Shown one piece after another: positions 1 through 64,000 of a stretch of 64,000 nt of DNA. The notes beneath the pieces are model-generated. The model searched no databases. It saw nothing but the letters and a program-made list of their open reading frames with translations, and had not been told where the DNA came from. The position numbers and the translations under genes were made by a program. The stretch's first letter is position 1; every line of letters begins with the position of its first letter. This DNA comes from Rufibacter roseolus (lineage in GTDB: Bacteria > Bacteroidota > Bacteroidia > Cytophagales > Hymenobacteraceae): NCBI RefSeq assembly GCF_017916365.1, contig NZ_JAFMSU010000003.1, positions 310,001-374,000 on the forward strand. Direction: 5' to 3'.

Positions 1-640
1 TCTTTTCTGCGAGCAGCACATCCATGTCCCGCATCAGTTTGTCTACGTCCTGGGCGTTGGTGCCGTCATAGTGACCGCGCAGGCGACGTTGCTCGTCTAC
101 CAGCAGGAAAGCGCCGCTGTGCTCAAATCCGCCGGGCACGGTCTTGTCCACCATGGCGCTGGTGAAGTAGTATTTCTGAGCCATGTCCAGGATGGTGTCG
201 CGGTCGCCGGTCAGGAAATGCCAGGTATTGCTTTTCACCCCCAGTCTATCGGCGTAGTCACGGAGCACGGCCACGGTGTCATGGGTGGGGTCAATGGAGT
301 GCGAGAGCAAGGTTACCCGCGGGTTGTCTTTGTACTTCTCATACACCCGCAGCAACTGGCTTTTCATCTTAGGACAGATAGACGGACAAGAGGTGAAAAA
401 GAAATCCGCCACGTAGATCTTGTTGGCTACCGTTTGCTGGGTCACCATCTGGCTGTCCTGGTCCAGGAAGGCGAAATCAGGAATGGAATGGTATATGGTG
501 TCTACGCTTGGTTTACCGTCTACCATGGTTACTTTGGGCTCGCGCGGACCCAGGATGGGTAACTGCTTGTTTTCCGGGGCCGAGGTACAGGCCGTGGCCA
601 GCACCACTCCCAGCCCAAGCGCTAAAAGGGTATTTTTCAT
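1..640 (-). CDS. SCO1/SenC family copper-handling lipoprotein, 3' end cut by window edge
   Basis: Reading the minus strand from the ATG at 640 gives about 213 residues with no stop before base 1, so the C-terminus lies outside the window. A lipoprotein signal peptide ends in ATAC at residues 15-18. A thioredoxin-like core carries the CPSIC (CxxxC) motif after TYVADFFFTS-like strands, and a later conserved His (EHSGAFLLVD) completes the usual two-Cys-one-His copper site of SCO proteins. These act at the membrane in Cu(A) assembly of cytochrome oxidase or in thiol redox. The start overlaps the stop of the upstream lipoprotein gene by 4 bp (ATGA), so the two are translationally coupled. Family call is firm; the precise role is inferred. 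Confidence 0.9.
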   Translation of the reverse strand, partial: MKNTLLALGLGVVLATACTSAPENKQLPILGPREPKVTMVDGKPSVDTIYHSIPDFAFLDQDSQMVTQQTVANKIYVADFFFTSCPSICPKMKSQLLRVYEKYKDNPRVTLLSHSIDPTHDTVAVLRDYADRLGVKSNTWHFLTGDRDTILDMAQKYYFTSAMVDKTVPGGFEHSGAFLLVDEQRRLRGHYDGTNAQDVDKLMRDMDVLLAEK

Positions 641-1059
641 TTAGAAGTTCTGTAAAGGGAATTCAGGGAATCGGCGGACCGTAGGCTTTGGGCAATGGCG
701 CGGCGCACCTCTTCTATTTTAACTTTTTCCTGCTGCAGGTAAGACAGGGCCTCATCTGGCACTTTTCCTTCCGGCGACTTGTACCCATGCATCCACTGCA
801 TCATGCGCTCATCGGCGCGCACCAGATCAGAGATCCCGTTTGTGAGGCTTCGGCGGGCCAGCGTATCCTGCACCACCACCGAGTCTTTCAGGTAGGCAAG
901 TTCCTTGCGGCGGGAATACAGGTCGCCCATTTTGGCCATGGCTGAGTCATGGAGCGCCAGCACCTCTGTTTGCAACACCTCTACTTTCTTTTCCGGCGAA
1001 GGCGCGCAGGACGCCAAAACCAAAGCCAGGAAAAACAGCGGAAGCCGTGAAGTCTTCAT
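637..1059 (-). CDS. small lipoprotein coupled to the SCO1 gene
   Basis: 140 residues from the ATG at 1059. I chose this start because it begins a clean lipoprotein signal (MKTSRLPLFFLALVLASC); an upstream in-frame ATG at 1083 adds residues that fit a signal peptide poorly. The mature part is mostly charged helix with probable coiled coil and no enzymatic motif. Its TGA overlaps the ATG of the SCO1-like gene (637-640), implying co-translation, so a helper role in copper or cytochrome oxidase assembly is plausible but inferred. I recognise no named family. Confidence 0.8.
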   Translation of the reverse strand: MKTSRLPLFFLALVLASCAPSPEKKVEVLQTEVLALHDSAMAKMGDLYSRRKELAYLKDSVVVQDTLARRSLTNGISDLVRADERMMQWMHGYKSPEGKVPDEALSYLQQEKVKIEEVRRAIAQSLRSADSLNSLYRTSK

Positions 1060-1156
1060 ATAGGAATACATTTTCAGGTGCAAAGGTAGATGCTACACCC
1101 ATAGAACGCACTGCTTTCCGGTAGATTATCAAGGATTCTGTTTTAGAACCATCCTG

Positions 1157-1188
1157 TTTCAGGGCTGTTTATGTAAAAGCAGGGGCAA
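1157..1188. repeat. intergenic palindrome family copy
   Basis: Core reads agggctgttt-atgt-aaaagcagggg. It fits the framework GGGC-xx-TTTT/AAAA-xx-GCCC shared by about 35 copies in this window. It sits upstream of the lipoprotein/SCO1 pair. Confidence 0.6.
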
Positions 1189-1433
1189 TCCCCTGTGGTT
1201 GCCCTTGATGTTGGCGAGCAAAGTTTAGGTTGTTGGCGATAACACCAACAACAGCAGAAAATTGCAAGGGCAATCTCCGCTGGCGCGAGCCGCTGGCTCG
1301 TGTCCGCACGCATTCCTCAACATTGCCTTGCTGAAGAGGAAAAGGGGCTCTGCAATACATGTGGACACGAGCCAGCGGCTTGCGCCAGCGCAGTTACTTT
1401 ATTCAATAAGGGCAACCACAAGGGATTGTCCCT
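1181..1433. repeat. nested inverted repeats, about 250 bp, non-coding
   Basis: The outer arms at 1181-1206 and 1408-1433 are reverse complements with about 24 of 26 matches. Their motif is GGCAACCACAAGGGATTG-like and recurs near 14730. Inner arms at 1279-1309 and 1361-1390 match at about 29 of 31 positions and centre on CACGAGCCAGCGG. Between them lies a GTTGTTGG-type palindrome (1228-1252). Short open frames across this stretch are by-products of the repeats. I see no gene between 1084 and 1583. Confidence 0.7.
1228..1252. repeat. GTTGTTGG-type palindrome, copy 1 of 3
   Basis: An imperfect hairpin with arms TTGTTGG/CCAACAA and a GATAA-like centre. Related copies lie at 60107-60133 and 60231-60257. 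Confidence 0.65.
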
Positions 1434-1503
1434 ACATGTTCAAAAAATATCAGGTATCATGAGAGACAAAGCGGTGCCTGTCCTCTACAAAAAACAGGCA
1501 CTT

Positions 1504-1540
1504 GGTTTTGGGCCTGTTTTCACTAAATGAGCGCTGAAAC
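1504..1540. repeat. intergenic palindrome family copy, one arm decayed
   Basis: The left arm GGTTTTGGGCCTGTTTT is canonical and the right end keeps GAAAC at the expected distance, but the GCCC block is degraded. Confidence 0.5.
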
Positions 1541-1583
1541 AGAAAGATCACAAATCACACTTATATAAAACAAACTTATATAA

Positions 1584-1622
1584 AACAAAGAGCGGCTGCC
1601 TGGTGGGCAGCCGCTCTTTGTT
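1584..1622 (-). terminator. Rho-independent terminator of the 1636-2628 gene
   Basis: A perfect 17-bp stem (1584-1600 with 1606-1622) and 5-base loop. On the minus strand it is followed by a TTTTATAT tract and lies 14 bases past the stop codon of the disordered-protein gene. Confidence 0.85.
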
Positions 1623-1635
1623 CAGTGGTTTCTAA

Positions 1636-2628
1636 TTACCAGCTGAAGTCTTCGCGGGAAGGGGGTTGCGTTCCCTGGCCTCTCACGTGGCCGCTGCTTG
1701 GGTCGTAGCGGCGGTCCTGGCCTTCTTCTGAGCGGTAGTCGCGGTCGTTACCCCAGCTCAGGGAGCCGGCCATGTTGCCGTAGTTCTCGCTTCTGCCACC
1801 CTCGCCTTGTTGGTTGTGGTGTTCCCGGTGCGGTCTGTTGTAGTCAAAGTTAGCGCCGCCCTCGGCCTGGGTTCTGCGGTCAAAGCCGCTGCTCAATTGG
1901 CCCAGCTGCCGGCCGCGCTCATACTCGCCCCGGTTGTAGTGGGATTGTGAATCGTCATAGATCTCGTAGCGGCTGTCATCGCCTCGGCGGGAGATATCAT
2001 TCGTCCCGATGTCTCTCACACCGCCTCTTGAGCCGGCCCGGTCTGAGGGTTCCCAGCCTCTGGTGTTGTCTGCGCCGCGGCTACCCGGACGGCCGGAGCC
2101 ATCGTACTGCTCGCGCTCGCCGGGGGCAAAGCTGTTGTGGTCGCGGTAGGCGCCGTAAACCTGGCGGTTTACGTGGCGGTCTTCTTCGCGGCCGTGGCCA
2201 CTGCTCCAGCGGGAACCGTCTCCTGAATTCTGGTTATGCGAGCCGCCTCTGGAAGACCCGAAGCCCTGGGCTCCGCCGTAGCTGCCCATGTTTCCGAAGT
2301 TGCGGGTGGAGTGTTCCAGACCGTTGTTGTCTTCGTGAGCGCCCATGTTATCAAAGCGCTCTCCGCGGCGGTTGGGGTCCCGGCCATAGTCACGGGGCAG
2401 CTCGTGGTCTCTTTCCCGGCGGCGGTCCTCATTGGAGCCCTGGTACTGGTTGCTGCGGTAATCATTGCTGATATCGCGGTCATTGAAGTTGTTCCGGCGG
2501 TCCAGGCGGTCGTAGTCCCGGTCGCGGTCATTGTCCAGGCGGTAAGATCCGCGGTACTGGTCTTCATCGGCGCGCCGATTATCTGAACGGTGATGACCAC
2601 GGTCATCTGGTCTATGGTTTCTGTTCAT
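1636..2628 (-). CDS. low-complexity, intrinsically disordered Arg/Asp/Gly/Asn/Ser-rich protein
   Basis: 330 residues from the ATG at 2628 (MNRNHRPDD...); an upstream in-frame ATG at 2652 is less likely because it lies next to the repeat-derived leader. Composition is dominated by R, D, G, N, S, Y and H, with RDYD, RDRD and RGS-type runs and almost no hydrophobic residues. There is no signal peptide or membrane segment, so it is probably cytoplasmic. Its own terminator (1584-1622) supports it as a real transcription unit. Such proteins may be stress- or condensate-related, but nothing in the sequence proves a function. Codon usage is high in GC like its neighbours. Confidence 0.7.
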   Translation of the reverse strand: MNRNHRPDDRGHHRSDNRRADEDQYRGSYRLDNDRDRDYDRLDRRNNFNDRDISNDYRSNQYQGSNEDRRRERDHELPRDYGRDPNRRGERFDNMGAHEDNNGLEHSTRNFGNMGSYGGAQGFGSSRGGSHNQNSGDGSRWSSGHGREEDRHVNRQVYGAYRDHNSFAPGEREQYDGSGRPGSRGADNTRGWEPSDRAGSRGGVRDIGTNDISRRGDDSRYEIYDDSQSHYNRGEYERGRQLGQLSSGFDRRTQAEGGANFDYNRPHREHHNQQGEGGRSENYGNMAGSLSWGNDRDYRSEEGQDRRYDPSSGHVRGQGTQPPSREDFSW

Positions 2629-2675
2629 GGTGTTAGACTTTTGGTGTAACAAACAGCTTATGTAAACGGCAAGAA

Positions 2676-2730
2676 AGGCGATCCGGTTTTAGGCCCGTTT
2701 TCAGAAAGCGGGCTTAAAACCGGGTCGCCT
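2676..2730. repeat. intergenic palindrome family copy, long stem
   Basis: 22-base arms (2676-2697 and 2709-2730) match at 20 positions, with the mismatches able to form G-U pairs. The loop is 11 bases. It lies between two minus-strand genes and may terminate the 2742-3008 gene. Confidence 0.8.
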
Positions 2731-2741
2731 CCAGTTCCGCG

Positions 2742-3008
2742 CTATTTGGTGCGCAGGTTGTTCGCGTTGCTGCCGTCCAGCTCAGTGGTGTCTTCCTCGT
2801 CCTCGGCGGCCACGTTCCCCTCAGAGAAGCGGCCTTCGGGCTCATGGTCCAGAAAGTCTGCCTCAATGGCCTGCAGGCGGCTGCCGCCCAGGTCTGGCTT
2901 GGCGGTCTCATCATCCTCCGTCTTGCTTCCTTTTACCGGAACGGGGTTTTCATCTGGCAAGCGTTTGCTCTCGTCAGAATTGGTGATGTTGTCGTTTTGG
3001 ATAGGCAT
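2742..3008 (-). CDS. small acidic hypothetical protein
   Basis: 88 residues, strongly acidic (many D and E), hydrophilic, without signal peptide or recognised domain. It starts MPIQNDNITNSDESKRLP. It is flanked on both sides by palindrome copies (2676-2730 and 3102-3146), which usually mark gene boundaries in this window. I do not recognise a family. It could be a small disordered stress protein like its downstream neighbour. Confidence 0.6.
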   Translation of the reverse strand: MPIQNDNITNSDESKRLPDENPVPVKGSKTEDDETAKPDLGGSRLQAIEADFLDHEPEGRFSEGNVAAEDEEDTTELDGSNANNLRTK

Positions 3009-3101
3009 AGGTTGGGTCTGTAAATGAAAGCAGCCACTGCGGCTACCTCTATTTTATTTGTACGCTCCCAACTGAAAATGTTTGGTACCAAATCATGAAG
3101 A

Positions 3102-3146
3102 AGCCCGTTTTGAGGCTGTTTTACAGAAAACAACCCAAAACGGGCC
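3102..3146. repeat. intergenic palindrome family copy
   Basis: GCCCGTTTTGAGGCTGTTTT pairs imperfectly with AAAACAACCCAAAACGGGC across an ACAG centre. It lies just past the stop of the zinc-ribbon gene. Confidence 0.75.
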
Positions 3147-3168
3147 TCTTTTAAATAGCTGACTTTCT

Positions 3169-3801
3169 TTAGTTTTCGCTGAAGGGCTCCATCTTGATCT
3201 TCTCAATCATAAGGTACTTCTTGAACTCGTGCAGCATGCGGGCCATCTCCTTGTCCTGCTCCTCCATCTGGTGCTTCTCGGCGTCGGCGGAGTGGATGGC
3301 GGTGCGGAGCTGCTCCAGGCTCACGGCCATGTGGTCGCGGGCTTCCTGGGCGCGGGCGCGCAGTTCGTCCTCAGACTGGAGGGCGGCAATGTTGGTATCC
3401 AGTTCCTGCAAGCAGACCTCCAGGAAGGGGATCATGTCCCAGGGGTTGTTGGGGCGGTTCCAGGTGAACTCAATATTACAGCGGCGGCATTTGTAGCGGT
3501 TAGATTTCCAGCCCAGTTCATTCGTGGCCACGCTGGTTTTCTTGAGCATATCGGCTTTGCTGCAGGTAGGGCACTGCGCATGATCCTCTATGATGCCTTT
3601 GAGGGTCTCGTGCTTGTCCATCACCTGCTGCCTGAAATCGGCGTGGCTGTAAATTTTTTCGGTGAGCCGTTCACAGGCGGCATTCAACTCCTGGTGCTCC
3701 TCTGTTAAGGTGCCTTCCGCAGCCAACCGCTCGCCCCGCTTTTTGAAGAAAGTGATGAGCTTGATGACTTCTCTCTCGTTTTCCGTGATATGCTGCTTCA
3801 T
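3169..3801 (-). CDS. coiled-coil protein with a four-cysteine zinc ribbon
   Basis: 210 residues, no signal peptide. Long heptad-like helices (about 5-75 and 125-205) flank a central zinc-ribbon-like element with CPTC near residue 77 and CRRC near residue 104, a spacing typical of structural zinc sites. The cytoplasmic helical architecture suggests a protein- or nucleic-acid-binding scaffold. No catalytic motif is visible and I do not recognise a named family. It is transcribed alone, with about 1.27 kb of non-coding DNA upstream. Confidence 0.75.
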   Translation of the reverse strand: MKQHITENEREVIKLITFFKKRGERLAAEGTLTEEHQELNAACERLTEKIYSHADFRQQVMDKHETLKGIIEDHAQCPTCSKADMLKKTSVATNELGWKSNRYKCRRCNIEFTWNRPNNPWDMIPFLEVCLQELDTNIAALQSEDELRARAQEARDHMAVSLEQLRTAIHSADAEKHQMEEQDKEMARMLHEFKKYLMIEKIKMEPFSEN

Positions 3802-4010
3802 GTGATGGATCCTGATGCTTATTTACCCAAAGATACAAAAAGCATCCGTACCCACTTAGCCTGCTCATTGGCAACAACATTCTGGCTGACTTCTTTCTTA
3901 AGTTCTTTTTAACAGAAAGAGGCCGCAGCAAAACCCTTCATGCCTCCCTTTGACCTTTGGCAGATGTCCAATACAAAGAGGAGCCTTCCTAGCCAGCAGT
4001 AACAAGGGAA

Positions 4011-4047
4011 GTTTTGGACCTGTTTTTTGAAAATCGCCGCAAAAACA
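4011..4047. repeat. intergenic palindrome family copy, weak
   Basis: Reads GTTTTGGACCTGTTTT, centre TTGA, then AAATCGCCGCAAAAAC. Framework ends are kept and pairing is poor. Confidence 0.5.
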
Positions 4048-4223
4048 TGCCTGGCAGACTGCCAACCATGCTTTCCCCGAAAGGCAAGTTGATTGAAATG
4101 AAAAGAACCGTGGCTGATGATAAAAAACAACCAACCTGTTTTGGGCCTGAAATCTGAGAAAAAGGGAAAGAATAAGAGAATGGCTCTCAGCGGGAAGGAA
4201 ACCGGAAGGGGGTAAAATAAAAA

Positions 4224-4253
4224 AGCCTCTCCTTCCGTAAGGAAGAAGAGGCT
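4224..4253 (-). terminator. Rho-independent terminator, minus strand, of a candidate small RNA
   Basis: Stem AGCCTCT-CTTCC / GGAAG-AGAGGCT with one mismatch and a GTAA loop, followed on the minus strand by CTTTTTTATTTT. No protein gene ends here, so it more likely closes a non-coding transcript or acts as an attenuator. Confidence 0.75.
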
Positions 4254-4410
4254 GAAAAAGAAGGGGCAGGCGGTTCATATGTCATCAGCGTCTGTAGCAT
4301 ATCCCCCAATAAGCACCAGAACTTTTGACGCCCCTGCAATGCAGAAGTGCTCCGCCGCCCCTTTATATCTTCAATGTTGTGATCAACAAACTGTCTTTGT
4401 TGTTTTAACT
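4224..4410 (-). ncRNA. candidate structured small RNA, about 185 nt
   Basis: The minus strand has a TACCTTTG box (4422-4415), a good match to the Bacteroidota -7 consensus TAnnTTTG, and a clear terminator 160-190 bases downstream. In between, a hairpin with CAACAAA/TTTGTTG arms (4384-4402) is followed by a long-range stem. In that stem, 4351-4363 (CCGCCGCCCCTT) pairs with 4261-4273 (AAGGGGCAGGCGG), enclosing smaller stems (CTGCAATGCAG; GCGTC/GACGC). Length and single long closing stem recall 6S RNA, but I cannot assign it. Alternative: a leader, since a short Leu-rich frame (MNRLPLLFQPLL...) crosses the terminator; however, no suitable operon follows. Confidence 0.45.
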
Positions 4411-4414
4411 GTGT

Positions 4415-4422
4415 CAAAGGTA
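4415..4422 (-). promoter_or_regulatory. TACCTTTG -7 box, minus strand
   Basis: Exact match to TAnnTTTG on the minus strand at the start of the candidate small RNA. No clear TTTG -33 element is seen upstream. Confidence 0.4.
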
Positions 4423-4456
4423 ATAGGTTTTTTTCGCCCTGCTACTGGAATTCGGT

Positions 4457-4498
4457 GAGCGGCCCGTTTTTCCGGTTAAACCTGCCCTTTTCAGGGTT
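4457..4498. repeat. intergenic palindrome family copy, degenerate
   Basis: GGCCCGTTTTTCCGG followed by a CCCTTTTCAGGG mini-hairpin; a possible eroded copy. Confidence 0.35.
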
Positions 4499-4675
4499 GA
4501 AAGTTTTTTTCAGTTTTTTTCTGACTCAGAATCCTTCAATTCACCTCTTTCACCCTTCTTTTTCTCTCCCCTTTTAGGAGATAACGTGTCTAAATTAGGA
4601 AATAAAAGCACATCCTAGTTTACTTCCTATCACTTTGTTAAAATAATTATATTACAATATTGAGTGCAAAAAATT

Positions 4676-4718
4676 TATCTTTGACGGAATTATTGAACTA
4701 AAGGTTACAATAAGTTTG
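4676..4718 (+). promoter_or_regulatory. two candidate TAnnTTTG -7 boxes upstream of the T9SS surface protein gene
   Basis: TATCTTTG at 4676-4683 and TAAGTTTG at 4711-4718 both match the Bacteroidota -7 element and lie in an unusually AT-rich stretch. TTG triplets 14-16 bases upstream are shorter than the usual spacing. Either would give a leader of about 350-390 bases to the gene starting at 5077. Confidence 0.4.
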
Positions 4719-5076
4719 TTAGGCCCCCATAAACCTGACATACAACATGATTTTTTTAGACTAAATACTTTTTAAACCCAAGCACAGACAAAGACAAAAA
4801 TTCCTCCTTAGTACAATTTAAAAATACTATATATGAAACAACTATACATTCTCTCTCCCCTTCAATCCTCTGCTTTCATCAGCAAGCCACAGCAGAAAAA
4901 TAATTTTGGTTTCCCAGAGAAGAACCCTTCTCAGATAGTGATTGGGCAGACCTCACCCCAACTGGTGTAATTACTCGCTCAGCGCAAAAATCATGACACT
5001 TGGCACTAGGTGCCCTGGGCCTGCTTTTGCGTGTCCTATATTCTCCTAATAACCATTCTTATTCTTTTCTGGCACC

Positions 5077-8000
5077 ATGGCGCCTTTAAAAAAGTTCTTT
5101 CAATCACTGGGCTTCCTGTTCCTGTTGAGCTTTGTCTCCTATGCCCAAAATTGCCCCGACAAGCCTGATGTCTCCCTGGCTGATGCCAACGAGGAGAACT
5201 TCACCCGATGTAGTTCGGTAGGCGGATCTGTTGAGTACAACCTGGTGGTCTCCAACATCTCCACCACTGCCTCCAAAAACAAAGAGTACACCATAGAGTG
5301 GGGCGACGGAACCTCTAACACGTATCCGGCTTCTTTTACCAACGCCAGCCACGTCTACAAAACCCAGGGTAGTTTCAACCTGAAATTCACCATCACCAAC
5401 CAGAACGGTTGCTCTGACAGCAGAATTTACTCGGTTTTCAACGGCAGCACGCCCGGGATTGGTATCCAGAGCCCCAACAACACTTCAGACTGCGCCCCGG
5501 CCGCCTTTACCTTCGGGATCACCGGGACCCAGGGCAACGCCCCCAACACCACCTACGCCATCTGGTTCGACGACGGTACCGACACCCTCCGCTACACCCA
5601 GGCCACCCTTCCCTCTACCATTACCCACGCTTTCACCAAATCTTCTGAGGGAAAACCCAAAGGTTTCACCATGTACGCCGTGGCCTACGGCTGTATCCCT
5701 AAGCAGGCCGAAGTAAGCGGAATCATCATATCGGCCAAACCAATCCCGGCCTTCAGCATGACTCCGGAGAGCCCTTTCTGCGCGAACCAGGTAGTAACCC
5801 TGAATGACCAAACCAAAGGAGGCTTTAACGGAAACAACGTAGGCGGGAACACGAGCGGCTACCGCCGGCTATGGACTATCTTGCCCAACGTGGGTTGGGA
5901 GTTCACCAATTCCACCAACGCTTCGTCTACCAGCCCTTCTATACGCTTCACCCAGAACGGCACCTACAGAATCTCCTTAGCGGTAACGCCAACGGGTACC
6001 AGCACCACCTGCCAGGGCGACTCCATTATCAAGGTGGTGGAAGTGCGTGATATCCCTTCTGCGCCTACCGCCTCTCCCGCTACCATTTGCTATAACACCA
6101 CCGCCACCCTCAAAGCGCAAGGCGATGCCCCTATGTTTAAATGGTATGCCTCGGCTACGGCCACCACACCTTTGGCTACCGGCGCCACTTTCACCACGCC
6201 TCTTCTGAAAGCCAACACCACTTACTTTGTGGAGGCTGCCCTGAACAGCAGCGGTTGCGCTAACCCAACGCGGGTTCCAGTCACCGTTACCGTTATCCCG
6301 CTTCCAGCCCTTCCGGCGGCGCCGGATGTGACGACCTGCTTGGGCAGCAGCGCCACTATAAAAGCCACCGTGGCGGCGGGGAACAAAGTTTACTGGTACG
6401 CTACCGCCACCAGCGGCGATACCCTGGCTACCGGTACTACTTTCACCACCCCCGCCCTGAGCGCCACCACCACATATTACGCCGCCACTGTATCTGCGCA
6501 AGGATGTTTTTCCTCGACTAGAAAAGCCGTAAAGGTGACAGTACAGCCCGTGGTAACAGACAACACGATCAGTGCCCCGCAAACCCTTTGCCTTGGCGAG
6601 TCTGCCGCTACGCTTACCGGTACTACTCCTAAAGGCGGCTCCGGTACTTATACCTTTGTCTGGGAAAGCAGAACCCAAAACACGACGTTCGCCAAAGCGG
6701 CCGGCACTAGCAACACGGCTACCTATAATCCAGGCGCCCTTACGCAGACCACCTGGTTCAGACGAGTGGTTACCTCCGGTAGCTGTACCAATATCTCTGA
6801 GCCAATCCAGATCACGGTAGTACCCGCCATAACTAACAATACCTTTGCGGCCGCTCCGGAAATAGTTTGCTACGGCTTCACTACCACTTTAAACGGTTCT
6901 ATTCCAGCCGGCGGAAACGGCGGCACCCCGGTTTATCTCTGGGAAATGAGTACCACCAGCGACCCAGCAGGGTTCAAAGCTGCCGAAGGCGCCAATACTG
7001 GTCAGTCTTATGTTACCGGCGCGCTTAAGGCAGATACCTGGTTCCGTAGGAAAGTGACCATTGACGGTTGCACCCAGTCTTCTGCGGCGGTTTTGGTGTC
7101 TATCAATACTTTCTCCTTCCCGCCAACGGTAGCTAATGCCACCATCTGCAACGGCGGCACGGCCACCCTCACGGCCACCGCTCCCGGCGGACCTTACGAG
7201 TGGTACACCAGCGCCACCGGAGGCACTCCGTTCTTTACCGGCGACCAATACACCACCCCAGCCCTTACTTCTAATACTTCTTACTTTGTGCAAAGCCGGG
7301 CTATTGGCAACTGCTCAGAGGCGCGCACCGAGGTGAAAGTGACGGTATTGCCGGTGATCTCCAACAACACCATTGCCGGGGAACAGGTAGTCTGCCAGGG
7401 CAGTGTTCCTGCGGCCCTGACCGGGTCAAAACCATCGGGCGGAAACGACACCCCGGTATATACCTGGGAAAGCAGCGTGAACGGCTCCAGCTTCGCCGCC
7501 GCCGCTGGCACCAACACAAACCAGAACTACACGCCAGGTGCCTTAACCCAACCTACCTGGTTCCGCCGCAAAGTGACCATGGGTCCATGTGTGGATTATT
7601 CCCCTGCGGTTAAAGTGGACGTGACGCCGGTTCTCAACCCGGTTACCATGCCTGCTGATCTGACGGTGTGCGACAATTCCTCCTCGCCCATCATCCAGGT
7701 GCCAGCGGCCACCGGCGGAAACGGCACCTACACCTATAAGTGGGAGAAAAGTATCACCAGCGCTACCGCAGGGTTCACCACCGCCACCGGTGCTTTTGAA
7801 GAAGCTACCTACGCCCCGGGCATTCTGCGCGCCACTGCCTGGTTCAGGAGAATCACTTACTCAGGAAGCTGCCAGATTGTGAGTGCAGCGGTGAAAGTGA
7901 CGGTACTGCCGTTACCGGCCCTCCCTATCGCCAAAGACGTAGTGACCTGCCAGAACGCCACTGCAACCTTAACAGCCACGCCGGCTTCTTCCGGGCAGAA

Positions 8001-10260
8001 AATCCAGTGGTTTGATGCGGCTACTGGTGGCAACCTGCTGGCCGAAGGCAACACTTTCACCACGCCGGTTCTACAAGCCAATACTTCTTACTTTGCCCAG
8101 GCCCTTTCGGCCAATGGCTGTATGGCTCCAACGCGGGTAGAAGTGAAGGTAACGGTGACCCCGCTACCCGCCGCGCCGGAGGCGATTGCCACCACGGTGT
8201 GCCACTCAGAAAAAGCCGTGATCAGCGTAAAGAACCCGGGTACCGACATCACCTATGAGTGGTTTGCAGCTTCTACCGGCGGTACGGCCCTGTTCAGAGG
8301 ACCATCTTACACCACGGCTTCGCTTACCCAGGCCACTACTTACTATGTACAGGCTTTGGCAGGCGGCTGCGCCGGTCCTAGAACAGCCGTAGTTGTGACG
8401 GTGCAGGACCCAGTGGGTAACAACGTGCTTTCTGGCACGCAGGAAGTCTGCGCCGGCACCGGCACCACAACGCTTACCGGTACCCAGCCAACCGGCGGCA
8501 CCGGCACCTACACCTACCAGTGGCAAAGCAGCACCGACGGAATTTCATTCTACAACATCGCCGGGGCAAGCCAGACTGAGAGCTACTCGCCGGGCACCAT
8601 GTACCAGACCACCTGGTACCGCAGAGTCGTGAAATCCGGGACTTGCGTGCCGCACGTGAGCGCTGCCATTAAAGTGACGGTGAGTGAGTCTATCATCAAC
8701 AACTTCATCCAGGACAATCAGGTTATCTTCATCAACACCGTTCCGGCGGCCTTTACCGGCACCTCGCCAACGGGCGGCACCGGCACGTACCGTTACCAGT
8801 GGGAAAGCAGCCTGGATGGGAAAACCTACACGGCCATTGCCGGCGCTACAGGCAAGACCTACACCTCAGGTGCTTTAAGCCAGACTACCTGGTTCAGAAG
8901 AGTAGTTGAATCAGGCGGCTGCCAGGTGATCAGTAATGTGGTGAAAGTATCGGTTAACTCTGCCATTACGGAGAACACCATCTACGAGGACCAGAACATC
9001 TGTACGGGCACGGCTCCTTTGACCTTGTCTGGCACCGACCCGATAGGCGGCGACGGTACTTTTAGTTACCTGTGGGAAATGAGCACCAGCGGTGCTACCT
9101 CCGGGTTTGTGACCGCCTCCGGTAATGCCACTAGCAAAACCTATAACGCCCCGGCCCTTACCCAGACCACCTGGTTCCGGAGAAAAGTAACCTCGGGTGG
9201 GGTTACCTCCATCTCCGATGCCGTGAAAGTGACGGTCTTCTCGGCGGTGACCAGAAACACCATCTCCACCGACCAGACGGTTTGTATCGGCTCAGCGCCT
9301 GCGCGCCTTACGGGGACCCTTCCGGCCGGAGGCAGCAACTCATACGCTTACGTGTGGGAAAGCAGCACCAGCGGCCCTACTTCTGGTTTCGGGACGGCCT
9401 TTGGCAACAGCACGGAGCAGAATTACACCCCGGGTGCCCTGCAGCGCACCACCTGGTTCCGCCGGAAAGTAGTATCAGGCAGCTGCTCAGACAACTTGAG
9501 CAACGTGGTACAGGTAACCGTGACCGCGCCGCAGCCGCCAAGTGTAACCGAAGCATCCATCTGCGCCGGCACCACCGCTACTTTGACCGCGGTTCCTGCT
9601 GTCAGTTCAACGGTGATCGAGTGGTTTGACCAGCCGGAAGGCGGCCGACTGATGGGTTCAGGCCTGACTTTCACCACGCCTATTCTGAAGGAGACCACCA
9701 CTTTCTACGTGCGGTCTGTGACTCAGAACTGCGCCAGCGTGCGGATACCGGTACAAGTGAGCATCCCGGCGCCAACCGCCGATGCCGGCCCTGACCAGAA
9801 CATCGTGCTGGGGAACTATGCTACCCTGGAGGCGAAAGGCGGCTTAACTTACAGATGGTCACCAAGCACCGGGTTGAACAACTCTCAGATCGCGAATCCA
9901 GTGGCCAAACCAACCGAGACGACTACCTACACCGTGACGGTCACCACGCAGGACGGCTGTACCTCTTCTGACCAGGTGACCATTACCGTGCTGAGACCAG
10001 TGGAAGTGCCCAACGGTTTCACGCCAAACGGCGACGGCATCAATGACAACTGGGAACTGCCTAACCTCAAGAGCTACCCAGATTGCCAGGTAGAGGTGTT
10101 CAACCGCTGGGGCAACAAGGTCTTTGAGTCAAAAGGCTACGAGAAACCATGGGAAGGCCGCCTGAACGGGCAGTCGCTGCCAGCCGCCACTTATTACTAC
10201 ATCATCCGCCTGGGCGGAAAACAAGCACCTATCACCGGAAACGTAACCATTATCAAGTAA
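5077..10260 (+). CDS. giant T9SS-secreted surface protein: PKD plus tandem Ig-like repeats plus type-B (CHU_C) C-terminal domain
   Basis: 1727 residues. The signal peptide ends near residue 23 (SYAQ). A PKD-like domain (about 50-110, WGDG motif) and a second region precede about 14 Ig-like repeats (roughly 330-1560). The repeats are of two alternating kinds: a 75-residue form with C..ATLTA..WY..ATGG and a 90-residue form with YTWESS..TWFRRKVTSG. A PKD-type segment (DAGPDQ, about 1560) leads to the gliding-motility-associated C-terminal domain (about 1642-1727, NGFTPNGDGIND...VFNRWGNKVFE), the type-B T9SS signal. It is probably displayed or released as an adhesin. The PorP/SprF gene 6 bp downstream is the usual partner of such cargo. 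The repeats make this gene a hotspot for assembly error and recombination. Confidence 0.95.
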   Translation: MAPLKKFFQSLGFLFLLSFVSYAQNCPDKPDVSLADANEENFTRCSSVGGSVEYNLVVSNISTTASKNKEYTIEWGDGTSNTYPASFTNASHVYKTQGSFNLKFTITNQNGCSDSRIYSVFNGSTPGIGIQSPNNTSDCAPAAFTFGITGTQGNAPNTTYAIWFDDGTDTLRYTQATLPSTITHAFTKSSEGKPKGFTMYAVAYGCIPKQAEVSGIIISAKPIPAFSMTPESPFCANQVVTLNDQTKGGFNGNNVGGNTSGYRRLWTILPNVGWEFTNSTNASSTSPSIRFTQNGTYRISLAVTPTGTSTTCQGDSIIKVVEVRDIPSAPTASPATICYNTTATLKAQGDAPMFKWYASATATTPLATGATFTTPLLKANTTYFVEAALNSSGCANPTRVPVTVTVIPLPALPAAPDVTTCLGSSATIKATVAAGNKVYWYATATSGDTLATGTTFTTPALSATTTYYAATVSAQGCFSSTRKAVKVTVQPVVTDNTISAPQTLCLGESAATLTGTTPKGGSGTYTFVWESRTQNTTFAKAAGTSNTATYNPGALTQTTWFRRVVTSGSCTNISEPIQITVVPAITNNTFAAAPEIVCYGFTTTLNGSIPAGGNGGTPVYLWEMSTTSDPAGFKAAEGANTGQSYVTGALKADTWFRRKVTIDGCTQSSAAVLVSINTFSFPPTVANATICNGGTATLTATAPGGPYEWYTSATGGTPFFTGDQYTTPALTSNTSYFVQSRAIGNCSEARTEVKVTVLPVISNNTIAGEQVVCQGSVPAALTGSKPSGGNDTPVYTWESSVNGSSFAAAAGTNTNQNYTPGALTQPTWFRRKVTMGPCVDYSPAVKVDVTPVLNPVTMPADLTVCDNSSSPIIQVPAATGGNGTYTYKWEKSITSATAGFTTATGAFEEATYAPGILRATAWFRRITYSGSCQIVSAAVKVTVLPLPALPIAKDVVTCQNATATLTATPASSGQKIQWFDAATGGNLLAEGNTFTTPVLQANTSYFAQALSANGCMAPTRVEVKVTVTPLPAAPEAIATTVCHSEKAVISVKNPGTDITYEWFAASTGGTALFRGPSYTTASLTQATTYYVQALAGGCAGPRTAVVVTVQDPVGNNVLSGTQEVCAGTGTTTLTGTQPTGGTGTYTYQWQSSTDGISFYNIAGASQTESYSPGTMYQTTWYRRVVKSGTCVPHVSAAIKVTVSESIINNFIQDNQVIFINTVPAAFTGTSPTGGTGTYRYQWESSLDGKTYTAIAGATGKTYTSGALSQTTWFRRVVESGGCQVISNVVKVSVNSAITENTIYEDQNICTGTAPLTLSGTDPIGGDGTFSYLWEMSTSGATSGFVTASGNATSKTYNAPALTQTTWFRRKVTSGGVTSISDAVKVTVFSAVTRNTISTDQTVCIGSAPARLTGTLPAGGSNSYAYVWESSTSGPTSGFGTAFGNSTEQNYTPGALQRTTWFRRKVVSGSCSDNLSNVVQVTVTAPQPPSVTEASICAGTTATLTAVPAVSSTVIEWFDQPEGGRLMGSGLTFTTPILKETTTFYVRSVTQNCASVRIPVQVSIPAPTADAGPDQNIVLGNYATLEAKGGLTYRWSPSTGLNNSQIANPVAKPTETTTYTVTVTTQDGCTSSDQVTITVLRPVEVPNGFTPNGDGINDNWELPNLKSYPDCQVEVFNRWGNKVFESKGYEKPWEGRLNGQSLPAATYYYIIRLGGKQAPITGNVTIIK

Positions 10261-10266
10261 GCCCAT

Positions 10267-11289
10267 ATGAAAAAGCTTGCCATCATAGTTCTATTCTTGG
10301 GTGTTCTGTCTCCGGCCATGGCGCAGCAGAAAGCCCAGTACAGCCAGTACCTGTTCAACAACTTCCTGCTCAACCCGGCCTTATCCGGGATTGAGAGCTA
10401 CACCGATGTGCGCATGGGTACGCGCCGCCAGTGGGTGGGCGTGGACGGAGCTCCGGTTACCTATTACATCAGCGGGCACTCTTCTTTTGGGATGAGTGAC
10501 CGGAATGCCCCGGTGGGCCCAGGTGCCGGCAGAGGGTTTATCCCCAAGCTGCCGTCCAAGAACCCGCGTTCTACCAAGTACCACAAATCAAGGCCGCACC
10601 ACGGGTTTGGCGCGGTGGCGCAGGTAGATAAAACCGGTCCGCTGAGCACCACCAACCTGAACCTGACTTACGCCTACCACCACCCCATCACCCGGAAGGT
10701 GAACATGTCGGTGGGGCTGGCGGGCGGTATGATACAGACGCGTCTGAACGGGAACGAGCTGCACCTGATCAACCAGAACGACCCCACCGTGCGGCCTAAC
10801 ACCATGGGCCGGACCAACTTTGACCTGGGCCTGGGAACCTGGATTTATTCTGACTACTTCTACGTAGGCGCCTCGGCGGCCCAGCTCCTGACGAACACGT
10901 TCTCAAACCAGAACGAAGGCACCAACGACCCCGAGCAGAAGCTGCAGCCGCACTTCTTCCTGACCGGCGGGTACCGCATCAGAATCAGGTATGACTTCTC
11001 GCTGGAGCCTTCGGTGATGCTGAAACTGGCCAGCCCCAGCCCTTTGTCGGTGGATGTGAACTTCAAGGCCACGTACGCGAACCGTATTTGGGCCGGCATG
11101 TCTTACCGCCACGGCGATGCGGTAGCGGCGCTGGCAGGCATGAACGTGAACCACATTCTGGACGTGGGTTACTCCTATGACCTGACCACCTCGGGCCTGA
11201 ACGCCGCCAGCGCCGGCAGCCACGAGCTGATTGTGGGCATCAAGCTCCGGAACAAAGCCCGGATGCTTTGCCCTGAGTGGCTCTGGTAG
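10267..11289 (+). CDS. PorP/SprF family outer-membrane protein of the type IX secretion system
   Basis: 340 residues with signal peptide ending AMAQ (about 1-20), then the family signature QYSQYLFNNFLLNPALSG and later amphipathic strands forming a predicted outer-membrane beta barrel (HHGFGAVAQVDKTGPL, FLTGGYRI). It starts 6 bp after the surface protein stop, so the two form an operon. PorP/SprF proteins help deliver or anchor type-B CTD cargo at the cell surface. A perfect palindromic hairpin 20 bases past the stop ends the unit. The call is firm; dedication to this one cargo is inferred from adjacency. Confidence 0.95.
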   Translation: MKKLAIIVLFLGVLSPAMAQQKAQYSQYLFNNFLLNPALSGIESYTDVRMGTRRQWVGVDGAPVTYYISGHSSFGMSDRNAPVGPGAGRGFIPKLPSKNPRSTKYHKSRPHHGFGAVAQVDKTGPLSTTNLNLTYAYHHPITRKVNMSVGLAGGMIQTRLNGNELHLINQNDPTVRPNTMGRTNFDLGLGTWIYSDYFYVGASAAQLLTNTFSNQNEGTNDPEQKLQPHFFLTGGYRIRIRYDFSLEPSVMLKLASPSPLSVDVNFKATYANRIWAGMSYRHGDAVAALAGMNVNHILDVGYSYDLTTSGLNAASAGSHELIVGIKLRNKARMLCPEWLW

Positions 11290-11310
11290 ATTAGGAAAAT
11301 ACCCTTCCAT

Positions 11311-11364
11311 AAGAAGCCCGCTTTACGCCTCTTTTCTTCAAAAGAGGCGTAAAGCGGGCTTCTT
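11311..11364. terminator. perfect 25-bp palindromic hairpin, terminator-like
   Basis: Arms 11311-11335 and 11340-11364 are exact reverse complements with a 4-base CTTC loop. It is a palindrome-family copy with fully restored pairing. It follows the PorP/SprF stop by 21 bases. Confidence 0.9.
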
Positions 11365-11793
11365 CATTTTACTGCCTTTTGCCTAAAACCAGACTTAAAA
11401 CCCAGCCGGTAAGGAAGGATTTATAAGTGGCCAAAAGGTAGTCACCAACCAAAGGCTTCCCTGTTTCCATGCCTTAAGGACTTTAGCTTTAAGGACTTTA
11501 GCTTTCAAATTCTTCTCCGCACTTTAACATGGGTGCAATCATCTGACTTCCGGGATTGGATTCAGGGACTATACTTTTCATACATCAGTTTTACCCAGGA
11601 GGCTTTCTCCACCTGTCAATAATTGTACTTTAAAAACTTTATCGCTTAAATAATCTAATAAGCGGCTGTTTACGGCATTTCTGCTAAAACATGGTTTTCA
11701 CTTCTCCGTAAAATCAACCAAAGACCAAAGTAAGACATTACTAAGATTATCCAACTCAAAACATACTCCACTTACCTTCTAATTTCACAACCC
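11365..11793. other. non-coding gap upstream of the 11794 gene
   Basis: No gene seen. It contains a direct repeat of the 14-base TAAGGACTTTAGCT (about 11474-11502) and an AT-rich stretch near 11640-11760 that probably holds the promoter of the next gene. Confidence 0.6.
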
Positions 11794-12186
11794 ATGAAAA
11801 ACTTTACTCTTTCCCTTTGCTTCGTATTTGCCCTGGCTTTTTCTGCCTCCGCGCAAGTGGCACCCCAGAACGAATCCGTTGAGAAGACGGCGGCCTCCAT
11901 CAGCCGGTTAATGGTTCAGTCCATGGGGATGAATGAAGTGGAGTATATCCAGATCAGGAACTTAAACCAGGAACGTTTGGCTAAGGCCGCTGAGGCTTCC
12001 AGAAAATACGCCAGCGATGGTTCTAGCCTGGAGGCTTCTTTGCGCGAGATTGAAGAAGAATTTGAAAACAAGCTTTTCACCATCTTGAATAGCCGCCAAT
12101 TAGAGGCCTACGCCGCATTTAAAGCCAAACCAGAAGCTAATTTCCTGTCTTTGGTTGAGCAGGTTTCTCCCAAGGCCAAGAAGTAA
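11794..12186 (+). CDS. small secreted helical protein
   Basis: 130 residues. Signal peptide MKNFTLSLCFVFALAFSASA, cleavage near residue 20. The mature part is helical and charged, with Q..NESVEKTAASISRLM and NSRQLEAYAAFKAK segments reminiscent of periplasmic Spy/LTXXQ-like or DUF-type helical proteins. No catalytic residues. It is monocistronic, with its own terminator at 12209-12238. Family membership is uncertain. Confidence 0.8.
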   Translation: MKNFTLSLCFVFALAFSASAQVAPQNESVEKTAASISRLMVQSMGMNEVEYIQIRNLNQERLAKAAEASRKYASDGSSLEASLREIEEEFENKLFTILNSRQLEAYAAFKAKPEANFLSLVEQVSPKAKK

Positions 12187-12208
12187 GACATCATATCCTC
12201 CTGAACAG

Positions 12209-12242
12209 GAAGAGGGCCCCAAGTTGAGGGCCCTCTTCTTGT
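12209..12242 (+). terminator. Rho-independent terminator
   Basis: 11-bp GC-rich stem GAAGAGGGCCC / GGGCCCTCTTC (12209-12219, 12228-12238), 8-base loop, then TTGTTT. It lies 23 bases past the stop at 12186. Confidence 0.9.
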
Positions 12243-12437
12243 TTAGAGAAATCACCAGCCAAGGCAAGACCCAATGAAGAAAAAGCTACCTTTACGCCCG
12301 CAATCCCCCAGATGGGCCTTGACTGTTTTGCACCACCGGTTAGTGATTGTCTTCCTGCCCGCTTTTACACGTATACAAGTAATTTGAAGAACCCAGGTCT
12401 TTGCCGCAAGCAGGAAAGGCCTTAACTCTTTTTGCCT

Positions 12438-12674
12438 ATGGAATGGTTTAAAATATATAACCCCAAAGCCATGAATTCTTTCCAGTTCATTGCGGTGACG
12501 GGATTGGTGATGTCTGCGGTGGCGCATATTCTCATGCACCTGTGGGGCAAGGAAGTAGATTCCTTCAACTACCTGTACCTTTGCTGGGGAGCGCTCTTCG
12601 TGTTTGGGTCTATCCAAAACCTGCGGCACAAACCCGAGGACGATGACCACCATCATCACCACCACCATCATTAA
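12438..12674 (+). CDS. small two-helix membrane protein with a natural C-terminal run of eight histidines
   Basis: 78 residues from the ATG at 12438 (MEWFKIYNPKAMNSFQF); a TTG 6 bases earlier is also in frame. Two predicted membrane helices (about 14-34 and 44-60) are followed by a hydrophilic tail NLRHKPEDDD and eight consecutive His, ending at the stop. The DDD-His8 tail could bind Ni, Zn or Cu, but that is inferred. No recognised family. The tail is encoded by a CAT/CAC run and could vary in length by slippage. Confidence 0.7.
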   Translation: MEWFKIYNPKAMNSFQFIAVTGLVMSAVAHILMHLWGKEVDSFNYLYLCWGALFVFGSIQNLRHKPEDDDHHHHHHHH

Positions 12675-12865
12675 TGAGAGAATGACTGAAGGAGTGCATG
12701 AGAGAATTGGGTGGGTACTTTTGATCCCCTAAGAGAAGATCTGATGATGACTTCCTGGCATTACGGCTCACCTACTAAGCTATTTATTTCGTTAATAATC
12801 AGCACCGGGATTCATGCCCATTTTTACGAAAGGAAGGTCAAACCATGAGGTGGCCTTCCTTTTGC

Positions 12866-12904
12866 TTTAAAGCCCGTTTATAAAAAAGCAGGCTCTAAAC
12901 AGGC
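12866..12904. repeat. intergenic palindrome family copy
   Basis: TTTAAAGCCCGTTTAT, then AAAAAAGCAGGCTCTAAAC. The framework is conserved with partial pairing, upstream of the HD-domain gene. Confidence 0.65.
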
Positions 12905-12973
12905 CCGGGCAGTAGGCAATTCTTGTGCATCTGCGGCAACCGGGCTAACTTACTCGTTTAAATTCCATTTAAG

Positions 12974-13537
12974 ATGACCAGAGAAGAAGCCTCACAGATC
13001 TTACACCAATATACCAAAGGAGACAGCCTTCTACGCCACGCCCGCACCGTTGAGTTGGTGATGCGCGCCTACGCTCAAAAGTTAAACCAGGACCCCGAAC
13101 TCTGGGGCAACACCGGCCTCCTACACGATGCTGATTACGAAGCTTTCCCCGATCGTCACCCGCACGTAGTGGTGGATCTCCTGCACGAGCGCGGCGAGGA
13201 AGAAATGGCCTATGCCATCTCGGGGCACTACAGCCACTGGGGCGTACCACACAATAGCCTCCTGGACAAAGCCCTGCTGGGTTGCGATGAGATCACCGGT
13301 TTTGTGGTGGCCTGCGCCCAGGTGCGCCCACAGCGCCTCTCAGGCTTGGAGGCCAAATCGGTGCTGAAGAAACTGAAACAGGCCAGCTTTGCGGCATCGG
13401 TAGACCGTGGTGAGGTGCGTTTGGGTGCCGAGCTGCTCCAAGTAGACTTAACCGCCCACATTGACTTCATTATCCAGGCCCTGCAACCCCATGCCGAGGA
13501 ACTACAACTGACGCCGGTCTCCACCGAGGCTTCCTAA
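12974..13537 (+). CDS. HD-domain phosphohydrolase
   Basis: 187 residues. HD superfamily features are an N-terminal H (LLRHARTVE, about residue 22), the HD doublet in GLLHDADYE (about 50) and further His (HPHVV, SGHYSHWGVP), ending with D in GCDEITG (about 100). The pattern matches metal-dependent HD hydrolases acting on nucleotides or phosphoesters in the cytoplasm; the substrate is unknown. It lies 22 bp upstream of an ABC ATPase on the same strand, so the two are probably co-transcribed. Confidence 0.85.
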   Translation: MTREEASQILHQYTKGDSLLRHARTVELVMRAYAQKLNQDPELWGNTGLLHDADYEAFPDRHPHVVVDLLHERGEEEMAYAISGHYSHWGVPHNSLLDKALLGCDEITGFVVACAQVRPQRLSGLEAKSVLKKLKQASFAASVDRGEVRLGAELLQVDLTAHIDFIIQALQPHAEELQLTPVSTEAS

Positions 13538-13559
13538 CAGAAGACTCTTTTCCATTTTT

Positions 13560-14549
13560 ATGACGTTTTTACAAGTAGCCGGCATTTCCAAGCAGGGCGA
13601 AAAAGAGGAGGTCCTCAAGGACATCAGCTTTAGCCAGCAGGAGTTCCAGAAGATTGCCATCGCCGGGGAAACGGGCTCAGGGAAAAGCACTTTGCTCAAG
13701 ATCATCGCTGGCCTCATCCAGCCCGATGCCGGCACCGTCACGTTTGAGGGCGACCGCGTGAAAGGCCCCGCTGAGAAACTGGTGGCCGGTCACCCCGGCA
13801 TCGCCTACCTTTCCCAGCAGTATGAGTTGCCCGAGTTTTTGCGTGTGGAGCAGGTGTTGCGCTATGCCAACTCGCTGCCGCAGGAAGACGCTGAGGAACT
13901 GTATGCCGTGTGCCACATCAATCACCTGCTCAGCCGCAGAACCGATCAGCTCTCGGGTGGCGAGCGCCAGCGCATTGCCCTGGCCCGGCTGCTGCTCACC
14001 TCGCCCAAACTACTCCTGCTCGATGAGCCTTTCTCCAACCTGGACACCACCCACAAAAACCTCCTGAAAACCATCATCCAGAACATCAGCGAGCAACTAG
14101 ACATCACCTGCATCCTTATCTCCCATGACCCGCTGGACAGCCTCTCCTGGGCCGATGAAATCCTGGTGATGCAAGCCGGCACAGTTTTGCAGAAAGGCAC
14201 CCCGCAAGAGATTTACCAGAGACCCGCCAATGAGTACATCGCCGGGCTGTTCGGGAAATACAACTTGCTCACAACCGAACAAGTCCAGGCCTTTCTTGAA
14301 GGTTCAACAGTCAGCCTCAACGGAAAAAGCGTGCTGATCCGGCCGGAGAGTTTCCAGATTGGAGCAGAAGGAAATGGTACAGTGAAGGGAAAAGTCAATT
14401 CCATTACGTTCTTCGGGAGCCACTATGAATTGCAAGTAACCTTATCCTCCGGCGAGGTTCTGGTCAGAACAGGACAAGGGAACTTCAAAAAAGGCGACAC
14501 GATCTTTCTTTCCCTTGTCCCGAACAAAGTGTGGTCTTTACCGGCATAG
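13560..14549 (+). CDS. ABC transporter ATP-binding protein with C-terminal TOBE-like domain
   Basis: 329 residues. Walker A GETGSGKST (36-44), Q-loop SQQ (85-87), signature LSGGERQ (131-137), Walker B LLLLDEP (151-157) and an H-loop in LISHDP (about 193). Residues about 285-327 form a TOBE-like beta barrel (IRPESFQIGAEG), as in MalK/PotA/CysA importer ATPases, which also regulate uptake. No permease or binding protein is adjacent, so the partner must be elsewhere. It follows the HD gene by 22 bp. Catalytic residues are intact. Confidence 0.92.
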   Translation: MTFLQVAGISKQGEKEEVLKDISFSQQEFQKIAIAGETGSGKSTLLKIIAGLIQPDAGTVTFEGDRVKGPAEKLVAGHPGIAYLSQQYELPEFLRVEQVLRYANSLPQEDAEELYAVCHINHLLSRRTDQLSGGERQRIALARLLLTSPKLLLLDEPFSNLDTTHKNLLKTIIQNISEQLDITCILISHDPLDSLSWADEILVMQAGTVLQKGTPQEIYQRPANEYIAGLFGKYNLLTTEQVQAFLEGSTVSLNGKSVLIRPESFQIGAEGNGTVKGKVNSITFFGSHYELQVTLSSGEVLVRTGQGNFKKGDTIFLSLVPNKVWSLPA

Positions 14550-14620
14550 CCGCTTCACCTATTGTTAACTGAACTGTAAGTAAAAGGCAAGTATCTGCCT
14601 AAGGGTATTGCCACGCATTC

Positions 14621-14805
14621 CGTCCCCCTTTGAAGGGGGTAGGGGGATGACAAGGCAGTATGAAGAACCAAGTTGCTTTACTAAAGGGCGAAGGCTTCAA
14701 TGTAGCTCTTCAATCAAGGACAACCGCAAGGGATTGCCCCTACGCTTCGGGAATGCGTGTGATCAGCACGAGCAATCATCCCCCTCCCCCCTTCAAAGGG
14801 GGACG
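14621..14805. repeat. nested inverted repeats, non-coding
   Basis: 30-base arms at 14621-14650 and 14776-14805 match at 29 positions (CCCCCTTTGAAGGGGG-type). Inside, CACGCATTCC (14612-14621) is inverted as GGAATGCGTG (14750-14759). A GGACAACCGCAAGGGATTGC motif at 14719-14738 is the same family as the arms near 1181 and 1408. A single eroded arm of the first type recurs near 56255. The small open frame here is not a gene. Confidence 0.75.
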
Positions 14806-14818
14806 ATACGCTTAAAAT

Positions 14819-14868
14819 AAAAGGAGCTTCGGGGCTGTTTTCTAAAAAACAGCCCCGAAGCTCCTTTT
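14819..14868. terminator. perfect 23-bp palindromic hairpin (palindrome family)
   Basis: Arms 14819-14841 and 14846-14868 are exact complements with a 4-base CTAA loop. It lies between the ABC ATPase repeats and the convergent YciI gene, so it could terminate in both directions. Confidence 0.9.
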
Positions 14869-14893
14869 GCATGTTGAGGCACGCTTTGGGTGA

Positions 14894-15184
14894 CTAGACT
14901 ACAGCTACTCTGAATGGCTTGATGTCTACTTTCTCCCAAACTTTCTGAAGGAGATAAGGCTCCTGGTCCAGGTAGGCTTGCAGGGCAGCTTCGTTCTCAA
15001 ACTCAACAACCAGGGTAGAACCGATCATCTTCTCTTCGGGGCTGAGCATGGCGCCCCCTAAAACAAAGTTTCCAGAGGCTTTCAGTTTCTTTACCATTTC
15101 CAAGTGATCCGGGCGGGTAGCCATTCGGCGGTCAAGGGCTTGGGCATCGGTGTAATCAAAGGCGGTGATAAGGTATTGTGGCAC
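14894..15184 (-). CDS. YciI family protein
   Basis: 96 residues if translation starts at the GTG at 15184, giving VPQYLITAFDYTD, the usual N-terminus of the family; an ATG at 15235 would add 17 poorly fitting residues. YciI-like ferredoxin-fold proteins have a conserved His-Asp pair; here D in DYTDAQALDRRMATRPDHLE and H in the same segment, plus GGAMLS. Proposed as small enzymes or stress proteins; the substrate is unknown. It is transcribed toward the ABC ATPase gene with a bidirectional hairpin between them. Confidence 0.85.
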   Translation of the reverse strand: MPQYLITAFDYTDAQALDRRMATRPDHLEMVKKLKASGNFVLGGAMLSPEEKMIGSTLVVEFENEAALQAYLDQEPYLLQKVWEKVDIKPFRVAVV

Positions 15185-15430
15185 GAGAATTAGCGTTAGT
15201 TCTGGCTTTGAAGGTACAGAAAATACCCAAACCATGTTTCATGACGACGAAAATCCGTGTCAAACCTGGGCTAATCTAAATGCTCGCCTGCAGATTTATT
15301 GAGTTATCAGAAGCGAGCAGGAAAGCATTACTCTCAGATAGAAGTTGACTCTGGATTACCTATCCAGCTTGTCCCGATCAGCAAAAAAAGGCAATGAGAA
15401 AGAAAGCATCATATTCTATTGACTGTCCTG

Positions 15431-15471
15431 CTCGTTTCGGGGCTGTTTTGCAGAAAATGGCTCTTAAGCAG
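15431..15471. repeat. intergenic palindrome family copy
   Basis: CTCGTTTCGGGGCTGTTTT, centre GCAG, then AAAATGGCTCTTAAGCAG. It is the only recognisable feature in the 450-base gap between YciI and the TonB receptor besides a repeated TCCTGCTCGTTT word (about 15424 and 15496). Confidence 0.6.
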
Positions 15472-15633
15472 AGACATTTGGAGCAGATTTGTCTCCTGCT
15501 CGTTTAAACCAAAGGCTGGAAATTGTGTCAAAGGAACTCCGCCAAGCCAGTGAATAAGAAGTAGTGGAGAAGTGAAGTCGCTGGTGGAGGATCTTTCCTG
15601 TTGCTTTAATCCCCCTTTGCCCGTTCTGTCTGT

Positions 15634-18138
15634 ATGGCCAACGTAAAACAGCTTCTTCTCCAAACCATTATTGGCTTGCTGGCTATGCTGGCAGTCCTTG
15701 GCCCCTCTCCTATGAAGGCGGCACCTGCAAGGGCGTCCATTTGGCAAACCAATGGGGTTCCGGTTTCAGGGACGGTGGTGAGTGCCGTAACCAAGGCGCC
15801 CGTGGATTTTGCCACGGTAGCGCTGCAGGAAAAAAGCGGTACACTCATCACCGGGGTACCCTGCGACCAGAACGGCAAATTCACCTTCCCCAAAGTGGCC
15901 CCTGGCGACTATAACCTGGTTATCAGTTTCATCGGGTACAGAACCAAAATACATCCTATTCAGGTCTCGGGCGGAACGGCGCCCATTCAATTAGGGCAAA
16001 TTTTACTGGATACTGACAGCAAGGCCCTGGAGGAAGTGGTGGTGACCGGCGAGAAAAACCTCATCCAGGAAACCGATGACGGCATGGTGTACAACGCCGA
16101 GAACGACATCACCAACATCGGGGGCACCGCCGCCGACGTACTTAAAAAGGTGCCTTCGCTGTCTATGGACATGGATGGCAACGTGGAGATGCGGGGCAGT
16201 AACAAAATCAAGATCCTGATCAACGGCAAACCCTCTACCATGCTCGCCGATAACCTGGCCGAGGCCCTGCAGCAGATTCCGGCGGATATGATCAAAAGCG
16301 TGGAGGTGATTACCAGCCCCTCGGCGAAGTATGACGCGGAGGGCACCGCCGGAGTGGTAAACATCATCACCAAGCAAAGCTCTATTGAAGGCATGACCGG
16401 CCAGGTGACTGCCACCGCCGGAAACCGCAGCAACAACCTGAACACCAACCTGAACGTGCGCAAAAAGAAACTGGGCCTGCGGGCCAGCGTGGGCGGCAAC
16501 TTCAATGACCGACTGGGTGATTCTGAGTCTGATCAGGTGTATTTCCGGGAGGAGAACCTCATCCAGACGCCTACCAAGCTTATCCAGCAGAGCAGCGCCT
16601 TTGAGAACAACGGCCGCTCGTTCTTCTCGCAACTGGGCGCCGACTATGACTTTAACGAGCACAACAACCTTAGTGCCAGCATCAGGGTGAACCGCTCCCG
16701 GAACCTGAGTGACCGCACGCTCTCCACCGCGCAGTTCACCCCATCGGGTGAAGAGCAGACAGAGAATTACCGGTTCCGGGACATTGACAACCTTAACCGC
16801 AACAACGGCGTGGAGACCAACCTGCACTACAAAAAGCGGTTCAAGCGGAAAGACCAGGAACTGGATGTAATGGCCATCTTCAACAGCAACGCCAGCTACA
16901 GCGACTACAGCCTGACGGAAGAAAACCGCACCGCCCAAATTACTCGCCTGGAGCAGAGCGATAACCACAGCACCGGCCAGGAGTTCACATTCCAGGCCGA
17001 TTACGCGCATCCGTTTGAGAAACTGGGGCGGCTGGAAGGCGGCATAAGGGCGGTACTCCGCAACTCGGGCAGTGACTATAATTTCCTTTTCTCCCGCGCG
17101 GCTGATGCACCTTTGACCGAGGACCCGGCACGTTCCAACCTGTTCAGCTACGATCAGGATGTATACTCGTCTTACCTCTCCTATACCTTAAGATGGAAGA
17201 ACCTGTACACCCTGCGCGTGGGCGGCCGCTATGAATACACTTCGGTGACGGGAGAGTTCGCCACGAACAACATAGAAACCAACCTGGACCGGCCTTTCCA
17301 CAACTTCATGCCCAACCTGATGCTGATGCGGCGCTTCAGCAAAGACCAGCGCCTGCGCCTGAGCTACGCCACCCGCATCCAGCGGCCGGGCATGAACCAG
17401 TTGAACCCTTACCGCAACGAAAGCAACCAACTCAACATCCGGTACGGCAATCCCAACCTGGAAGCCGAGATCACCCATAACACCGAGCTGAACTACAGCT
17501 GGCTCCTGAAAACCACCAGCTTCAATGCCTCCATGTACTGGCGGCAGACAAACAATGACATCAACCAGTACCAGTTTCCCATTCGGGAAAACAACGACAC
17601 CCTGAACACCACCTTCGCCAACCTGGGCAAGAACGCCACCTATGGTACCAGCCTTAACGCCACTACCCGTTTCAAAGAAAAGGGCCAGATTGGCGTGAAC
17701 CTGAACCTGTTCTACAATGACCTCACCAGCTTTGTGGGCCGCAACCTGATCCAACGCTCGGGCTTTATGTACAACCTGGGCGGCAACGCCTCTTACCGCT
17801 TCGTGAACGACTTGAGTGTGCAAACGGCCGGTTCCTTCAACTCGCCCCGGCTTTCCCTGCAGAGCCGCAGCACCTACAATTACTCCTACAGCCTGGGCCT
17901 GCGTAAAGAGTTCTGGAAGCGGAAAGGTGGCGTGAGCCTTAACGTAGAGAACTTCCTGTTCAGCAACAACTCCATCCGGACTACGGTCACCAACACCAAC
18001 TCCAGCAATTTCAACCTCAATAACAACTACAACCGCGTAGTGCGGGTGAGTTTTAACTACCGTTTCGGGAAAATGGAGTTTAAACGGGATAAGGCTTTGG
18101 AGAAGTTTACCGGAGGGGAAGGAAAGAAGAAAGGATAA
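15634..18138 (+). CDS. TonB-dependent receptor, outer-membrane beta-barrel family (OMP_b-brl_3 type)
   Basis: 834 residues. Signal peptide about 1-30, then a carboxypeptidase-regulatory-like domain (about 45-125; VSGTVVSAVTKAPVDFATV ... IGYRTKIHPIQVSGG), a plug domain (about 140-240; LEEVVVTGE, LINGKPS, IKSVEVITSPSAKYDAEGTAGVVNIITK) and a large barrel ending in RVSFNYRFGKMEF plus a charged tail. These receptors import metals, peptides or glycans with TonB energy, or act as outer-membrane proteins of unknown ligand. No SusD-like partner is next to it. The ATG at 15634 starts a sensible signal sequence. Confidence 0.92.
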   Translation: MANVKQLLLQTIIGLLAMLAVLGPSPMKAAPARASIWQTNGVPVSGTVVSAVTKAPVDFATVALQEKSGTLITGVPCDQNGKFTFPKVAPGDYNLVISFIGYRTKIHPIQVSGGTAPIQLGQILLDTDSKALEEVVVTGEKNLIQETDDGMVYNAENDITNIGGTAADVLKKVPSLSMDMDGNVEMRGSNKIKILINGKPSTMLADNLAEALQQIPADMIKSVEVITSPSAKYDAEGTAGVVNIITKQSSIEGMTGQVTATAGNRSNNLNTNLNVRKKKLGLRASVGGNFNDRLGDSESDQVYFREENLIQTPTKLIQQSSAFENNGRSFFSQLGADYDFNEHNNLSASIRVNRSRNLSDRTLSTAQFTPSGEEQTENYRFRDIDNLNRNNGVETNLHYKKRFKRKDQELDVMAIFNSNASYSDYSLTEENRTAQITRLEQSDNHSTGQEFTFQADYAHPFEKLGRLEGGIRAVLRNSGSDYNFLFSRAADAPLTEDPARSNLFSYDQDVYSSYLSYTLRWKNLYTLRVGGRYEYTSVTGEFATNNIETNLDRPFHNFMPNLMLMRRFSKDQRLRLSYATRIQRPGMNQLNPYRNESNQLNIRYGNPNLEAEITHNTELNYSWLLKTTSFNASMYWRQTNNDINQYQFPIRENNDTLNTTFANLGKNATYGTSLNATTRFKEKGQIGVNLNLFYNDLTSFVGRNLIQRSGFMYNLGGNASYRFVNDLSVQTAGSFNSPRLSLQSRSTYNYSYSLGLRKEFWKRKGGVSLNVENFLFSNNSIRTTVTNTNSSNFNLNNNYNRVVRVSFNYRFGKMEFKRDKALEKFTGGEGKKKG

Positions 18139-18169
18139 TTCAGGATTTTTCTTCTCTCATGTTGCTGGT

Positions 18170-18235
18170 TCAAGTCTGTGACTTGGACCTACTATGGCCT
18201 GCAGTTTGCAACTGCAGTGAGGCGCTAGCCTTAAA
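18170..18235. repeat. TTCAAGT-type dispersed repeat, copy 1 of 3
   Basis: Contains GGTTCAAG..CTTGGACCTACTATGG and CTGCAGTTTGCAACTGCAGTGAGGC. Close relatives form an inverted pair at 56310-56380 and 56513-56583. Each copy holds two small hairpins. Confidence 0.75.
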
Positions 18236-18890
18236 CTCGGATTTCGCTTGCGTTGTGCGGAGAGTTAGCGACGGCGCTCTCCGCACTTCCCGGACAGCCA
18301 ATCTCCTGATTGGCGAATTGGCAGAGGTTCCAGTTGGCAGTATATCCCCGCTATAGGTGTTCTCACCAACGACATCAACTACCATAAAATTCACTAACCG
18401 CAGCTACCTCTCAATTTCTCCCTTACCAAGCCTCTTGGCTGGAGTCGCTCCCTGCCCGCGTTTGTCACTTTTCTCCTTGATGAGAAAAGTAACCAAAAGA
18501 ATCAAGAAGAAAAGAAACTCGCTGACGCTCAAACAGTCTTTTCTTCATTCTCTGTGACACCTCGCCAATGTCCTCTGTTGCATAGCTTACTTACGCTACT
18601 GCCAATTGCAGAGCCACTAATTGCGCTCGGCGGAGGTTGGGTTACGCAAGCGCCCAACCTCCGCCTCTCTGCATGTGCCTGCCTTGCCTTAGAGCCGCTG
18701 CAATGCCTGCAGCGTCCTTCGGACGGGTGGAACGCTAGCGTGGTTGTCTTATAATAATTGATTGCAGAATATAGAGACCAGGCACCGCCTTGTCTCCAGC
18801 GGGTTATCCGCACTAACCGGCGACTACCTGCAAGGACACTCACAAGAGGTGCCCCTACATGATCTAGTTTTTCTCCCACCAATCTTATTC
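18236..18890. repeat. repeat-rich non-coding block with strong hairpins
   Basis: Hairpins: GTGCGGAGAG/CTCTCCGCAC (18255-18286) and GGCGGAGGTTGGG/CCCAACCTCCGCC (18629-18665). The stretch at 18460-18545 (TGATGAGAAAAGTAACCAAAAG...) is a word I know as a widespread repeat in Bacteroidota genomes, often mis-annotated as a small Lys-rich protein. I treat the open frames here as spurious. Confidence 0.6.
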
Positions 18891-19163
18891 GCTATTATTT
18901 GTGTTGTCACCAAGAAATAGAATTACGGTTTAGTTAATCACCCTCGTTTAGTTAATCACCCTCTTTAATTAGGCGTGGACACCACATCCTTCATACTTTG
19001 GGTATGAAAAAGGCTTGCACCGCATCATTAAGACGCTACTATCTGGTTGTCTAAGGCAAATCCTCCATCGTTTTTAGGGACCAAATTAATTTAACCTTTG
19101 GGATACATGCTTCCTTTTCTGCTGCGTATATGTACTTTCGCGGACAGATAAATACGAGAGACT
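18891..19163. other. non-coding gap upstream of DUF1456 gene
   Basis: AT-rich, with a tandem GTTTAGTTAATCACCCTC word (about 18931-18963). It probably contains the promoter of the 19164 gene (TACTTTCG near 19131 is a poor -7 match). Confidence 0.5.
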
Positions 19164-19451
19164 ATGACCAACAATGATATCATGAAGAAACTGCGCGTGG
19201 CGCTTCAGCTCCGGGATGATGACATTATCGATATCCTGGGTCTGGTTGATTTCAAGGTGACCAAGAGCGAATTAGGCGCCATTTTCCGGAAAGAGGACCA
19301 TCCTAACTACAAGCCTTGCGGCGACCAGCTACTGCGCAACTTCCTCAATGGTTTGGTGATTCACATGCGCGGCACTCCCGAGGAAAAGAAACCAACGGCT
19401 ACTCCGGCGCCTGCCCGCAAACCTATGTCTTACCCGCCCCGGAAAAAATAA
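19164..19451 (+). CDS. DUF1456 family protein (YehS-like, single repeat)
   Basis: 95 residues. MTNNDIMKKLRVALQLRDDDII and LGAIFRKEDHPNYKPCGDQLLRNFLNGL match the DUF1456 repeat. Escherichia coli YehS has two such repeats, while this protein has one followed by a Pro/Ala/Lys-rich tail (about 70-95). It is cytoplasmic and the function is unknown; the repeat is helical and may bind nucleic acid. It is transcribed alone. Confidence 0.85.
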   Translation: MTNNDIMKKLRVALQLRDDDIIDILGLVDFKVTKSELGAIFRKEDHPNYKPCGDQLLRNFLNGLVIHMRGTPEEKKPTATPAPARKPMSYPPRKK

Positions 19452-19470
19452 GCACCGCATTCTTACTTGT

Positions 19471-19508
19471 CGTTTAGGGCCTTTTTTAGTAAAGCAGGGC
19501 TTAAACGG
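19471..19508. repeat. intergenic palindrome family copy
   Basis: CGTTTAGGGCCTTTTTT, centre AGT, then AAAGCAGGGCTTAAACG. Good framework and partly paired arms; 20 bases past the DUF1456 stop. Confidence 0.75.
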
Positions 19509-19601
19509 TTTTTTATTTTTTTACCGCTTGTTTGGGTTAAGACACAAACGGCTGCACCTATGGACCGGGTATTTTCCTATCTTAAGGTAAAACTTAGCAC
19601 T

Positions 19602-19982
19602 ATGGAAAAAGTATCTGTGCCCGAAGGCTATCAAACCGTGATGCCGTACCTCATTGTACCCAATGCCGCCCAGTTCATGGATTTTCTGCAAAAGGTTTTC
19701 CAGGCTGAGGAAAAATTCAGAACTGCGCGCGAAAACGGTAGCATCATGCATGCAGAAATGATCATTGGAGACAGCACCCTCATGCTAGCCGAAGCCACCA
19801 AGGAATGGTCGGCGCAGCCCGCAGGCCTCTACATCCACGTCGCGAACGCCGACGATACTTACCGCACTGCCTTAGCCCAGGGAGCCACCTCCCTGATGGA
19901 ACCCGCTGACCAACCCTATGGTCGCAGTGGAGGCGTCAAAGACCCCTTCGAAAATACCTGGTGGGTGACCTCGGCTTTGTAA
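19602..19982 (+). CDS. VOC family protein (PhnB/glyoxalase-like)
   Basis: 126 residues from the ATG at 19602 (MEKVSVPEGYQTVMPYLIV). An upstream frame to 19467 would run through the palindromic element, so the shorter start is preferred. The betaalphabetabetabeta fold of the vicinal-oxygen-chelate family is visible: MPYLIVPNAAQFMDFLQKVF, HAEMIIGDSTLMLAEA, YIHVANADDTYRTALAQGA, YGRSGGVKDPFENTWWV. Metal-binding positions resemble PhnB-like proteins. Substrate unknown; cytoplasmic. Confidence 0.88.
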   Translation: MEKVSVPEGYQTVMPYLIVPNAAQFMDFLQKVFQAEEKFRTARENGSIMHAEMIIGDSTLMLAEATKEWSAQPAGLYIHVANADDTYRTALAQGATSLMEPADQPYGRSGGVKDPFENTWWVTSAL

Positions 19983-20261
19983 AAAGCAGTAGTCTACCTT
20001 TCCAACTAAAAATCACAGGGTAAACTTGTGGACTCCTGTTTACAAACTATTTCCTGTGAACAAGCCTAAATCCGTTTGCCTAAAAGGTATTTTTGGACTA
20101 CTGCAATCCGCGAATCTTAAATACAACGGGTACACTTTAGATAATAGTTGCCACTGGAAAGAAATACACATTGGGTCCAATAACGGCCTGATTGATGTAT
20201 AAAATGGTAGAAAATGTATAAAGCATGAAAGTATCTCCCATACAATAGAAGGTAGATTCAT
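19983..20261. other. non-coding gap between convergent genes
   Basis: AT-rich. It has no recognisable gene or palindrome copy; only the terminator of the minus-strand nuclease gene lies at its far end. Confidence 0.5.
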
Positions 20262-20301
20262 AAAAAAAGTCAGCCCAATTAGTTTTAGTTGGGCTGACTT
20301 T
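20262..20301 (-). terminator. Rho-independent terminator of the HsdR-N-like gene
   Basis: 13-bp stem AAAGTCAGCCCAA / TTGGGCTGACTTT (20266-20278, 20289-20301), followed on the minus strand by seven T. It is 20 bases past the stop codon. Confidence 0.88.
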
Positions 20302-20320
20302 AAGGAATTAGAGTCAAACT

Positions 20321-21418
20321 TTAGTTAGCGGAAACAGTTTTCAAATCATAGCTTAATGCTGTGTTAATTAATTGGTCGGCATGAGCATAAATATCATCAA
20401 GGCCTTGCAATTCATGTCTGGACTCTTTTTTAGATTCATCAAAAAGCACAATCGTTTTTTTAGCACCTTCTAAATTCAAACGGCAAATAGGACGGCGGTT
20501 ATTATCATCTAACAATATGCCAAAATAGCTTTGGGTATCTCTATGAAATACCCTGTTTGCATCTACTTTCCCTCTCAAAATAGACCGAACAATATAGAAA
20601 GCTTCCTTCTCCATTTCTGTGGTAATTACTTTGTTGATTGGCTCATTGTTCACCGGCTGAACGGTGGTTTCTTCTTCCACTCTGGCATGCACGAAGCCTC
20701 TATCCTCTTCAGATGCTAAAGCAGATTTCAGCCTGTCACTTATCATTTCTGTGACTAAACCATTAATGGACTTCTTAACCAAACCGGTAAATTGTTCTAA
20801 AACTTTCGCAGTAATTGCGCCTGATACAATTTGTTTAGTAAAGTGCTTAACGAAGGCATCAGAAGGGCTTGCCATCTCTTCAAGCATGATTCGTTTAATC
20901 TCCTTCGCATATTTGAGTTCAGTGGCTGAACTCAGGATGTTCTCTAGGCTGAAGTGAGACTTGTGGTACTTTTTGAGCTCAAACAAGGTATGCTCATTTA
21001 CTTCGGTAATATTGAATTCCCAAAAAGGTTTATCATCCATCTTATTAGCCTCAACCAAGTCTGTATAAAACCTGTAGGTAATCCCATTTGTGAGAACCCC
21101 AAAACGGGCTGCTGTGACATGGAAATACCGATGAAGCTGAGAGTTATGTACATCTAATTTTTCTTTCCAGTGCTTACATTCAATGATAATAGAAGGAGCG
21201 CCATCTTTGAAAATGCAATAATCAACCTTCTCCCCTTTCTTAATTCCCAAATCAGCAATGAACTCGGGCACTACTTCCATTGGGTTAAAAACGTCATACC
21301 CTAAAGCAGAAATAAAGGGCATCACAAAAGCCATTTTAGTAGCTTCTTCTGTCTGAATAGAATCCTGCATACGAGATACCTTCTCGCCCAGCGTTTTTAT
21401 TACATCTTGAAAATCCAT
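20321..21418 (-). CDS. solitary type I restriction HsdR-N-like nuclease-domain protein
   Basis: 365 residues. The N-terminal third matches the HSDR_N domain with an intact PD-(D/E)XK core: acidic residues at TEEATK (23-28), VDY with Asp66, and IIIECK with Glu80 and Lys82. The middle is helical (140-240). The C-terminal part contains ILRGKVDANRVFHRDTQSYFGILLDDNNRRPICRL, a domain often seen in stand-alone proteins of this kind. No HsdM, HsdS or helicase is nearby, so it is not a complete restriction system. It is noticeably more AT-rich than its neighbours, suggesting horizontal acquisition. A DNA-degrading or anti-phage role is inferred. Confidence 0.85.
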   Translation of the reverse strand: MDFQDVIKTLGEKVSRMQDSIQTEEATKMAFVMPFISALGYDVFNPMEVVPEFIADLGIKKGEKVDYCIFKDGAPSIIIECKHWKEKLDVHNSQLHRYFHVTAARFGVLTNGITYRFYTDLVEANKMDDKPFWEFNITEVNEHTLFELKKYHKSHFSLENILSSATELKYAKEIKRIMLEEMASPSDAFVKHFTKQIVSGAITAKVLEQFTGLVKKSINGLVTEMISDRLKSALASEEDRGFVHARVEEETTVQPVNNEPINKVITTEMEKEAFYIVRSILRGKVDANRVFHRDTQSYFGILLDDNNRRPICRLNLEGAKKTIVLFDESKKESRHELQGLDDIYAHADQLINTALSYDLKTVSAN

Positions 21419-21599
21419 AATTGTATAAAATTTTAGTATTAAATAGGTTTAATATTACAAAAGGTAGATAATTTCTTTCACAATGTAAAACCTACATTAA
21501 AAAACATAACAATTAGCAAATGCCATATAATTTTTATCAGGCAACAAACTAAAAGGAAATGCACGAGCGTACGCTAGGGTATTTCCTTTTTCCATCTTC

Positions 21600-21965
21600 T
21601 TTCAGGTCATTGACCTTTCCTTATTACCCGATTTATTTATACCTTCCTGTAGAAGAACAATTTACCACTGCCAGACAAATGACAACTGGTGCCCATGCAG
21701 CGGATATGGGCTGTATTTCAGGCCTGTTTTCCTCAAATCTGCCCGGAAACGCACTGCTTCTATGACGCTTCTGGCAAGTACTGTTTCTGCATTCTCATTC
21801 CCCACAACGGCGGCTATCACTTTCCCGCAGCTGTCGGTAATCTCTCAGGCTCACCCAGAACACCCCGGTGGGGAGTATTGCATCGGCCACAAGACAGGCG
21901 GGCTCTGCGCTGCTCCCGGATTACTGATTCTAAGTTTTCTCACCATCCTCAAAAACCAGAAACTT
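21600..21965 (+). repeat. duplicated leader, copy 1 (upstream of NTF2-like gene)
   Basis: Resembles 25640-26007 in the same order: a TTACCCGATTTATTTATA-like word, a palindrome copy about 250 bases before the ATG, an ACACCCCGG(C/T)GGGGAGTA hairpin word, then CTCTGCGC..CTCCCGGAT about 70 bases before the start. No gene is seen in 21419-21965. Confidence 0.7.
21712..21751. repeat. intergenic palindrome family copy, syntenic with 25751-25792
   Basis: GTATTTCAGGCCTGTTTT, centre CCTC, then AAATCTGCCCGGAAACG. It lies at the same offset from the downstream ATG as the copy in the duplicated leader. Confidence 0.65.
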
Positions 21966-22355
21966 ATGCAAACAGCTGAATCAACCATCACCGATGAGAT
22001 CAAAACCCAATGTCGTGAATTTGAAAACGCCTTTGCCAGAGGAGACGCCGCCGGCATAGCCTCCCTCTATACCCAAAATGGCGTGATACTACCTTCGGGC
22101 AGCGACATAGTACGGGGCAAAGAAGGCATCAGGCAGTTCTGGCAAGGCGCCATAGATGCGGGTATAAAAGCATGCCGTCTGGATACCTTTGATGTAGAAC
22201 AAGTGGACAATACCGCCATAGAGATGGGCTACTACACCTTACTGGGAGATGGCAGCCAAGCGCTTGACCGAGGCAAATACCTGGTGGTCTGGAAAAAAGA
22301 AGCGGGCGACTGGAAGCTCCAGAAAGACATATGGAACAGCAATCCGGCCTCTTAG
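21966..22355 (+). CDS. NTF2-like (SnoaL/DUF4440-type) protein, paralogue A
   Basis: 129 residues from ATG 21966; no signal peptide. Typical NTF2-like pattern: FENAFARGDAAGIASLYTQNGVILPSG, a central helix IRQFWQGAIDAG, then strands ending VWKKEAGDWKLQKDIWNS. The cone-shaped fold binds small ligands or acts as an isomerase or dimerisation module; no substrate can be named. It is about two-thirds identical to the gene at 26008, with related leader and terminator, so a segment duplication produced both. Confidence 0.88.
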   Translation: MQTAESTITDEIKTQCREFENAFARGDAAGIASLYTQNGVILPSGSDIVRGKEGIRQFWQGAIDAGIKACRLDTFDVEQVDNTAIEMGYYTLLGDGSQALDRGKYLVVWKKEAGDWKLQKDIWNSNPAS

Positions 22356-22386
22356 CACCGGCGCAAACTTCACCATAATACTTCAT

Positions 22387-22446
22387 GAAAGCCTTGAAAC
22401 AGCAAACCTTCCTGAAAACTCTGGAGGCTGCTGTTTTAAGGCTTTC
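22387..22446 (+). terminator. stem-loop terminator of paralogue A
   Basis: 18-base arms GAAAGCCTTGAAACAGCA (22387-22404) and its near-complement (22429-22446), 17 matches, followed by TTTCT. The equivalent at 26431-26480 follows paralogue B. Confidence 0.8.
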
Positions 22447-22469
22447 TTTCTAAAAAAAGGCCCAAAACC
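22433..22469. repeat. intergenic palindrome family copy
   Basis: GTTTTAAGGCTTTCTTT, centre CT, then AAAAAAAGGCCCAAAAC; overlaps the 3' arm of the terminator. Confidence 0.6.
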
Positions 22470-22588
22470 TAGAACGGCATTTCTGCCCAACTCTCGATGC
22501 TTCCCTGGTTCAGGCCCGGTTTACGGACTGACCCTGCCACTAATGAACATTCAACTTTAATTGCTTTCCTGTATCAGCAGAGTTATCC

Positions 22589-22626
22589 GTTTGAACGTTG
22601 CTTTTAGAAAATAAGGCTAAAACCGT
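22589..22626. repeat. intergenic palindrome family copy, weak
   Basis: CGTTTGAACGTTGCTTTT, AG, AAAATAAGGCTAAAACCG. Ends are conserved and inner blocks eroded. Confidence 0.45.
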
Positions 22627-22680
22627 TCTTATGGTCTTGCGCTTTCAAAGCCCGCCATAGTAATCAATTAACTGATCGTT

Positions 22681-22719
22681 GTGTTTCCGGCCTGTTTTCC
22701 GGTAATTGGGGCTCAAACG
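22681..22719. repeat. intergenic palindrome family copy
   Basis: GTGTTTCCGGCCTGTTTT, centre CCGGT, then AATTGGGGCTCAAACG. It ends 10 bases before the DUF5655 start codon, so it would sit in that gene's 5' untranslated region. Confidence 0.6.
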
Positions 22720-22729
22720 TCTTTCTTCT

Positions 22730-23161
22730 ATGTGGACCTGCCCCACCTGCACCCAGTCTTTACTGCGCGCCAACCAGACCCACTCCTGTCTGGACAAAAC
22801 CGAGGCCGATTTCCTGCGCGGTAAGTCTGCCGTGACCGTAGGGCTGTACCACCATTTTCTGGCACAGTACCGCACCATCGGGGATTTTAAGATTCACCCG
22901 GCCAAGACCATGATCTCGCTGGCCAAGAACACCCGCTTCTGTATGATTTACAAACTGGGTAGAAACTTTATAGACATTTACATTCCGCTTAACAAGGTTT
23001 ATGCTGATACGCTGTGCTTCCATAAAATTGGACATATAGGCGAAAAGCTAACCAATCACTGGTTAAGACTTTATCAGCCAGAAGACATCAATGAGGAAGT
23101 GTTACACTACATGCGCCTGGCGTATGAACAGGACGCGGAAAAGGGAGAAGAAAACCAATAA
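22730..23161 (+). CDS. DUF5655 family protein with N-terminal zinc-ribbon-like motif
   Basis: 143 residues from the ATG at 22730. MWTCPTCTQSLLRANQTHSC gives a C-x2-C ... H-x-C zinc-binding candidate, followed by the DUF5655 body (VGLYHHFLAQYRTIGDFKIHPAKTMISLAKNTRF, IPLNKVYADTLCFHKIGHIGEKLTNHW). Cytoplasmic and of unknown function; the domain recurs in bacterial proteins near DNA-related genes. It lies 20 bp upstream of a membrane-protein gene and is probably in one operon with it. Confidence 0.8.
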   Translation: MWTCPTCTQSLLRANQTHSCLDKTEADFLRGKSAVTVGLYHHFLAQYRTIGDFKIHPAKTMISLAKNTRFCMIYKLGRNFIDIYIPLNKVYADTLCFHKIGHIGEKLTNHWLRLYQPEDINEEVLHYMRLAYEQDAEKGEENQ

Positions 23162-23181
23162 CAAAATTCCATAAACAGACC

Positions 23182-23868
23182 ATGGCCACTCGCCCGCTTC
23201 TCCAATCTGGCACTGTCTTAGTTCTTACCGTTTGGGTGTTAGGCTTAACTATCCTAGGGGTCTATACCTTTGGCCTGGGCAGGCATCACACGTTTTTCCA
23301 AAACTCGCTTTGGTCTACCACGCTGCTGTCTATCGGGTTCTTTGCGTTTGTAACCACGGGCCTGTACCGGGGTGTGAAACTCAGAAATACCATGGGCAGT
23401 CTAGCTGATAAACTCCCCTTCCGGGCTAAAAAAGGCAAGGACCAAGGGAACAGCAGTTTTATAGAAGGAACAGACATCTTCACCTCCTTCCCTAGCAGCG
23501 GTGGTTCTAACGCTTCAAGCAGTATTCCTTCTGACGCTTCAAGCAGCTGTGGAGGTTTTGAATTGGGAGATCTGGGCGAGGCAGAAGGCTGCGGGGCAAT
23601 TCTGCTTGGCATATTAGCTTGGAGCGTGGCCGGCTTAGTGCTCGCTTTTGTGCTTTGGTTCTTTGGCGAAGTACTACTAGTGGCAGTGGGCATGTTCATG
23701 GCCATGTTGTACTGGATTTTCTACCGCGCCCTCCGATTGGTGTTTCGGCACAGCCCCCAGACCAGAGGCCATTTCTTTAAAAGCGTGCGGTACGGGTTAG
23801 TATATACCTTTTTGTACAACAGCTGGATATACGGCATCTTCCTGCTGCTGGCATATTTACAGAGTTAG
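23182..23868 (+). CDS. multi-pass membrane protein with a Ser/Gly-rich loop
   Basis: 228 residues. Two N-terminal membrane helices (about 9-32 and 41-62), a hydrophilic Ser/Gly loop (about 75-135, SSSIPSDASSSCGGFE), then two or three further helices (about 138-185 and 205-227). A Cys pair (SSCGG, EGCGA) lies around the loop. No family recognised. It is 20 bp after DUF5655 on the same strand. Confidence 0.75.
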   Translation: MATRPLLQSGTVLVLTVWVLGLTILGVYTFGLGRHHTFFQNSLWSTTLLSIGFFAFVTTGLYRGVKLRNTMGSLADKLPFRAKKGKDQGNSSFIEGTDIFTSFPSSGGSNASSSIPSDASSSCGGFELGDLGEAEGCGAILLGILAWSVAGLVLAFVLWFFGEVLLVAVGMFMAMLYWIFYRALRLVFRHSPQTRGHFFKSVRYGLVYTFLYNSWIYGIFLLLAYLQS

Positions 23869-23870
23869 AA

Positions 23871-23905
23871 CTTTAAACCTCTTTTCTCAAAAAAAGCCCC
23901 AAAAC
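23871..23905. repeat. intergenic palindrome family copy
   Basis: CTTTAAACCTCTTTTC, then TCAAAAAAAGCCCCAAAAC; begins 3 bases past the membrane-protein stop. Confidence 0.55.
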
Positions 23906-24075
23906 AAAATTTGCGATTCCGGCCAAAAGCTTTTTCCTTTACCGGAAATTCAGAATACAGAAATGACGCTTCACCAGCAATCTTTCTACCCTTACGCAGC
24001 CTATTCTACCTATTACCCAATAGTCGTAGCCTGGGATTGCTATTCTTGATTTGGAACAGATTTACCTAATCATAC

Positions 24076-24110
24076 AAAAGCCCAGGTTCACGGACCTGGG
24101 CTTTTTTGTT
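24076..24110 (+). terminator. Rho-independent terminator upstream of tyrS
   Basis: 12-bp perfect stem AAAAGCCCAGGT / ACCTGGGCTTTT (24076-24087, 24094-24105), 6-base loop, then TTGTTTTTT. It closes the preceding unit and insulates tyrS. It lacks T-box hallmarks. Confidence 0.9.
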
Positions 24111-24171
24111 TTTTACCCTGCCCGGTCCGGCCCTGTGCGCTACCAATTTTTCACTTAAAACTATAAAGCAC

Positions 24172-25395
24172 ATGACCACTGTAGACCAATTATCCCTGTT
24201 AAAAGAAAACGTAGAGATCTTCTTGCCAGACCATGCCCTGGAAGAAAAGCTGGCTTTGGCCCAGAAAGAGAACCGCAAACTCATTATCAAGCTGGGCTTT
24301 GACCCTACCGCGCCAGACCTGCACCTGGGCCACGCCGTGGTTTTAAAGAAGTTGCGGCAGTTTCAGGACCTGGAGCATACCATCGTCATCATCATCGGGG
24401 ACTTTACTGCCCGCATAGGGGATCCCACGGGCAAGAACAAGTCGCGCCCGCCGCTGAGTGCCGAGCAGGTACAGCGTAATGCCCAGACTTACGTGAACCA
24501 GTTGTCTAAAATACTGGACGTAAGCAAATGCCAGATCCGCTACAACTCTGAGTGGCTGGGCACCATGGACATGACCCACACCATCCAACTGCTCTCGCAG
24601 GTGACCCTGGCCCAGATCATGCAGCGCACCGATTTCAACAACCGCTTTGAGAAAGGTCTGCCTATCTCGCTGCATGAGTTGGCGTACCCGCTTTTGCAGG
24701 GATTTGACTCTACCCAGATCCACGCCGATATTGAGATGGGCGGCACCGACCAGCTGTTCAATTGCTCCATGGGTCGTCAGTTACAAGAAAGTGTGGGAGG
24801 TCCTGGGCAGGCGGTGTTATGCATGCCGCTGCTCAAAGGCGTAGACGGCTCGGCTAAGATGAGCAAATCAGATCACAACATCATCGGGTTGACAGACGCG
24901 CCGCAGGAGATGTTCGGGAAGATCATGTCCATCCCCGATGCCCTCTTGCCCGAGTACCTGCACCTGGTCACGGATTTCAGCCCGGCCCAAAAGCAGCAGT
25001 TACTCTCCCAATTGAAGCAGGGCGAAAACCCTATGGTGCTGAAAAAGAAGATTGGGGTGAACGTGGTACAGCAATACCATAGCGCCGAGGCCGCAGAGCA
25101 GGCCCTGGCCTTTTTCCATAACCAGTTTCAGAACAAGCGCTTCGAGGAAAAGGAATTCATCCAGGTTTCGCTGGCCGCGCTCCCGCTCAAAAGCCTGGAC
25201 AGCTTCAGTTTGCTGGAAGTGTGTAAGGAACTGAGACCCGAGGAAAGCAAGACTAACCTCCGGCGGTTGATTGAGGCGGGCAGCGTGACCGTGAACGGTG
25301 AAAAAGCCACTGATTCGCATAATCTCCTTGGACCTGAAAGTCTCCCGCTCAAGATCAAGATTGGGAAACGAAGCTTCTTTGAGGTACTGGCTTAG
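24172..25395 (+). CDS. tyrS: tyrosyl-tRNA synthetase
   Basis: 407 residues from the ATG at 24172; the frame is open back to 24106, but that stretch overlaps the terminator. Class I synthetase motifs: HLGH (51-54, the HIGH motif in DPTAPDLHLGH) and KMSKS (229-233). Residues GDFTARIGDPTGKNKSRP and ADIEMGGTDQLFN are typical, and a C-terminal S4 RNA-binding domain spans about 345-405. The form with DPTAPDLHLGH is the TyrZ-like bacterial type. It charges tRNA-Tyr in the cytoplasm; essential unless a second copy exists. Monocistronic. Confidence 0.97.
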   Translation: MTTVDQLSLLKENVEIFLPDHALEEKLALAQKENRKLIIKLGFDPTAPDLHLGHAVVLKKLRQFQDLEHTIVIIIGDFTARIGDPTGKNKSRPPLSAEQVQRNAQTYVNQLSKILDVSKCQIRYNSEWLGTMDMTHTIQLLSQVTLAQIMQRTDFNNRFEKGLPISLHELAYPLLQGFDSTQIHADIEMGGTDQLFNCSMGRQLQESVGGPGQAVLCMPLLKGVDGSAKMSKSDHNIIGLTDAPQEMFGKIMSIPDALLPEYLHLVTDFSPAQKQQLLSQLKQGENPMVLKKKIGVNVVQQYHSAEAAEQALAFFHNQFQNKRFEEKEFIQVSLAALPLKSLDSFSLLEVCKELRPEESKTNLRRLIEAGSVTVNGEKATDSHNLLGPESLPLKIKIGKRSFFEVLA

Positions 25396-25442
25396 GCTTG
25401 GAATCTTCTTGGGCCACCCGCCTGGTTGCAGAGCAGAAGTCT

Positions 25443-25523
25443 GCGCAAGCGCACCATGCCTCCTACCTGTAGAAACCTCAATCCTTCTTGAGGAAAATTA
25501 CAGGCCAGAGGCATAGTGCGCTG
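25443..25523. repeat. long imperfect stem-loop after tyrS
   Basis: GCGCACCATGCCTC (25450-25463) is mirrored by GAGGCATAGTGCGC (25508-25521), with inner arms CCTGTA/TTACAGG and CCTCAA/TTGAGG. It is an unclassified cruciform-type element starting 48 bases past the tyrS stop. Confidence 0.65.
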
Positions 25524-25534
25524 CGGGAGCTGGG

Positions 25535-25574
25535 GTATTTACGCCCTGTTTTTCTAAAACCAGGCCCTAAACAC
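25535..25574. repeat. intergenic palindrome family copy
   Basis: GTATTTACGCCCTGTTTTT, CT, AAAACCAGGCCCTAAACAC; close to consensus. Confidence 0.75.
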
Positions 25575-25639
25575 TAAGGAGACTATTCAGAAAATTATCT
25601 TCTTTCATGAATCTGGTGCCTAAGTTTCATACCAGTGCC

Positions 25640-26007
25640 GTATACCTTGTTACCTGATTTATTATTTATATCTTCCTTTTTCCAAAGGATTTAGCGTTTC
25701 TCTAACCCTGGGGAGTAGATAAAGGTTTGTGCCTTTAGGCGACCCGAGGTTCTGTTTCTAGGGTATTTCTGGTAAAACAGATTAGAAACAGAGGGCACCC
25801 CGGGCGCTTGCGTCAACAACTGCTTACCGTATTTCACTTTCCTTCCACGGTAGCTGCTACTTCCACCTGGCTGCCGGGAACCGTTTACAAGTATCTCTGG
25901 ACACCCCGGCGGGGAGTAAGACAAGGCTAGGTTCAGACCACGTGGCCTCTGCGCAACTCCCGGATGATTGCCTCTAAGTTCATTTTACCACAAAAAAACG
26001 GAAATCT
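25640..26007 (+). repeat. duplicated leader, copy 2 (upstream of NTF2-like gene)
   Basis: Counterpart of 21600-21965. The ACACCCCGGCGGGGAGTA word and CTCTGCGCAACTCCCGGATG word lie at matching distances from the ATG. No gene is seen in 25396-26007. Confidence 0.7.
25751..25792. repeat. intergenic palindrome family copy, divergent arms
   Basis: TCTGTTTCTA (25751-25760) pairs perfectly with TAGAAACAGA (25783-25792) around GGTATTTCTGGTAAAACA. It is positioned like 21712-21751 in the other leader but with different arm sequence. Confidence 0.6.
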
Positions 26008-26397
26008 ATGCAAACAGTCCACCCAGACATCACCGATGAGATTAAAACCCTGTGCCGAGATTTTGAGAGTGCCTTCGCCAAAGGAGACGCCGCGGGGGTG
26101 GCCGCCCTCTACACCCAGGACGGTATGCTGCTCCCCTCCGGCAGCGACATTGTGCGGGGCCAGGATGCTATCAGGCAGTATTGGCAAGGCGCCATGGATG
26201 CCGGCATGAAAGAGTGCCACCTGGAAACCATTGACGTGGAACTGCTAGACAATACCGCCATTGAACTGGGCCATTTCACCCTGCAAGGCGACGGCGGACG
26301 TATCATGGACGAAGGGAAAAACATGGTAGTCTGGAAAAAAGAGTCCGGCGAATGGAAAATCCAGAAAGATATTTGGAACAGCAGCTCAGCCTATTAG
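26008..26397 (+). CDS. NTF2-like (SnoaL/DUF4440-type) protein, paralogue B
   Basis: 129 residues, the same length as paralogue A at 21966 and alignable without gaps (DITDEIKTLCRDFESAFAKGDAAGVAALYTQDG...VWKKESGEWKIQKDIWNS). Cytoplasmic NTF2-like fold. About 4 kb separate the copies, with DUF5655, a membrane protein and tyrS between. Conserved length, leader and terminator suggest that both are expressed and selected. Function unknown. Confidence 0.88.
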   Translation: MQTVHPDITDEIKTLCRDFESAFAKGDAAGVAALYTQDGMLLPSGSDIVRGQDAIRQYWQGAMDAGMKECHLETIDVELLDNTAIELGHFTLQGDGGRIMDEGKNMVVWKKESGEWKIQKDIWNSSSAY

Positions 26398-26430
26398 CGC
26401 TTTCGCAAGCCTCCAAATAAACCCCATCAA

Positions 26431-26480
26431 AGCCTCAAAGCAGCCGATGCCTTAATAAAAGAAGCGGTTGTTTTGAGGCT
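26431..26480 (+). terminator. stem-loop terminator of paralogue B
   Basis: AGCCTCAAAGCAGCC (26431-26445) pairs with GGTTGTTTTGAGGCT (26466-26480) using two G-U pairs; CCTATTTTAT follows. Confidence 0.7.
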
Positions 26481-26505
26481 CCTATTTTATAAACAGGCCT
26501 AAACC
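26469..26505. repeat. intergenic palindrome family copy
   Basis: GTTTTGAGGCTCCTATTTT, AT, AAACAGGCCTAAACC; it lies just beyond the stop of the convergent lipoprotein gene. Confidence 0.65.
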
Positions 26506-26510
26506 TTAGT

Positions 26511-26999
26511 CTATAATGGAACCACTTTCTCCGGCTCATTGGTAGAGGCTATGCACTCCAGTTTCCAATCACCGTTTTTCTGCTTCCGGTAAATAGAGAC
26601 CCAGGCATAGTGGGTGGTTTCCTCAATGTTCCGGCCCGTACTGTCTTTCGTGGTCAGGACCACCAGTTTGTCCACTACGGCATAGGCCAGCGAACGGTCC
26701 TCAGAAAACCGGATGATGGGCGGCTTCACATCGTCCCATTTCTTGAACTCCACTGAGTTGAAGTAGTTCTGGAAGACTTCTGTATCTGATTGGCCAGAGC
26801 TCATGTGGATTTTACCGGCATTTACACTGATCATATCCGGGGAAGACCTAGCGAACATGGCCTTGGCGTCTTTGGCAAAGTGGGCCTGGCGTTGCTGGGC
26901 ATGCAGTTTCAACAGTTGGGCCTTATCTTCTTCTGCCCCGGTCTTATCTGAGCACGAGAAAGCCACCAGAAAGAAAAGCAGGAATACGGTTGTCTTCAT
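26511..26999 (-). CDS. NTF2-like (DUF4440-type) lipoprotein
   Basis: 162 residues. Lipoprotein signal MKTTVFLLFFLVAFSC, Cys16 as lipid anchor. The mature domain has the NTF2-like pattern HAQQRQAHFAKDAKAMFARSSPDMISVNAG, ending in SIYRKQKNGDWKLECIAST, so it is distantly related in fold to the two cytoplasmic NTF2-like proteins nearby. It probably sits on the periplasmic face of a membrane. Function unknown; transcribed convergently to paralogue B. Confidence 0.85.
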   Translation of the reverse strand: MKTTVFLLFFLVAFSCSDKTGAEEDKAQLLKLHAQQRQAHFAKDAKAMFARSSPDMISVNAGKIHMSSGQSDTEVFQNYFNSVEFKKWDDVKPPIIRFSEDRSLAYAVVDKLVVLTTKDSTGRNIEETTHYAWVSIYRKQKNGDWKLECIASTNEPEKVVPL

Positions 27000-27099
27000 A
27001 ACGAGAGATTATTTTAGGATGGAAAGCACAAAGCAATGACGTCTCCGGAATCCAAGAGAAACACAGGCCTTGGGAACCGAAGCCAGATCCACAAAGCGG

Positions 27100-27133
27100 C
27101 TTTTCTGCTGATTTGGTAAAAACAGCAGAAAAA
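27100..27133. repeat. hairpin, possible palindrome family copy
   Basis: TTTTCTGCTG (27101-27110) pairs with CAGCAGAAAA (27123-27132) across a 12-base loop. It lies between the divergent lipoprotein and signal peptidase genes. Confidence 0.6.
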
Positions 27134-27276
27134 TCAGTCTTTGGCTGCTATTCCCCAAAGGGATTCTGTTTAATCGGCCCTCTGCAAAGCTAGGATTTAG
27201 GTAAGAAGGAACACAATAAAACCAAGGAAACATAGTTTTATTCTATATTCTGGTTTCCAGGTAACCACTTTGCTCT

Positions 27277-28377
27277 ATGGCTGTTAAATTCTGGGGAAAG
27301 AAGGAGAAACCCTCTTCGCCCAAAAAGAAAAAATCGTTCTTGCGTGAATGGGCCGATGCGGCCATGTTCGCGGTGGTATGCGCCACGCTCATCAGGTGGC
27401 TCACCTTTGAGGCCTTTGCCATCCCCAGCTCGTCCATGGAACAGTCGCTGCTCACCGGCGATTACCTTTTTGTGAGTAAGCTGCACTACGGCTCGCGCGC
27501 GCCCATGACGCCGCTGCAGGTGCCCCTGACCCACCAAACCATCTGGGGCACCAATCTCAATTCCTTCTCAGACCTGGTGCAACTGCCTTATTACCGTTTG
27601 CCCGGCTTTACCCATATCAAACACAATGACCCTGTGGTATTCAACCATCCGGAGGAAGTGGAACGCCCCGTAGACCTGAAAACCTACCTTATCAAACGCT
27701 GCATAGGGGTGGCCGGAGATACCCTCCAGATGAAGCAAAAGCAGGTGTACCTCAATGGCAAGCTTACCCATATCCCTGGCAAACTGCAGTTCAGCTACTT
27801 CCTTAAAACCGATGGGTATGTGCAGGAGAAGTTTTTCAGGAAACACGGCATCACGGATGTATACCCGGCGCAGGGTGGCTACGTGGTTCATACCTTGCCC
27901 CAAACCGCCCAGGAACTCCGCTCCTTTGATTTCATCAAGGAGGTGACCTCGCTGGAGACGCCGCCGGAGGTAACAGACCCTTCGGTTTTCCCCCAGGCTC
28001 CGGCCACCTACGCCTGGAACCAGGATAATTTCGGGCCGCTGTACATTCCCAAAGCCGGCGCTACCGTGCCCATCACCCCGCAGACGCTTCCGCTGTATGA
28101 GAAAATCATGCGGGTCTACGAGCACAACCCAGGCTTAGAGATTAAAGGCGGACGGGCTTACCAGAACGGGAAAGAACTCACCCACTACACCTTCAAACAG
28201 AACTACTACTTCATGATGGGCGACAACCGCCACAACTCCCTCGACTCCCGGTTCTGGGGCTTCGTTCCCGAGGAATACGTGGTGGGCAAAGCCGTCCTGG
28301 TCTGGATGTCATCAGATTCCAGCGCCAATTTCACAGATAAAATTCGGTGGAACCGCCTGTTCCACACCATAAAATAA
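27277..28377 (+). CDS. lepB: signal peptidase I
   Basis: 366 residues. A basic N-terminus ([13 protein letters not shown]) precedes one membrane anchor (about 25-47). Catalytic Ser53 lies in [13 protein letters not shown] and Lys140 in [14 protein letters not shown], and the [14 protein letters not shown] box is near 311-324. A long insertion between the Lys box and the GDN box, larger than in E. coli LepB, is common in Bacteroidota. It cleaves Sec/Tat signal peptides at the outer face of the inner membrane. It may be one of several copies in the genome. Confidence 0.95.
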
Positions 28378-28480
28378 AAGAAAACTGCGCAGGCGTTCTT
28401 AGGCTGCTTACGGGCAATCCTAGGAACGGTCCTGCTGCATTTATTTAGGCAGGTTCTTCACCCAGAGAGATATTCTATGG

Positions 28481-28518
28481 GCGTTTAGGTGCATTATTTC
28501 AAAAATCAGCCTCAAACC
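28481..28518. repeat. intergenic palindrome family copy
   Basis: GCGTTTAGGTGCATTATTT, C, AAAAATCAGCCTCAAACC; between lepB and the next barrel gene. Confidence 0.55.
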
Positions 28519-28579
28519 AAAATTCCCAGCTATCAAAGGGACCTGTACCGCCAGGGATTACCTGACCAAACCATCATAC

Positions 28580-29107
28580 ATGAAAAACATTTTAGCCCTC
28601 CTCCTTCTCCTTGCTGGGAATTCTGTTTATGCGCAGGACACCCCCAACCCGATCAGGAAAAACACCATCTTTTTTGAAATTGGGGGAAACAGCTTCCTAT
28701 ACTCCCTCAACTATGACCGGCTTCTGGTCAAGAAACCAAACTGGGGCTTGGCCGGACGCATTGGGGGCTCCTACTTACGTGACACCGGAGTGTTTGAGAA
28801 CACAGACAACCACTTCTACGCTGTTCCGCTGGAGTTGTCTTTGCTGGTTGGCAAGAGCAACCACAAGTTAGAAATAGGAGCTGGGGCAACCCCATTCTAC
28901 AAGGATTACCAGGAGGAGTCTGGCAAGGACAACTGGTCTTCTGTTGCTCCCACTGCCCGAATAGGCTACAGATACCAGAAAAGCGGCGGCGGCTTGTTTT
29001 TCAAAGCAGGCTTCACCCCGCTGATCGCCTTCAAAAAAGATTATAACTCTATTAACCCCAAGCATGTGTATCCCTGGGCAGGTTTAGCTTTTGGTTATAC
29101 TATATAA
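28580..29107 (+). CDS. small outer-membrane beta-barrel protein
   Basis: 175 residues. Signal peptide MKNILALLLLLAGNSVYAQ; the mature protein has eight or so alternating amphipathic strands (FFEIGGNSFLYSLNYDRLL, LELSLLVGKSNHKLEIGAGATPF, PTARIGYRYQ, AGLAFGYTI), ending in an aromatic-rich terminal strand. It resembles porin-family or OmpA-like eight-stranded barrels without a peptidoglycan domain. No specific substrate. A second barrel gene follows 217 bp later. Confidence 0.8.
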   Translation: MKNILALLLLLAGNSVYAQDTPNPIRKNTIFFEIGGNSFLYSLNYDRLLVKKPNWGLAGRIGGSYLRDTGVFENTDNHFYAVPLELSLLVGKSNHKLEIGAGATPFYKDYQEESGKDNWSSVAPTARIGYRYQKSGGGLFFKAGFTPLIAFKKDYNSINPKHVYPWAGLAFGYTI

Positions 29108-29324
29108 AATAATTTTAGTAATTTATAAGCAAAATGCAAACGAATACAATTAACCAGTTTCCTCCTTGGGCAAAGCTCTCCCGGGAATTGGCGCTTCCGC
29201 AGTGTAGACTCATTTTCAGGGTCTACAAACATGCAATTGGTGGATGCTTCTGAGTTGACGTGCTCTTTGGGATGCCGGGCAACTAGTGGCAGTGGTGAGA
29301 TAAAAAGCGCTTTTATGCTTCTAC
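29108..29324. other. intergenic gap
   Basis: No gene, hairpin or palindrome copy recognised. Confidence 0.4.
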
Positions 29325-30242
29325 ATGATCAAAATTTCGATCAGGGCCTATGTTCCGTTTCTTCGGCGACTATCCAAAACAAGGCATGCCTCAAATCATA
29401 GGGCAACCCTCTTTCAGCGGGCAACCAACTCCCTAACAGATTTCCATGGCCGGGTCCTACTCCTGATGGCCGTTCTCTACCTTTTCCACGCGGGTCCGCT
29501 CATGGCCCAGGGCCAGCCGTCTGATGTTCCGGTGCTCAAACAGAACATGAAGCACGTTTTCAGAGAGGCCAAGAAATTCTCCCTTATTGCGGGCGGTGGA
29601 ATCACCCTCATGGACAGTGATTACGAGGCCGGAAAGGTGGGCTTGATTGAAAAGATAAAGATCAATGGGTACGGTTATAGCGGTAGCGTTGGGGGCATGT
29701 ACCAGTTTACACCTTACGTAGGTGGCCTGTTAAGCTTAGACTACATTTCGGTGAGAGGCAAAAGGCCTCAGGAAGGCTGCTCTTTTTGCTCTGAGATGGT
29801 AACCACTTCCCTTTCTGGGGTAATGCTTCTGGCCACAAGAGCGTCGCTGGCCAGGCTATATTCCAAGTCTTTCAGGAGAGGCATTATCCTAGTTCCTTAC
29901 CTGAGAGGCGGCGTGGGCTTTATGAGTTACCAAGCCAGTTCTTACAATGATGAACAATCAGCGGATCCGGCCACTGAATACCCCGATCTCACTTTGGTTG
30001 TACCTCTGGGGGGCGGCCTCAGGCTGCGGCTCACAGACCAGATAAGCTTGGCCACTGAGGCGGTCCTCACCATGCCTTTTTCAGATTACCTGGACAATCG
30101 GCCCAGTGGCAATAATCTGTTAAAAACCAATGACCAGCTTCTCTCCTTTTCTCTTAAAGGCCTCTATCACTTAGGACACAAACGATCTCAAGCCGTAAGT
30201 GGCTCTCTTTTAAAGAAACGTGGTTTTAAAAAGAAGAAGTAG
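29325..30242 (+). CDS. outer-membrane beta-barrel (porin-family) protein
   Basis: 305 residues from ATG 29325. The N-terminus is unusual: about 45 basic residues precede a hydrophobic core (RVLLLMAVLYLFHAGPLMAQ). The true start could be nearer the core, e.g. the ATG at 29466, but that leaves a short signal peptide. Strand-rich body (FSLIAGGGITLMDSD, GYSGSVGGMYQFTPYVGGLLSLDYISV, LVVPLGGGLRLRLTDQISLATEAVL) with a Cys pair (CSFC) in a loop and a Lys-rich tail. Family typical of Bacteroidota; role unknown. Confidence 0.75.
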   Translation: MIKISIRAYVPFLRRLSKTRHASNHRATLFQRATNSLTDFHGRVLLLMAVLYLFHAGPLMAQGQPSDVPVLKQNMKHVFREAKKFSLIAGGGITLMDSDYEAGKVGLIEKIKINGYGYSGSVGGMYQFTPYVGGLLSLDYISVRGKRPQEGCSFCSEMVTTSLSGVMLLATRASLARLYSKSFRRGIILVPYLRGGVGFMSYQASSYNDEQSADPATEYPDLTLVVPLGGGLRLRLTDQISLATEAVLTMPFSDYLDNRPSGNNLLKTNDQLLSFSLKGLYHLGHKRSQAVSGSLLKKRGFKKKK

Positions 30243-30368
30243 CAAAAGCATTTGTCGTAAATAGGGACACTGTAAAAGCGAAATAACAGCTCCACTATTG
30301 AGGGTGGGGTTTTGAGGTACCATTAAACAGTAAAATGGTCCAAGCACCGTAACGGTCCCCTTACCTGC

Positions 30369-30415
30369 TAAACTGAATCGGCCCTGTTTTGAGAAAACAG
30401 GGCCGATTCAGTTTA
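30369..30415. terminator. perfect 22-bp palindromic hairpin (palindrome family), bidirectional terminator candidate
   Basis: Arms 30369-30390 and 30394-30415 are exact complements around a GAG loop. It lies between convergent genes (stop codons at 30242 and 30439). An outer pair, CCTGCTAAA and TTTAGCAGG (about 30430), extends the structure. Confidence 0.88.
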
Positions 30416-30438
30416 AGCATTAGCCCTCCTTTAGCAGG

Positions 30439-32154
30439 TTAGATATTCTGCTTTTTCATTTCACTTACGGCATGATCCACGGCGCGGGCGGTGAGGGCCA
30501 TGTAGGTGAGCGATGGGTTTTGGGTAGAGGTGGAAGTCATGCAGGCGCCATCGGTTACGTAGACGTTGGGACAGGCATGCAGTTGGTTGTATCTGTTCAG
30601 CAACGAGGTCTTAGGGTCGTGGCCCATGCGTACGCCGCCCATCTCGTGGATGTCTAGTCCCGGGGCCTGGTGCGAATCGGTTTTCTTGATGTTGGTGAAG
30701 CCGGCTTTGGTGAACATCTCCTCCATCTGGGCATGGTAATCGGCTACCATTTTGTTGTCGTTGGCATCGTAGTCCAGGTTGATGTTCAGGAGCGGGATGC
30801 CCCAGTCGTCTTTCCGGGTCTTGCTCAGGCTCAACTGGCTTTCGGCTTTGGGAATGGTTTCGCCCATCATGTGAGAGCCTACTTTCCAGATGCCCCAGGA
30901 AGGGTTTAGAAGCTGTTTTTTCAAATCTACCCCGAAACCAGACGTATCTGATTCCTGCCCACGGTCGGCCCGGAAACCGGCGGCATATCCGCGCAGGAAG
31001 TCGGTTTCTTGCTTGTGCAGGTTCCGGAAGCGCGGGATGTAGCCGCCGCCCGCAGGGTTACGGCCATCGGTGGCGTACTCTTGGAAGCCTTCGTACTCGG
31101 CGGTGATCCTGGCGCGGTAGTTATGGAAGGCCACGTACTTGCCCAGCAACCCGCTGTCGTTGCCCAGCCCGTTGGGGAACCGATCTGAGGTGGAGTTCAA
31201 CAGTATCTGGTTTGTGCTAAACGCCGAGGCATTCACGAAAATCACCGGTGCGTAATACTCGGTGGTTTCCTTCGTCTGGGCATTGATCACACGCACGCCG
31301 GTGGCTTTACCCGCCTTATCGTCATAAATTACCTCCTGCACTACTGAGTGCGGCAGCAGGGTCATGAGCCCCGTGCGCTCGGCCCACGGAATAGTGGAGG
31401 AATTGCTGCTGAAGTACCCCCCAAAAGGACAGCCGCGCTGGCATATCACCCGGTTCATGCACTGCGCCCGGCCCTGGTCCAGATGGATCTGGTTGGGCTT
31501 GGACAGATGCGCACAGCGGGCACTGATCACGTGGCGGTTGCCGTAATGGCTTTTGAGTTGCTTTTTGAAGTAGTCTTCCACGCTGTTCAGCGGATAGGCG
31601 GGCAGAAACTCGCCGTCGGGCAGTTCCGCCAGGCCATCGTTATTGCCGGAGATACCCGCGAATTTCTCCACGTAGCTGTACCACGGCGCCAGGTCTTTGT
31701 AGCGGATAGGCCAGTCCACGGCATAACCGTCGCGGGCGGGACCTTCAAAATCAAGGTCGCTCCAGCGCTGCGTCTGCCGGGCCCACAACAGTGACTTGCC
31801 GCCCACCTGCTGGCCCCTGATCCAGTCAAAGGGCTTTTCCTGCACGTATGGCTGCTCCGTGTCTTTCACGAAGAAGTGCATGGCGTCTTCGCGGAACGCG
31901 TAGCAGCGGCTCACCACCGGGTTCTTTTCCCTCATTTCAGCGGTCAGCTCCCCCCGGTGCTCAAATTCGTAGGGCATCATGTTGGTGGTGGGGTAATCCT
32001 TGATGTGCTTCACATCGCGGCCGCGCTCCAGCACCAGCGTTTTCAGGCCCTTGCCGGTGAATTCCTTCGCCGCCCATCCGCCGCTCATCCCAGACCCGAT
32101 CACGATGGCGTCAAAGGTGCGCTGCTTTACACTGTCTACATTCAGATTGGCCAT
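30439..32154 (-). CDS. GMC family oxidoreductase (FAD-dependent, membrane-complex type)
   Basis: 571 residues, no obvious signal peptide. Rossmann FAD motif VIGSGMSGG (about 18-26) and LVLERGRD. Body has RGQQVGGKSLLWARQTQRW, a QRGCPFGGYFSSN segment with Cys, and the C-terminal catalytic region HEMGGVRMGHDP followed by GACMTSTSTQNPSLTYMALTARA, where His and Asn act in alcohol or sugar oxidation. It pairs with the subunit-3-like gene 2 bp upstream, as in gluconate 2-dehydrogenase-type complexes; the cytochrome subunit is not adjacent. It likely acts in the periplasm or at the inner membrane; the sugar substrate is unknown. Confidence 0.93.
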   Translation of the reverse strand: MANLNVDSVKQRTFDAIVIGSGMSGGWAAKEFTGKGLKTLVLERGRDVKHIKDYPTTNMMPYEFEHRGELTAEMREKNPVVSRCYAFREDAMHFFVKDTEQPYVQEKPFDWIRGQQVGGKSLLWARQTQRWSDLDFEGPARDGYAVDWPIRYKDLAPWYSYVEKFAGISGNNDGLAELPDGEFLPAYPLNSVEDYFKKQLKSHYGNRHVISARCAHLSKPNQIHLDQGRAQCMNRVICQRGCPFGGYFSSNSSTIPWAERTGLMTLLPHSVVQEVIYDDKAGKATGVRVINAQTKETTEYYAPVIFVNASAFSTNQILLNSTSDRFPNGLGNDSGLLGKYVAFHNYRARITAEYEGFQEYATDGRNPAGGGYIPRFRNLHKQETDFLRGYAAGFRADRGQESDTSGFGVDLKKQLLNPSWGIWKVGSHMMGETIPKAESQLSLSKTRKDDWGIPLLNINLDYDANDNKMVADYHAQMEEMFTKAGFTNIKKTDSHQAPGLDIHEMGGVRMGHDPKTSLLNRYNQLHACPNVYVTDGACMTSTSTQNPSLTYMALTARAVDHAVSEMKKQNI

Positions 32155-32156
32155 GG

Positions 32157-32693
32157 TTAGCTTTGCTGTTTTGTCTTTACTGGGAAATATGCGTTGTACC
32201 GGCCCGGCACCAGTTCATAGACCCGCAGTTTGGTCATGACCAGTTCTGAGTTGAGGTAGCCGGTAATGGTGTGGTCTTTGACCATTCTGTAGAAAGCGAC
32301 TACGTCCTCGGGGGCTTTTCCGGCGTTCACGGCCGAGACCAGTTCCTGGCGTTTTTGGGGGCTGGCCTCCACAAAAGAACTCCCTACCTGCTTTTTGGCC
32401 AGTTTCTTGAAACCGTCCAGCCCGGCCATGAAGGCCTTCTGGTCCTTCTCGCCTCTCAGGTCATCTACCATCTTCAGGGTGAAGCGGTGCAGGCCCAGGG
32501 TTTTGCCGCCGGGCGTATCAGTAGTGGGCAGGATGGTTTCCACCAGTTCGCCCATCAGTTTCTCGTCCTCGCCGGAGATATCCAGGTTTCTCAACCGGAT
32601 AGAGGCTTTGCTGGTCTCCATCACGCAGGACGGTGCCAGCACCAGCCCTCCCGTAAACAGCAGCAAACCTTTGACAACAGTACGCCTGTTCAT
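32157..32693 (-). CDS. gluconate 2-dehydrogenase subunit 3 family protein
   Basis: 178 residues. The N-terminus MNRRTVVKGLLLFTGG has a Tat-like twin Arg and a lipobox-like PSC at 21-23. The Tat signal would export the complex, since GMC partners without their own signal can hitch-hike. The body (ETILPTTDTPGGKTLGLHRFTLKMVDDL) matches the small subunit family. It lies 2 bp upstream of the GMC oxidoreductase in one operon; its start is next to an AT-rich promoter region (32700-33017). Confidence 0.9.
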   Translation of the reverse strand: MNRRTVVKGLLLFTGGLVLAPSCVMETSKASIRLRNLDISGEDEKLMGELVETILPTTDTPGGKTLGLHRFTLKMVDDLRGEKDQKAFMAGLDGFKKLAKKQVGSSFVEASPQKRQELVSAVNAGKAPEDVVAFYRMVKDHTITGYLNSELVMTKLRVYELVPGRYNAYFPVKTKQQS

Positions 32694-33017
32694 AAATATT
32701 TATTTTAACTATCCTCCTAAGGAGTCTACTCTATCAGAATTCTTTTAATCCATTAATATAATTGAAAGTATGCTAACCCGGAAGATTTGCTAAATTCTGA
32801 GCAGTTTTTGTTAAATAAGTATTGAAATAGTTGGGGCCGTTGCGCCACCTGCCTTGTTTATAGCCTTAATTTCAGAAGACGCGCCCAAAATTTCAGAGGT
32901 GAATCACACTTATATTTTGGGCAGTTTGGCAGTGGGGTCACCCGATGCATATTTGAGTTCTACTACTTTTTGGTTATGTTCAAGGATAAGCTTATTTCTA
33001 TATAAAAAATTGAATAT
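32694..33017. other. divergent AT-rich intergenic region
   Basis: Holds the promoters of the GMC operon (minus) and the HExxH protein gene (plus). No exact TAnnTTTG box or palindrome copy noticed. Confidence 0.45.
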
Positions 33018-33671
33018 ATGAAGTTCCCCTACTTTCTCCTTTGCCTCGGTTTTCTGTTATTTTTATCTCTTGAGAGTGCCTTCGCACAGCACTGGATGCC
33101 GCCCGTACCGCTGATTCCCAATCCTAAGCTCAAGGACCTGGCCATGGCTAATTACAGTGACAGCCTGAAATCTTATGTGATTGAATACAACCCCGAGTTG
33201 GCCATAGAAGTGGGACCATTTGTGACCGCTTACTTCCAGGCCCATGAGTACGGGCACATCTACCGCAACCACGTGAACAAAAAGAAGCTGCGCCACCAAG
33301 ACCATTTGAATATGCTGCAACTGAACCAGGACATGGAAACCGGGGCAGACCTATACGCCGTTGAGACGCTGTATGAGCAAGACAAATCCATTGTGCTGGC
33401 CATGCTGCACTACCTCAAAAACACCGAAAAGGAAGACCTGCAGCACCTGTCCCGCAAAGACAGAATCAACGCCCTGGAGCAGCACTTTTACTATCTCTCC
33501 TCTTTTGTCCGCGAAAATGTGGATTGCACGCACAGCGCCCATGGCCAGGACCAAATTCCCTGTTCCCATTATAATGCAGCCGGTAAACCACAGCACAGCC
33601 ATGATTATGTTCCCTGCCTGCATATCGCGCACCTGGAGGGACACATCATTGTAAAGAAAGTAACCGAGTGA
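33018..33671 (+). CDS. secreted HExxH putative zinc metallopeptidase with His/Cys-rich C-terminus
   Basis: 217 residues. Signal peptide about 1-23 (SAFAQ). HEYGH (76-80) is a perfect HExxH zinc motif within FQAHEYGHIYRNH, and DMETGADLYAVETLY (105-119) supplies the downstream acidic ligand expected in gluzincin-type enzymes. The tail (about 170-205) has two related modules: HSAHGQDQIPCSH and HSHDYVPCLH, each a His cluster followed by P-C-x-H, likely to bind metal. It is transcribed alone. Family not recognised; peptidase activity and tail function are inferred. Confidence 0.75.
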   Translation: MKFPYFLLCLGFLLFLSLESAFAQHWMPPVPLIPNPKLKDLAMANYSDSLKSYVIEYNPELAIEVGPFVTAYFQAHEYGHIYRNHVNKKKLRHQDHLNMLQLNQDMETGADLYAVETLYEQDKSIVLAMLHYLKNTEKEDLQHLSRKDRINALEQHFYYLSSFVRENVDCTHSAHGQDQIPCSHYNAAGKPQHSHDYVPCLHIAHLEGHIIVKKVTE

Positions 33672-33703
33672 TTTTTCTGGTCATTCAGCTTCTCTCACCT
33701 AAA

Positions 33704-33740
33704 ATCGAATTGGGCCCGTTTTACAGAAAACAGGCTTGAA
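33704..33740. repeat. intergenic palindrome family copy at a gene-remnant junction
   Basis: AATTGGGCCCGTTTT, ACAG, AAAACAGGCTTGAAG. Its right arm runs directly into the glycosidase remnant at 33733. Confidence 0.7.
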
Positions 33741-33831
33741 GTGGACCGTGGAGCCGGGCACGTTCAAGATCATGGTGGGCAGCTCCTCGGAAGACATTAG
33801 GGAAAGCAAAGAAGTCACCATTCCTGAGTAG
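33733..33831 (+). pseudogene. remnant of a GH3 beta-glucosidase, C-terminal Fn3-like end
   Basis: An open frame of 32 codons ending in TAG reads WTVEPGTFKIMVGSSSEDI followed by RESKEVTI. This is the last strand pair of the fibronectin-III-like domain that ends glycoside hydrolase family 3 beta-glucosidases. No start or catalytic domain is upstream, so it is the 3' scar of a deleted gene. The palindrome copy marks the deletion edge. Confidence 0.75.
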
Positions 33832-34205
33832 CCCTGCGCACTGATTTGACTTCTACTAAAATTCTGATTCCGGCCTGAAAATGCCTTCAAAAGCTATGAA
33901 TGGTCAGCGTCAGGATTTTCCTTTTTCAGCCCATGGCAGATTGACCTTTTTCTATCCTTGGGCACCTGCAGACCCATCTGTAACCGAGGTTTTCCAGGGA
34001 ATAACACCTAAATTTTTACAAGTTGCCAGTGACAGCTCTTGGACCTAAAACAAAAATAAAAAGGAGCCTCTTTCTACCCACATTCCGTTAGGGACAGGCC
34101 GTTATATTCCTCCAAAACTATGTTAGTCGAAGCTCGTAAACCTAAGTATCTGGGCTGTTTATCAATATTTTACATAAAAGCGCATTTATTAAGAGTTAAC
34201 AAGCT
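33832..34205. other. non-coding gap upstream of DoxX gene
   Basis: No gene or strong structure seen. The last 100 bases are AT-rich and probably contain the promoter. Confidence 0.45.
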
Positions 34206-34616
34206 ATGGACAGAACAATAGGAAGATACGCACCTCAGGCCTATGCGCTCCTGCGCATTGTGGCCGGGCTCATGTTTGCGATGCACGGAACGCAAAAGCT
34301 ATTCGGTTTTCCGGGCGACAAACCTGCTGCGGATATTGCCTCTATGATGGGCGTGGCCGGTATTATTGAACTGGTGGCGGGCATTATGATCGCGATTGGT
34401 TTACTCACCAGCTGGGCCGCTTTCATTGCCGCCGGTCTCATGGCGGTGGCCTATTTCATGGCCCATGCGGCCCAAAACCCTTTGCCTATCGTTAACCAAG
34501 GCGAGCTAGCGGTTCTGTACTGTTTCGTGTTCCTGTACATTGCCGCGGCAGGCTCCGGGGTATGGAGCGTGGATAACAGCAGAAGAGGGTACATCCGGTC
34601 ACCCTTGACCCGCTAA
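34206..34616 (+). CDS. DoxX family membrane protein
   Basis: 136 residues with four predicted membrane helices (about 10-30, 45-67, 70-90, 98-120). The family segment LLRIVAGLMFAMHGTQKLFGFPGD is conserved, then IIELVAGIMIAIGLLT and MAVAYFMAHAA. DoxX/DoxD-like inner-membrane proteins are linked to respiratory or thiol/oxidative metabolism, but the exact role is unproven. Monocistronic, with a terminator at 34642-34676. Confidence 0.92.
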   Translation: MDRTIGRYAPQAYALLRIVAGLMFAMHGTQKLFGFPGDKPAADIASMMGVAGIIELVAGIMIAIGLLTSWAAFIAAGLMAVAYFMAHAAQNPLPIVNQGELAVLYCFVFLYIAAAGSGVWSVDNSRRGYIRSPLTR

Positions 34617-34641
34617 AGTGCGCAACAATCTGATGAGAAAG

Positions 34642-34676
34642 AAAAAGGAGGCACCAGTTCTGGCACCTCCTTTTTT
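34642..34676 (+). terminator. Rho-independent terminator of DoxX gene
   Basis: AAAAAGGAGG (34642-34651) pairs with CCTCCTTTTT (34666-34675), with an inner CCA/TGG stem around a 2x2 mismatch; a T-run follows. Confidence 0.85.
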
Positions 34677-34711
34677 ATTTTAAGGCCATTTTGCAGGAAA
34701 CGCCCCTGAAC
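34677..34711. repeat. intergenic palindrome family copy
   Basis: TTTTAAGGCCATTTT, GCAG, GAAACGCCCCTGAAC, immediately after the DoxX terminator. Confidence 0.6.
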
Positions 34712-34765
34712 TGGAATTGGGTTAAAAAACTGCAGAATCTCAATGCTGGATTTCAAATCACGGGC

Positions 34766-35029
34766 TTAACAGTCACAGGTGAAATCACGGCTGTTGTACT
34801 CGTCTGAGGCCACGTCGCCCACTTTCACCAGATTGTCAAACCTGATTTCCTCCCCGTTGACCAGCTCCAGATACTGGGCTCCGTTCTTTTCCTCCACTTT
34901 CTTGATCATAGAGGTAACAGACAGGTATTCGTTCAGGTCGGTGCGGTACTGGATCTTCAGGAATTTCCGTTTAGAAACCGCCTCTTCAACCGCTTGCATC
35001 AAGGGTTCATCCATGGTATTTGCCATCAC
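34766..35029 (-). CDS. small protein with SH3-like beta-barrel pattern, unassigned
   Basis: 87 residues (starts at 35029, 35026 or 35014 are all possible; the last gives MDEPLMQAVEEAVSK). A short helix is followed by strands FLKIQYRTD, YLSVTSMIKKVEE, AQYLELVNGEEIRFDNLVKVGDV, resembling small Sm/SH3-like or Rof/WYL-like domains that bind RNA or protein. It ends with a CDC motif. I cannot place it in a family with confidence. Confidence 0.65.
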   Translation of the reverse strand: MMANTMDEPLMQAVEEAVSKRKFLKIQYRTDLNEYLSVTSMIKKVEEKNGAQYLELVNGEEIRFDNLVKVGDVASDEYNSRDFTCDC

Positions 35030-35056
35030 ACTAAAAATTAAGGTAAGTCACTAAGG

Positions 35057-35095
35057 TATTTTACGGCTGTTTTCACAAAAACGAGGCGAAAAAGG
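35057..35095. repeat. intergenic palindrome family copy
   Basis: TATTTTACGGCTGTTTT, CAC, AAAAACGAGGCGAAAAAG, between two minus-strand genes. Confidence 0.6.
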
Positions 35096-35140
35096 AAGCA
35101 ATAAGCACTTTCCTCTTTTTCCCTGTAGACAAACCCTGGT

Positions 35141-35947
35141 TTACACGGTGGCGCCCACCAGTTGCTGCAGGACCTCAACCACCCCGTTCTGGCTGTTGCT
35201 TTTAGCCCTGAACCTTGATACTTCCTTTATCTCTGGGTGGGCGTTCTCCATGGCGTAGCTGAAATAGGCTTTCTCCATCATCTTCAGGTCGTTGAGGTAA
35301 TCCCCGAAGACCATGGTTTGCTCCGGCGTGATGTTGTACTTCTGCTGAATCACCTCCATGCCGCGGCCTTTGTTCGCTTGTTTGTCGCAGATGTCCAGCC
35401 AGATCTTACCGGAGACGGTGACCTGCAGATGGGCCCTTTCCTCCTGGAAATACGTGTTGCTGTTGCCCTCGGCCCCGGCCAGGTCACAAAGCGCGATCTT
35501 CAGGAACTGGTCATCTTCCACGGCCAGCAGGTCTTCCACCACTTCTACGGCATCATAGTACAGGTTCACCTGGTCCATGAACTCAGGACTGGTGTTTTCC
35601 ACGTAGGCAGATTTCTTTCCGCAGAGCACGATGTACACGCCGGGAATGGTTCTGGCTTTTTGCAGAAGCTGTTTGGTGATGCCGTGGTCCATGGCCTGCA
35701 CCAGCAGTTCCTGGCCCTGGTACACTACGTAACTGCCATTCTCAGCCAGGAAAATGATTTCGTCTTTGATGGGGGTAAACAGGTTCACCAGGTTGTAGTA
35801 CTGCCGGCCGCTGGCGGCGGCGAACAGAATGCCCTTTTCTTTCAGGGCTTGGTAAACCGGGTAAAAATCCTCGCTAAGGTTATGATGGGGGTCTAGCAGG
35901 GTGCCGTCCATGTCGGTGGCCACCAGCTTAATGTTTGAAAAATCCAT
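35141..35947 (-). CDS. Cof-type HAD-IIB family phosphatase
   Basis: 268 residues. HAD motif I DMDGTLLD (about 12-19), motif II region AAASGR (about 43-48), Lys motif III (KANKG-like, QANKGRGMEV) and motif IV GDYLNDLKMM with two Asp (near 216-220). A type IIB cap lies between motifs II and III. Members dephosphorylate sugar phosphates or cofactors in the cytoplasm. All catalytic residues are intact. The substrate cannot be told. Confidence 0.93.
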   Translation of the reverse strand: MDFSNIKLVATDMDGTLLDPHHNLSEDFYPVYQALKEKGILFAAASGRQYYNLVNLFTPIKDEIIFLAENGSYVVYQGQELLVQAMDHGITKQLLQKARTIPGVYIVLCGKKSAYVENTSPEFMDQVNLYYDAVEVVEDLLAVEDDQFLKIALCDLAGAEGNSNTYFQEERAHLQVTVSGKIWLDICDKQANKGRGMEVIQQKYNITPEQTMVFGDYLNDLKMMEKAYFSYAMENAHPEIKEVSRFRAKSNSQNGVVEVLQQLVGATV

Positions 35948-36042
35948 AAGTAAAAAATCTCCAGCGGCGCTGGTCCTTCAGTATGCCGCAAGGTACTCAT
36001 TACCGCTCAGCCTTCCTGAAAGTTGTGTTTTTTCCTCTGAAA

Positions 36043-36082
36043 ACGTATTTAGGGCCTATTATTGTAAAAATAAGCCCCAAAC
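36043..36082. repeat. intergenic palindrome family copy
   Basis: ACGTATTTAGGGCCTATT, ATTGT, AAAAATAAGCCCCAAAC; downstream of the multi-PAS kinase. Confidence 0.7.
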
Positions 36083-36101
36083 AGGCTGCCGCGGGTAAAA
36101 C

Positions 36102-38642
36102 CTACTTCCTGTAAAGCGGATTCTTGAGGTAGACTTTGAAGGTAGTGCCCTCGCCCAAGTTGCTTTCCACCTCAATCTTGCCACCGGCATTGTCCACAAT
36201 GCGTTTCACCATGTACAGCCCCACACCAGAGCCTTCCACGTGGTCATGGAAACGGCGGAACATGGAGAACAGCTGCTTTTGCTGGGCAGGTCCCAGGCCC
36301 AAGCCGTTGTCCTGCACCTTAAGCACCATGTATTCAGCCGTTAGATGGCAGCTTACCATCACCTGGGGAATGCGGTCTGGGTGGCGGTATTTAATGGCGT
36401 TGGAGAGCAGGTTATAGATGATGCTGCGCAGGTTCTTCTCTGAGAAAGTAACGTGGGTGCAGCTTATTACCGAGGTTTGGATCTGCGCCCCTGCTTTCTG
36501 GATATTCTGGTCCAGGTCCAGGATAACTTCCTTCACCAAGTCCTCCAGGTTCACCACTTTGGCCTCTGTGATATGGTCTTTCTGCAGCCGGGTGATCTCG
36601 GTGAGGTTATTGATGGTTTTCTTGAAGCGTTCAATGGACCCTTTCATCATGCCCAGAATGTTGCCTACCTCTTCCAGCTCCAGGCTTTCAGGTGGCAATT
36701 CCAGCAGCAACTCGCCCATAAGCATCTCAATGTTGGAGATAGGTGCCCGCAGGTCATGGGAGGCCGTGTAGATGAAGTTGTCCAGGTCTGAGTTGGTGTG
36801 GAGCAGCTGCTGGTTTGTGGCCTGCAGGTCTTCGTTGGCGGTGGCCAGTTCCTCGGCGATGGCTTTGGCTTCCTGCTCGCTTTTCTCCAGCGCCCGGCGG
36901 GCTTCCACCCGCTCGGTGACGTCGGTGACCAGGGTATAGAAACCTTGGACCACCCCATCCCGGATATCCGGCACGTAACTGGTCTGGATGTGTTTCGTGA
37001 AATCGTTGCGGTAAGGCATTTCGGCCTCAAAGTCCAGCCGCTCACCGGCCAGGGCTCTATCAATGTAGCCTTTCACGTTTTGGTAGGCTTTTTCGCCAAT
37101 CACCTCTAAAACACTGCGCCCCAGAAAGCCCCCCGGTTTATTAGGGAACCAGGTTTCATAGGCCTTGTTTGTAAAGCGATAGACCTGGTCCTTGTCAAGG
37201 TACCCAATGAGCACCGGCAATGAATCTGTGATGAGCTGCAGTTGCCGGGCGCCGGCCTCCACTGCCCGGCGGGCTTCAATCTGCTCAGTCACCTCAAAGG
37301 CCAGCACCAGAATGCCGTCTATGAGGCCGTGCTCATTGTAGCGCGCCTGCTGGATGTATTTAAAGTACCTGTCCTCCAGAACGCCGTCGCCGGGTCGGGC
37401 CAGCGGTATGTGCATTCCCTCTTCCTCGTGGGTTTTGCCGGTTTCATACACCTCGCGGAGGGTCCGATATACATCATTGTGCTCAATCTCTGGCAAAGCC
37501 TCCAGAATGGACTTGCCCAGAAGCTCTCGGCCGGGAAACAGTTGCTGATAGATGGGGTTCACCAGTTCAAACACCAGCTCAGGCCCTTCCAGAATGCAGA
37601 TGGCCGCCGGGGCATCGGTGAAGAGGCGCTCCAGGCGTTGTTTCTGCTTCTCGGCTATTGACTGGGCTATTTGCAGGGCTTTGGTGCGCCGCTCTACGCG
37701 GGCCTCCAGTTCCTGGTTCAGGGCCTGCAAGGCCTCTGCGTTCTTCTCCAATTGCCGCCTTGAGAGAACCACCTCCGTCATGTCCAGCGCGAAGATCAGC
37801 ACGCCGTTTATCTTTCCCTGGGCATCATACAGCGCCTGGTAAATGAAATCCCAGTAAATATCTTCGGGTTCCTTATCGGCGAAGCGCGCCACCGGAATGA
37901 GCACCTCCTTTCCTTCAAACGTCTCGCCGGTGTCATACACGTGCCGGATAATGGCTTCAATGGGTTGGTCTTTCAGCTCGGGAAGGGCCTCAAACAGAGG
38001 CAGGTTCATGAGTTTACGGCCCGGAAACAGCTGCTGGTAGCTTTCATTGAATACTTTGAACACAAGATCGGGGCCTTCCAGCATAGCCAGTGCGGCGGGT
38101 GCCTGCTCAAACAGACGCTCCAACCGGGTGCGCTGAAGCTCTGCGTGGGCCAGGGCGTGCTGTTCCCTTTCCTGGCTTTCCTTTAGTTGCAGCCTGGCCT
38201 TCTCCCTTTCTGTTACATTGAAGGTCTCGTGGATAATGCAGGTGATGTTGCCCTGGTCATCCAGCACCGCCGAGTTGACTGTGTGCCAGTAGCGCTCCAG
38301 GAATTTGCCCTCGTGCTCAGGGTCTGGGATATCGTACCGGAAAACGTCCATTTTGTGGGCCTTGCCCGTCGCAAACACCTGCGCAAAGGAGGCTTTCAGG
38401 CTCTGGGTAGATGAGGCCTCTGTTACCTCCGGGTTATCCGGGAAAACGTCAAATACATGCTTGTCTATAATCTCTTCCCTTACCGTGAGCGTTTCGCGCA
38501 GGTAAACGTCTGTGGCGGCCTGCACCCGCAGGTCAGGCGAAAGAATCAAAAGCAACCCAGGCTGGGACTCAAAAATCTGGCGAAAAGGCAGACTTTGTTC
38601 TTTGGCTGTGCCCTCTGCAACAGAGGAGGTTTGGTTATTCAT
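36102..38642 (-). CDS. multi-PAS sensor histidine kinase
   Basis: 846 residues, no membrane segment, so a cytoplasmic sensor. Four PAS/PAC units: about 20-150 (YWHTVNSAVLDDQGN), 170-300 and 325-455 (two near-duplicate units with RLERLFEQAPAALAMLEGP and FTDAPAAICILEGP), and 460-585. A coiled coil (about 585-625) leads to the H-box with His629 (YTASHDLRAPISNIE), N-box NLLSNAIKY (about 738), DNGLGLG and GSGVGL. The two middle PAS units arose by internal duplication. No response regulator is adjacent, so it is an orphan kinase. Ligand unknown. Confidence 0.93.
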   Translation of the reverse strand: MNNQTSSVAEGTAKEQSLPFRQIFESQPGLLLILSPDLRVQAATDVYLRETLTVREEIIDKHVFDVFPDNPEVTEASSTQSLKASFAQVFATGKAHKMDVFRYDIPDPEHEGKFLERYWHTVNSAVLDDQGNITCIIHETFNVTEREKARLQLKESQEREQHALAHAELQRTRLERLFEQAPAALAMLEGPDLVFKVFNESYQQLFPGRKLMNLPLFEALPELKDQPIEAIIRHVYDTGETFEGKEVLIPVARFADKEPEDIYWDFIYQALYDAQGKINGVLIFALDMTEVVLSRRQLEKNAEALQALNQELEARVERRTKALQIAQSIAEKQKQRLERLFTDAPAAICILEGPELVFELVNPIYQQLFPGRELLGKSILEALPEIEHNDVYRTLREVYETGKTHEEEGMHIPLARPGDGVLEDRYFKYIQQARYNEHGLIDGILVLAFEVTEQIEARRAVEAGARQLQLITDSLPVLIGYLDKDQVYRFTNKAYETWFPNKPGGFLGRSVLEVIGEKAYQNVKGYIDRALAGERLDFEAEMPYRNDFTKHIQTSYVPDIRDGVVQGFYTLVTDVTERVEARRALEKSEQEAKAIAEELATANEDLQATNQQLLHTNSDLDNFIYTASHDLRAPISNIEMLMGELLLELPPESLELEEVGNILGMMKGSIERFKKTINNLTEITRLQKDHITEAKVVNLEDLVKEVILDLDQNIQKAGAQIQTSVISCTHVTFSEKNLRSIIYNLLSNAIKYRHPDRIPQVMVSCHLTAEYMVLKVQDNGLGLGPAQQKQLFSMFRRFHDHVEGSGVGLYMVKRIVDNAGGKIEVESNLGEGTTFKVYLKNPLYRK

Positions 38643-38859
38643 GTATCAAACGCCAGGGGGTAACGGGTGAAGATGTCCGCTATACGTGTTTCGCAGCCAG
38701 ATGGACAACTTGCGGCCCTATATTTTATCTTTCAGGGAGATCAAGGAAGTTAAGACAACTACGGCTTATGAAAGGTAAAAGATTTGGATAGTATTACCCC
38801 AGCCCAGGCGAAGAAACAGGCGAAAACTTTTGAGGAGATGCGGCCGGTCAGCGGGCCTT
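38643..38859. other. intergenic gap between kinase and NAD(P)-binding protein genes
   Basis: Probable promoter region of the kinase (minus). No repeat or hairpin recognised. Confidence 0.4.
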
Positions 38860-39540
38860 TTACGCTTTGGCCAGCACCTTGATGTCTATCACCTCCAGGA
38901 TTTGTTTTTGGTAGCCATTGGTGGCTACATAGATCATGGCTTTGCCCAGGTCCCGGAGGGTGGAAATGTAATGGGGTGCCAAGACCCTTACCGCCGGCGC
39001 CAGCCAGCCAATGTATTTGTAGTATTTGCTAGTGTTTTTCATGCCCGGGGTAGGCTCCAGAAAGGCAGGCCGGAAGTTATAGACGCTTTTGAAAGGCAGC
39101 TTTAGCAGGTCGTTCTCCGTTTTTCCTTTGACCCGGGCCCACATGGACCTTCCCTTTTCTGAGCTGTCTGTACCCGCCCCTGAAACGTAGCAGAAAACCA
39201 TCTGGGGATTCTGCCGGGCCAGGGTTTGCGCCGCATGCAGGGTCAGGTCATAGGTAAGGTGCCGGTACTCCGCTTCTTTCATTCCCACAGATGATACGCC
39301 CAAACAGAAGAAACATGCATGGTAGCCGGCCAACTGGTTTTCAATGGGCGAAAGGTCAAAAAAATTTTGGTGGATGATCTCTTTCAGCTTGGGATGGACT
39401 ACACCGCAAGGTCGCCTGTTCACCACCAACACCTGCGCTACCTCTGGTTCCTGCAGGCACTCAAAAAGCACGCCTTCGCCTACCATTCCGGTTACCCCGG
39501 TGATGATCACGTTGATGCCGGAGGCTGTACTAGTATCCAT
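38860..39540 (-). CDS. NAD(P)-binding SDR-like protein (HTATIP2/epimerase-like)
   Basis: 226 residues. Rossmann motif ITGVTGMVGEG (about 12-22) in an N-terminal beta strand, acidic pattern LVVNRRP, and CYVSGAGTDSSEKGRSMWARVKGKTENDLL with a Tyr-less, Lys-containing segment typical of atypical SDRs (HTATIP2-like) rather than classical YxxxK reductases. Cytoplasmic. Function is oxidoreductase or NAD(P)-sensing, not determined. Confidence 0.85.
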   Translation of the reverse strand: MDTSTASGINVIITGVTGMVGEGVLFECLQEPEVAQVLVVNRRPCGVVHPKLKEIIHQNFFDLSPIENQLAGYHACFFCLGVSSVGMKEAEYRHLTYDLTLHAAQTLARQNPQMVFCYVSGAGTDSSEKGRSMWARVKGKTENDLLKLPFKSVYNFRPAFLEPTPGMKNTSKYYKYIGWLAPAVRVLAPHYISTLRDLGKAMIYVATNGYQKQILEVIDIKVLAKA

Positions 39541-39645
39541 AGGAAGACTTTTTTAGAAGCGTGGACCTTAAAATACCGGTAAGTAAGTGTAAGCACTGGC
39601 GAAGCTACCTAATGGGTGTTTTTAGCACTACTTTGTTCTCAACTC

Positions 39646-40233
39646 CTATTTGAAATAGTAATTGAACCTAATTGGGTACGGCTTTTCTTGCAGGATTATT
39701 TTTCCCTCGAAAGTATTAACCCCACGTTGCGGCAATTTAGCCTTGTATACAAACTTCACCCCAAATTCGCCTTCCTCTTTTTCAACACTATACTCTTCTG
39801 GATGACTAATCCTTACGTAAGCACTATCTCCTTCAACTGTACTTAGATTTATAGATGCCACAAATGGTGTTGAAGCAGATACCGTATCGTTACTGAAGGT
39901 GACATAAAAATTCTCCTTCCTGTAATCATACTTAAAAACTTCTGTCTTTACGTATCCTTTGTTTTTGCCGTGTGCTAATTTGTAGAATACCACCCCATTC
40001 AATGAAGTGTTTACCTGTTTTGTGGTCTCCCTTGCAGTGTCTTGTCGGGTATACTCCAGGTTTCCATCTTCATCAGAGACCGCAACTATTGAAGGGTCTA
40101 ATGATGGGGCTGATATTATCTCTTCTGCAGAAATTATGTTTATGGTATTATCCTGACTTTTAGCCCTAAAAACATATACAAAGAGTAGCGACAGAGTGGC
40201 TAATAACCCTACGGCAATAAGTCCTTTTTTCAA
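39646..40233 (-). CDS. membrane-anchored or exported hypothetical protein
   Basis: 195 residues. One N-terminal hydrophobic segment (MKKGLIAVGLLATLSLLFVYVF), no clear cleavage site, then a beta-rich exported domain (EFGVKFVYKAKLPQRGVNTFEGKIILQEKPYPIRFNYYF). It has lower GC than its neighbours, as has the HsdR-N-like gene. No family recognised; it may sit in the periplasm attached to the inner membrane. Confidence 0.7.
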   Translation of the reverse strand: MKKGLIAVGLLATLSLLFVYVFRAKSQDNTINIISAEEIISAPSLDPSIVAVSDEDGNLEYTRQDTARETTKQVNTSLNGVVFYKLAHGKNKGYVKTEVFKYDYRKENFYVTFSNDTVSASTPFVASINLSTVEGDSAYVRISHPEEYSVEKEEGEFGVKFVYKAKLPQRGVNTFEGKIILQEKPYPIRFNYYFK

Positions 40234-40334
40234 TTATTCTAAATGTGTGTTTAGTTCCTATTTATTCCCATAAGGCGCCATTAACTGGTAATTAATCTCC
40301 TTTGGAAGACAGCCCAGGCTTGCGGAGCTACTGC

Positions 40335-40814
40335 TTATTGAAAATGGATCACCGCTTTGTAGCGGAGCCGGCGGCAGGAGGCGTACAATTGGTCATTCTG
40401 GGTAAGGAGGTCGTAGAGCAGGTGGTCTTCAAAGCCGTTGCGCCAGAAATCGCCGTTATTGGGGTTGTAAGGATTCAGGACGCAGGTGGCCTGTTTGGCT
40501 TCGTTCACATAGATGAGCCCCCAGTTGGCCGGCACCTCGGTTTCCTGTATTTCATTAAAGGGAACACACAGGAAACGGTATCTGCCCATCTCTTGCCCGG
40601 GCGTTTGCCAGGCTTTGTTTTGCACGTCTTTTTCAAAATCTGCCCTTGAAACGTAGGCCTTCAGGAGAATACTCCGGCCAAAAGAGCCAATCCCAATCAC
40701 ATCCGGGCGCGGCCCGGTTTCCTCTCCATCGGCAAACTCTTTAAAAACGGCGGCACAACTGCCCTCCGTCAGAATCCATTTACAGGCACTTGCAACTAAG
40801 TCTTCGTAAGTCAT
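40335..40814 (-). CDS. PD-(D/E)XK-like (MmcB-related) protein with degenerate catalytic motif
   Basis: 159 residues. The fold follows the small nuclease family that reads RPDVIG ... ECKVSRADF ... GMGxYRxLC ... WGLIYV. RPDVIGIG (35-42, Asp38) and VSRADF (55-60) are kept and GRYRFLCVP and NWGLIYVNE match. The expected Glu-x-Lys is Lys52-Ala53-Tyr54 (LLKAY). The catalytic Glu and Lys are therefore both lost, so nuclease activity is unlikely and a structural or DNA-binding role is inferred. The frame is intact. MmcB family members are linked to DNA repair. Confidence 0.7.
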   Translation of the reverse strand: MTYEDLVASACKWILTEGSCAAVFKEFADGEETGPRPDVIGIGSFGRSILLKAYVSRADFEKDVQNKAWQTPGQEMGRYRFLCVPFNEIQETEVPANWGLIYVNEAKQATCVLNPYNPNNGDFWRNGFEDHLLYDLLTQNDQLYASCRRLRYKAVIHFQ

Positions 40815-40980
40815 CCTTTTTGATTTCCTGATTCATGCCCTGGCCATGAAAATGAGTCAGAAATTCTCTTAATCTACGTAAAAAAATCTAAAACCACTTT
40901 CTGCGGAAACAGAAGCGGTCTGGGTCCCCTCCTCTCAGGCAGGCAAAAAGGAATCTCCTTTTCTGGCCTCCTACCCAAAA
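40815..40980. other. intergenic gap
   Basis: Short gap with no gene or clear structure. Confidence 0.4.
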
Positions 40981-41232
40981 TCAGGATAAATATGCTTTCA
41001 CCAGGGCCACCGCCGTCATGAGCAGCCAGATGGAGTTCAAGACCCAACTGGCGTGCGCGTTCTTGTTTACCGCATAGATAATCAAGAAAAAGCAACCAAT
41101 CATGTTCATGGACAAATATTCCACAGACTGGCTGCCAATGACGTTGAGGCTATTGAGGCTAAAGGCCGACAGGGAAAAAAGCGCCCCGGTCCAACCAATG
41201 GCTTCTTGTATGTATTTTGGGAGCGTTACCAT
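40981..41232 (-). CDS. small three-helix membrane protein (CBU_0592-like)
   Basis: 83 residues. Three hydrophobic helices (about 10-30, 36-56, 61-80) with a GxxG-type start (IGWTGALFSLSAFSLNSLNVIGSQ), resembling CBU_0592 or SemiSWEET-like small inner-membrane proteins. Function unknown. Its ATG is 93 bp from the divergent LysR gene, whose target it may be. Confidence 0.75.
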   Translation of the reverse strand: MVTLPKYIQEAIGWTGALFSLSAFSLNSLNVIGSQSVEYLSMNMIGCFFLIIYAVNKNAHASWVLNSIWLLMTAVALVKAYLS

Positions 41233-41242
41233 CTTATCTTTG
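41216..41242 (+). promoter_or_regulatory. candidate LysR-gene promoter (TTTG and TATCTTTG)
   Basis: TATCTTTG at 41235-41242 matches TAnnTTTG with TTTG at 41216-41219, a 15-base gap slightly shorter than usual. It overlaps the start of the divergent small membrane gene. Confidence 0.4.
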
Positions 41243-41325
41243 TTTTTAAGGCAAAGGAAAGGCGGGCACCCCGTTCTAAAAATGCCAATATCGGGTTGAC
41301 TAATGCATAAACCAAATCAGGGGCC

Positions 41326-42219
41326 ATGGAGCTGCAACAAATAAAGTATTTTCTGGCCCTGGCGCAGGAGCTCCATTTCTGGAATACCGCCGAGAAAATG
41401 TTCATCACGCAGTCGGCGCTGAGCCGGCAGATCAAGGCTCTGGAGGAGGATTTGGGCGTGCAGCTTTTTGAGCGCAGCAAGCGGAACGTGAAGCTCACCC
41501 AGGCCGGCGTTTTCCTGCGCGACCGGTGGCTGCCCCTGCTGGAGGAGATCAACCGCATGCACCGGCAGGCCCGCAAGATTCACGAGGGCGCCTACGGGTC
41601 TATCTCCATCGGGTACCCGGGATCAGTGGCGTACGGTTTCCTGCCCGAGTTCATCTCCAGCATTGCGCAGACCTTGCCCGAGCTGAAGGTGGAACTGGTA
41701 GAGCCCACCGACATCAGCTTTGAACAGCTGCTGCTCAATTACCAGATGGACCTGGCCTTCAGGAGAGACCCCGCCGAGAACCCCGCCCTGCAGTCCATCA
41801 GCCTGTATTCAGAGCATTTCGCCCTGGCGGTGCCCCAGATCCACCGGTTGCGGCAGGACAATTTCAAGGGGCTGCAGGAGGTGAAAGACGAGAAGTTCAT
41901 CCTCTCGGGCCTGCACCACCAGACCTTGTATGTCAAAGGCCTGCGGCAGATTTTTAAGGAGTACGGCTTCACGCCCAACGTGTACATTGAATCTGATTTC
42001 GGGGGCATGATTCTGAGCCTGGTAGCCCGTGGTTTGGGCGTCACCATCTTGCCCAGTTCTTATTCCTTCGGGGCGCCGCCCGATGTAAGGTTCATCAACC
42101 TGCCGCACAAAGCCAACCTGTACGTGACCTGGCGCCGCGAAGACACCAGCCCCGTGCTCACCAACGTGCTGAAGCAAGTGCAGGAAACCGCCCAGAAATT
42201 CAACACCGACCAGATCTGA
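41326..42219 (+). CDS. LysR family transcriptional regulator
   Basis: 297 residues. N-terminal winged helix-turn-helix (1-60; MELQQIKYFLALAQELHFWNTAEKMFITQSALSRQIKALEEDLG), then a periplasmic-binding-protein-like effector domain (about 90-290). LysR proteins usually control the gene transcribed away from them, here the small membrane protein (distance 93 bp); the glutathione peroxidase gene downstream is convergent and a possible second target. Complete family length; inducer unknown. Confidence 0.95.
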   Translation: MELQQIKYFLALAQELHFWNTAEKMFITQSALSRQIKALEEDLGVQLFERSKRNVKLTQAGVFLRDRWLPLLEEINRMHRQARKIHEGAYGSISIGYPGSVAYGFLPEFISSIAQTLPELKVELVEPTDISFEQLLLNYQMDLAFRRDPAENPALQSISLYSEHFALAVPQIHRLRQDNFKGLQEVKDEKFILSGLHHQTLYVKGLRQIFKEYGFTPNVYIESDFGGMILSLVARGLGVTILPSSYSFGAPPDVRFINLPHKANLYVTWRREDTSPVLTNVLKQVQETAQKFNTDQI

Positions 42220-42244
42220 AGTCCCACAATAAGGCACTTTCAAG

Positions 42245-42310
42245 AAAAACGCCCCTAATACACAATGTTCTCGCGTTTTGGGGGCGTTTTCTATAAACCA
42301 GGCTACAATC
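42245..42310. terminator. terminator-like hairpin plus palindrome copy between convergent genes
   Basis: AAAACGCCCC (42246-42255) pairs with GGGGCGTTTT (42281-42290), and a palindrome-family copy follows (42274-42310; GTTTTGGGGGCGTTTT, CTAT, AAACCAGGCTACAATC). Together they could end both the LysR and glutathione peroxidase transcripts. Confidence 0.6.
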
Positions 42311-42909
42311 TAGCTCTTTGGCTGCTGCCGGAGCGCGGCCTTGATCTCCTCGCCTACCGGAGACACCGCCGGCCCGAAGTAATGCGTGAGGTTGCCCTGC
42401 TCATCTATTAGGTATTTGCTGAAATTCCAGTCGGGTTGGTGCTCGTTCCAGCCGTTTTTCTGGGCGTGTGACAGCCAGTCATATACCGGGTTCTGCCCCG
42501 GATTCTTCACCACCACGCTCTTCTTGGCCAGCGGAAACGTCACCCCGAAGTTCACCTGACAGAACTGCGAGATGGCGGCATCATTGTCTTTCTCCTGCTC
42601 CTTGAAATCATTGGCCGGGAACCCGATAATGACCAGATTATCTTTCTGTTCTTCATGCAACTGCTGCAATTCCTCGTACTGGCCGGTGTACCCGCAGTTG
42701 GAGGCCGTGTTCACCAGCAAGACCTTCTTGTTTCTGAACTGACTGAAATCCAGCGCGCTGCCGTTGTTGAGCGTGGCTTGCAACCCATAGAAAGGCTGGG
42801 CTGCGGGCACCTGCTGCCTGTTCTCCAGTATCTTCCCGTTTTTGGTTGACTTGGACAGCCGCATAATCAACGGGTACAGCCATTTCATGATTCTTTGTCT
42901 TAACTCCAT
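42310..42909 (-). CDS. glutathione peroxidase family protein (Cys type)
   Basis: 199 residues. Nucleophile in NTASNCGYTGQY (Cys instead of selenocysteine), GFPANDFKEQEK with the catalytic Gln, and WNFSKYLID with Trp-Asn, so the usual tetrad is present. The Cys normally found after GFP (GFPC) is Ala, but FCQVNFGV keeps the second Cys. About 40 extra residues (MKWLYPLIMRLSKSTKN...) lie before the domain without a clear signal peptide. It reduces peroxides using thioredoxin-like donors in most bacteria. Confidence 0.9.
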   Translation of the reverse strand: MELRQRIMKWLYPLIMRLSKSTKNGKILENRQQVPAAQPFYGLQATLNNGSALDFSQFRNKKVLLVNTASNCGYTGQYEELQQLHEEQKDNLVIIGFPANDFKEQEKDNDAAISQFCQVNFGVTFPLAKKSVVVKNPGQNPVYDWLSHAQKNGWNEHQPDWNFSKYLIDEQGNLTHYFGPAVSPVGEEIKAALRQQPKS

Positions 42910-42990
42910 GGGGTAAAGGTAAGGTTACAAGTTGAAGGTTTACGCCTGCGTACATCGCCAATCCATTTCACAGTGGTTTCTCCGGGGATA

Positions 42991-43698
42991 TCAGGCTTTC
43001 AGCCGATTGGCGAAAAAGGCAAGGGTGGTGGCCCAGGCTTCTTTGGCGGCCAGCGGGTGGTAACTGGCGCGTTCATCGCAGTGGAACCCATGGTCTGCGT
43101 ACGAGATCACAGTATTGATGTAGTCTTTGCCGGCTTCCTTCACTGCGTTGATGATGGTGTCAATCTTCTCCTGCGGAATGTGGGCGTCTCTACCACCCCA
43201 GAAAAACAGGTGCGGCCCATGCAGCTTACTAGCCTCGCCCGCCAGTGTATCCAGCCCGCCGCCGTAGTAAGACACCGCCGCCGCCAGGGGCAGCACCGTA
43301 TTGGCGATGAAAGACACCCGTCCGCCCAGGCAAAACCCAATGCTGCCAATCTTGTCCGGCTGCACAGTAGGTTGCTGTTGGAGCCAGTCAAACGAAGCCT
43401 GTAAATCGGCGGCCAGGCCTTCTTTGGTGATGGCCTGGTAGTGCGGCATGGCCGAGGCGAAATCAGAGTAGCTGATCTCCACCCGTCTGGCGGTGCGGTG
43501 AAACAGATCAGGGGCGATGACGGCGTACCCTTCCCCGCAAAGCCTATCCGCAATACTTCTGATGTGGCCATTCACCCCGAAAGCCTCCTGTAAAACAATG
43601 ATGGCCGGGAATGGGCCCGCTCCCTCGGGCAGCGCCACGTAAGCCTCCATGGGCGTACCATCGGTTACTTGCAGGGTAATAAAATCGTGGTTGGTCAT
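42991..43698 (-). CDS. dienelactone hydrolase family protein
   Basis: 235 residues, cytoplasmic. Alpha/beta hydrolase fold with nucleophile Cys in GFCLGGR, Asp in FWGGRDAHIP and His in YADHGFHCDERASYH, the DLH-type Cys-Asp-His triad. Likely a hydrolase of lactones or esters, or a detoxifying enzyme; substrate unknown. It lies 81 bp upstream of glutathione peroxidase on the same strand, perhaps one unit. Confidence 0.92.
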   Translation of the reverse strand: MTNHDFITLQVTDGTPMEAYVALPEGAGPFPAIIVLQEAFGVNGHIRSIADRLCGEGYAVIAPDLFHRTARRVEISYSDFASAMPHYQAITKEGLAADLQASFDWLQQQPTVQPDKIGSIGFCLGGRVSFIANTVLPLAAAVSYYGGGLDTLAGEASKLHGPHLFFWGGRDAHIPQEKIDTIINAVKEAGKDYINTVISYADHGFHCDERASYHPLAAKEAWATTLAFFANRLKA

Positions 43699-43755
43699 TC
43701 TGTAGTTGATTATGGTTCTGGCGCCAGGATTGCCTGATAGTTCCTTTACCGCAAA

Positions 43756-43796
43756 GTCTGTTTCAGCGCCAGTTTAACAAAAACACCTTCTAAACG
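43756..43796. repeat. intergenic palindrome family copy, degenerate
   Basis: GTCTGTTTCAGCGCCAGTTT, AAC, AAAAACACCTTCTAAACG; ends conserved, middle eroded. Confidence 0.45.
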
Positions 43797-43979
43797 AAAA
43801 GGTTACAACTGGGCATCGGCCAGAAGGGCTGCATGCTTTCTGTTTGTTATTGGAAAACGGCCCTAAATTGGCTTTCTGCAGGCAGGATGGCAAGCCGTAA
43901 GAATTAAGACCGAGCAACCATCCGGTTTTCAATCCGTTTTATAAGGCTGCAATTGATGTAGAACTTAACTCTAAAGGAT

Positions 43980-44276
43980 ATGAAAAAGGTAACATTTTTA
44001 GCGGCTTTGTTTCTGGCTGCCGGCCTGCAACTGAATACTGCCCAAGCCTCTGACCACCCGGTACAAGATACCACCCAGGTGAAAACCACTAACAAAGAGC
44101 GGGCAAAAACCGGGGTTAACCAGGTAGGCCACGGCGCCAAGTCAGTGGGCAAAGGCACCAAGAACCTGGCGGTAAGCGGCGCCAAGGCTACGGCCAAAGG
44201 CGCTAAGAAAGCCGGCAAAGCCGTGAAGAACACCACCAAAAAAGGCGTGAAAAAGGTAGACGAGAAGATTGACTAA
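43980..44276 (+). CDS. exported Lys/Ala/Gly-rich low-complexity protein
   Basis: 98 residues. Signal peptide about 1-23 (QASDHP follows). The mature chain repeats short K/G/A/T units: KGTKNLAVSGAKATAKGAKKAGKAVKNTTKKGVKK, histone-H1- or amphipathic-helix-like and very basic. It may bind polyanions in the periplasm or outside. No known family. Its stop is 2 bases from a perfect 37-bp inverted repeat. Confidence 0.8.
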   Translation: MKKVTFLAALFLAAGLQLNTAQASDHPVQDTTQVKTTNKERAKTGVNQVGHGAKSVGKGTKNLAVSGAKATAKGAKKAGKAVKNTTKKGVKKVDEKID

Positions 44277-44277
44277 C

Positions 44278-44354
44278 CTGGATAGAAATTCGCCCACAAA
44301 AAAAGCCTTCCTGAAGTTCAGGAAGGCTTTTTTTGTGGGCGAATTTCTATCCAG
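44278..44354. terminator. perfect 37-bp hairpin, bidirectional terminator candidate
   Basis: Arms 44278-44314 and 44318-44354 are exact reverse complements with a 3-base loop, containing AAAAAAA and TTTTTTT runs. It lies between convergent genes, 2 bases from one stop and 10 from the other. Confidence 0.92.
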
Positions 44355-44364
44355 TGTAAGAGGA

Positions 44365-45333
44365 TCAGTTCTCCTCCGCTCCGTTTTGCGGCAATTTCCG
44401 AACGGGCATGATCGTGAATTCCTGGATGCGCCAGTCCAGGTCCCTTACTTCCTGGAGCAATTTCTCTATCTGCTGGGTAAGCTGCCCGTTTTGGTCATGG
44501 GGCACCAAAAACGCCTCGCCAGAGTAAATATGGCCTTCCTCGCGCATCCTGAACGCGTGTTCCTTAATCCAGGACTGGCCTTTGAGTTTATGCTCTATCT
44601 GGTTGAGCAAAGGATCGGTTTCCTGGTCATCCACGGTCTTGGGGATTTGGTCCATGAGATCGAAAACAGCCTGCTTCAGGTTGGTGTAGCCGTCTTTGAT
44701 GATGTCCAGGGAGATGAGGAGCGCCGCCACCGAATCGGCCCACCACCAGCCCATTCCAATACCTATTATACCCGGAATCGCCGCCGCCCCCGTCATCCAG
44801 TCGGCTTTGTTCATGTCGGCATCGGTGTAGAGGTTCTTTTCGTGGAGTTGCTTGGCCAGGGGCAGCTTCATGCGGCCCAGGATCATGGCCGGTATGGTGC
44901 TGTAGAGCATGGCCGCAATCATGAGATAGCCCAGCCAGATCTCGTGCCCGAAAATGACTTTGATCCCGATGGTGGGGTGCTCCTGCTTGAGCAAGGTGTG
45001 CACCGAATCATAGATGAGAAAGCCCCCCACTGAGAACAAAGCCAGCGCGCTGCACAGATACGCAATACTCACCACCCGGTGGTACCCGTACGGAAAATTC
45101 TTGTTCGGTTTCTTGTGGAACACCCGCGAGGCGATCAGGAATGAAATGGAGGGCGTAAGGCTCAGGATATCCTCAAACCAGGCGGTTTTCATGGCCTGGG
45201 AGTTGCCCATGGTGAGGAACACCACAATGGAGGTAGTGATCAGGTAGCCTACCGTGATCCATTCCAGCTTTTTGGCTTTTTTGAAAACCGGCTGCAGTTC
45301 CTCTGGATATTCAAATCTGCTGACCTGTTTCAT
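44365..45333 (-). CDS. cation diffusion facilitator (CDF) family transporter
   Basis: 322 residues with about six membrane helices (first helix near 28-50) and a C-terminal cytoplasmic domain (about 225-320). Motif regions: WFEDILSLTPSISFLIASRVF and TDADMNKADWMTGAAAIPGIIGIGMGWWWADSVAALLISLDI, with acidic residues at the metal-binding positions. It exports Zn, Fe, Mn or a related divalent cation. Its start overlaps by 4 bp the end of a half-size solute-binding lipoprotein (45330-45809), implying a linked function. Confidence 0.9.
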   Translation of the reverse strand: MKQVSRFEYPEELQPVFKKAKKLEWITVGYLITTSIVVFLTMGNSQAMKTAWFEDILSLTPSISFLIASRVFHKKPNKNFPYGYHRVVSIAYLCSALALFSVGGFLIYDSVHTLLKQEHPTIGIKVIFGHEIWLGYLMIAAMLYSTIPAMILGRMKLPLAKQLHEKNLYTDADMNKADWMTGAAAIPGIIGIGMGWWWADSVAALLISLDIIKDGYTNLKQAVFDLMDQIPKTVDDQETDPLLNQIEHKLKGQSWIKEHAFRMREEGHIYSGEAFLVPHDQNGQLTQQIEKLLQEVRDLDWRIQEFTIMPVRKLPQNGAEEN

Positions 45334-45809
45334 GGCTGTACCCGGTTTTGGATGACGGATTTCTGCTGGTTCAGAAAGCTTTCCAGTTTCACGGTGAAGG
45401 CATTCTCTCCCATGATCACCGCCATGACGTGTTTCTTTTTCTCCACCTCTACAAACGGCCGGGTAAAAGAGATTTTGCTTTTCCAGGGCGAGTCATCTGT
45501 GAGCCCGGCAATTACTAAATGCAGTTCATTTTTCTCCAGATCCTCCAGCAGGTTCTGCTCAGAGTCATTCTGCCACTCTACTTGTGCGTTGATACTTTTA
45601 GCGAAGGCTTTCACCAGATCTGCCTCAATGCCGGTGGGGCCATCTGGGCCTTTCACCACCCAGGGCGGGTTCTCTGAGTACCCCACTTTGAGGGTTCCGT
45701 TGCTGACCTGCTCCAGCGTTTTCTCCGGGTCTTTGGGAAAGTCTTGGCAACTGGTGGCCAGCAGGAGAACGCAAAACAGGTAAAAGATAAAATAGCCACT
45801 GCTATGCAT
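45330..45809 (-). CDS. half-size solute-binding lipoprotein coupled to the CDF transporter
   Basis: 159 residues. Lipobox at LLLATSC (Cys21). It then has the N-terminal lobe of an SBP_bac_3 (amino-acid-type) binding protein: TLKVGYSENPPWVV, GIEADLVKAFAKSINAQVEW, LEKNELHLVIAGLTDDSPW, TRPFVEV. Family members are near 250 residues with two lobes. Here the second lobe is absent and the end (ENAFTVKLESFLNQQ) rejoins a C-terminal-like helix. A complete two-lobe clamp is therefore missing. Probably a sensor or accessory of the CDF protein, not a normal uptake receptor. Confidence 0.78.
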   Translation of the reverse strand: MHSSGYFIFYLFCVLLLATSCQDFPKDPEKTLEQVSNGTLKVGYSENPPWVVKGPDGPTGIEADLVKAFAKSINAQVEWQNDSEQNLLEDLEKNELHLVIAGLTDDSPWKSKISFTRPFVEVEKKKHVMAVIMGENAFTVKLESFLNQQKSVIQNRVQP

Positions 45810-46464
45810 GCGTAGGTTATTTAAGGTTAAGGGAGAAAACTGGGCGATATTTTCAGTCTATTGCTATATAGGACTAAAACAATTTACCCGAATTGCTGTT
45901 ATTACGCACTCCACGCCAGATTGGTTAATGCCCGGCCAGGTTGGTTTTAAAAGGAAGCATCTAAATTCCTTTCCGGAGAATCCTGGTCAGAATGCTCTAA
46001 TTCCCCACCCCTGCGTATCTCCCTGTTCTTCAATCCCCTGCTCTCTCCCTGATTCATCCCTTCCATTATTTTACAGAGTTAGCTTAGGTGACAGATCTCT
46101 TTTAGAAATTTGAGAACCAGTGAATTTGTAAGATTCCGTTTAGGGGCTATTCTATGAAAACGGCGGCAAAACCTAGGCCGGAACGCCGCTTCCTCAGACT
46201 CAGCCTGCTTAGCGGATATTTTAAGCTGTTGTGGCAAATTAATCTCAGCTTCAGGAAAGAACTTAGGGTGGGGTAAGCTTCTTTCCAGGAAATTGCTTTA
46301 AAGTTTTCGTCTTTCCTGCGGGCTTATTTTGCGTAAAAACAAATACACTAGGGTTAAAACAAAGGCAACGGTATTTCCATCCCAAATTTCTGAAAACAGG
46401 GAGAAAACCCGTTCTTTCCGTGGTTGAAGCTAATTATATTCAGGCCTCAGAATTACTCAACACC
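45810..46464. other. long non-coding gap
   Basis: AT-moderate stretch with one palindrome copy (46136-46174). I see no reliable gene. Open frames on both strands lack start context and conserved features. Confidence 0.5.
46136..46174. repeat. intergenic palindrome family copy
   Basis: CCGTTTAGGGGCTATT, CTATG, AAAACGGCGGCAAAACC. Confidence 0.6.
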
Positions 46465-46956
46465 ATGCGCTCCCATACCCTAAACTTCGTCACGATTGCC
46501 GCCTTGCTCCTCTGGGCCGGGATGGTCATTGGCATCTCCTTTATTGAAGCCCCTGTGAAATTCACCGCGCCTGGCATTACCCTGGCACTAGGCCTGGGCA
46601 TTGGGCGGCTGGTATTTGGCGTGCTGAACAAGGTGGAGATCGCGCTCTGCACCGTGGCGCTGCTGGGCCTGCTTTTCAACCATGGCACTAGAAAAGAATG
46701 GACTCTGCTTGGCTCTTTGACCAGTATTCTCTTGCTGCAGACGTTCTGGCTGCTGCCTACCCTGGACGTACGGACGCTGGCCGTTATTGCCGGAAACACA
46801 GCACCGGGAAGTAACCTGCATTACCTGTACATAGGGCTGGAAGTCATAAAACTAGTGTTGCTGGTTTCCAGTGCCGCCGTGGTGAACAACACCACTATCA
46901 AAGCAAAGCACGTAGAACGGCTCCGCCTCCACCAGCTCCAGAAAATGGTTTCGTGA
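46465..46956 (+). CDS. four-helix membrane protein
   Basis: 163 residues from the ATG at 46465 (MRSHTLNFVTI); a GTG at 46420 is in frame but adds a hydrophilic stretch. Four or more hydrophobic helices (about 8-28, 36-60, 62-95, 110-145), no catalytic motif. Reminiscent of DUF4149-type integral membrane proteins. Inner membrane; function unknown. Confidence 0.75.
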   Translation: MRSHTLNFVTIAALLLWAGMVIGISFIEAPVKFTAPGITLALGLGIGRLVFGVLNKVEIALCTVALLGLLFNHGTRKEWTLLGSLTSILLLQTFWLLPTLDVRTLAVIAGNTAPGSNLHYLYIGLEVIKLVLLVSSAAVVNNTTIKAKHVERLRLHQLQKMVS

Positions 46957-47012
46957 TTCTCCTCTCAATTGCCGAACGCGCCCGGGCCTCTTCCTGGCCA
47001 GAGAATTGCAGC

Positions 47013-47060
47013 GCCGTTTAAGGGTTGTTTAAAAGAAATCAGCCCTTAAACGGCTTTTCT
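47013..47060 (+). terminator. 12-bp hairpin terminator (palindrome family)
   Basis: GCCGTTTAAGGG (47013-47024) pairs with CCCTTAAACGGC (47043-47054), followed by TTTTCTCTTTT. It has GTTTAAGGG and CCCTTAAAC ends like the family and lies 57 bases after the preceding stop. Confidence 0.8.
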
Positions 47061-47228
47061 CTTTTGGGTAAGATTTCAGATTTTCATGACCGAAAAACCC
47101 TACCATCGGGTAAAACCTCTGCGGCCCGAATAAACACCTAATTATCAGGTTATATCCAACTATCCCCCTATAGAAGCGTAGCCAATACGCCCACACCCTG
47201 GATAATAGCCCCTGATAATTAGCATGAT

Positions 47229-48197
47229 ATGAAAAAAGGATTCACAATCGCTTTCCTGATACTTCTGGCCCTGGTAGTGGCCGCTGGGGTTGTCATCGCC
47301 ACCACGCCTACCAAAAAGCTCATTTCCTTTCTCGCGCCTAAGATTGACAACATCCGGATCACCGATACCAAAATTGGGGAGAAAACCGCCACCATGAACG
47401 TGCTCATGGATGTGGAGCCTTCGCTGGTATCCAGCTTCGTGGACAGTATTTCCTATAAATTCAAACTGTACAACAAAAGCGTGGCGCAGGGACAGAAGAG
47501 TTTTGAGCGCGATGCCAAACAGAAAAAGCAGACCATCAAATTCCCGATGACCATGGACCACAACAAAACCAGGGAACTGGTGCGGCGCCAGGTAAGGGAG
47601 GGCGAAAAAGTAAGGGCTTACATTCAGGCTTTCACCGATATCCCGCTGCTGGGCCGGCGCAAGTTTGACATAGACGAATCCCTGGACATGGTGATTCCGG
47701 CGGTGCCCGGCGCCGAGGTCACCAACCTCAAGATCACCGATTTCGGGCTGGACGAGATGGAGATGGTCATGACCATGAGCCTGGACAACCCCAATGAGTT
47801 TGATTTCTACATCCGGGATATGAAGATGACACTGAACTTCCCAGACAAGATGAGCTCCGTGGGCGGCACGGTGAAAGACTACCTGGTGAAGGCCCAAAGC
47901 GTGACCCCCATCCAAATTCAGGCCGTGTCTGACGTGAAGAAACCCCTGAAGACCACCTTCAAGACCCTTTTGGGCGACCACGTTTGGAACTACAACATGA
48001 AAACCTACATGGTGCTGGAGCCCAAAAGCGACGTGGTGGGCACTATTCACATGGATGCCGTGAAGACCGGTAAGATCAACGTGGTGCAGCAGCTCAAGAA
48101 AATAAAGGAAACCAAAAAGGCCGAGAAGAAAGACGAGAAAGAAGAAAAGAAAGAAGCCAAAGAGCAGCGCAAAGAAAAGAAGAAAGAAACCAGATAG
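47229..48197 (+). CDS. LEA type 2-like (WHy) exported or membrane-anchored protein
   Basis: 322 residues. N-terminal hydrophobic segment (MKKGFTIAFLILLALVVAAGVVI), then two LEA14-like beta domains (about 40-140 and 150-270), and a highly charged Lys/Glu tail (EKKDEKEEKKEAKEQRKEKKK) that is probably a disordered or coiled-coil extension. LEA-type folds are linked to desiccation tolerance. The anchor could hold it on the inner membrane facing the periplasm. Assigned from pattern only. Confidence 0.65.
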   Translation: MKKGFTIAFLILLALVVAAGVVIATTPTKKLISFLAPKIDNIRITDTKIGEKTATMNVLMDVEPSLVSSFVDSISYKFKLYNKSVAQGQKSFERDAKQKKQTIKFPMTMDHNKTRELVRRQVREGEKVRAYIQAFTDIPLLGRRKFDIDESLDMVIPAVPGAEVTNLKITDFGLDEMEMVMTMSLDNPNEFDFYIRDMKMTLNFPDKMSSVGGTVKDYLVKAQSVTPIQIQAVSDVKKPLKTTFKTLLGDHVWNYNMKTYMVLEPKSDVVGTIHMDAVKTGKINVVQQLKKIKETKKAEKKDEKEEKKEAKEQRKEKKKETR

Positions 48198-48202
48198 CCG
48201 CG

Positions 48203-48240
48203 CCTTGGGGCTTTTCCCAGAAAAACAGGGCATAAACTGT
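48203..48240. repeat. intergenic palindrome family copy
   Basis: CCTTGGGGCTTTT, CCCAG, AAAAACAGGGCATAAAC; 6 bases past the LEA-like gene stop. Confidence 0.6.
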
Positions 48241-48313
48241 TCTGCATCTGGTGGCATAAAAGTTTAAGGACAAAAGCGTATTTTGCTTTGCAAATTCTTG
48301 AATCCACCACCCT

Positions 48314-50980
48314 ATGCCAAACGTCTACTTCAATCGTTTTCGCAAAAGCATATTCTTTCCCTCGGCAGCCTTCACGCTTGCTGCCTTTTGTGTTCCGCAG
48401 GCTTCTTTGGCCAGGCAAGAACCCTTGCAGGCCCCCTCAGACTCGGTGCAGGTGGGCTATGGTTTAAAGAAAAGGCAACAAACCACCGGTGCCTTGCAGA
48501 CCGTTACCGCCAAGCAGTTCAATCAGGGCCTGGTGGTTTCACCAGAGCAGCTTATCTCCGGGCAAATAGCGGGTTTACAGGTTATGGGTTTAACAGGGGC
48601 ACCCGGCGCAGGTTTCCTGGTGCAGCAGCTCAGAAATGCTACCCTGGCGGGCAGAAGTGCTCCTTTGGTTGTTCTGGACGACGTTATTCTGGAGAGCGAG
48701 GCAGAGGAAGAACTGGTGTCCGCGCTGGCGCTCCTCAATCCGCAAGATCTTGCCTCTATTACCTTGCTGAAAGACGCCGCTGCTACCGGTATGTATGGCT
48801 CCCGCGGAGTGAACGGGGTGCTGCTTTTAACCTCCAAACGCGGGGCAGAAAACAAGAAGCTCCAGGTGGATTTCCGGTCACAGATAGCCCTTTCTACCCT
48901 GCCCAGAAAAGTGGAGGTGCTTTCCGGTGATGAATTCAGGCAGGTGGTTACGCAACGAGGCAACCAGGAACAAAAAGCCAGGCTGGGACAGGCCAGCACA
49001 GATTGGCAGGAGGAGGTGTATGAAAACGCCGTCAGCCATGACCAGAATTTGAGCCTGGGTGGTACCGTGGGTTTCCTTCCCTACCGGGTGGGGGTGGGTT
49101 ACCTGCACCAGAACGGCATTCTCACCAACAGCTATTTTAAACGCAAATCCGCAGCCCTTACCCTGAACCCCTCTTTTTTTGAGGACCACCTGAAGCTGGA
49201 TATCAGCCTTAAAGGCACTAAGGGCGAGACCCGGTCACCAAACCAACGGCTGATAAATGCCGCGGTGAACTTCAACCCTACGCAGCCGGTGTATGCCTCC
49301 AACGGAGATTACTTTGAATGGCGTGATGCGGAAGGCAAGCCCGAGGCATTTGCCCCCTTGAACCCGCTGGGCCTTCTGGAGCGCTCCACCTCAGGCCAGG
49401 AATCAGAAAGAAAGTTTGGCAACGCGCACCTGGCGTACCGCTTTCATTTTCTGCCGGCCCTTACCGCCCATATCAACCTGGGCTATGACCATCACAACGC
49501 CAATGGCAGGGACAACAACAACATTTCAGCCACTCCAACTGATTACCTTTTAACCGTAGCCCAGTTTGGCCACACCCGTAAGAACCGGCTTCAGGAGTAT
49601 TACCTTACCTACGCTGCGCCGCTGGAGAAGCTTAAAAGCCAGTTAGACTTTACGGCCGGCTATTCGGCCCAGAAAACCCTAAATAAATTCTTCCTGAATT
49701 CTGTTTCTGAGCCGGAGGGCAATCTAAGGTCTGGTTACAGCTATGAGACAAACACTACTAAAAAAGCATTCTTCGGGAGCTTGCAGTATGGGTTCAAAGG
49801 ACGTTACTTCCTGACCGCCTCGGCTCGCCAGGACCAAAGCCCGTATTTTGCCGAGCAAAACAGAGATTTCACCTCCAAAGCGGTAGGCCTTGCCTGGCTT
49901 CTTTCTGAGGAAGCGTTTCTCAAAGACCAGGACCTTCTCTCCTACCTGAAAGTAAGGGCCAGCTACGGCGTGCAGGGCAACACCCCTTTGTTTCCCGCCT
50001 TCAACCCTTTCAATAGCGGCACCACCTCCAGCGCTTTTCCCAATCCAGATTTAACCTGGGAGAAAACCACTTCCTTTAACCTGGGGGCAGATGTTGGGCT
50101 TTGGGGTACCCGTTTCAACGCCAGCCTTGATTTGTTTTTAAAGAAAACCGATGATCTGCTAACCTACAGAGCCCTCCCGAACACCAACAACGGCTTTTCC
50201 TACGTCATGGCCAATGGCGGCGAGGTGCAGACCAAAGGCGGCGAAGTATCTCTCCGATACCTGGCACTAGACTCAGACAACACCAAATGGGTAGTGGCTT
50301 TGAATGCCTCTTATACATCTAATAAACTGGTCTCCGGACCCATGGGGGCTTACGGGGCCAGAACCTTTCTGCTGGCTTTTACCAATCCCCGGTCCGTCAA
50401 CGCACCCGGGCATGAACTGGATGCCTACTCGGTTTACGTGCAGAAATACAACAACGGTTCGCCGCTGGAAGGGCAGTACGAGGACGTAAACAACAACGGC
50501 ACCTTCGGACCGGAAGACCAGAGAATCTACCATAGCGCAAGACCCAAAAGCTTGTTAGGCTTCACCTCGCAGGGCACGTACAAACGGTGGAGTCTGGGCT
50601 TCATGGCCAGGGCACAATTGGGAGCGTATGCCTACAACCGCCATGCGGCAGAAACCGGTTATTACAACAGCTTCAGAAGTTCGGCCTGGCTCCAGAACCA
50701 GTCTTCCAGCGTGCTGGAAACCAACTTCAACCTCCCGCAGCCTTTCTCAGACTATTACGTGGAGAACGCCTCTTTCCTCCGGATGGAGTACCTCAGCGCA
50801 GGCTATGATTTCGGGAAAATCCTGCAGGACAAGGCCCGGCTCAATCTCATTGCCACCGTGCAAAATGCTTTTGTCATCACCGGCTACTCCGGCCAGGACC
50901 CTGAGGTGGCCTACGGAAACGGCACGGTGCATTACCCAAGAGCCCGCACCTTCTCCCTCACCCTGGAGGTGGGCCTCTAA
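48314..50980 (+). CDS. SusC/RagA-like TonB-dependent outer-membrane receptor lacking N-terminal carboxypeptidase-like domain
   Basis: 888 residues. Signal peptide ends near residue 34 (SLARQ). It then goes almost directly into the plug (about 48-165; VGYGLKKRQQTTGALQTV, VSPEQLISGQIAGLQVMGLTG, LLKDAAATGMYGSRGVNGVLLLTSK) and a long barrel (170-888). Typical SusC proteins are about 1000 residues with a carboxypeptidase-D-like domain first; that domain is missing here. No SusD lipoprotein follows. The receptor may have a non-standard partner or a TonB-only role. The terminal strand is intact. Confidence 0.88.
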   Translation: MPNVYFNRFRKSIFFPSAAFTLAAFCVPQASLARQEPLQAPSDSVQVGYGLKKRQQTTGALQTVTAKQFNQGLVVSPEQLISGQIAGLQVMGLTGAPGAGFLVQQLRNATLAGRSAPLVVLDDVILESEAEEELVSALALLNPQDLASITLLKDAAATGMYGSRGVNGVLLLTSKRGAENKKLQVDFRSQIALSTLPRKVEVLSGDEFRQVVTQRGNQEQKARLGQASTDWQEEVYENAVSHDQNLSLGGTVGFLPYRVGVGYLHQNGILTNSYFKRKSAALTLNPSFFEDHLKLDISLKGTKGETRSPNQRLINAAVNFNPTQPVYASNGDYFEWRDAEGKPEAFAPLNPLGLLERSTSGQESERKFGNAHLAYRFHFLPALTAHINLGYDHHNANGRDNNNISATPTDYLLTVAQFGHTRKNRLQEYYLTYAAPLEKLKSQLDFTAGYSAQKTLNKFFLNSVSEPEGNLRSGYSYETNTTKKAFFGSLQYGFKGRYFLTASARQDQSPYFAEQNRDFTSKAVGLAWLLSEEAFLKDQDLLSYLKVRASYGVQGNTPLFPAFNPFNSGTTSSAFPNPDLTWEKTTSFNLGADVGLWGTRFNASLDLFLKKTDDLLTYRALPNTNNGFSYVMANGGEVQTKGGEVSLRYLALDSDNTKWVVALNASYTSNKLVSGPMGAYGARTFLLAFTNPRSVNAPGHELDAYSVYVQKYNNGSPLEGQYEDVNNNGTFGPEDQRIYHSARPKSLLGFTSQGTYKRWSLGFMARAQLGAYAYNRHAAETGYYNSFRSSAWLQNQSSSVLETNFNLPQPFSDYYVENASFLRMEYLSAGYDFGKILQDKARLNLIATVQNAFVITGYSGQDPEVAYGNGTVHYPRARTFSLTLEVGL

Positions 50981-51000
50981 GCCAGCAACCCAAACTAAAG

Positions 51001-51034
51001 ACCGCAAGGGCTGCCTGGTAGCGGCTCTTGCGGT
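51001..51034 (+). terminator. terminator-like hairpin after the SusC-like gene
   Basis: ACCGCAAG (51001-51008) pairs with CTTGCGGT (51027-51034), with GGCTGCC/GGTAGCGG inner pairs, then TTCTAGTTTT. Confidence 0.6.
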
Positions 51035-51038
51035 TTCT

Positions 51039-51075
51039 AGTTTTAAGGGTAGTTTGATGAAATCAGGCGTAAAAC
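51039..51075. repeat. intergenic palindrome family copy
   Basis: AGTTTTAAGGGTAGTTT, GATG, AAATCAGGCGTAAAAC, next to the response regulator stop (51081). Confidence 0.6.
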
Positions 51076-51080
51076 GCAGC

Positions 51081-51785
51081 TTATTCCGCCACCTCCAACT
51101 TATAGCCCCGGCCATGCACGGTAGTGATTTTCACCGAAGAGTCTGGCTGCAGGTATTTACGGAGACGCGAAATGAACACATCCAGGCTGCGGCCCACAAA
51201 GTAACCGTCGTCTTGCCAGAGGCGCTGCAGGATCTCCTCGCGGCGTAATAGCTGGTGCGGGTGCTGGGCGAAAAGGCGGAGCAGTTCGGCTTCCCTATCG
51301 GTGAGGGTGTGGGTTTGGCCGCCCACGTGCAGCAACAGGTTCTTGAACTCCAATGAAGAAGTACCAAAAGAGATGACGTCTGTGGCGGCAAGTTTTGCCT
51401 GGTCAGGTGGCGTAGTTTTAGGAGCCGTGCGACGCAGAATGGCTTTCACGCGGTACACCAATTCCTCCAGTCCGAAGGGCTTGGTCAGGTAATCGTCGGC
51501 ACCCAGCTCAAAGCCTTGCAGACGATCGGCCTTGAGGGCTTTGGCGGTCAGGAACATGAACGGTACCGGCAGGTTGCGCTGCCTGATTTCCTCCGCCACT
51601 GAGAATCCATCGCGCTTGGGCAACATCACGTCCAGTACGCAAAGGTCAAAGGTCTCCTGGGCCAGCGCCGATAATCCGGCTTCACCGTCCGGGCAGAGGG
51701 TGACCTGGTACCCCGCCGTCTCCAGGCTGTCTTGCAACAGGAAACCCAAACTAGGGTCGTCCTCCACGATCAGGATGTGCGCCAT
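51081..51785 (-). CDS. OmpR-family DNA-binding response regulator
   Basis: 234 residues. Receiver domain 1-120 with Asp52 phosphorylation site (LCVLDVMLP), acidic pocket at VEDD (7-10) and Lys101 (DDYLTKPFG). C-terminal winged helix (about 135-232; TLTDREAELLRLFAQHPHQLLRREEILQRLW, SLDVFISRLRKYL). The sequence is of the type usually found directly after a kinase like that at 54793. It starts 3 bp after AlkC (51789-52895), so the two are co-transcribed. Confidence 0.95.
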   Translation of the reverse strand: MAHILIVEDDPSLGFLLQDSLETAGYQVTLCPDGEAGLSALAQETFDLCVLDVMLPKRDGFSVAEEIRQRNLPVPFMFLTAKALKADRLQGFELGADDYLTKPFGLEELVYRVKAILRRTAPKTTPPDQAKLAATDVISFGTSSLEFKNLLLHVGGQTHTLTDREAELLRLFAQHPHQLLRREEILQRLWQDDGYFVGRSLDVFISRLRKYLQPDSSVKITTVHGRGYKLEVAE

Positions 51786-51788
51786 AAC

Positions 51789-52895
51789 TCAGTTGACTAC
51801 TAGAAAGTCAGCGATAACCTTTTCCTGACCATTCACGATCACCGACACGCGGTGCTCTCCCGGATAGTACCTGCGCGTGGTGATGAACCTGAAGCTCTGC
51901 CTGCGGGTAACGGTGGTTTCCTCAATTGGGGCAAATTCGCGCTCGCTGATCTTGAACACCTTCCGGGCCAGGGAGTTTTTTGCTTTTTTATAATACACGC
52001 CGTATTCCAGTCGTACTTTCTGGGGCGTTTCAGAGGTGTTTTTCAGGGAAAAGGCGAAAAGCAGATCCTGCCCCAGCGCCACCTGGGGGGTTAACACTTT
52101 GAAGCCGGAGACCTCCAGATGGGCCGCTCCGTTAAACCCGAAATACTGGAGCACCTCGGTATGGCCTTGCTTGAGCAACGTGCGGCAGCCGTGTTTCACT
52201 ACCCAATCGGATTCTTTGGTTTGGCCTTTCCATTGGGCCAGCAGTTCCAGCACCAGCTCGGGGTTATCCTTGGAAATGTCGTTGAGGTTATTGGCCACGC
52301 TCCGGCGCACGAACTCAGAAGCATCTGCTTTGAGGTTCTCCAGGATGGGCAAAATGGGCGACGGATCGCGTTTGAGGAAGGGCAGCGCCATGGCCCAAGG
52401 CAACCGGGGACGACAACCTTCGGAGGAAAACCGCCTGACCGCGTGGTGATCGTGCGTGGACCAGGCTAGCATCTGCGCCATCATACGCTCGGGATATTTC
52501 AGAAGGAACGGACGAACTGCGAACTCACAGCTAATGAACTGCGTGATCTGCTCCATGGCCCAGACGGAAGTTTCCAGGTCCTCCAGGCCGTACAGTTCCA
52601 CATAATCTGGGAAGAACATGAATTCCACGTGCTGCACAGGAAACTGACTATCGCGTAGCCGTTGGATGGTTTGCAGAATCACCCCTACCGCCTCGGGAAA
52701 ATTAGAGGGCAGAAAATGGTGCAGCGTGCGGGCGGTGTGCCGCATGCGCTCCTTCAGTTCTTTCGCTTCCCAACCCTCCGCGAAAATCAACTGCCTGAAC
52801 TGCTCCTGATCAAACTGAGGCAAGATAGTTTTCAACACCTGACCGAACTGGTCATAGAACTGGGGCGAATAGACGTCTTTCAGGAGCGCGGGCAT
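51789..52895 (-). CDS. AlkC-type DNA alkylation repair protein with C-terminal Ig-like domain
   Basis: 368 residues. N-terminal HEAT-like repeats (about 1-250) as in AlkC/AlkD: FMFFPDYVELYGLEDLETSVWAMEQITQFISCEFAVRPFLLKYPERMM and ASEFVRRSVANNLNDISKDNPELVLELLAQWKG. Residues about 265-368 form a beta sandwich like the Ig-like domain of AlkC enzymes. AlkC is a DNA glycosylase for N3-alkyl adducts. It lies between esterase and response regulator genes; the regulator directly follows it. Confidence 0.9.
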   Translation of the reverse strand: MPALLKDVYSPQFYDQFGQVLKTILPQFDQEQFRQLIFAEGWEAKELKERMRHTARTLHHFLPSNFPEAVGVILQTIQRLRDSQFPVQHVEFMFFPDYVELYGLEDLETSVWAMEQITQFISCEFAVRPFLLKYPERMMAQMLAWSTHDHHAVRRFSSEGCRPRLPWAMALPFLKRDPSPILPILENLKADASEFVRRSVANNLNDISKDNPELVLELLAQWKGQTKESDWVVKHGCRTLLKQGHTEVLQYFGFNGAAHLEVSGFKVLTPQVALGQDLLFAFSLKNTSETPQKVRLEYGVYYKKAKNSLARKVFKISEREFAPIEETTVTRRQSFRFITTRRYYPGEHRVSVIVNGQEKVIADFLVVN

Positions 52896-52910
52896 GGGCA
52901 GAGGTTGAGG

Positions 52911-52948
52911 CGTTTGGGGGCTAATTTCAGGAAAAGCCCTGAAAAACG
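52911..52948. repeat. intergenic palindrome family copy
   Basis: CGTTTGGGGGCTAATTTC, AGG, AAAAGCCCTGAAAAACG, between AlkC and the esterase. Confidence 0.65.
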
Positions 52949-52992
52949 CGAATCTTACTCCTTGCCTAGGCCCACATTGGTTTTTGGTTTCA

Positions 52993-54195
52993 TTACTGGT
53001 TCAAAGACTCAAACCATTGCAGCACATCCAGCATCATGGGTTCAATGCTGGTGCGGTGGGTACCGCCCTGGATGGGAGTAAAAGTGACATTGGTAGCCCC
53101 GGCCGCCACAAACTGGTTATAGGTGGTTACGGTGGTCTGGTAGAAAACCGCCTCATCGTCGGTGCCGTGGTACAGGCGGGTGGGCGTGGTGGGTTTCCAG
53201 TCCAGGAGGCTGTTGTTGGCAAGGGCCTGTTTCAGGGTGGTCTCCCCCGATGGATTGCTCAGGTTCGCGTAGAAAGTAGGGTTAAAAAGCGCCGTGGTGG
53301 AAGTGGTGAGCTGCGCATCTATGTCTTCCCGGCTTTTGGTGCCGTCCAATAAACCCGGAAGCCGGTCGGCGTACGGCTGCTGGAAGAAATCTGAGAACGG
53401 GCGGTTCCAGCCATAGGTCACGTTGTAGCCATTCAGGATCTGGGCCAGGAAGGAAGGGGCTGCGTAGTTTTGCACGGTGGCAATAGTGGAGAGCATGGTA
53501 TTGAGGTCATAGCCCCCGGCGCCGGCCGCCACGGCAGTCAGGTCCAGATCCAGGTCGGGGTTGGATTCTATCTCTTTCTGGGCGGCCAGCGTCACATAGC
53601 CTCCCTCAGAATATCCCACCAGAAACAGGTTGTCATTCGTGGCGATCTGTTCGCGGTCCAGGTAAAACTCCGCGGCCCGCAGCATGTCCACCACCGCGGC
53701 GGCAGAATGTTCCTCATCGTAATAAGGGTGGACCAGGTCTTTGGAGGTGCCGTAGCCAATAAAATCGGGGATCACGGTGACGTAGCCCACCGCCGCAAAG
53801 AGCTCAAAACCGGTGAAACTCTGGGGAAAACTGGAAGGGGCATCGTTATCCCGGAAAATGGTGCCGTGCTGGGCACTCACCAGCGCCGGGGCACCAGGCG
53901 TGTTCTGCGGAACGCACAGTAAGCCCGAGGCCTGGATCCTGGATCCTTTGTAGGTGGTATTGTAAATGAACCTGAAGAACTCAATGTCATAGTCAATGAA
54001 TGAAACAAAATTCCCGTACCCCGCTGTCACGGCATAAGCCTGCAGCGCTACCTTGGGAACTACGCCCAGCGAGGTAGCCGACACGAAGTAATCACCATCC
54101 TGGGGTTTCGGATCTTCATCATCGGAGAAATCGCAACCGCTAAAGACAAATAAAGCCAGCACTACCCAGCTAAACTTTTTCAGGCTCTTTTTCAT
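52993..54195 (-). CDS. alpha/beta hydrolase lipoprotein (secreted lipase/esterase-like)
   Basis: 400 residues. Lipobox FSGC (Cys21). Serine nucleophile in GYSEGGY (about 190-196), Asp in YHGTDDEAVF and His in IQGGTHRTS complete a catalytic triad; an oxyanion-region HGTIF follows LVSAQ. The fold resembles secretory lipases and fungal-type esterases found in Bacteroidota. Anchored in the outer or inner membrane, probably hydrolysing lipids or esters outside the cytoplasm. Confidence 0.88.
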   Translation of the reverse strand: MKKSLKKFSWVVLALFVFSGCDFSDDEDPKPQDGDYFVSATSLGVVPKVALQAYAVTAGYGNFVSFIDYDIEFFRFIYNTTYKGSRIQASGLLCVPQNTPGAPALVSAQHGTIFRDNDAPSSFPQSFTGFELFAAVGYVTVIPDFIGYGTSKDLVHPYYDEEHSAAAVVDMLRAAEFYLDREQIATNDNLFLVGYSEGGYVTLAAQKEIESNPDLDLDLTAVAAGAGGYDLNTMLSTIATVQNYAAPSFLAQILNGYNVTYGWNRPFSDFFQQPYADRLPGLLDGTKSREDIDAQLTTSTTALFNPTFYANLSNPSGETTLKQALANNSLLDWKPTTPTRLYHGTDDEAVFYQTTVTTYNQFVAAGATNVTFTPIQGGTHRTSIEPMMLDVLQWFESLNQ

Positions 54196-54445
54196 ATCCC
54201 TTTCTATTAAGCTAAACTAATCCGCCTCTTTACTTCCCACCTGATAGTCAAGGTATTAATTAATATTTTCAATTAAAACACAATATTTTCTTTTTAACCT
54301 TCAAATAAACTGGTTTGCTTCTTCAGTGGAGGGTCTTCGATTCAGTTTTTGGTAACAATAAGTTAACATTAGCGCCGCAAGCATAACATTGTCTTCACAT
54401 TCTCCTCACAGGGAAAGTGTAAATTACTTTCTTAATCACAGGATT

Positions 54446-54796
54446 ATGAAGGAGATAGCACTGAACACCCTGCTGACAGACCTGGAGCCGCTGATGCTGA
54501 AAGTGAAAGTAGTTACGGGCGGTTACCTTACAGAGGTCCAGACCCTGATGTGCGAACGGCTGGAGCGCCTGGGTGTGGCCACCGGAAACCAACCGCTGGA
54601 GTTCTACTGCACCGAGCAGGACCATGTGCTGGCCTTCCATTTCGCCCGGCGGCTGGATCTTCAGAAATCCATCTGCGCCATAGACTATTTTCCCCAGCAC
54701 TCGCCTAAAGAAGTAAGCAAAGTCTCAGACAAGTTGCTGGAGGTCCTGCGAAAACCGCCTGTTTTTACCAAAAAGGCCTCAAAACACCATTCTTAG
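54446..54796 (+). CDS. small helical hypothetical protein whose end overlaps a palindrome copy
   Basis: 116 residues from the ATG at 54446 (MKEIALNTLLTDLEPLMLKVK); an earlier ATG at 54389 is in frame but leads into repetitive non-coding sequence. Mostly helical, no signal, no motif. Its last residues (PPVFTKKAS) are encoded by a palindrome-family copy at 54751-54785 and it overlaps the convergent kinase gene stop by 4 bp (54793-54796). Function unknown. Confidence 0.6.
   Translation: MKEIALNTLLTDLEPLMLKVKVVTGGYLTEVQTLMCERLERLGVATGNQPLEFYCTEQDHVLAFHFARRLDLQKSICAIDYFPQHSPKEVSKVSDKLLEVLRKPPVFTKKASKHHS
54751..54785. repeat. palindrome family copy inside a coding 3' end
   Basis: AAAACCGCCTGTTTTT, ACC, AAAAAGGCCTCAAAAC. 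The only copy seen within a coding region; it codes for the C-terminus of the gene ending at 54796. Confidence 0.6.
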
Positions 54797-56070
54797 TTCA
54801 CGGGCAGCACCAACCGGAAACAGGTGCCCTGCTGCTCTGTGCTCTCCACGGTGACTTGTCCCTGGTGCGCCTCCATGATGGCTTTAACATAACTCAGCCC
54901 CAACCCGAAGCCTTTCACGTTGTGCACGTTGCCGTTGGGCACGCGGTAGAACTTATCAAACAGAAATTTCTGGAACTCCTGCTTTATGCCAATGCCGCGG
55001 TCACAGATGCTGATCAAGATGCCCTGCTCGGTGTCGCGGGTGCTCACCTCAATCTCCGGCGCCTGATTGGAGTACTTCTCCGCGTTGTCCAGGAGGCTAT
55101 AGAAAGCATTGGCTACGTGCAGACTATCGGCGTGAACCAGGGCATTGGTGGCCTGGAGATCAAGCCGAAGATATCCGGAACGTTGCTGCAGCCTCGGGGC
55201 CAGGTTCTCGCCAGTCTGCTGCAGCAGCGCGTGCAAATCCACGGTCTCTTTTTTCAGGGCCAGTTCGCGGCTTTCCATGGTGGCCATCTGCAGCACCCGC
55301 TCTACCTGGGCACGCAGGCGCTCGTTCTCGGAGTGGATCAGGTCATGGTAGCGGGTGAGCCGGTCCGGGGACAAGGTCTCGGAACGTTTGCGCAGGACCT
55401 CGCTGGCCAACCCGATGTTGGTAATAGGGGTTTGAAGCTCGTGGGTGAGGTTGTTGATAAAATCAGTTTTGAGCTCTGAGAGGCGTTTCTCGCGCAGGAT
55501 CTGCACCATGGTATAGGCGAAGAACAGCACTACCAGCAGCAGTGCGCCTGTGGAGTACCACCAGAATTCCATTTCCCGCAGAATAAACGAGGTTTTGCCC
55601 GGAAACACCACCGCCAGGTTGTACAAAGGCGTTGCCCCTGCCTGCTCATGCCGAACCACCGGTTCTGGAGCCGTATTGCTCACCCGCTGGGAGGCCGGCA
55701 CATACTGCCCAAACATGAGCGTGTCATCCAGGCTGTTATAAAAACCAAACTCATAGCGCTCCTGCAACTTCCGTTTGGCCAGTTCCTGCCGCAGGATCTT
55801 ACTGGCCTGGGCCGGATCCACGGGCGCGTTCAGTTCCGCCAGAAAGAAGTTGGAGGCTACCTGCTGCACCGGCTTCGCCGAGGTCACTTCTTTGCCGCTC
55901 TGGGCCAGCAACTGATCAGATACACTGGTGAGCGCCACCTGCACGCTGTGGTTGAAAGCCCGTTCCTGGGCACTGTAGGCTTTGTTCAGCCACACCAACT
56001 GCACCGATAACAAGGCCACCAGCGCCACGCAGGCCAGCACCAGAATTATTTGGATTTTCACTCGGCTCAT
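54793..56070 (-). CDS. membrane sensor histidine kinase
   Basis: 425 residues. Membrane helices about 8-28 and 171-191 enclose a periplasmic sensor domain (about 30-170) with no Cys pair. The H-box is FINNLTHELQTPITNIG with His210, then LLDNAEKYSN, CDRGIGI and GFGLGLSYVK. Short linker without an obvious HAMP domain. The kinase-regulator pairing in this family is normally direct; here the regulator (51081) is 3 kb away with three genes between. A promoter probably lies in 56071-56680. Confidence 0.93.
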   Translation of the reverse strand: MSRVKIQIILVLACVALVALLSVQLVWLNKAYSAQERAFNHSVQVALTSVSDQLLAQSGKEVTSAKPVQQVASNFFLAELNAPVDPAQASKILRQELAKRKLQERYEFGFYNSLDDTLMFGQYVPASQRVSNTAPEPVVRHEQAGATPLYNLAVVFPGKTSFILREMEFWWYSTGALLLVVLFFAYTMVQILREKRLSELKTDFINNLTHELQTPITNIGLASEVLRKRSETLSPDRLTRYHDLIHSENERLRAQVERVLQMATMESRELALKKETVDLHALLQQTGENLAPRLQQRSGYLRLDLQATNALVHADSLHVANAFYSLLDNAEKYSNQAPEIEVSTRDTEQGILISICDRGIGIKQEFQKFLFDKFYRVPNGNVHNVKGFGLGLSYVKAIMEAHQGQVTVESTEQQGTCFRLVLPVN

Positions 56071-56249
56071 GGCTCTAAAGTACAGAATTTCCGGCGCTCT
56101 TCAACCGCATTAACATCTCATTAACATCTTTTTACAAACCATTAACCTGGGTGCATTTCGGTAGCCGGTATGTTTGCAGAGGAGTAAATACATGAGTAAA
56201 AAGAGAAGAATTCACGACGGAAGAAGAGAGTTTTCAAGGGGCAAAAGTG

Positions 56250-56280
56250 GTGCATTCCGTCCCCTTTGAAGGTCCAGGAT
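56250..56280. repeat. eroded arm of the CCCCTTTGAAGG-type repeat
   Basis: GTGCATTCCGTCCCCTTTGAAGG resembles the left part of the repeat at 14612-14640. Only one arm is seen. Confidence 0.5.
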
Positions 56281-56309
56281 GAGAAGTCGGTTTCATTCTA
56301 AATTTTCTC

Positions 56310-56583
56310 TGGTTCAAGTTTTTAACTTGGACCTACTATGAACTGAAGTTTTCAACTTCAGTGAGGCAAAAGCCTCAAAAGGAGCATTCAAAGACTGAAA
56401 TACTGCTGCAATAAATAAACCTAGGATAAAATAATTCTGCTTTGCCTTAGATGAAATAACACTGATTCATGCTAACAGTAGCTGAATGTGTTTAAGGATC
56501 GCAAATGTGTCATTTGAGGCTATCGCCTCACTGAAGTTGCAAACTTCAGCCCATTATGGGTCCAAGTTGAAAACTTGAACCAG
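56310..56583. repeat. 70-bp inverted pair of the TTCAAGT-type repeat
   Basis: 56310-56380 and 56513-56583 are nearly exact reverse complements, each holding two hairpins (TTCAAGTTTTTAACTTGGA and CTGAAG..CTTCAG), separated by about 130 bases of AT-rich spacer. A third, single copy is at 18170-18235. Confidence 0.8.
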
Positions 56584-56664
56584 GTAAGATTTATGGCACC
56601 TGTAAAGAGAAGATTTGAGGCACCTGCAAAGAGAGAAGATTTAAGGAACCTGCAAAGAGACAAA
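56584..56664 (+). repeat. triple tandem repeat, about 26 bp unit, before the DUF2723 start
   Basis: Three consecutive variants of AAGATTTGAGGCACCTGCAAAGAG, ending about 16 bases before the ATG at 56681, so they lie in the likely 5' leader. Confidence 0.75.
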
Positions 56665-56680
56665 CCATAAAGAACCAATT

Positions 56681-59600
56681 ATGAGTACCACCATCAAAGC
56701 ACCTGTTCAGTCAATCGTGCAAGCGCCTATTCTGTTCACTAAACGGCAGTTCATCCCGTTGCTGGCAGGCATGGGAACTATAGCAATCGGCTTTCTGCTT
56801 ATGGCCACTGATTCTGCCCCGCAGGGCTACGGCTTCCAGGGGCTCACGCTGGGACCGCTGCTGGTGGTATTAGGTTTGGTGCTCCCGATTTGGGGCATCT
56901 TCCGGGAAAACAGCCATAAAACGGTTGTGGAAGTCTCCCCCGCTTGGCGCACTTTCCGGAGGTGGAATACGGTGTTGGGTTGGGTTTCTGCCTTGGTGGC
57001 CTTAGGAGTGTACGTGCGGACGCTGGAGCCTACCACCAGTTTCTGGGATACCGGCGAGTTCATTGCGGCGGCCTACAAGTTGCAGGTACCGCATCCGCCA
57101 GGGGCGCCGCTGTTTCTGCTTATCGGAAGGCTGTTTACGCTGTTGAGCTTCGGGGAGGTGACGCAGGTGGCCTGGTGGATGAACTTTCTCTCGGCGGTGA
57201 GCAGCGCGGCCACGGTGCTGTTCCTGTTCTGGAGCATTTCGCTGCTGGCCCAACGGCTGTTGCCTTTATCACCTGATGGCCCCTCCCCCGCCCAACGAGT
57301 GCTGCTACTGGGTAGCGGTGCCGTAGGCGCCCTGGCCTTTGCATTCACCGATTCTTTCTGGTTCAGCGCCGTGGAGGCCGAGGTCTACGGCATGTCCTCG
57401 TTCTTCACGGCTATTGTGGTGTGGGCAGCTCTCAAGTGGCAGGCCGAGGCCAACTCCCCGGAGGCCGGTCGCTGGCTTTTGTTTCTGGCTTACCTGGTGG
57501 GGCTTTCCATTGGGGTGCATTTGCTCAACCTGGTGGCTTTGCCGGCTATCGCGCTGCTGGTGTATTTCCAGAAGTACAAGCCTACCAAGTGGGGCGTTTT
57601 GCTTGCGTTGATGATGGGTGTGGCATTGGTGCTGGTGGTGATGGAAGGCGTGATTACGGGCCTGCCCTCGGTGGCCGGAGCCATGGAAGTGTTCTTCGTG
57701 AACAGCATCGGGTTGCCGTACGGCGCGGGGGCCGTTATCTTTTTGCTGGGACTCACGACGGCCATCTGGTACGGACTCCGCTGGGCCAGGAAAACGGACC
57801 GGGTGCTGTGGCACCACGCGCTGGTGGCTTTAGTGTTGGTGCTGGTGGGTTACTCGTCTTACCTCATGGTGCCCATCCGGAGTGGCTACAACCCGCCCAT
57901 TGACGAGAATAACCCCGAGAACCTGCTTTTCTTTGTGAGTTACCTCAAGCGTGAGCAGTACGGTAGCCGGCCGTTGCTGTACGGTCCGCAGTTCAACGCC
58001 GAGGCCCAGAGCTTTGAGAAAGGCAGTCCCATTTACGCGCCCCAAAACGGCAAATATGCGGTAGTGGATTACAAATATGAGGTGGCCTACGCCGATAAAG
58101 ACAAAACCCTGCTCCCGCGCCTTTACTCAGATACGCCGCTGCACCTGCGGGCCTACCAGTACTGGGAAAACGTGCAACAGGGCCAGAAACCAAGCTTCGG
58201 GCAGAACCTGGGTTTCCTGTGGAACTACCAGTTGAACCACATGTACTGGCGGTACTTCGGGTGGAACTTTGTGGGACGGGAGAGCGAGGTGCAGGGCGCC
58301 GGCGTGCTGTGGCCCTGGGAAAAGAAATCCGAGGCGCCCTCGCCTATCGCCCAGAGCAAAGCCCGCAACCAGTTCTACATGCTGCCGCTGCTCCTGGGTG
58401 TTTTAGGGCTGATTTTCCAATTCCGGCGCCAAAACAAGGATGGCTGGACAGTCCTGCTGCTGTTCCTTTTCACGGGCGTGGCCATTGTGGTGTACCTGAA
58501 CCAACCACCGGTAGAACCCCGCGAGCGCGACTACACCTTCGCCGGTTCTTACTACGCTTTCAGTATCTGGCTGGGCCTGGGCGTACTGGCCTTAGGTGAC
58601 TTCCTGCGCCGCCTGGTAAAAGCCGAGCTCCCAGTTGCAATTATGGCCACCGTTCTCGCGTTGTCTGCTCCCTTGGTGCTGCTGGCCCAGGGCTGGGATG
58701 ACCACGACCGCTCAGACCGGTACCACGCCCTAGACTCGGCCAAGAACCTGCTGAGCTCCGTGGCCCCCAACGCCATCCTGTTCACCAACGGCGACAATGA
58801 CACTTTCCCGCTGTGGTACGCCCAGGAAGTTGAAGGCTACAGAACCGATGTGCGCGTGCTAGTCATGACCTACCTAAACACTGATTGGTATATTGAACAG
58901 GCCCGTCGTCAAGTAAATGCCTCCGCCCCGCTGCCCGGCACCTTGCCGCTAACTCAGTACACCTTCAGCACGAATAACTACCTGCCTTACGTGCCCAACC
59001 CCAGCGTGCAGGACAGCGGCATGGACCTGAACCAGTACCTCCAACTGCTCAAACAGAACCACCCCGCGCTACAGGTTCAGACACAGGACGGCCGCACCTT
59101 GAGCGCCTTGCCCACCAAACGACTGCAATTAACCGTAGACAGAAATGCGGTCCTGCAAAACGGCACCATCTCCCCGGAGCGCGTCAGCCAAGTAGCTTCT
59201 ACCATGTCATGGGAATTGCAAACCTCGGCCCTGGAGAAAAAGCACCTGTTCATGCTGGACGTGATCGCCACCAACAACTGGCAACGACCTATCTACTTCT
59301 CCAGCACCGGGGGTGAGTCCTCGGAACTTGGTTTACAACCGTTTCTCCAGTTGGAAGGTCAGGCCCTGCGCCTGGTGCCGGCCCGCAACCCAGATGCCCA
59401 GGCAGAGGCCTACGTAGACCGCCAGCGGACCCAGCAGAGTTTACTGGAAAAGTTCCGCTACACCGGCCTCACCAATCCAGACCAGCCATATGAAGAGAAT
59501 TTCACGACGCAGATCGTGCCCTTGTACCGTCATAACTTTGCAGAACTGGCCACGGCCCACCTGCAGGCCGGAGACATATCACAAGCTAGAAAGGTGTTGC

Positions 59601-59914
59601 AGGCCTGCTTAACCCTGATGCCGGATGCAGGAGCCCCGCACAACTTTGAAAGCGCGAATTTGGTGCTGCCCTTAGCCCAGGCTGGCCTCACCAAAGAAGC
59701 CCAGGCGCTCACCAAACTGCTTTTCAACCGCTTTGATGCCCAACTGAATTACTATCGAACCCAACTACCCTACTTTGACCGGGAAAGGCAGCTGAATTTG
59801 TTTGGTCTACAGAACCTAGCTCGGGCCGCCCAAACCGCCAACCTCCCTGAGGCAAAAAGACTGGAGGAGTTGTTCCTGCGGCACTATGAGGGAATTGGGG
59901 GAATGAAGGAATGA
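56681..59914 (+). CDS. DUF2723 family polytopic membrane protein with C-terminal soluble tail
   Basis: 1077 residues. About ten or more predicted membrane helices in the first 600 residues; the DUF2723 signature EPTTSFWDTGEFIAAAYKLQ followed by PHPPGAPLFLLIGR is near 112-145. The rest (from about 690) is a soluble domain with tetratricopeptide-like helices near 970-1040 (AELATAHLQAGDISQARKVLQACLTLMP). DUF2723 proteins resemble GT-C mannosyltransferases of the TMEM260/PMT type. In Bacteroidota they are candidates for protein O-glycosylation, which fits a genome secreting T9SS cargo. The exact donor and acceptor are not known. Confidence 0.9.
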   Translation: MSTTIKAPVQSIVQAPILFTKRQFIPLLAGMGTIAIGFLLMATDSAPQGYGFQGLTLGPLLVVLGLVLPIWGIFRENSHKTVVEVSPAWRTFRRWNTVLGWVSALVALGVYVRTLEPTTSFWDTGEFIAAAYKLQVPHPPGAPLFLLIGRLFTLLSFGEVTQVAWWMNFLSAVSSAATVLFLFWSISLLAQRLLPLSPDGPSPAQRVLLLGSGAVGALAFAFTDSFWFSAVEAEVYGMSSFFTAIVVWAALKWQAEANSPEAGRWLLFLAYLVGLSIGVHLLNLVALPAIALLVYFQKYKPTKWGVLLALMMGVALVLVVMEGVITGLPSVAGAMEVFFVNSIGLPYGAGAVIFLLGLTTAIWYGLRWARKTDRVLWHHALVALVLVLVGYSSYLMVPIRSGYNPPIDENNPENLLFFVSYLKREQYGSRPLLYGPQFNAEAQSFEKGSPIYAPQNGKYAVVDYKYEVAYADKDKTLLPRLYSDTPLHLRAYQYWENVQQGQKPSFGQNLGFLWNYQLNHMYWRYFGWNFVGRESEVQGAGVLWPWEKKSEAPSPIAQSKARNQFYMLPLLLGVLGLIFQFRRQNKDGWTVLLLFLFTGVAIVVYLNQPPVEPRERDYTFAGSYYAFSIWLGLGVLALGDFLRRLVKAELPVAIMATVLALSAPLVLLAQGWDDHDRSDRYHALDSAKNLLSSVAPNAILFTNGDNDTFPLWYAQEVEGYRTDVRVLVMTYLNTDWYIEQARRQVNASAPLPGTLPLTQYTFSTNNYLPYVPNPSVQDSGMDLNQYLQLLKQNHPALQVQTQDGRTLSALPTKRLQLTVDRNAVLQNGTISPERVSQVASTMSWELQTSALEKKHLFMLDVIATNNWQRPIYFSSTGGESSELGLQPFLQLEGQALRLVPARNPDAQAEAYVDRQRTQQSLLEKFRYTGLTNPDQPYEENFTTQIVPLYRHNFAELATAHLQAGDISQARKVLQACLTLMPDAGAPHNFESANLVLPLAQAGLTKEAQALTKLLFNRFDAQLNYYRTQLPYFDRERQLNLFGLQNLARAAQTANLPEAKRLEELFLRHYEGIGGMKE

Positions 59915-60007
59915 GGATTTGAAGATTTGAAGATTTGAAGATTTGGAGATGTGAGGATTGGGAAATTTGGAAATATGATAATTTGGAAAGGGTAGATTCA
60001 GGTTACT

Positions 60008-60043
60008 CGTTTGAGCCCCGCTTTAGGAATTTTGGGCTCAAAG
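60008..60043. repeat. intergenic palindrome family copy
   Basis: CGTTTGAGCCCCGCTTT, AGGA, ATTTTGGGCTCAAAG; TTGAGCCC and GGGCTCAA pair exactly. Confidence 0.65.
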
Positions 60044-60106
60044 CCAACTTAGTGTGCCACCCACTGAGTGTGCCATTTGAAACACCCTCAAAGCCCACCT
60101 CAGATG

Positions 60107-60133
60107 CCGTTGTTGGTGTTATCACCAACAACC
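60107..60133. repeat. GTTGTTGG-type palindrome, copy 2 of 3
   Basis: GTTGTTGGTG (60109-60118) pairs with CACCAACAAC (60123-60132) with a TTAT loop: a perfect 10-bp stem. Confidence 0.75.
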
Positions 60134-60140
60134 ACAACAG

Positions 60141-60179
60141 CGTTTCTAGTGCCTTTTACAGAAAATTAGCTATAAACGG
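60141..60179. repeat. intergenic palindrome family copy, weak
   Basis: CGTTTCTAGTGCCTTTT, ACAG, AAAATTAGCTATAAACG; ends and centre fit, GGGC/GCCC blocks lost. Confidence 0.5.
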
Positions 60180-60230
60180 GTATTGAATAAAACAGGTGAA
60201 TGCGGTAAGAATACTATGGTGGGAAATGGA

Positions 60231-60257
60231 GCTGTTGGTGATAAAACCAACAACGGC
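60231..60257. repeat. GTTGTTGG-type palindrome, copy 3 of 3
   Basis: Inverted relative to copy 2 (about 25 of 28 positions match its reverse complement). Confidence 0.7.
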
Positions 60258-60371
60258 ATTGAACTGAGAAGTCCTCTTAACACCTACAAGGGCAGCAAAG
60301 AACCTTCCCTTTCCAAATTATCATATTTCCTAATCTCCACATCTTTAAAATTACAAATCTCCAAAAACTCC

Positions 60372-61013
60372 CTAATAAGGAATCTGCATGGCTTGTAACA
60401 GTCGTTCTTCCAGTTCGGGGAGTTCGCAGAAGCCGCGGGAGATGAGGCGGGGGCCCATGGGGTGCTCCAGGTAAACGCTGGGCAGGGTACTGACGCCCAT
60501 TTCCTCTACCATTTTAAACTCGTCCTGGGTTTGCTGGTAGATTTCATCGGTCTCGAAGACGGCCAGGAACAGGTTCTCCGGTATCCCGAACGGACGCAGC
60601 ACTTCTACTAGCACCTGGGTATCAGTGATGTCCCAGCCATCGGCGTAGAAGGCCGAGTGAAGGGCGCGGAGGACTTCCAGGGTGAGCCCGGGCCTCAGGT
60701 GACGCACAGTTAAGAGGGCGCGGCAAGCGGGTTCAGTATCATAAACGGCCTCTTTCTGCAGGAAGAAGCTGTAGTCAAAGGGCAGGTTTGATTTCCCCTG
60801 GGCCCGGTGCCAGCTCACGGCCAGTTTGTCTTTCTCCGCCGAGGTCAACGGATCCTGGACGTACGGATGGAGCCCTCCTACCATCACCTGCACCGAGAGC
60901 CGGCCAAACCAAAGGGCCCTTAATCTTCTGATCACTGGCGTGAACCCGTAACACCAGGCGCACATAGGATCAGTGACGTACAGCAGGAGTGGATTTTCGG
61001 GGAGCATGGACAT
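60372..61013 (-). CDS. DsbA family oxidoreductase (2-hydroxychromene isomerase/FrnE-like)
   Basis: 213 residues, no signal peptide, so cytoplasmic. CAWCYGF (CxxC at about residues 18-21) follows a thioredoxin strand (LLYVTDPM), and the cis-Pro segment is STLPSVYLEHP. The insertion and size fit the DsbA-like group that also includes FrnE and HCCA isomerase. It may handle thiols under stress. Substrate unknown. Confidence 0.88.
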   Translation of the reverse strand: MSMLPENPLLLYVTDPMCAWCYGFTPVIRRLRALWFGRLSVQVMVGGLHPYVQDPLTSAEKDKLAVSWHRAQGKSNLPFDYSFFLQKEAVYDTEPACRALLTVRHLRPGLTLEVLRALHSAFYADGWDITDTQVLVEVLRPFGIPENLFLAVFETDEIYQQTQDEFKMVEEMGVSTLPSVYLEHPMGPRLISRGFCELPELEERLLQAMQIPY

Positions 61014-61111
61014 AGGTATTCTTCCTTGGTTTCTCTCTGTTTACCGTTAACCTAGCCTCAAAGGTTTGTCCTGACCTTGATTTTAGACCTGCGGCAATCC
61101 GTATAAGTGTC

Positions 61112-61152
61112 CGGTATTTAGGGGTAGATTTTAGTAAAACAGCCTCTAACCG
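61112..61152. repeat. intergenic palindrome family copy
   Basis: CGGTATTTAGGGGTAGATTTT, AGT, AAAACAGCCTCTAACCG, next to the SDR stop (61153). Confidence 0.65.
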
Positions 61153-61935
61153 CTATTCGTGGTAAATCATTTTCACGGTCATGCCACCATCAATGGTCAG
61201 GCTCTGGCCCGTGATAAAACCGGCTTTGTCTGAACAGAGAAAGAGGGCCGCTTCGGCGATGTCCTCGGGGGTGCCTACCCGGCCTACGGGGTGCTGCTCT
61301 TTGTCTTCTTTGCTGTGGTGCGGCTCTACTTTTTTGCCGTCTTTCTGCCAGGGTCCGGTCTCAATCCAGCCCGGGCTAATGGCGTTGACCCTGATGCGCT
61401 GGGGTGCCAGGCTGATGGCCAAGGAATGGGTAAGCGACTCCAGTCCGCCTTTTGCCGCGGTATACCCAAAGGTATCGGGCTCAGACATAAAGGCGCGGGT
61501 GGAAGTGATGTTCAGGATGGTGGGGTTAATGCCTTTCTCCAGCAGCGGCATGGCGTATTTGGCGCACAGGAACGGACCCCGCAAATTCACGGAAAGCACC
61601 TCGTCAAACTCCTCCACGGGCAACTGGGCCAAAGACCTTCTTACCGGGGCCGCGATGCCGGCGTTGTTGATGAGCACATCCAGGCGGCCGTACACTTGCC
61701 GCACCTTGTTCATGAGTTGCTGCACCTGCTGCTTTTTGCTTACGTCGCAGGGCATAAAGTCAATGGTGAGGTTCTGTTTCCCCAGCCACGCCATGGCATC
61801 AGCGCCTGCTTCCCAATCAATATCGGTAATCACCACGTGGGCTTTCTCCAGTGCGAATGCCTGCGCCAGTCCCCGGCCAATGCCTTGGGCGCCGCCGGTG
61901 ATCAGGATGATTTTGGAGGTAAAGTAATTCTGCAT
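61153..61935 (-). CDS. SDR family oxidoreductase
   Basis: 260 residues. Classical short-chain dehydrogenase motifs: cofactor-binding TGGAQGIGRG (about 13-22), NNAG (88-91), catalytic Ser in LNITSTRAF and YTAAKGG (Tyr and Lys), then SPGWIETGPW. The acidic residue VITDID after the second strand suggests NAD(H) rather than NADP(H). Substrate probably a sugar, alcohol or fatty ketone, not determined. Cytoplasmic. Confidence 0.95.
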   Translation of the reverse strand: MQNYFTSKIILITGGAQGIGRGLAQAFALEKAHVVITDIDWEAGADAMAWLGKQNLTIDFMPCDVSKKQQVQQLMNKVRQVYGRLDVLINNAGIAAPVRRSLAQLPVEEFDEVLSVNLRGPFLCAKYAMPLLEKGINPTILNITSTRAFMSEPDTFGYTAAKGGLESLTHSLAISLAPQRIRVNAISPGWIETGPWQKDGKKVEPHHSKEDKEQHPVGRVGTPEDIAEAALFLCSDKAGFITGQSLTIDGGMTVKMIYHE

Positions 61936-62103
61936 GGTAGCTGGGAATAAGGGCTGCCGGAGAAACGCGTGAAATCAAGAAGGCAGACCGGTTCTGTTCT
62001 CACAATTGTAGAACAGAGGTACAATTATGCCTACCTTTTTTCATATGCCGCGTTAGAACAGCAATACAGGCAAAGTTTATTATCTAAAAGTAAGCTATAA
62101 ACT
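61936..62103. other. divergent promoter gap between SDR and FAD-Rieske genes
   Basis: AT-rich. The hairpin-like TTGTAGAACAGAGGTACAA (about 62005) is a possible operator. No palindrome-family copy. Confidence 0.4.
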
Positions 62104-63735
62104 ATGAAAAAAACGTCTATCTGGCGGCAAGATGCCCAAATAAGTAATTATCCCAGGCTGGAGGGAGAAATAGAAGCGGATGTGGTTATCATTGGCGGCG
62201 GCATCACCGGCATTACCACGGCGCATCTGCTGGCCTCCGAAGGAAAGCGGGTAGTGGTGCTGGAAGCCCTGAAAGTAGCCGAGAGCACTACCGGTTACTC
62301 CACCGGTAACCTGTATGCACCCGTGGGCTCTTACCTGAACGTGCTGGAGAAAAAGTACGACCAGGAGACCGTTCGGGCCTTAACCGCCTCCAGAACCACC
62401 GCCGTTGACTTGATTGAACGCCTTACCCAACAATTCAATATTGATTGCCATTTCAAACGGGTGCCCTGGTACCTGCTCACCGAGAACGAGGCAGAAAACG
62501 CTTTCATCCAGGCCGAAACGGAGACCGCCCAAAGAGTAGGCTTGCCCGCTTACCTGGATGAATCCAGAACGCCAATGCCTTATCCGGTTTCCTCAGCCAT
62601 GCGCCTGGAAAACCAGGCTCAGTTCAACCCTATGGCGTACGTAAAGGGATTGGCTGCGCAAATCGCCGGCCCCAATTGCCAGATTTTTGAGAACAGCCAG
62701 GTAACTTATGTAAAAGAAGGCAAGACCCACGTGGTGCATACAGAACAGGGCAAGGTACGCGCCAACCGGGTAGTACACGCCACTCACACCCCAAAAGGCA
62801 TCTGGTTCCTGCATACCCTGCTGGGTCCGTATCGCGAATACGCCTTAGCGGTGTCTTTGAACTCGGCTTACCCCGAAGGCACGTTCTGGGACTACAGCGC
62901 CATGCACCACCACTCCATGCGCACTTACGTCAACGACCAGGGAGAACCGTTCCTGCTCATTTTGGGCGAGCCGCATAAAGTAGGCCACAAGGAAAACAAC
63001 GAAGAAGCTTTCCAGAAGCTGGAGCAATTTGCGCGCGAACGCTTCGATGTGAAAGCCGTGGAATACCGCTGGGCCGCCCAACACTACAAACCCGCCGATA
63101 GCCTTCCCTACATCGGTCGCCGCGACAAAGGCTCGGAGATTTACGTGGGCACCGGGTACGAGGCAGACGGCCTCACCTTCGGTACCCTGGCGGCCATGAT
63201 CATCAGCGACCTCATTCTGGGCCGCGAAAACCCTTACGCCGAGATGTACGCCCCAACCCGCCACAACCCTAAGAAAGCGGCCGGCAAGTTCATCAAGGAG
63301 AATGTAGACGTGATGGCACAATACCTCAAGGACCTGCCCTACCGCAGCCAGGTAGAAAAATTGGCCGACATCTCCGCGGGTGAAGGGAAAAACATTGAAA
63401 TGGACGGTAAGAACTACGGCGCCTACCGCGATGAAACCGGCAAGCTGCACGTGGTCTCGGCGGTGTGTACGCACATGGCTTGCCTGGTGCACTTTAACCA
63501 AGCCGAGAAAAGCTGGGACTGCCCCTGCCACGGCAGCCGCTTTGATATTGACGGACAGGTACTGGAAGGCCCGGCTTACTTAGACCTCTCCAAGATGCAG
63601 GACAAACCTTCTTCCTTTAACCGGTTCAAGAAGCTATCCTCGGCGGCTTTCTTCGGGGCTACCGCCCTGGCAGGTTTTTACTTCTACCGGAAATCTCTAA
63701 AAGAGAAAGGCGCCTCCAAAAAGAAAAGCAAGTAA
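62104..63735 (+). CDS. FAD-dependent oxidoreductase with C-terminal Rieske domain and tail anchor
   Basis: 543 residues. Glycine-rich FAD motif IIGGGITGI (about 29-37) begins a DAO-type oxidase domain (to about 400). The C-terminus (about 425-505) carries a Rieske [2Fe-2S] domain with both ligand pairs, CTHMAC and CPCHGSRF. A short hydrophobic segment (SAAFFGATALAGFYFY, about 510-530) and a Lys-rich end suggest a C-terminal membrane anchor. Fusions of this kind relay electrons from an amine or other substrate into the membrane chain. Substrate not known. Confidence 0.93.
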   Translation: MKKTSIWRQDAQISNYPRLEGEIEADVVIIGGGITGITTAHLLASEGKRVVVLEALKVAESTTGYSTGNLYAPVGSYLNVLEKKYDQETVRALTASRTTAVDLIERLTQQFNIDCHFKRVPWYLLTENEAENAFIQAETETAQRVGLPAYLDESRTPMPYPVSSAMRLENQAQFNPMAYVKGLAAQIAGPNCQIFENSQVTYVKEGKTHVVHTEQGKVRANRVVHATHTPKGIWFLHTLLGPYREYALAVSLNSAYPEGTFWDYSAMHHHSMRTYVNDQGEPFLLILGEPHKVGHKENNEEAFQKLEQFARERFDVKAVEYRWAAQHYKPADSLPYIGRRDKGSEIYVGTGYEADGLTFGTLAAMIISDLILGRENPYAEMYAPTRHNPKKAAGKFIKENVDVMAQYLKDLPYRSQVEKLADISAGEGKNIEMDGKNYGAYRDETGKLHVVSAVCTHMACLVHFNQAEKSWDCPCHGSRFDIDGQVLEGPAYLDLSKMQDKPSSFNRFKKLSSAAFFGATALAGFYFYRKSLKEKGASKKKSK

Positions 63736-64000
63736 TTTCTCCGCCTCAATGAAAGAAGGTATTCACCAGTTTTAAGTGGTGCCACTATCATGTCAAAACG
63801 CTTTCATCGTAAAGGTGGCATGGTTGTGGCACTATTCATACCGTAAGTTTCGTTACTTAGGCAGGACACCTTTTCTGCCCCAAATTTTCAAAAGGGGATT
63901 GCTTCTCTTAAATCTGAACTACAGCAATCCTCGCATTCATTTCTGATATCTGTTTTTGCAGCGCTTATTGCCTGGGATTACTAAATCAAGAAGTTAATCT
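63736..64000. other. terminal non-coding stretch
   Basis: No open frame, palindrome copy or hairpin that I would call. Confidence 0.4.

What the first reader, a model, noticed from the sequence alone, without database searches (positions are those of the whole stretch)
1157..61152. An abundant, uncharacterised 36-40 bp intergenic palindrome family, about 35 copies in 64 kb
Nearly every intergenic gap carries a copy with the same framework: GTTT, two bases, GGGC, two bases, TTTT, a 3-6 base centre, AAAA, two bases, GCCC, two bases, AAAC. Copies: 1157, 1504, 2676, 3102, 4011, 4457, 11311, 12866, 14819, 15431, 19471, 21712, 22433, 22589, 22681, 23871, 25535, 25751, 26469, 27100, 28481, 30369, 33704, 34677, 35057, 36043, 42274, 43756, 46136, 47013, 48203, 51039, 52911, 54751, 60008, 60141, 61112. 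They lie after, before and between genes of all orientations and, with one exception, outside coding sequence. Arms vary but end words and centre persist, which terminators alone would not demand. I know of no named family like this; a non-autonomous mobile or REP-like element, or a transcript-end or nucleoid-binding motif, are options.
Basis: seen in the sequence. Interest (0 to 1): 0.75.

Follow-up and report, generated by a model that had tools for sequence, protein, structure and literature searches.

The report
Boundary palindrome between Rufibacter genes
Bacteria of the genus Rufibacter carry a 40-letter mirror-image DNA sign between a large share of their neighbouring genes; it is kept in place by selection while the DNA around it changes, is rare in freshly acquired DNA and in the related genera looked at, and may mark the ends of transcription units for a protein nobody has identified.

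Summary
The unit is a 40-bp dyad of four CTGTTTT-like boxes at 11-bp pitch around four free bases. Density is 320-500 per Mb in six Rufibacter genomes, against 2 hits in 1.49 Mb of other genera and 0-3 exact cores in each of 394 other Bacteroidota genomes (87 here). It is not a REP/RAYT or visibly mobile element: 77 of 84 occupied gaps are also occupied in R. hautae, where neutral decay would leave about 2% of copies. Occupied gaps hold about one copy whatever their length; tandem gaps under 50 bp hold almost none; low-GC acquired DNA has few. In this genome and R. hautae most copies show almost no arm covariation, favouring DNA recognition; a hairpin class (12-17% here and in R. hautae, 37-40% in R. 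ruber and G006) is partly merged with terminators. Best reading: a genus-specific, protein-read boundary site between transcription units. Protein and effect on transcription are inferred.

The parts
1154..1193 (.). dyad copy, 22.9 bits
   Evidence: matrix scan
1503..1542 (.). dyad copy, 39.2 bits
   Evidence: matrix scan, framework 0 mismatches
2684..2722 (.). dyad copy, 40.5 bits, 3-base centre
3105..3144 (.). dyad copy, 38.2 bits
4009..4048 (.). dyad copy, 31.8 bits
4136..4176 (.). weak dyad copy, 18.7 bits
11318..11357 (.). dyad copy, 33.8 bits, perfect arms, hairpin also in R. hautae
11364..11403 (.). dyad copy, 20.4 bits, counterpart in R. hautae
12862..12902 (.). dyad copy, 30.8 bits, counterpart in R. 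hautae
14824..14863 (.). dyad copy, 34.0 bits, perfect arms, convergent gap, counterpart in R. hautae
15432..15471 (.). dyad copy, 38.8 bits, counterpart in R. hautae with diverged flanks
18048..18087 (.). weak in-gene match, 18.2 bits, possibly chance
19470..19508 (.). dyad copy, 37.8 bits, 3-base centre, counterpart in R. hautae also 3-base
21713..21752 (.). dyad copy, 36.4 bits
22431..22470 (.). dyad copy, 33.1 bits, first of three in one gap
22587..22625 (.). dyad copy, 28.6 bits
22681..22720 (.). dyad copy, 26.2 bits
23868..23907 (.). dyad copy, 32.3 bits
25535..25574 (.). dyad copy, 34.7 bits
25752..25791 (.). dyad copy, 32.1 bits
26468..26507 (.). dyad copy, 23.1 bits, counterpart in R. 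hautae
27097..27136 (.). dyad copy, 23.2 bits
28481..28520 (.). dyad copy, 25.2 bits
30373..30411 (.). dyad copy, 25.4 bits, perfect arms, convergent gap; no counterpart in the R. hautae alignment
30902..30940 (.). in-gene dyad copy, 31.9 bits (GMC oxidoreductase gene), present in R. hautae
33705..33744 (.). dyad copy, 31.3 bits
34675..34714 (.). dyad copy, 27.2 bits, directly after an ordinary hairpin at 34642-34675
35056..35095 (.). dyad copy, 33.0 bits
36045..36084 (.). dyad copy, 30.8 bits
40615..40653 (.). in-gene dyad copy, 22.7 bits
42273..42312 (.). dyad copy, 27.9 bits
43758..43797 (.). dyad copy, 31.6 bits
43833..43871 (.). dyad copy, 23.4 bits
46136..46174 (.). dyad copy, 31.7 bits, 3-base centre
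47014..47053 (.). dyad copy, 38.3 bits, 15 of 18 arm positions match
48200..48239 (.). weak dyad copy, 20.3 bits
51038..51077 (.). dyad copy, 32.4 bits, directly after a hairpin at 50999-51036
52025..52064 (.). in-gene dyad copy, 25.7 bits
52910..52949 (.). dyad copy, 25.1 bits
54748..54787 (.). dyad copy, 23.8 bits, at the end of a called 116-aa ORF
56885..56924 (.). in-gene dyad copy, 31.2 bits
58398..58437 (.). in-gene dyad copy, 29.4 bits
60140..60179 (.). dyad copy, 26.1 bits
61114..61153 (.). dyad copy, 30.6 bits

Best explanation
The element is a genus-specific, vertically inherited double-stranded DNA site: CYGTTTT-NRGS-CYGTTTT-N4 followed by the mirror image, that is four CTGTTTT-like boxes, one per 11 bp, two forward and two reversed. 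SHOWN by computation: it is real, sharply bounded, restricted to Rufibacter among the genomes searched, conserved at orthologous gaps under purifying selection, used as a whole dyad in the two genomes with a strong motif, written in species dialects, about one per occupied intergenic gap, and rare in low-GC acquired DNA. INFERRED: an unidentified dimeric or tetrameric DNA-binding protein reads it on one face of the helix and marks the boundary between neighbouring transcription units, stopping or insulating transcription (and the supercoiling it drives) from either side. Near stop codons a class of copies has been built into intrinsic terminator hairpins, which adds RNA-level termination to the same sign.
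For: Column conservation is uneven: two TTT blocks per half-site at 80-97%, other columns 38-76%, edges sharp. In R. ruber (G001) boxes 1 and 2 have the identical consensus CTGTTTT. Half-sites >10 bits outside full dyads are few in R. ruber (30, shuffled 18, against 366 in dyads) and G006 (44, shuffled 40, against 347). Own genome versus R. hautae: both occupied 77, own only 7, hautae only 6, neither 49 of 139 gaps; 9 of 13 discordant gaps hold a 16-20-bit remnant; at the 65% identity measured outside the motif, 2% of simulated copies stay above 20 bits. Sixteen genomes at one locus: 234 both, 189 neither, 74 discordant non-independent pairwise comparisons. Mean copies per gap 0.50-1.33 in every length class from 150 bp up. 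Tandem gaps <50 bp 4/172; convergent 100-199 bp 46/59; divergent 100-199 bp 5/31; divergent >=200 bp 80/137. Occupancy of gaps >=100 bp by GC of the flanking genes: <0.44 4/32, 0.44-0.48 22/65, 0.48-0.52 51/105, >=0.52 445/654. Dialects: R. ruber and G006 differ at column 8 (p 3e-32), 13 (2e-15) and 9 (3e-13), counting half-sites as independent; the close pair G000/G004 differs only at column 7 (p 2e-3).
Against: No binding protein was identified and there are no expression data. 70 of 195 gaps >=150 bp in this genome have no copy and 27 of 208 copies lie in called ORFs. In the window's own genome half-sites outside dyads exceed chance (252 against 146 at >10 bits). Ordinary terminators are hardly less frequent than in other genera (13-20% against 19-23% of ends), so the sign has not replaced them. 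Arm covariation exists: overall 10.88 against 10.44 (z 4.2) here, 14.43 against 13.78 (z 5.6) in R. ruber; window copies 71.1% paired against 66.3% shuffled, 0 of 500 reaching; gap 34166 78.9% against 73.6%, 2 of 500. The hairpin class is 67 of 179 non-genic copies in R. ruber and 67 of 167 in G006. In one convergent gap the palindrome is kept in species where the motif score is lost. Promoter-like TAnnTTTG was not clearly commoner in motif-bearing tandem gaps.
Confidence: 0.47

Rival explanations
1. The whole family is a set of bidirectional intrinsic transcription terminators whose RNA hairpin is the functional part; copies with mismatched arms are worn terminators.
For: Arm identity >=16/18 is commoner at 3' contexts (111/584) than in divergent gaps (8/109), p=0.002, four genomes pooled. 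In tandem gaps arm identity >=15/18 is found in 69 of 199 copies within 50 bp of the stop and 41 of 229 further away. One convergent gap keeps a hairpin in 13 aligned species: 88% of pair cells form, 19 of 26 pairs change on both sides, covariation 0.496 against at most 0.155 slid; in G002, G012 and G015 the stem stays there although the motif score falls below 18 bits. Hairpin copies are followed by more T in three of four genomes (3.07, 3.38, 2.80 against 2.06, 2.12, 2.23; R. ruber 2.02 against 2.03). The hairpin class reaches 37-40% in R. ruber and G006.
Against: With the 17 copies at >=15/18 of 208 set aside, arm identity equals independence in this genome (10.39 against 10.35) and likewise in R. 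hautae (10.39 against 10.34 without 23 of 199). The tip of the stem is A/U-rich and sequence-fixed, which a terminator does not need. No raised T count after the other copies. 109 copies lie in divergent gaps of the four genomes.
Confidence: 0.25
2. A DNA-uptake (self-recognition) signal kept by transformation drive, like the neisserial DUS: many copies, dialects, terminator use.
For: Copy number, species dialects, scarcity in foreign islands and terminator co-option resemble DUS as described in passages of PMC2397512 and PMC3630211.
Against: Single halves are near chance in two genomes and the fixed dyad is what is enriched, whereas a passage of PMC2397512 says transformation depends only on a single DUS. 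No even spacing: spacing CV is above the null in R. ruber and G006 and not significantly below it in the other two.
Confidence: 0.1
3. A nucleoid or supercoiling site (gyrase- or NAP-like) that organises the chromosome rather than acting on transcription.
For: 11-bp phasing, dyad symmetry around four free bases, preference for gene ends and convergent gaps.
Against: Specificity of 12-23 bits per half-site and restriction to one genus are unlike a general topoisomerase site; not testable further here.
Confidence: 0.13
4. A REP/MITE-like mobile family that burst in the Rufibacter ancestor and has since been fixed.
For: Sudden genus-specific appearance in very many places is easiest to seed by dispersal; it may describe the origin.
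Against: No clear target-site duplications, no shared 8-base flanks among the 100 strongest printed copies of G006 and G001, no Y1 gene in G007, which has the motif, and Y1 genes in genera without it; uneven column conservation and kept positions are not neutral decay.
Confidence: 0.05

Closest known systems
REP / BIME elements with RAYT transposases (GTAG and CGTC super-families)
   Same: Short (20-40 bp) palindromic repeats in high copy outside genes (title and start of abstract of PMC3733652 in the listing); one passage says CGTC repeats also occur in Bacteroidetes
   Different: No GTAG/CGTC tag in the consensus, no RAYT link, no sign of recent dispersal, uneven base-specific constraint, conserved positions
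Neisserial DNA uptake sequences in inverted pairs
   Same: Many copies per genome, species dialects, inverted pairs acting as terminators (passages of PMC2397512 and PMC3630211)
   Different: Here a 40-bp four-box dyad with a rigid 4-base centre; single halves near chance in two genomes; about one per occupied gap
Intrinsic (rho-independent) bidirectional terminators
   Same: A class of copies near stops and in convergent gaps has perfect or extended stems
   Different: The other copies do not pair beyond what the consensus gives, are not followed by extra T, and occur in divergent gaps too
Dyad operators of tetrameric regulators, e.g. OxyR/LysR type with boxes about 10-11 bp apart (recalled, no call)
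   Same: Four phased boxes with dyad symmetry
   Different: Hundreds of sites per Mb between unrelated genes, not at a set of promoters

Membership tests
REP/RAYT | linked Y1 (PF01797) REP-associated transposase in genomes with the repeat | tested here: not met
   Y1_Tnp in 48 of 59 relatives including genera without the motif; none in G007, which has it
REP/RAYT | GTAG or CGTC tetranucleotide tag at one end | tested here: not met
   consensus ends CYGTTT/AAACRG and flank columns without information; judged on the consensus only
MITE / mobile repeat | target-site duplication | tested here: not met
   direct flank repeats of 2-9 bp in four genomes at three offsets are at chance save small excesses of 3-5 bp matches, the largest in G006 (3 bp 15 against 7.6; 4 bp 7 against 2.1)
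MITE / mobile repeat | presence/absence polymorphism with clean empty sites | tested here: inconclusive
   13 discordant of 139 gaps between two species, 9 of 13 with a sub-threshold remnant; empty sites were not read base by base, and the one pair compared in depth has 92.6% median protein identity
intrinsic terminator | RNA stem kept by compensatory change | tested here: inconclusive
   met for one convergent gap and a hairpin class; weak in a tandem gap; not for most copies of this genome and R. hautae
intrinsic terminator | T-run after the stem | tested here: inconclusive
   raised after hairpin copies in 3 of 4 genomes, background after the rest
DNA uptake sequence | single copies enriched and sufficient | tested here: inconclusive
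   half-sites >10 bits outside dyads 30 against 18 and 44 against 40 in G001 and G006, but 252 against 146 in G000, whose matrix is weak; sufficiency not testable
Rfam family | match above gathering score | tested here: not met
   0 matches in the window
protein-bound boundary site | a sequence-specific binding protein | not testable with these tools
   no candidate identified

The most novel reading that the evidence does not exclude
A whole genus has evolved a dedicated punctuation mark for its chromosome: one four-box protein-bound dyad per transcription-unit boundary, on the order of two thousand by extrapolation, read by a new DNA-binding protein whose specificity drifts between species and drags all sites with it. 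Native DNA carries the mark and newly acquired DNA mostly does not, so it could also serve as a self signal.
Probability: 0.3. Interest if true: 0.88.

Novelty: new variant of a known kind. Interest (0 to 1): 0.66.

Why it matters
I know of no bacterium that marks transcription-unit boundaries genome-wide with one dedicated sequence (general knowledge; the eight narrow library searches made here, listed none). Very many selected sites that are confined to one genus and shift together between species make a natural experiment on how a trans-acting DNA-binding protein and its sites co-evolve, and the gradient towards foreign islands shows how acquired DNA stands outside the system.

Tried and rejected
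RAYT/Y1 transposase link: rejected. Target-site duplications: nothing clear, with small excesses of 3-5 bp matches. G-U against A-C mismatch asymmetry by gene orientation as a test for RNA: no clear asymmetry. Even spacing expected of an uptake signal: not found. Hits in other genera (G022, G017, G026, G034, G035, G018): at E <= 0.05 one to five matches each, both strands of one palindrome counted. Displacement of ordinary terminators: none that is strong. A counterpart dyad in Pontibacter, Adhaeribacter, Hymenobacter, Spirosoma/Dyadobacter or other loci: none of comparable frequency, though those sets mix many species and the Adhaeribacter set is small (31 gaps). Multi-copy clusters as a pointer to an autoregulated gene: listed, not followed. 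A first framework pattern with the wrong spacing gave 0 matches and was corrected.

Cautions on counts. Intergenic and gap classes rest on my own simple codon-usage gene caller (from then on), not on an annotation. G000 and G004 regions are orthologous, so counts pooled over four genomes are not independent. Model R1 stopped at about 112 scored candidates per genome, so one search gives no true totals; other genera also list matches at E <= 10 there (up to 97), with best E-values mostly 0.01-1 against 1e-9 to 4e-7 in the genus. Of the 394 other genomes only three belong to the same family, all one genus. Genome-wide totals are extrapolations. The simulation used 86 source copies. Alignment A2 holds 13 of the 14 species printed for that gap (R. 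hautae left out because of an indel); A3 holds 10 of the 12 printed (G015, no copy, and G009, 14.8 bits, left out). Tallies used 20 bits, except 18 and lower cut-offs for display.

Full report
THE OBSERVATION. The window is positions 310001-374000 of contig C3 of a 5.5-Mb genome. Its signal-peptidase protein is 92% identical to that of Rufibacter hautae, whose contig coordinates match handle G004; G001 matches R. ruber, G012 Sabulibacter ruber and G011 R. sediminis in the same way. The plain framework gives 40 matches, at 37 places, against 0.38 by chance. In 450 kb around the window 208 copies exceed 20 bits against 0 in a shuffle. Rfam has no match in the window.

ANATOMY. The consensus is CYGTTTTRGGSCTGTTTT, a centre of four bases (three in 39 of 208 here), then the mirror image. 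Columns 1-7 and 12-18 share the consensus CTGTTTT in R. ruber, and with their mirror images they lie at an even 11-bp pitch. Information starts and stops sharply at the 40-bp edges. The TTT blocks are 80-97% conserved, the rest 38-76%. In R. ruber and G006 the motif is far stronger (22-23 bits per half-site) and the centre is four bases in 181/188 and 177/181 copies; in G009 and G015 it is weaker (12-13 bits). Half-sites outside full dyads are few in R. ruber (30, shuffled 18, against 366 in dyads) and G006 (44, shuffled 40, against 347), so there the dyad is the unit. In the window's own genome, where the matrix is weak, half-sites alone do show an excess (252 against 146), which I leave open.

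DISTRIBUTION. All 16 genus genomes reach the cap of the sequence model with best E-values of 8e-9 to 4e-7; the best values in other genera are 4e-6, 1e-4 and 5e-4 and mostly 0.01-1, and those best ones are single palindromes. The exact core CTGTTTT-N4-AAAACAG occurs 87 times in this genome and 0-3 times in each of 394 other Bacteroidota genomes, of which three are from the same family. 1.49 Mb of loci from other genera give 2 hits. Density in Rufibacter is 320-500 per Mb in the six genomes sampled, which would extrapolate to roughly 1,700-2,600 per genome.

SELECTION, NOT MOBILITY. Of 139 gaps between conserved neighbours in this genome and R. hautae, 77 hold a copy in both, 7 and 6 in one, 49 in neither. 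Variable motif columns and flanks have drifted (flanks about 48% identical in register, 65% when aligned) while the TTT columns 5, 6 and 16-18 are 87-97% identical, column 4 80%. Part of that identity follows from requiring a score in both genomes; the retention count is the safer figure. Under neutral drift at 65% identity 2% of copies would survive the threshold; 77 of 84 occupied gaps did. Over 16 genomes at a second locus the same gaps tend to be occupied or empty: 234 and 189 against 74 discordant comparisons. No clear target-site duplications and no Y1-transposase link were found. Species differ in their preferred bases at particular columns across their copies (column 8: p 3e-32 between R. 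ruber and G006), as expected if a trans-acting reader drifts; the close pair G000/R. hautae does not differ beyond column 7 (p 2e-3).

PLACEMENT. Mean copies per gap are 0.5-1.3 whatever the gap length, and counts are less dispersed than Poisson. Tandem gaps under 50 bp have almost none (4/172); convergent gaps of 100-199 bp have one in 46/59; divergent gaps of that size in 5/31, but divergent gaps of 200 bp or more in 80/137. In tandem gaps copies lie nearer the upstream stop by two or three to one. Occupancy falls with the GC content of the flanking genes: 445/654, 51/105, 22/65, 4/32. A 38-kb low-GC island of R. ruber with an integrase, McrBC-like and type I restriction genes has no copy above 20 bits. 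So foreign DNA mostly lacks the sign. Many ordinary gaps lack it too: 70 of 195 gaps of 150 bp or more in this genome.

DNA OR RNA? Arm-to-arm identity is barely above independence in this genome (10.88 against 10.45; z 4.2), and equals it once the 17 best-paired of 208 copies are set aside (10.39 against 10.35; R. hautae 10.39 against 10.34 without 23 of 199). These second figures are slightly biased, because the cut also lowers the expectation. A hairpin class exists: paired arms or extended pairing in 22 of 181 non-genic copies here, 29 of 166 in R. hautae, 67 of 179 in R. ruber and 67 of 167 in G006; in the last two the consensus alone gives 13-14 of 18. At least 16/18 matching arms are found in 111/584 copies at 3' contexts against 8/109 in divergent gaps; in tandem gaps at least 15/18 in 69/199 within 50 bp of the stop against 41/229 further off. 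In one convergent gap 13 species keep a stem with 88% of pair cells formed and 19 of 26 pairs showing two-sided changes; in three species the stem outlives the motif score there. In G006 four of 24 divergent copies have extended pairing, and weak covariation remains in other sets, so the split is not absolute. Ordinary terminators are about as frequent as in other genera.

INTERPRETATION. What is shown is a selected, genus-specific dyad, about one per occupied gap, mostly between genes and rarely in operon-like short gaps. That a protein reads it, and that it stops or insulates transcription, is inference; the dialects, the rigid 11-bp geometry and the copies without paired arms support a protein, and the placement supports a boundary role. 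After it I rank a pure terminator family, a nucleoid site, an uptake signal and a fixed mobile family, in that order.

LITERATURE. Eight searches of the held library listed nothing on this element, judged from titles and abstract starts. For comparison I saw passages of PMC3733652, PMC2397512, PMC2267715 and PMC3630211, and read no paper in full.

Noticed in passing
window 14624-14639 and 14787-14802: A second, smaller dyad, CCCCCT-N4-AGGGGG, two exact copies (0.34 expected with up to one mismatch, 3 of 100 shuffles reach 2); the same dyad occurs in 10 of 273 gaps in the 450 kb.
   Followed up: partly
G001:C77 about 17536-55739 (L209-L211): 38-kb low-GC (39%) island in the R. ruber handle with a phage-type integrase, McrBC-like and type I restriction-modification genes and no copy of the motif.
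   Followed up: partly
window 60103-60138 and 60225-60260: Two related hairpins built on TTGTTGGTG/CACCAACAA-like words about 120 bp apart, flanking the copy at 60140.
   Followed up: no
window 56885 and 58398: Two strong copies (about 30 bits) lie inside one 1077-aa ORF; whether they are under DNA-level constraint there is open.
   Followed up: no
Hymenobacter loci among L054-L106: Hymenobacter intergenic DNA shows its own modest dyads, GAGGT-N7 in 16 and AGGCCC-N12 in 12 of 401 gaps.
   Followed up: no
G000:C3:337277 and G000:C2:385830: Two signal peptidase I paralogs; the window's type (66% identity or more) was found in 9 of 16 genus genomes, the other type in all 16.
   Followed up: no
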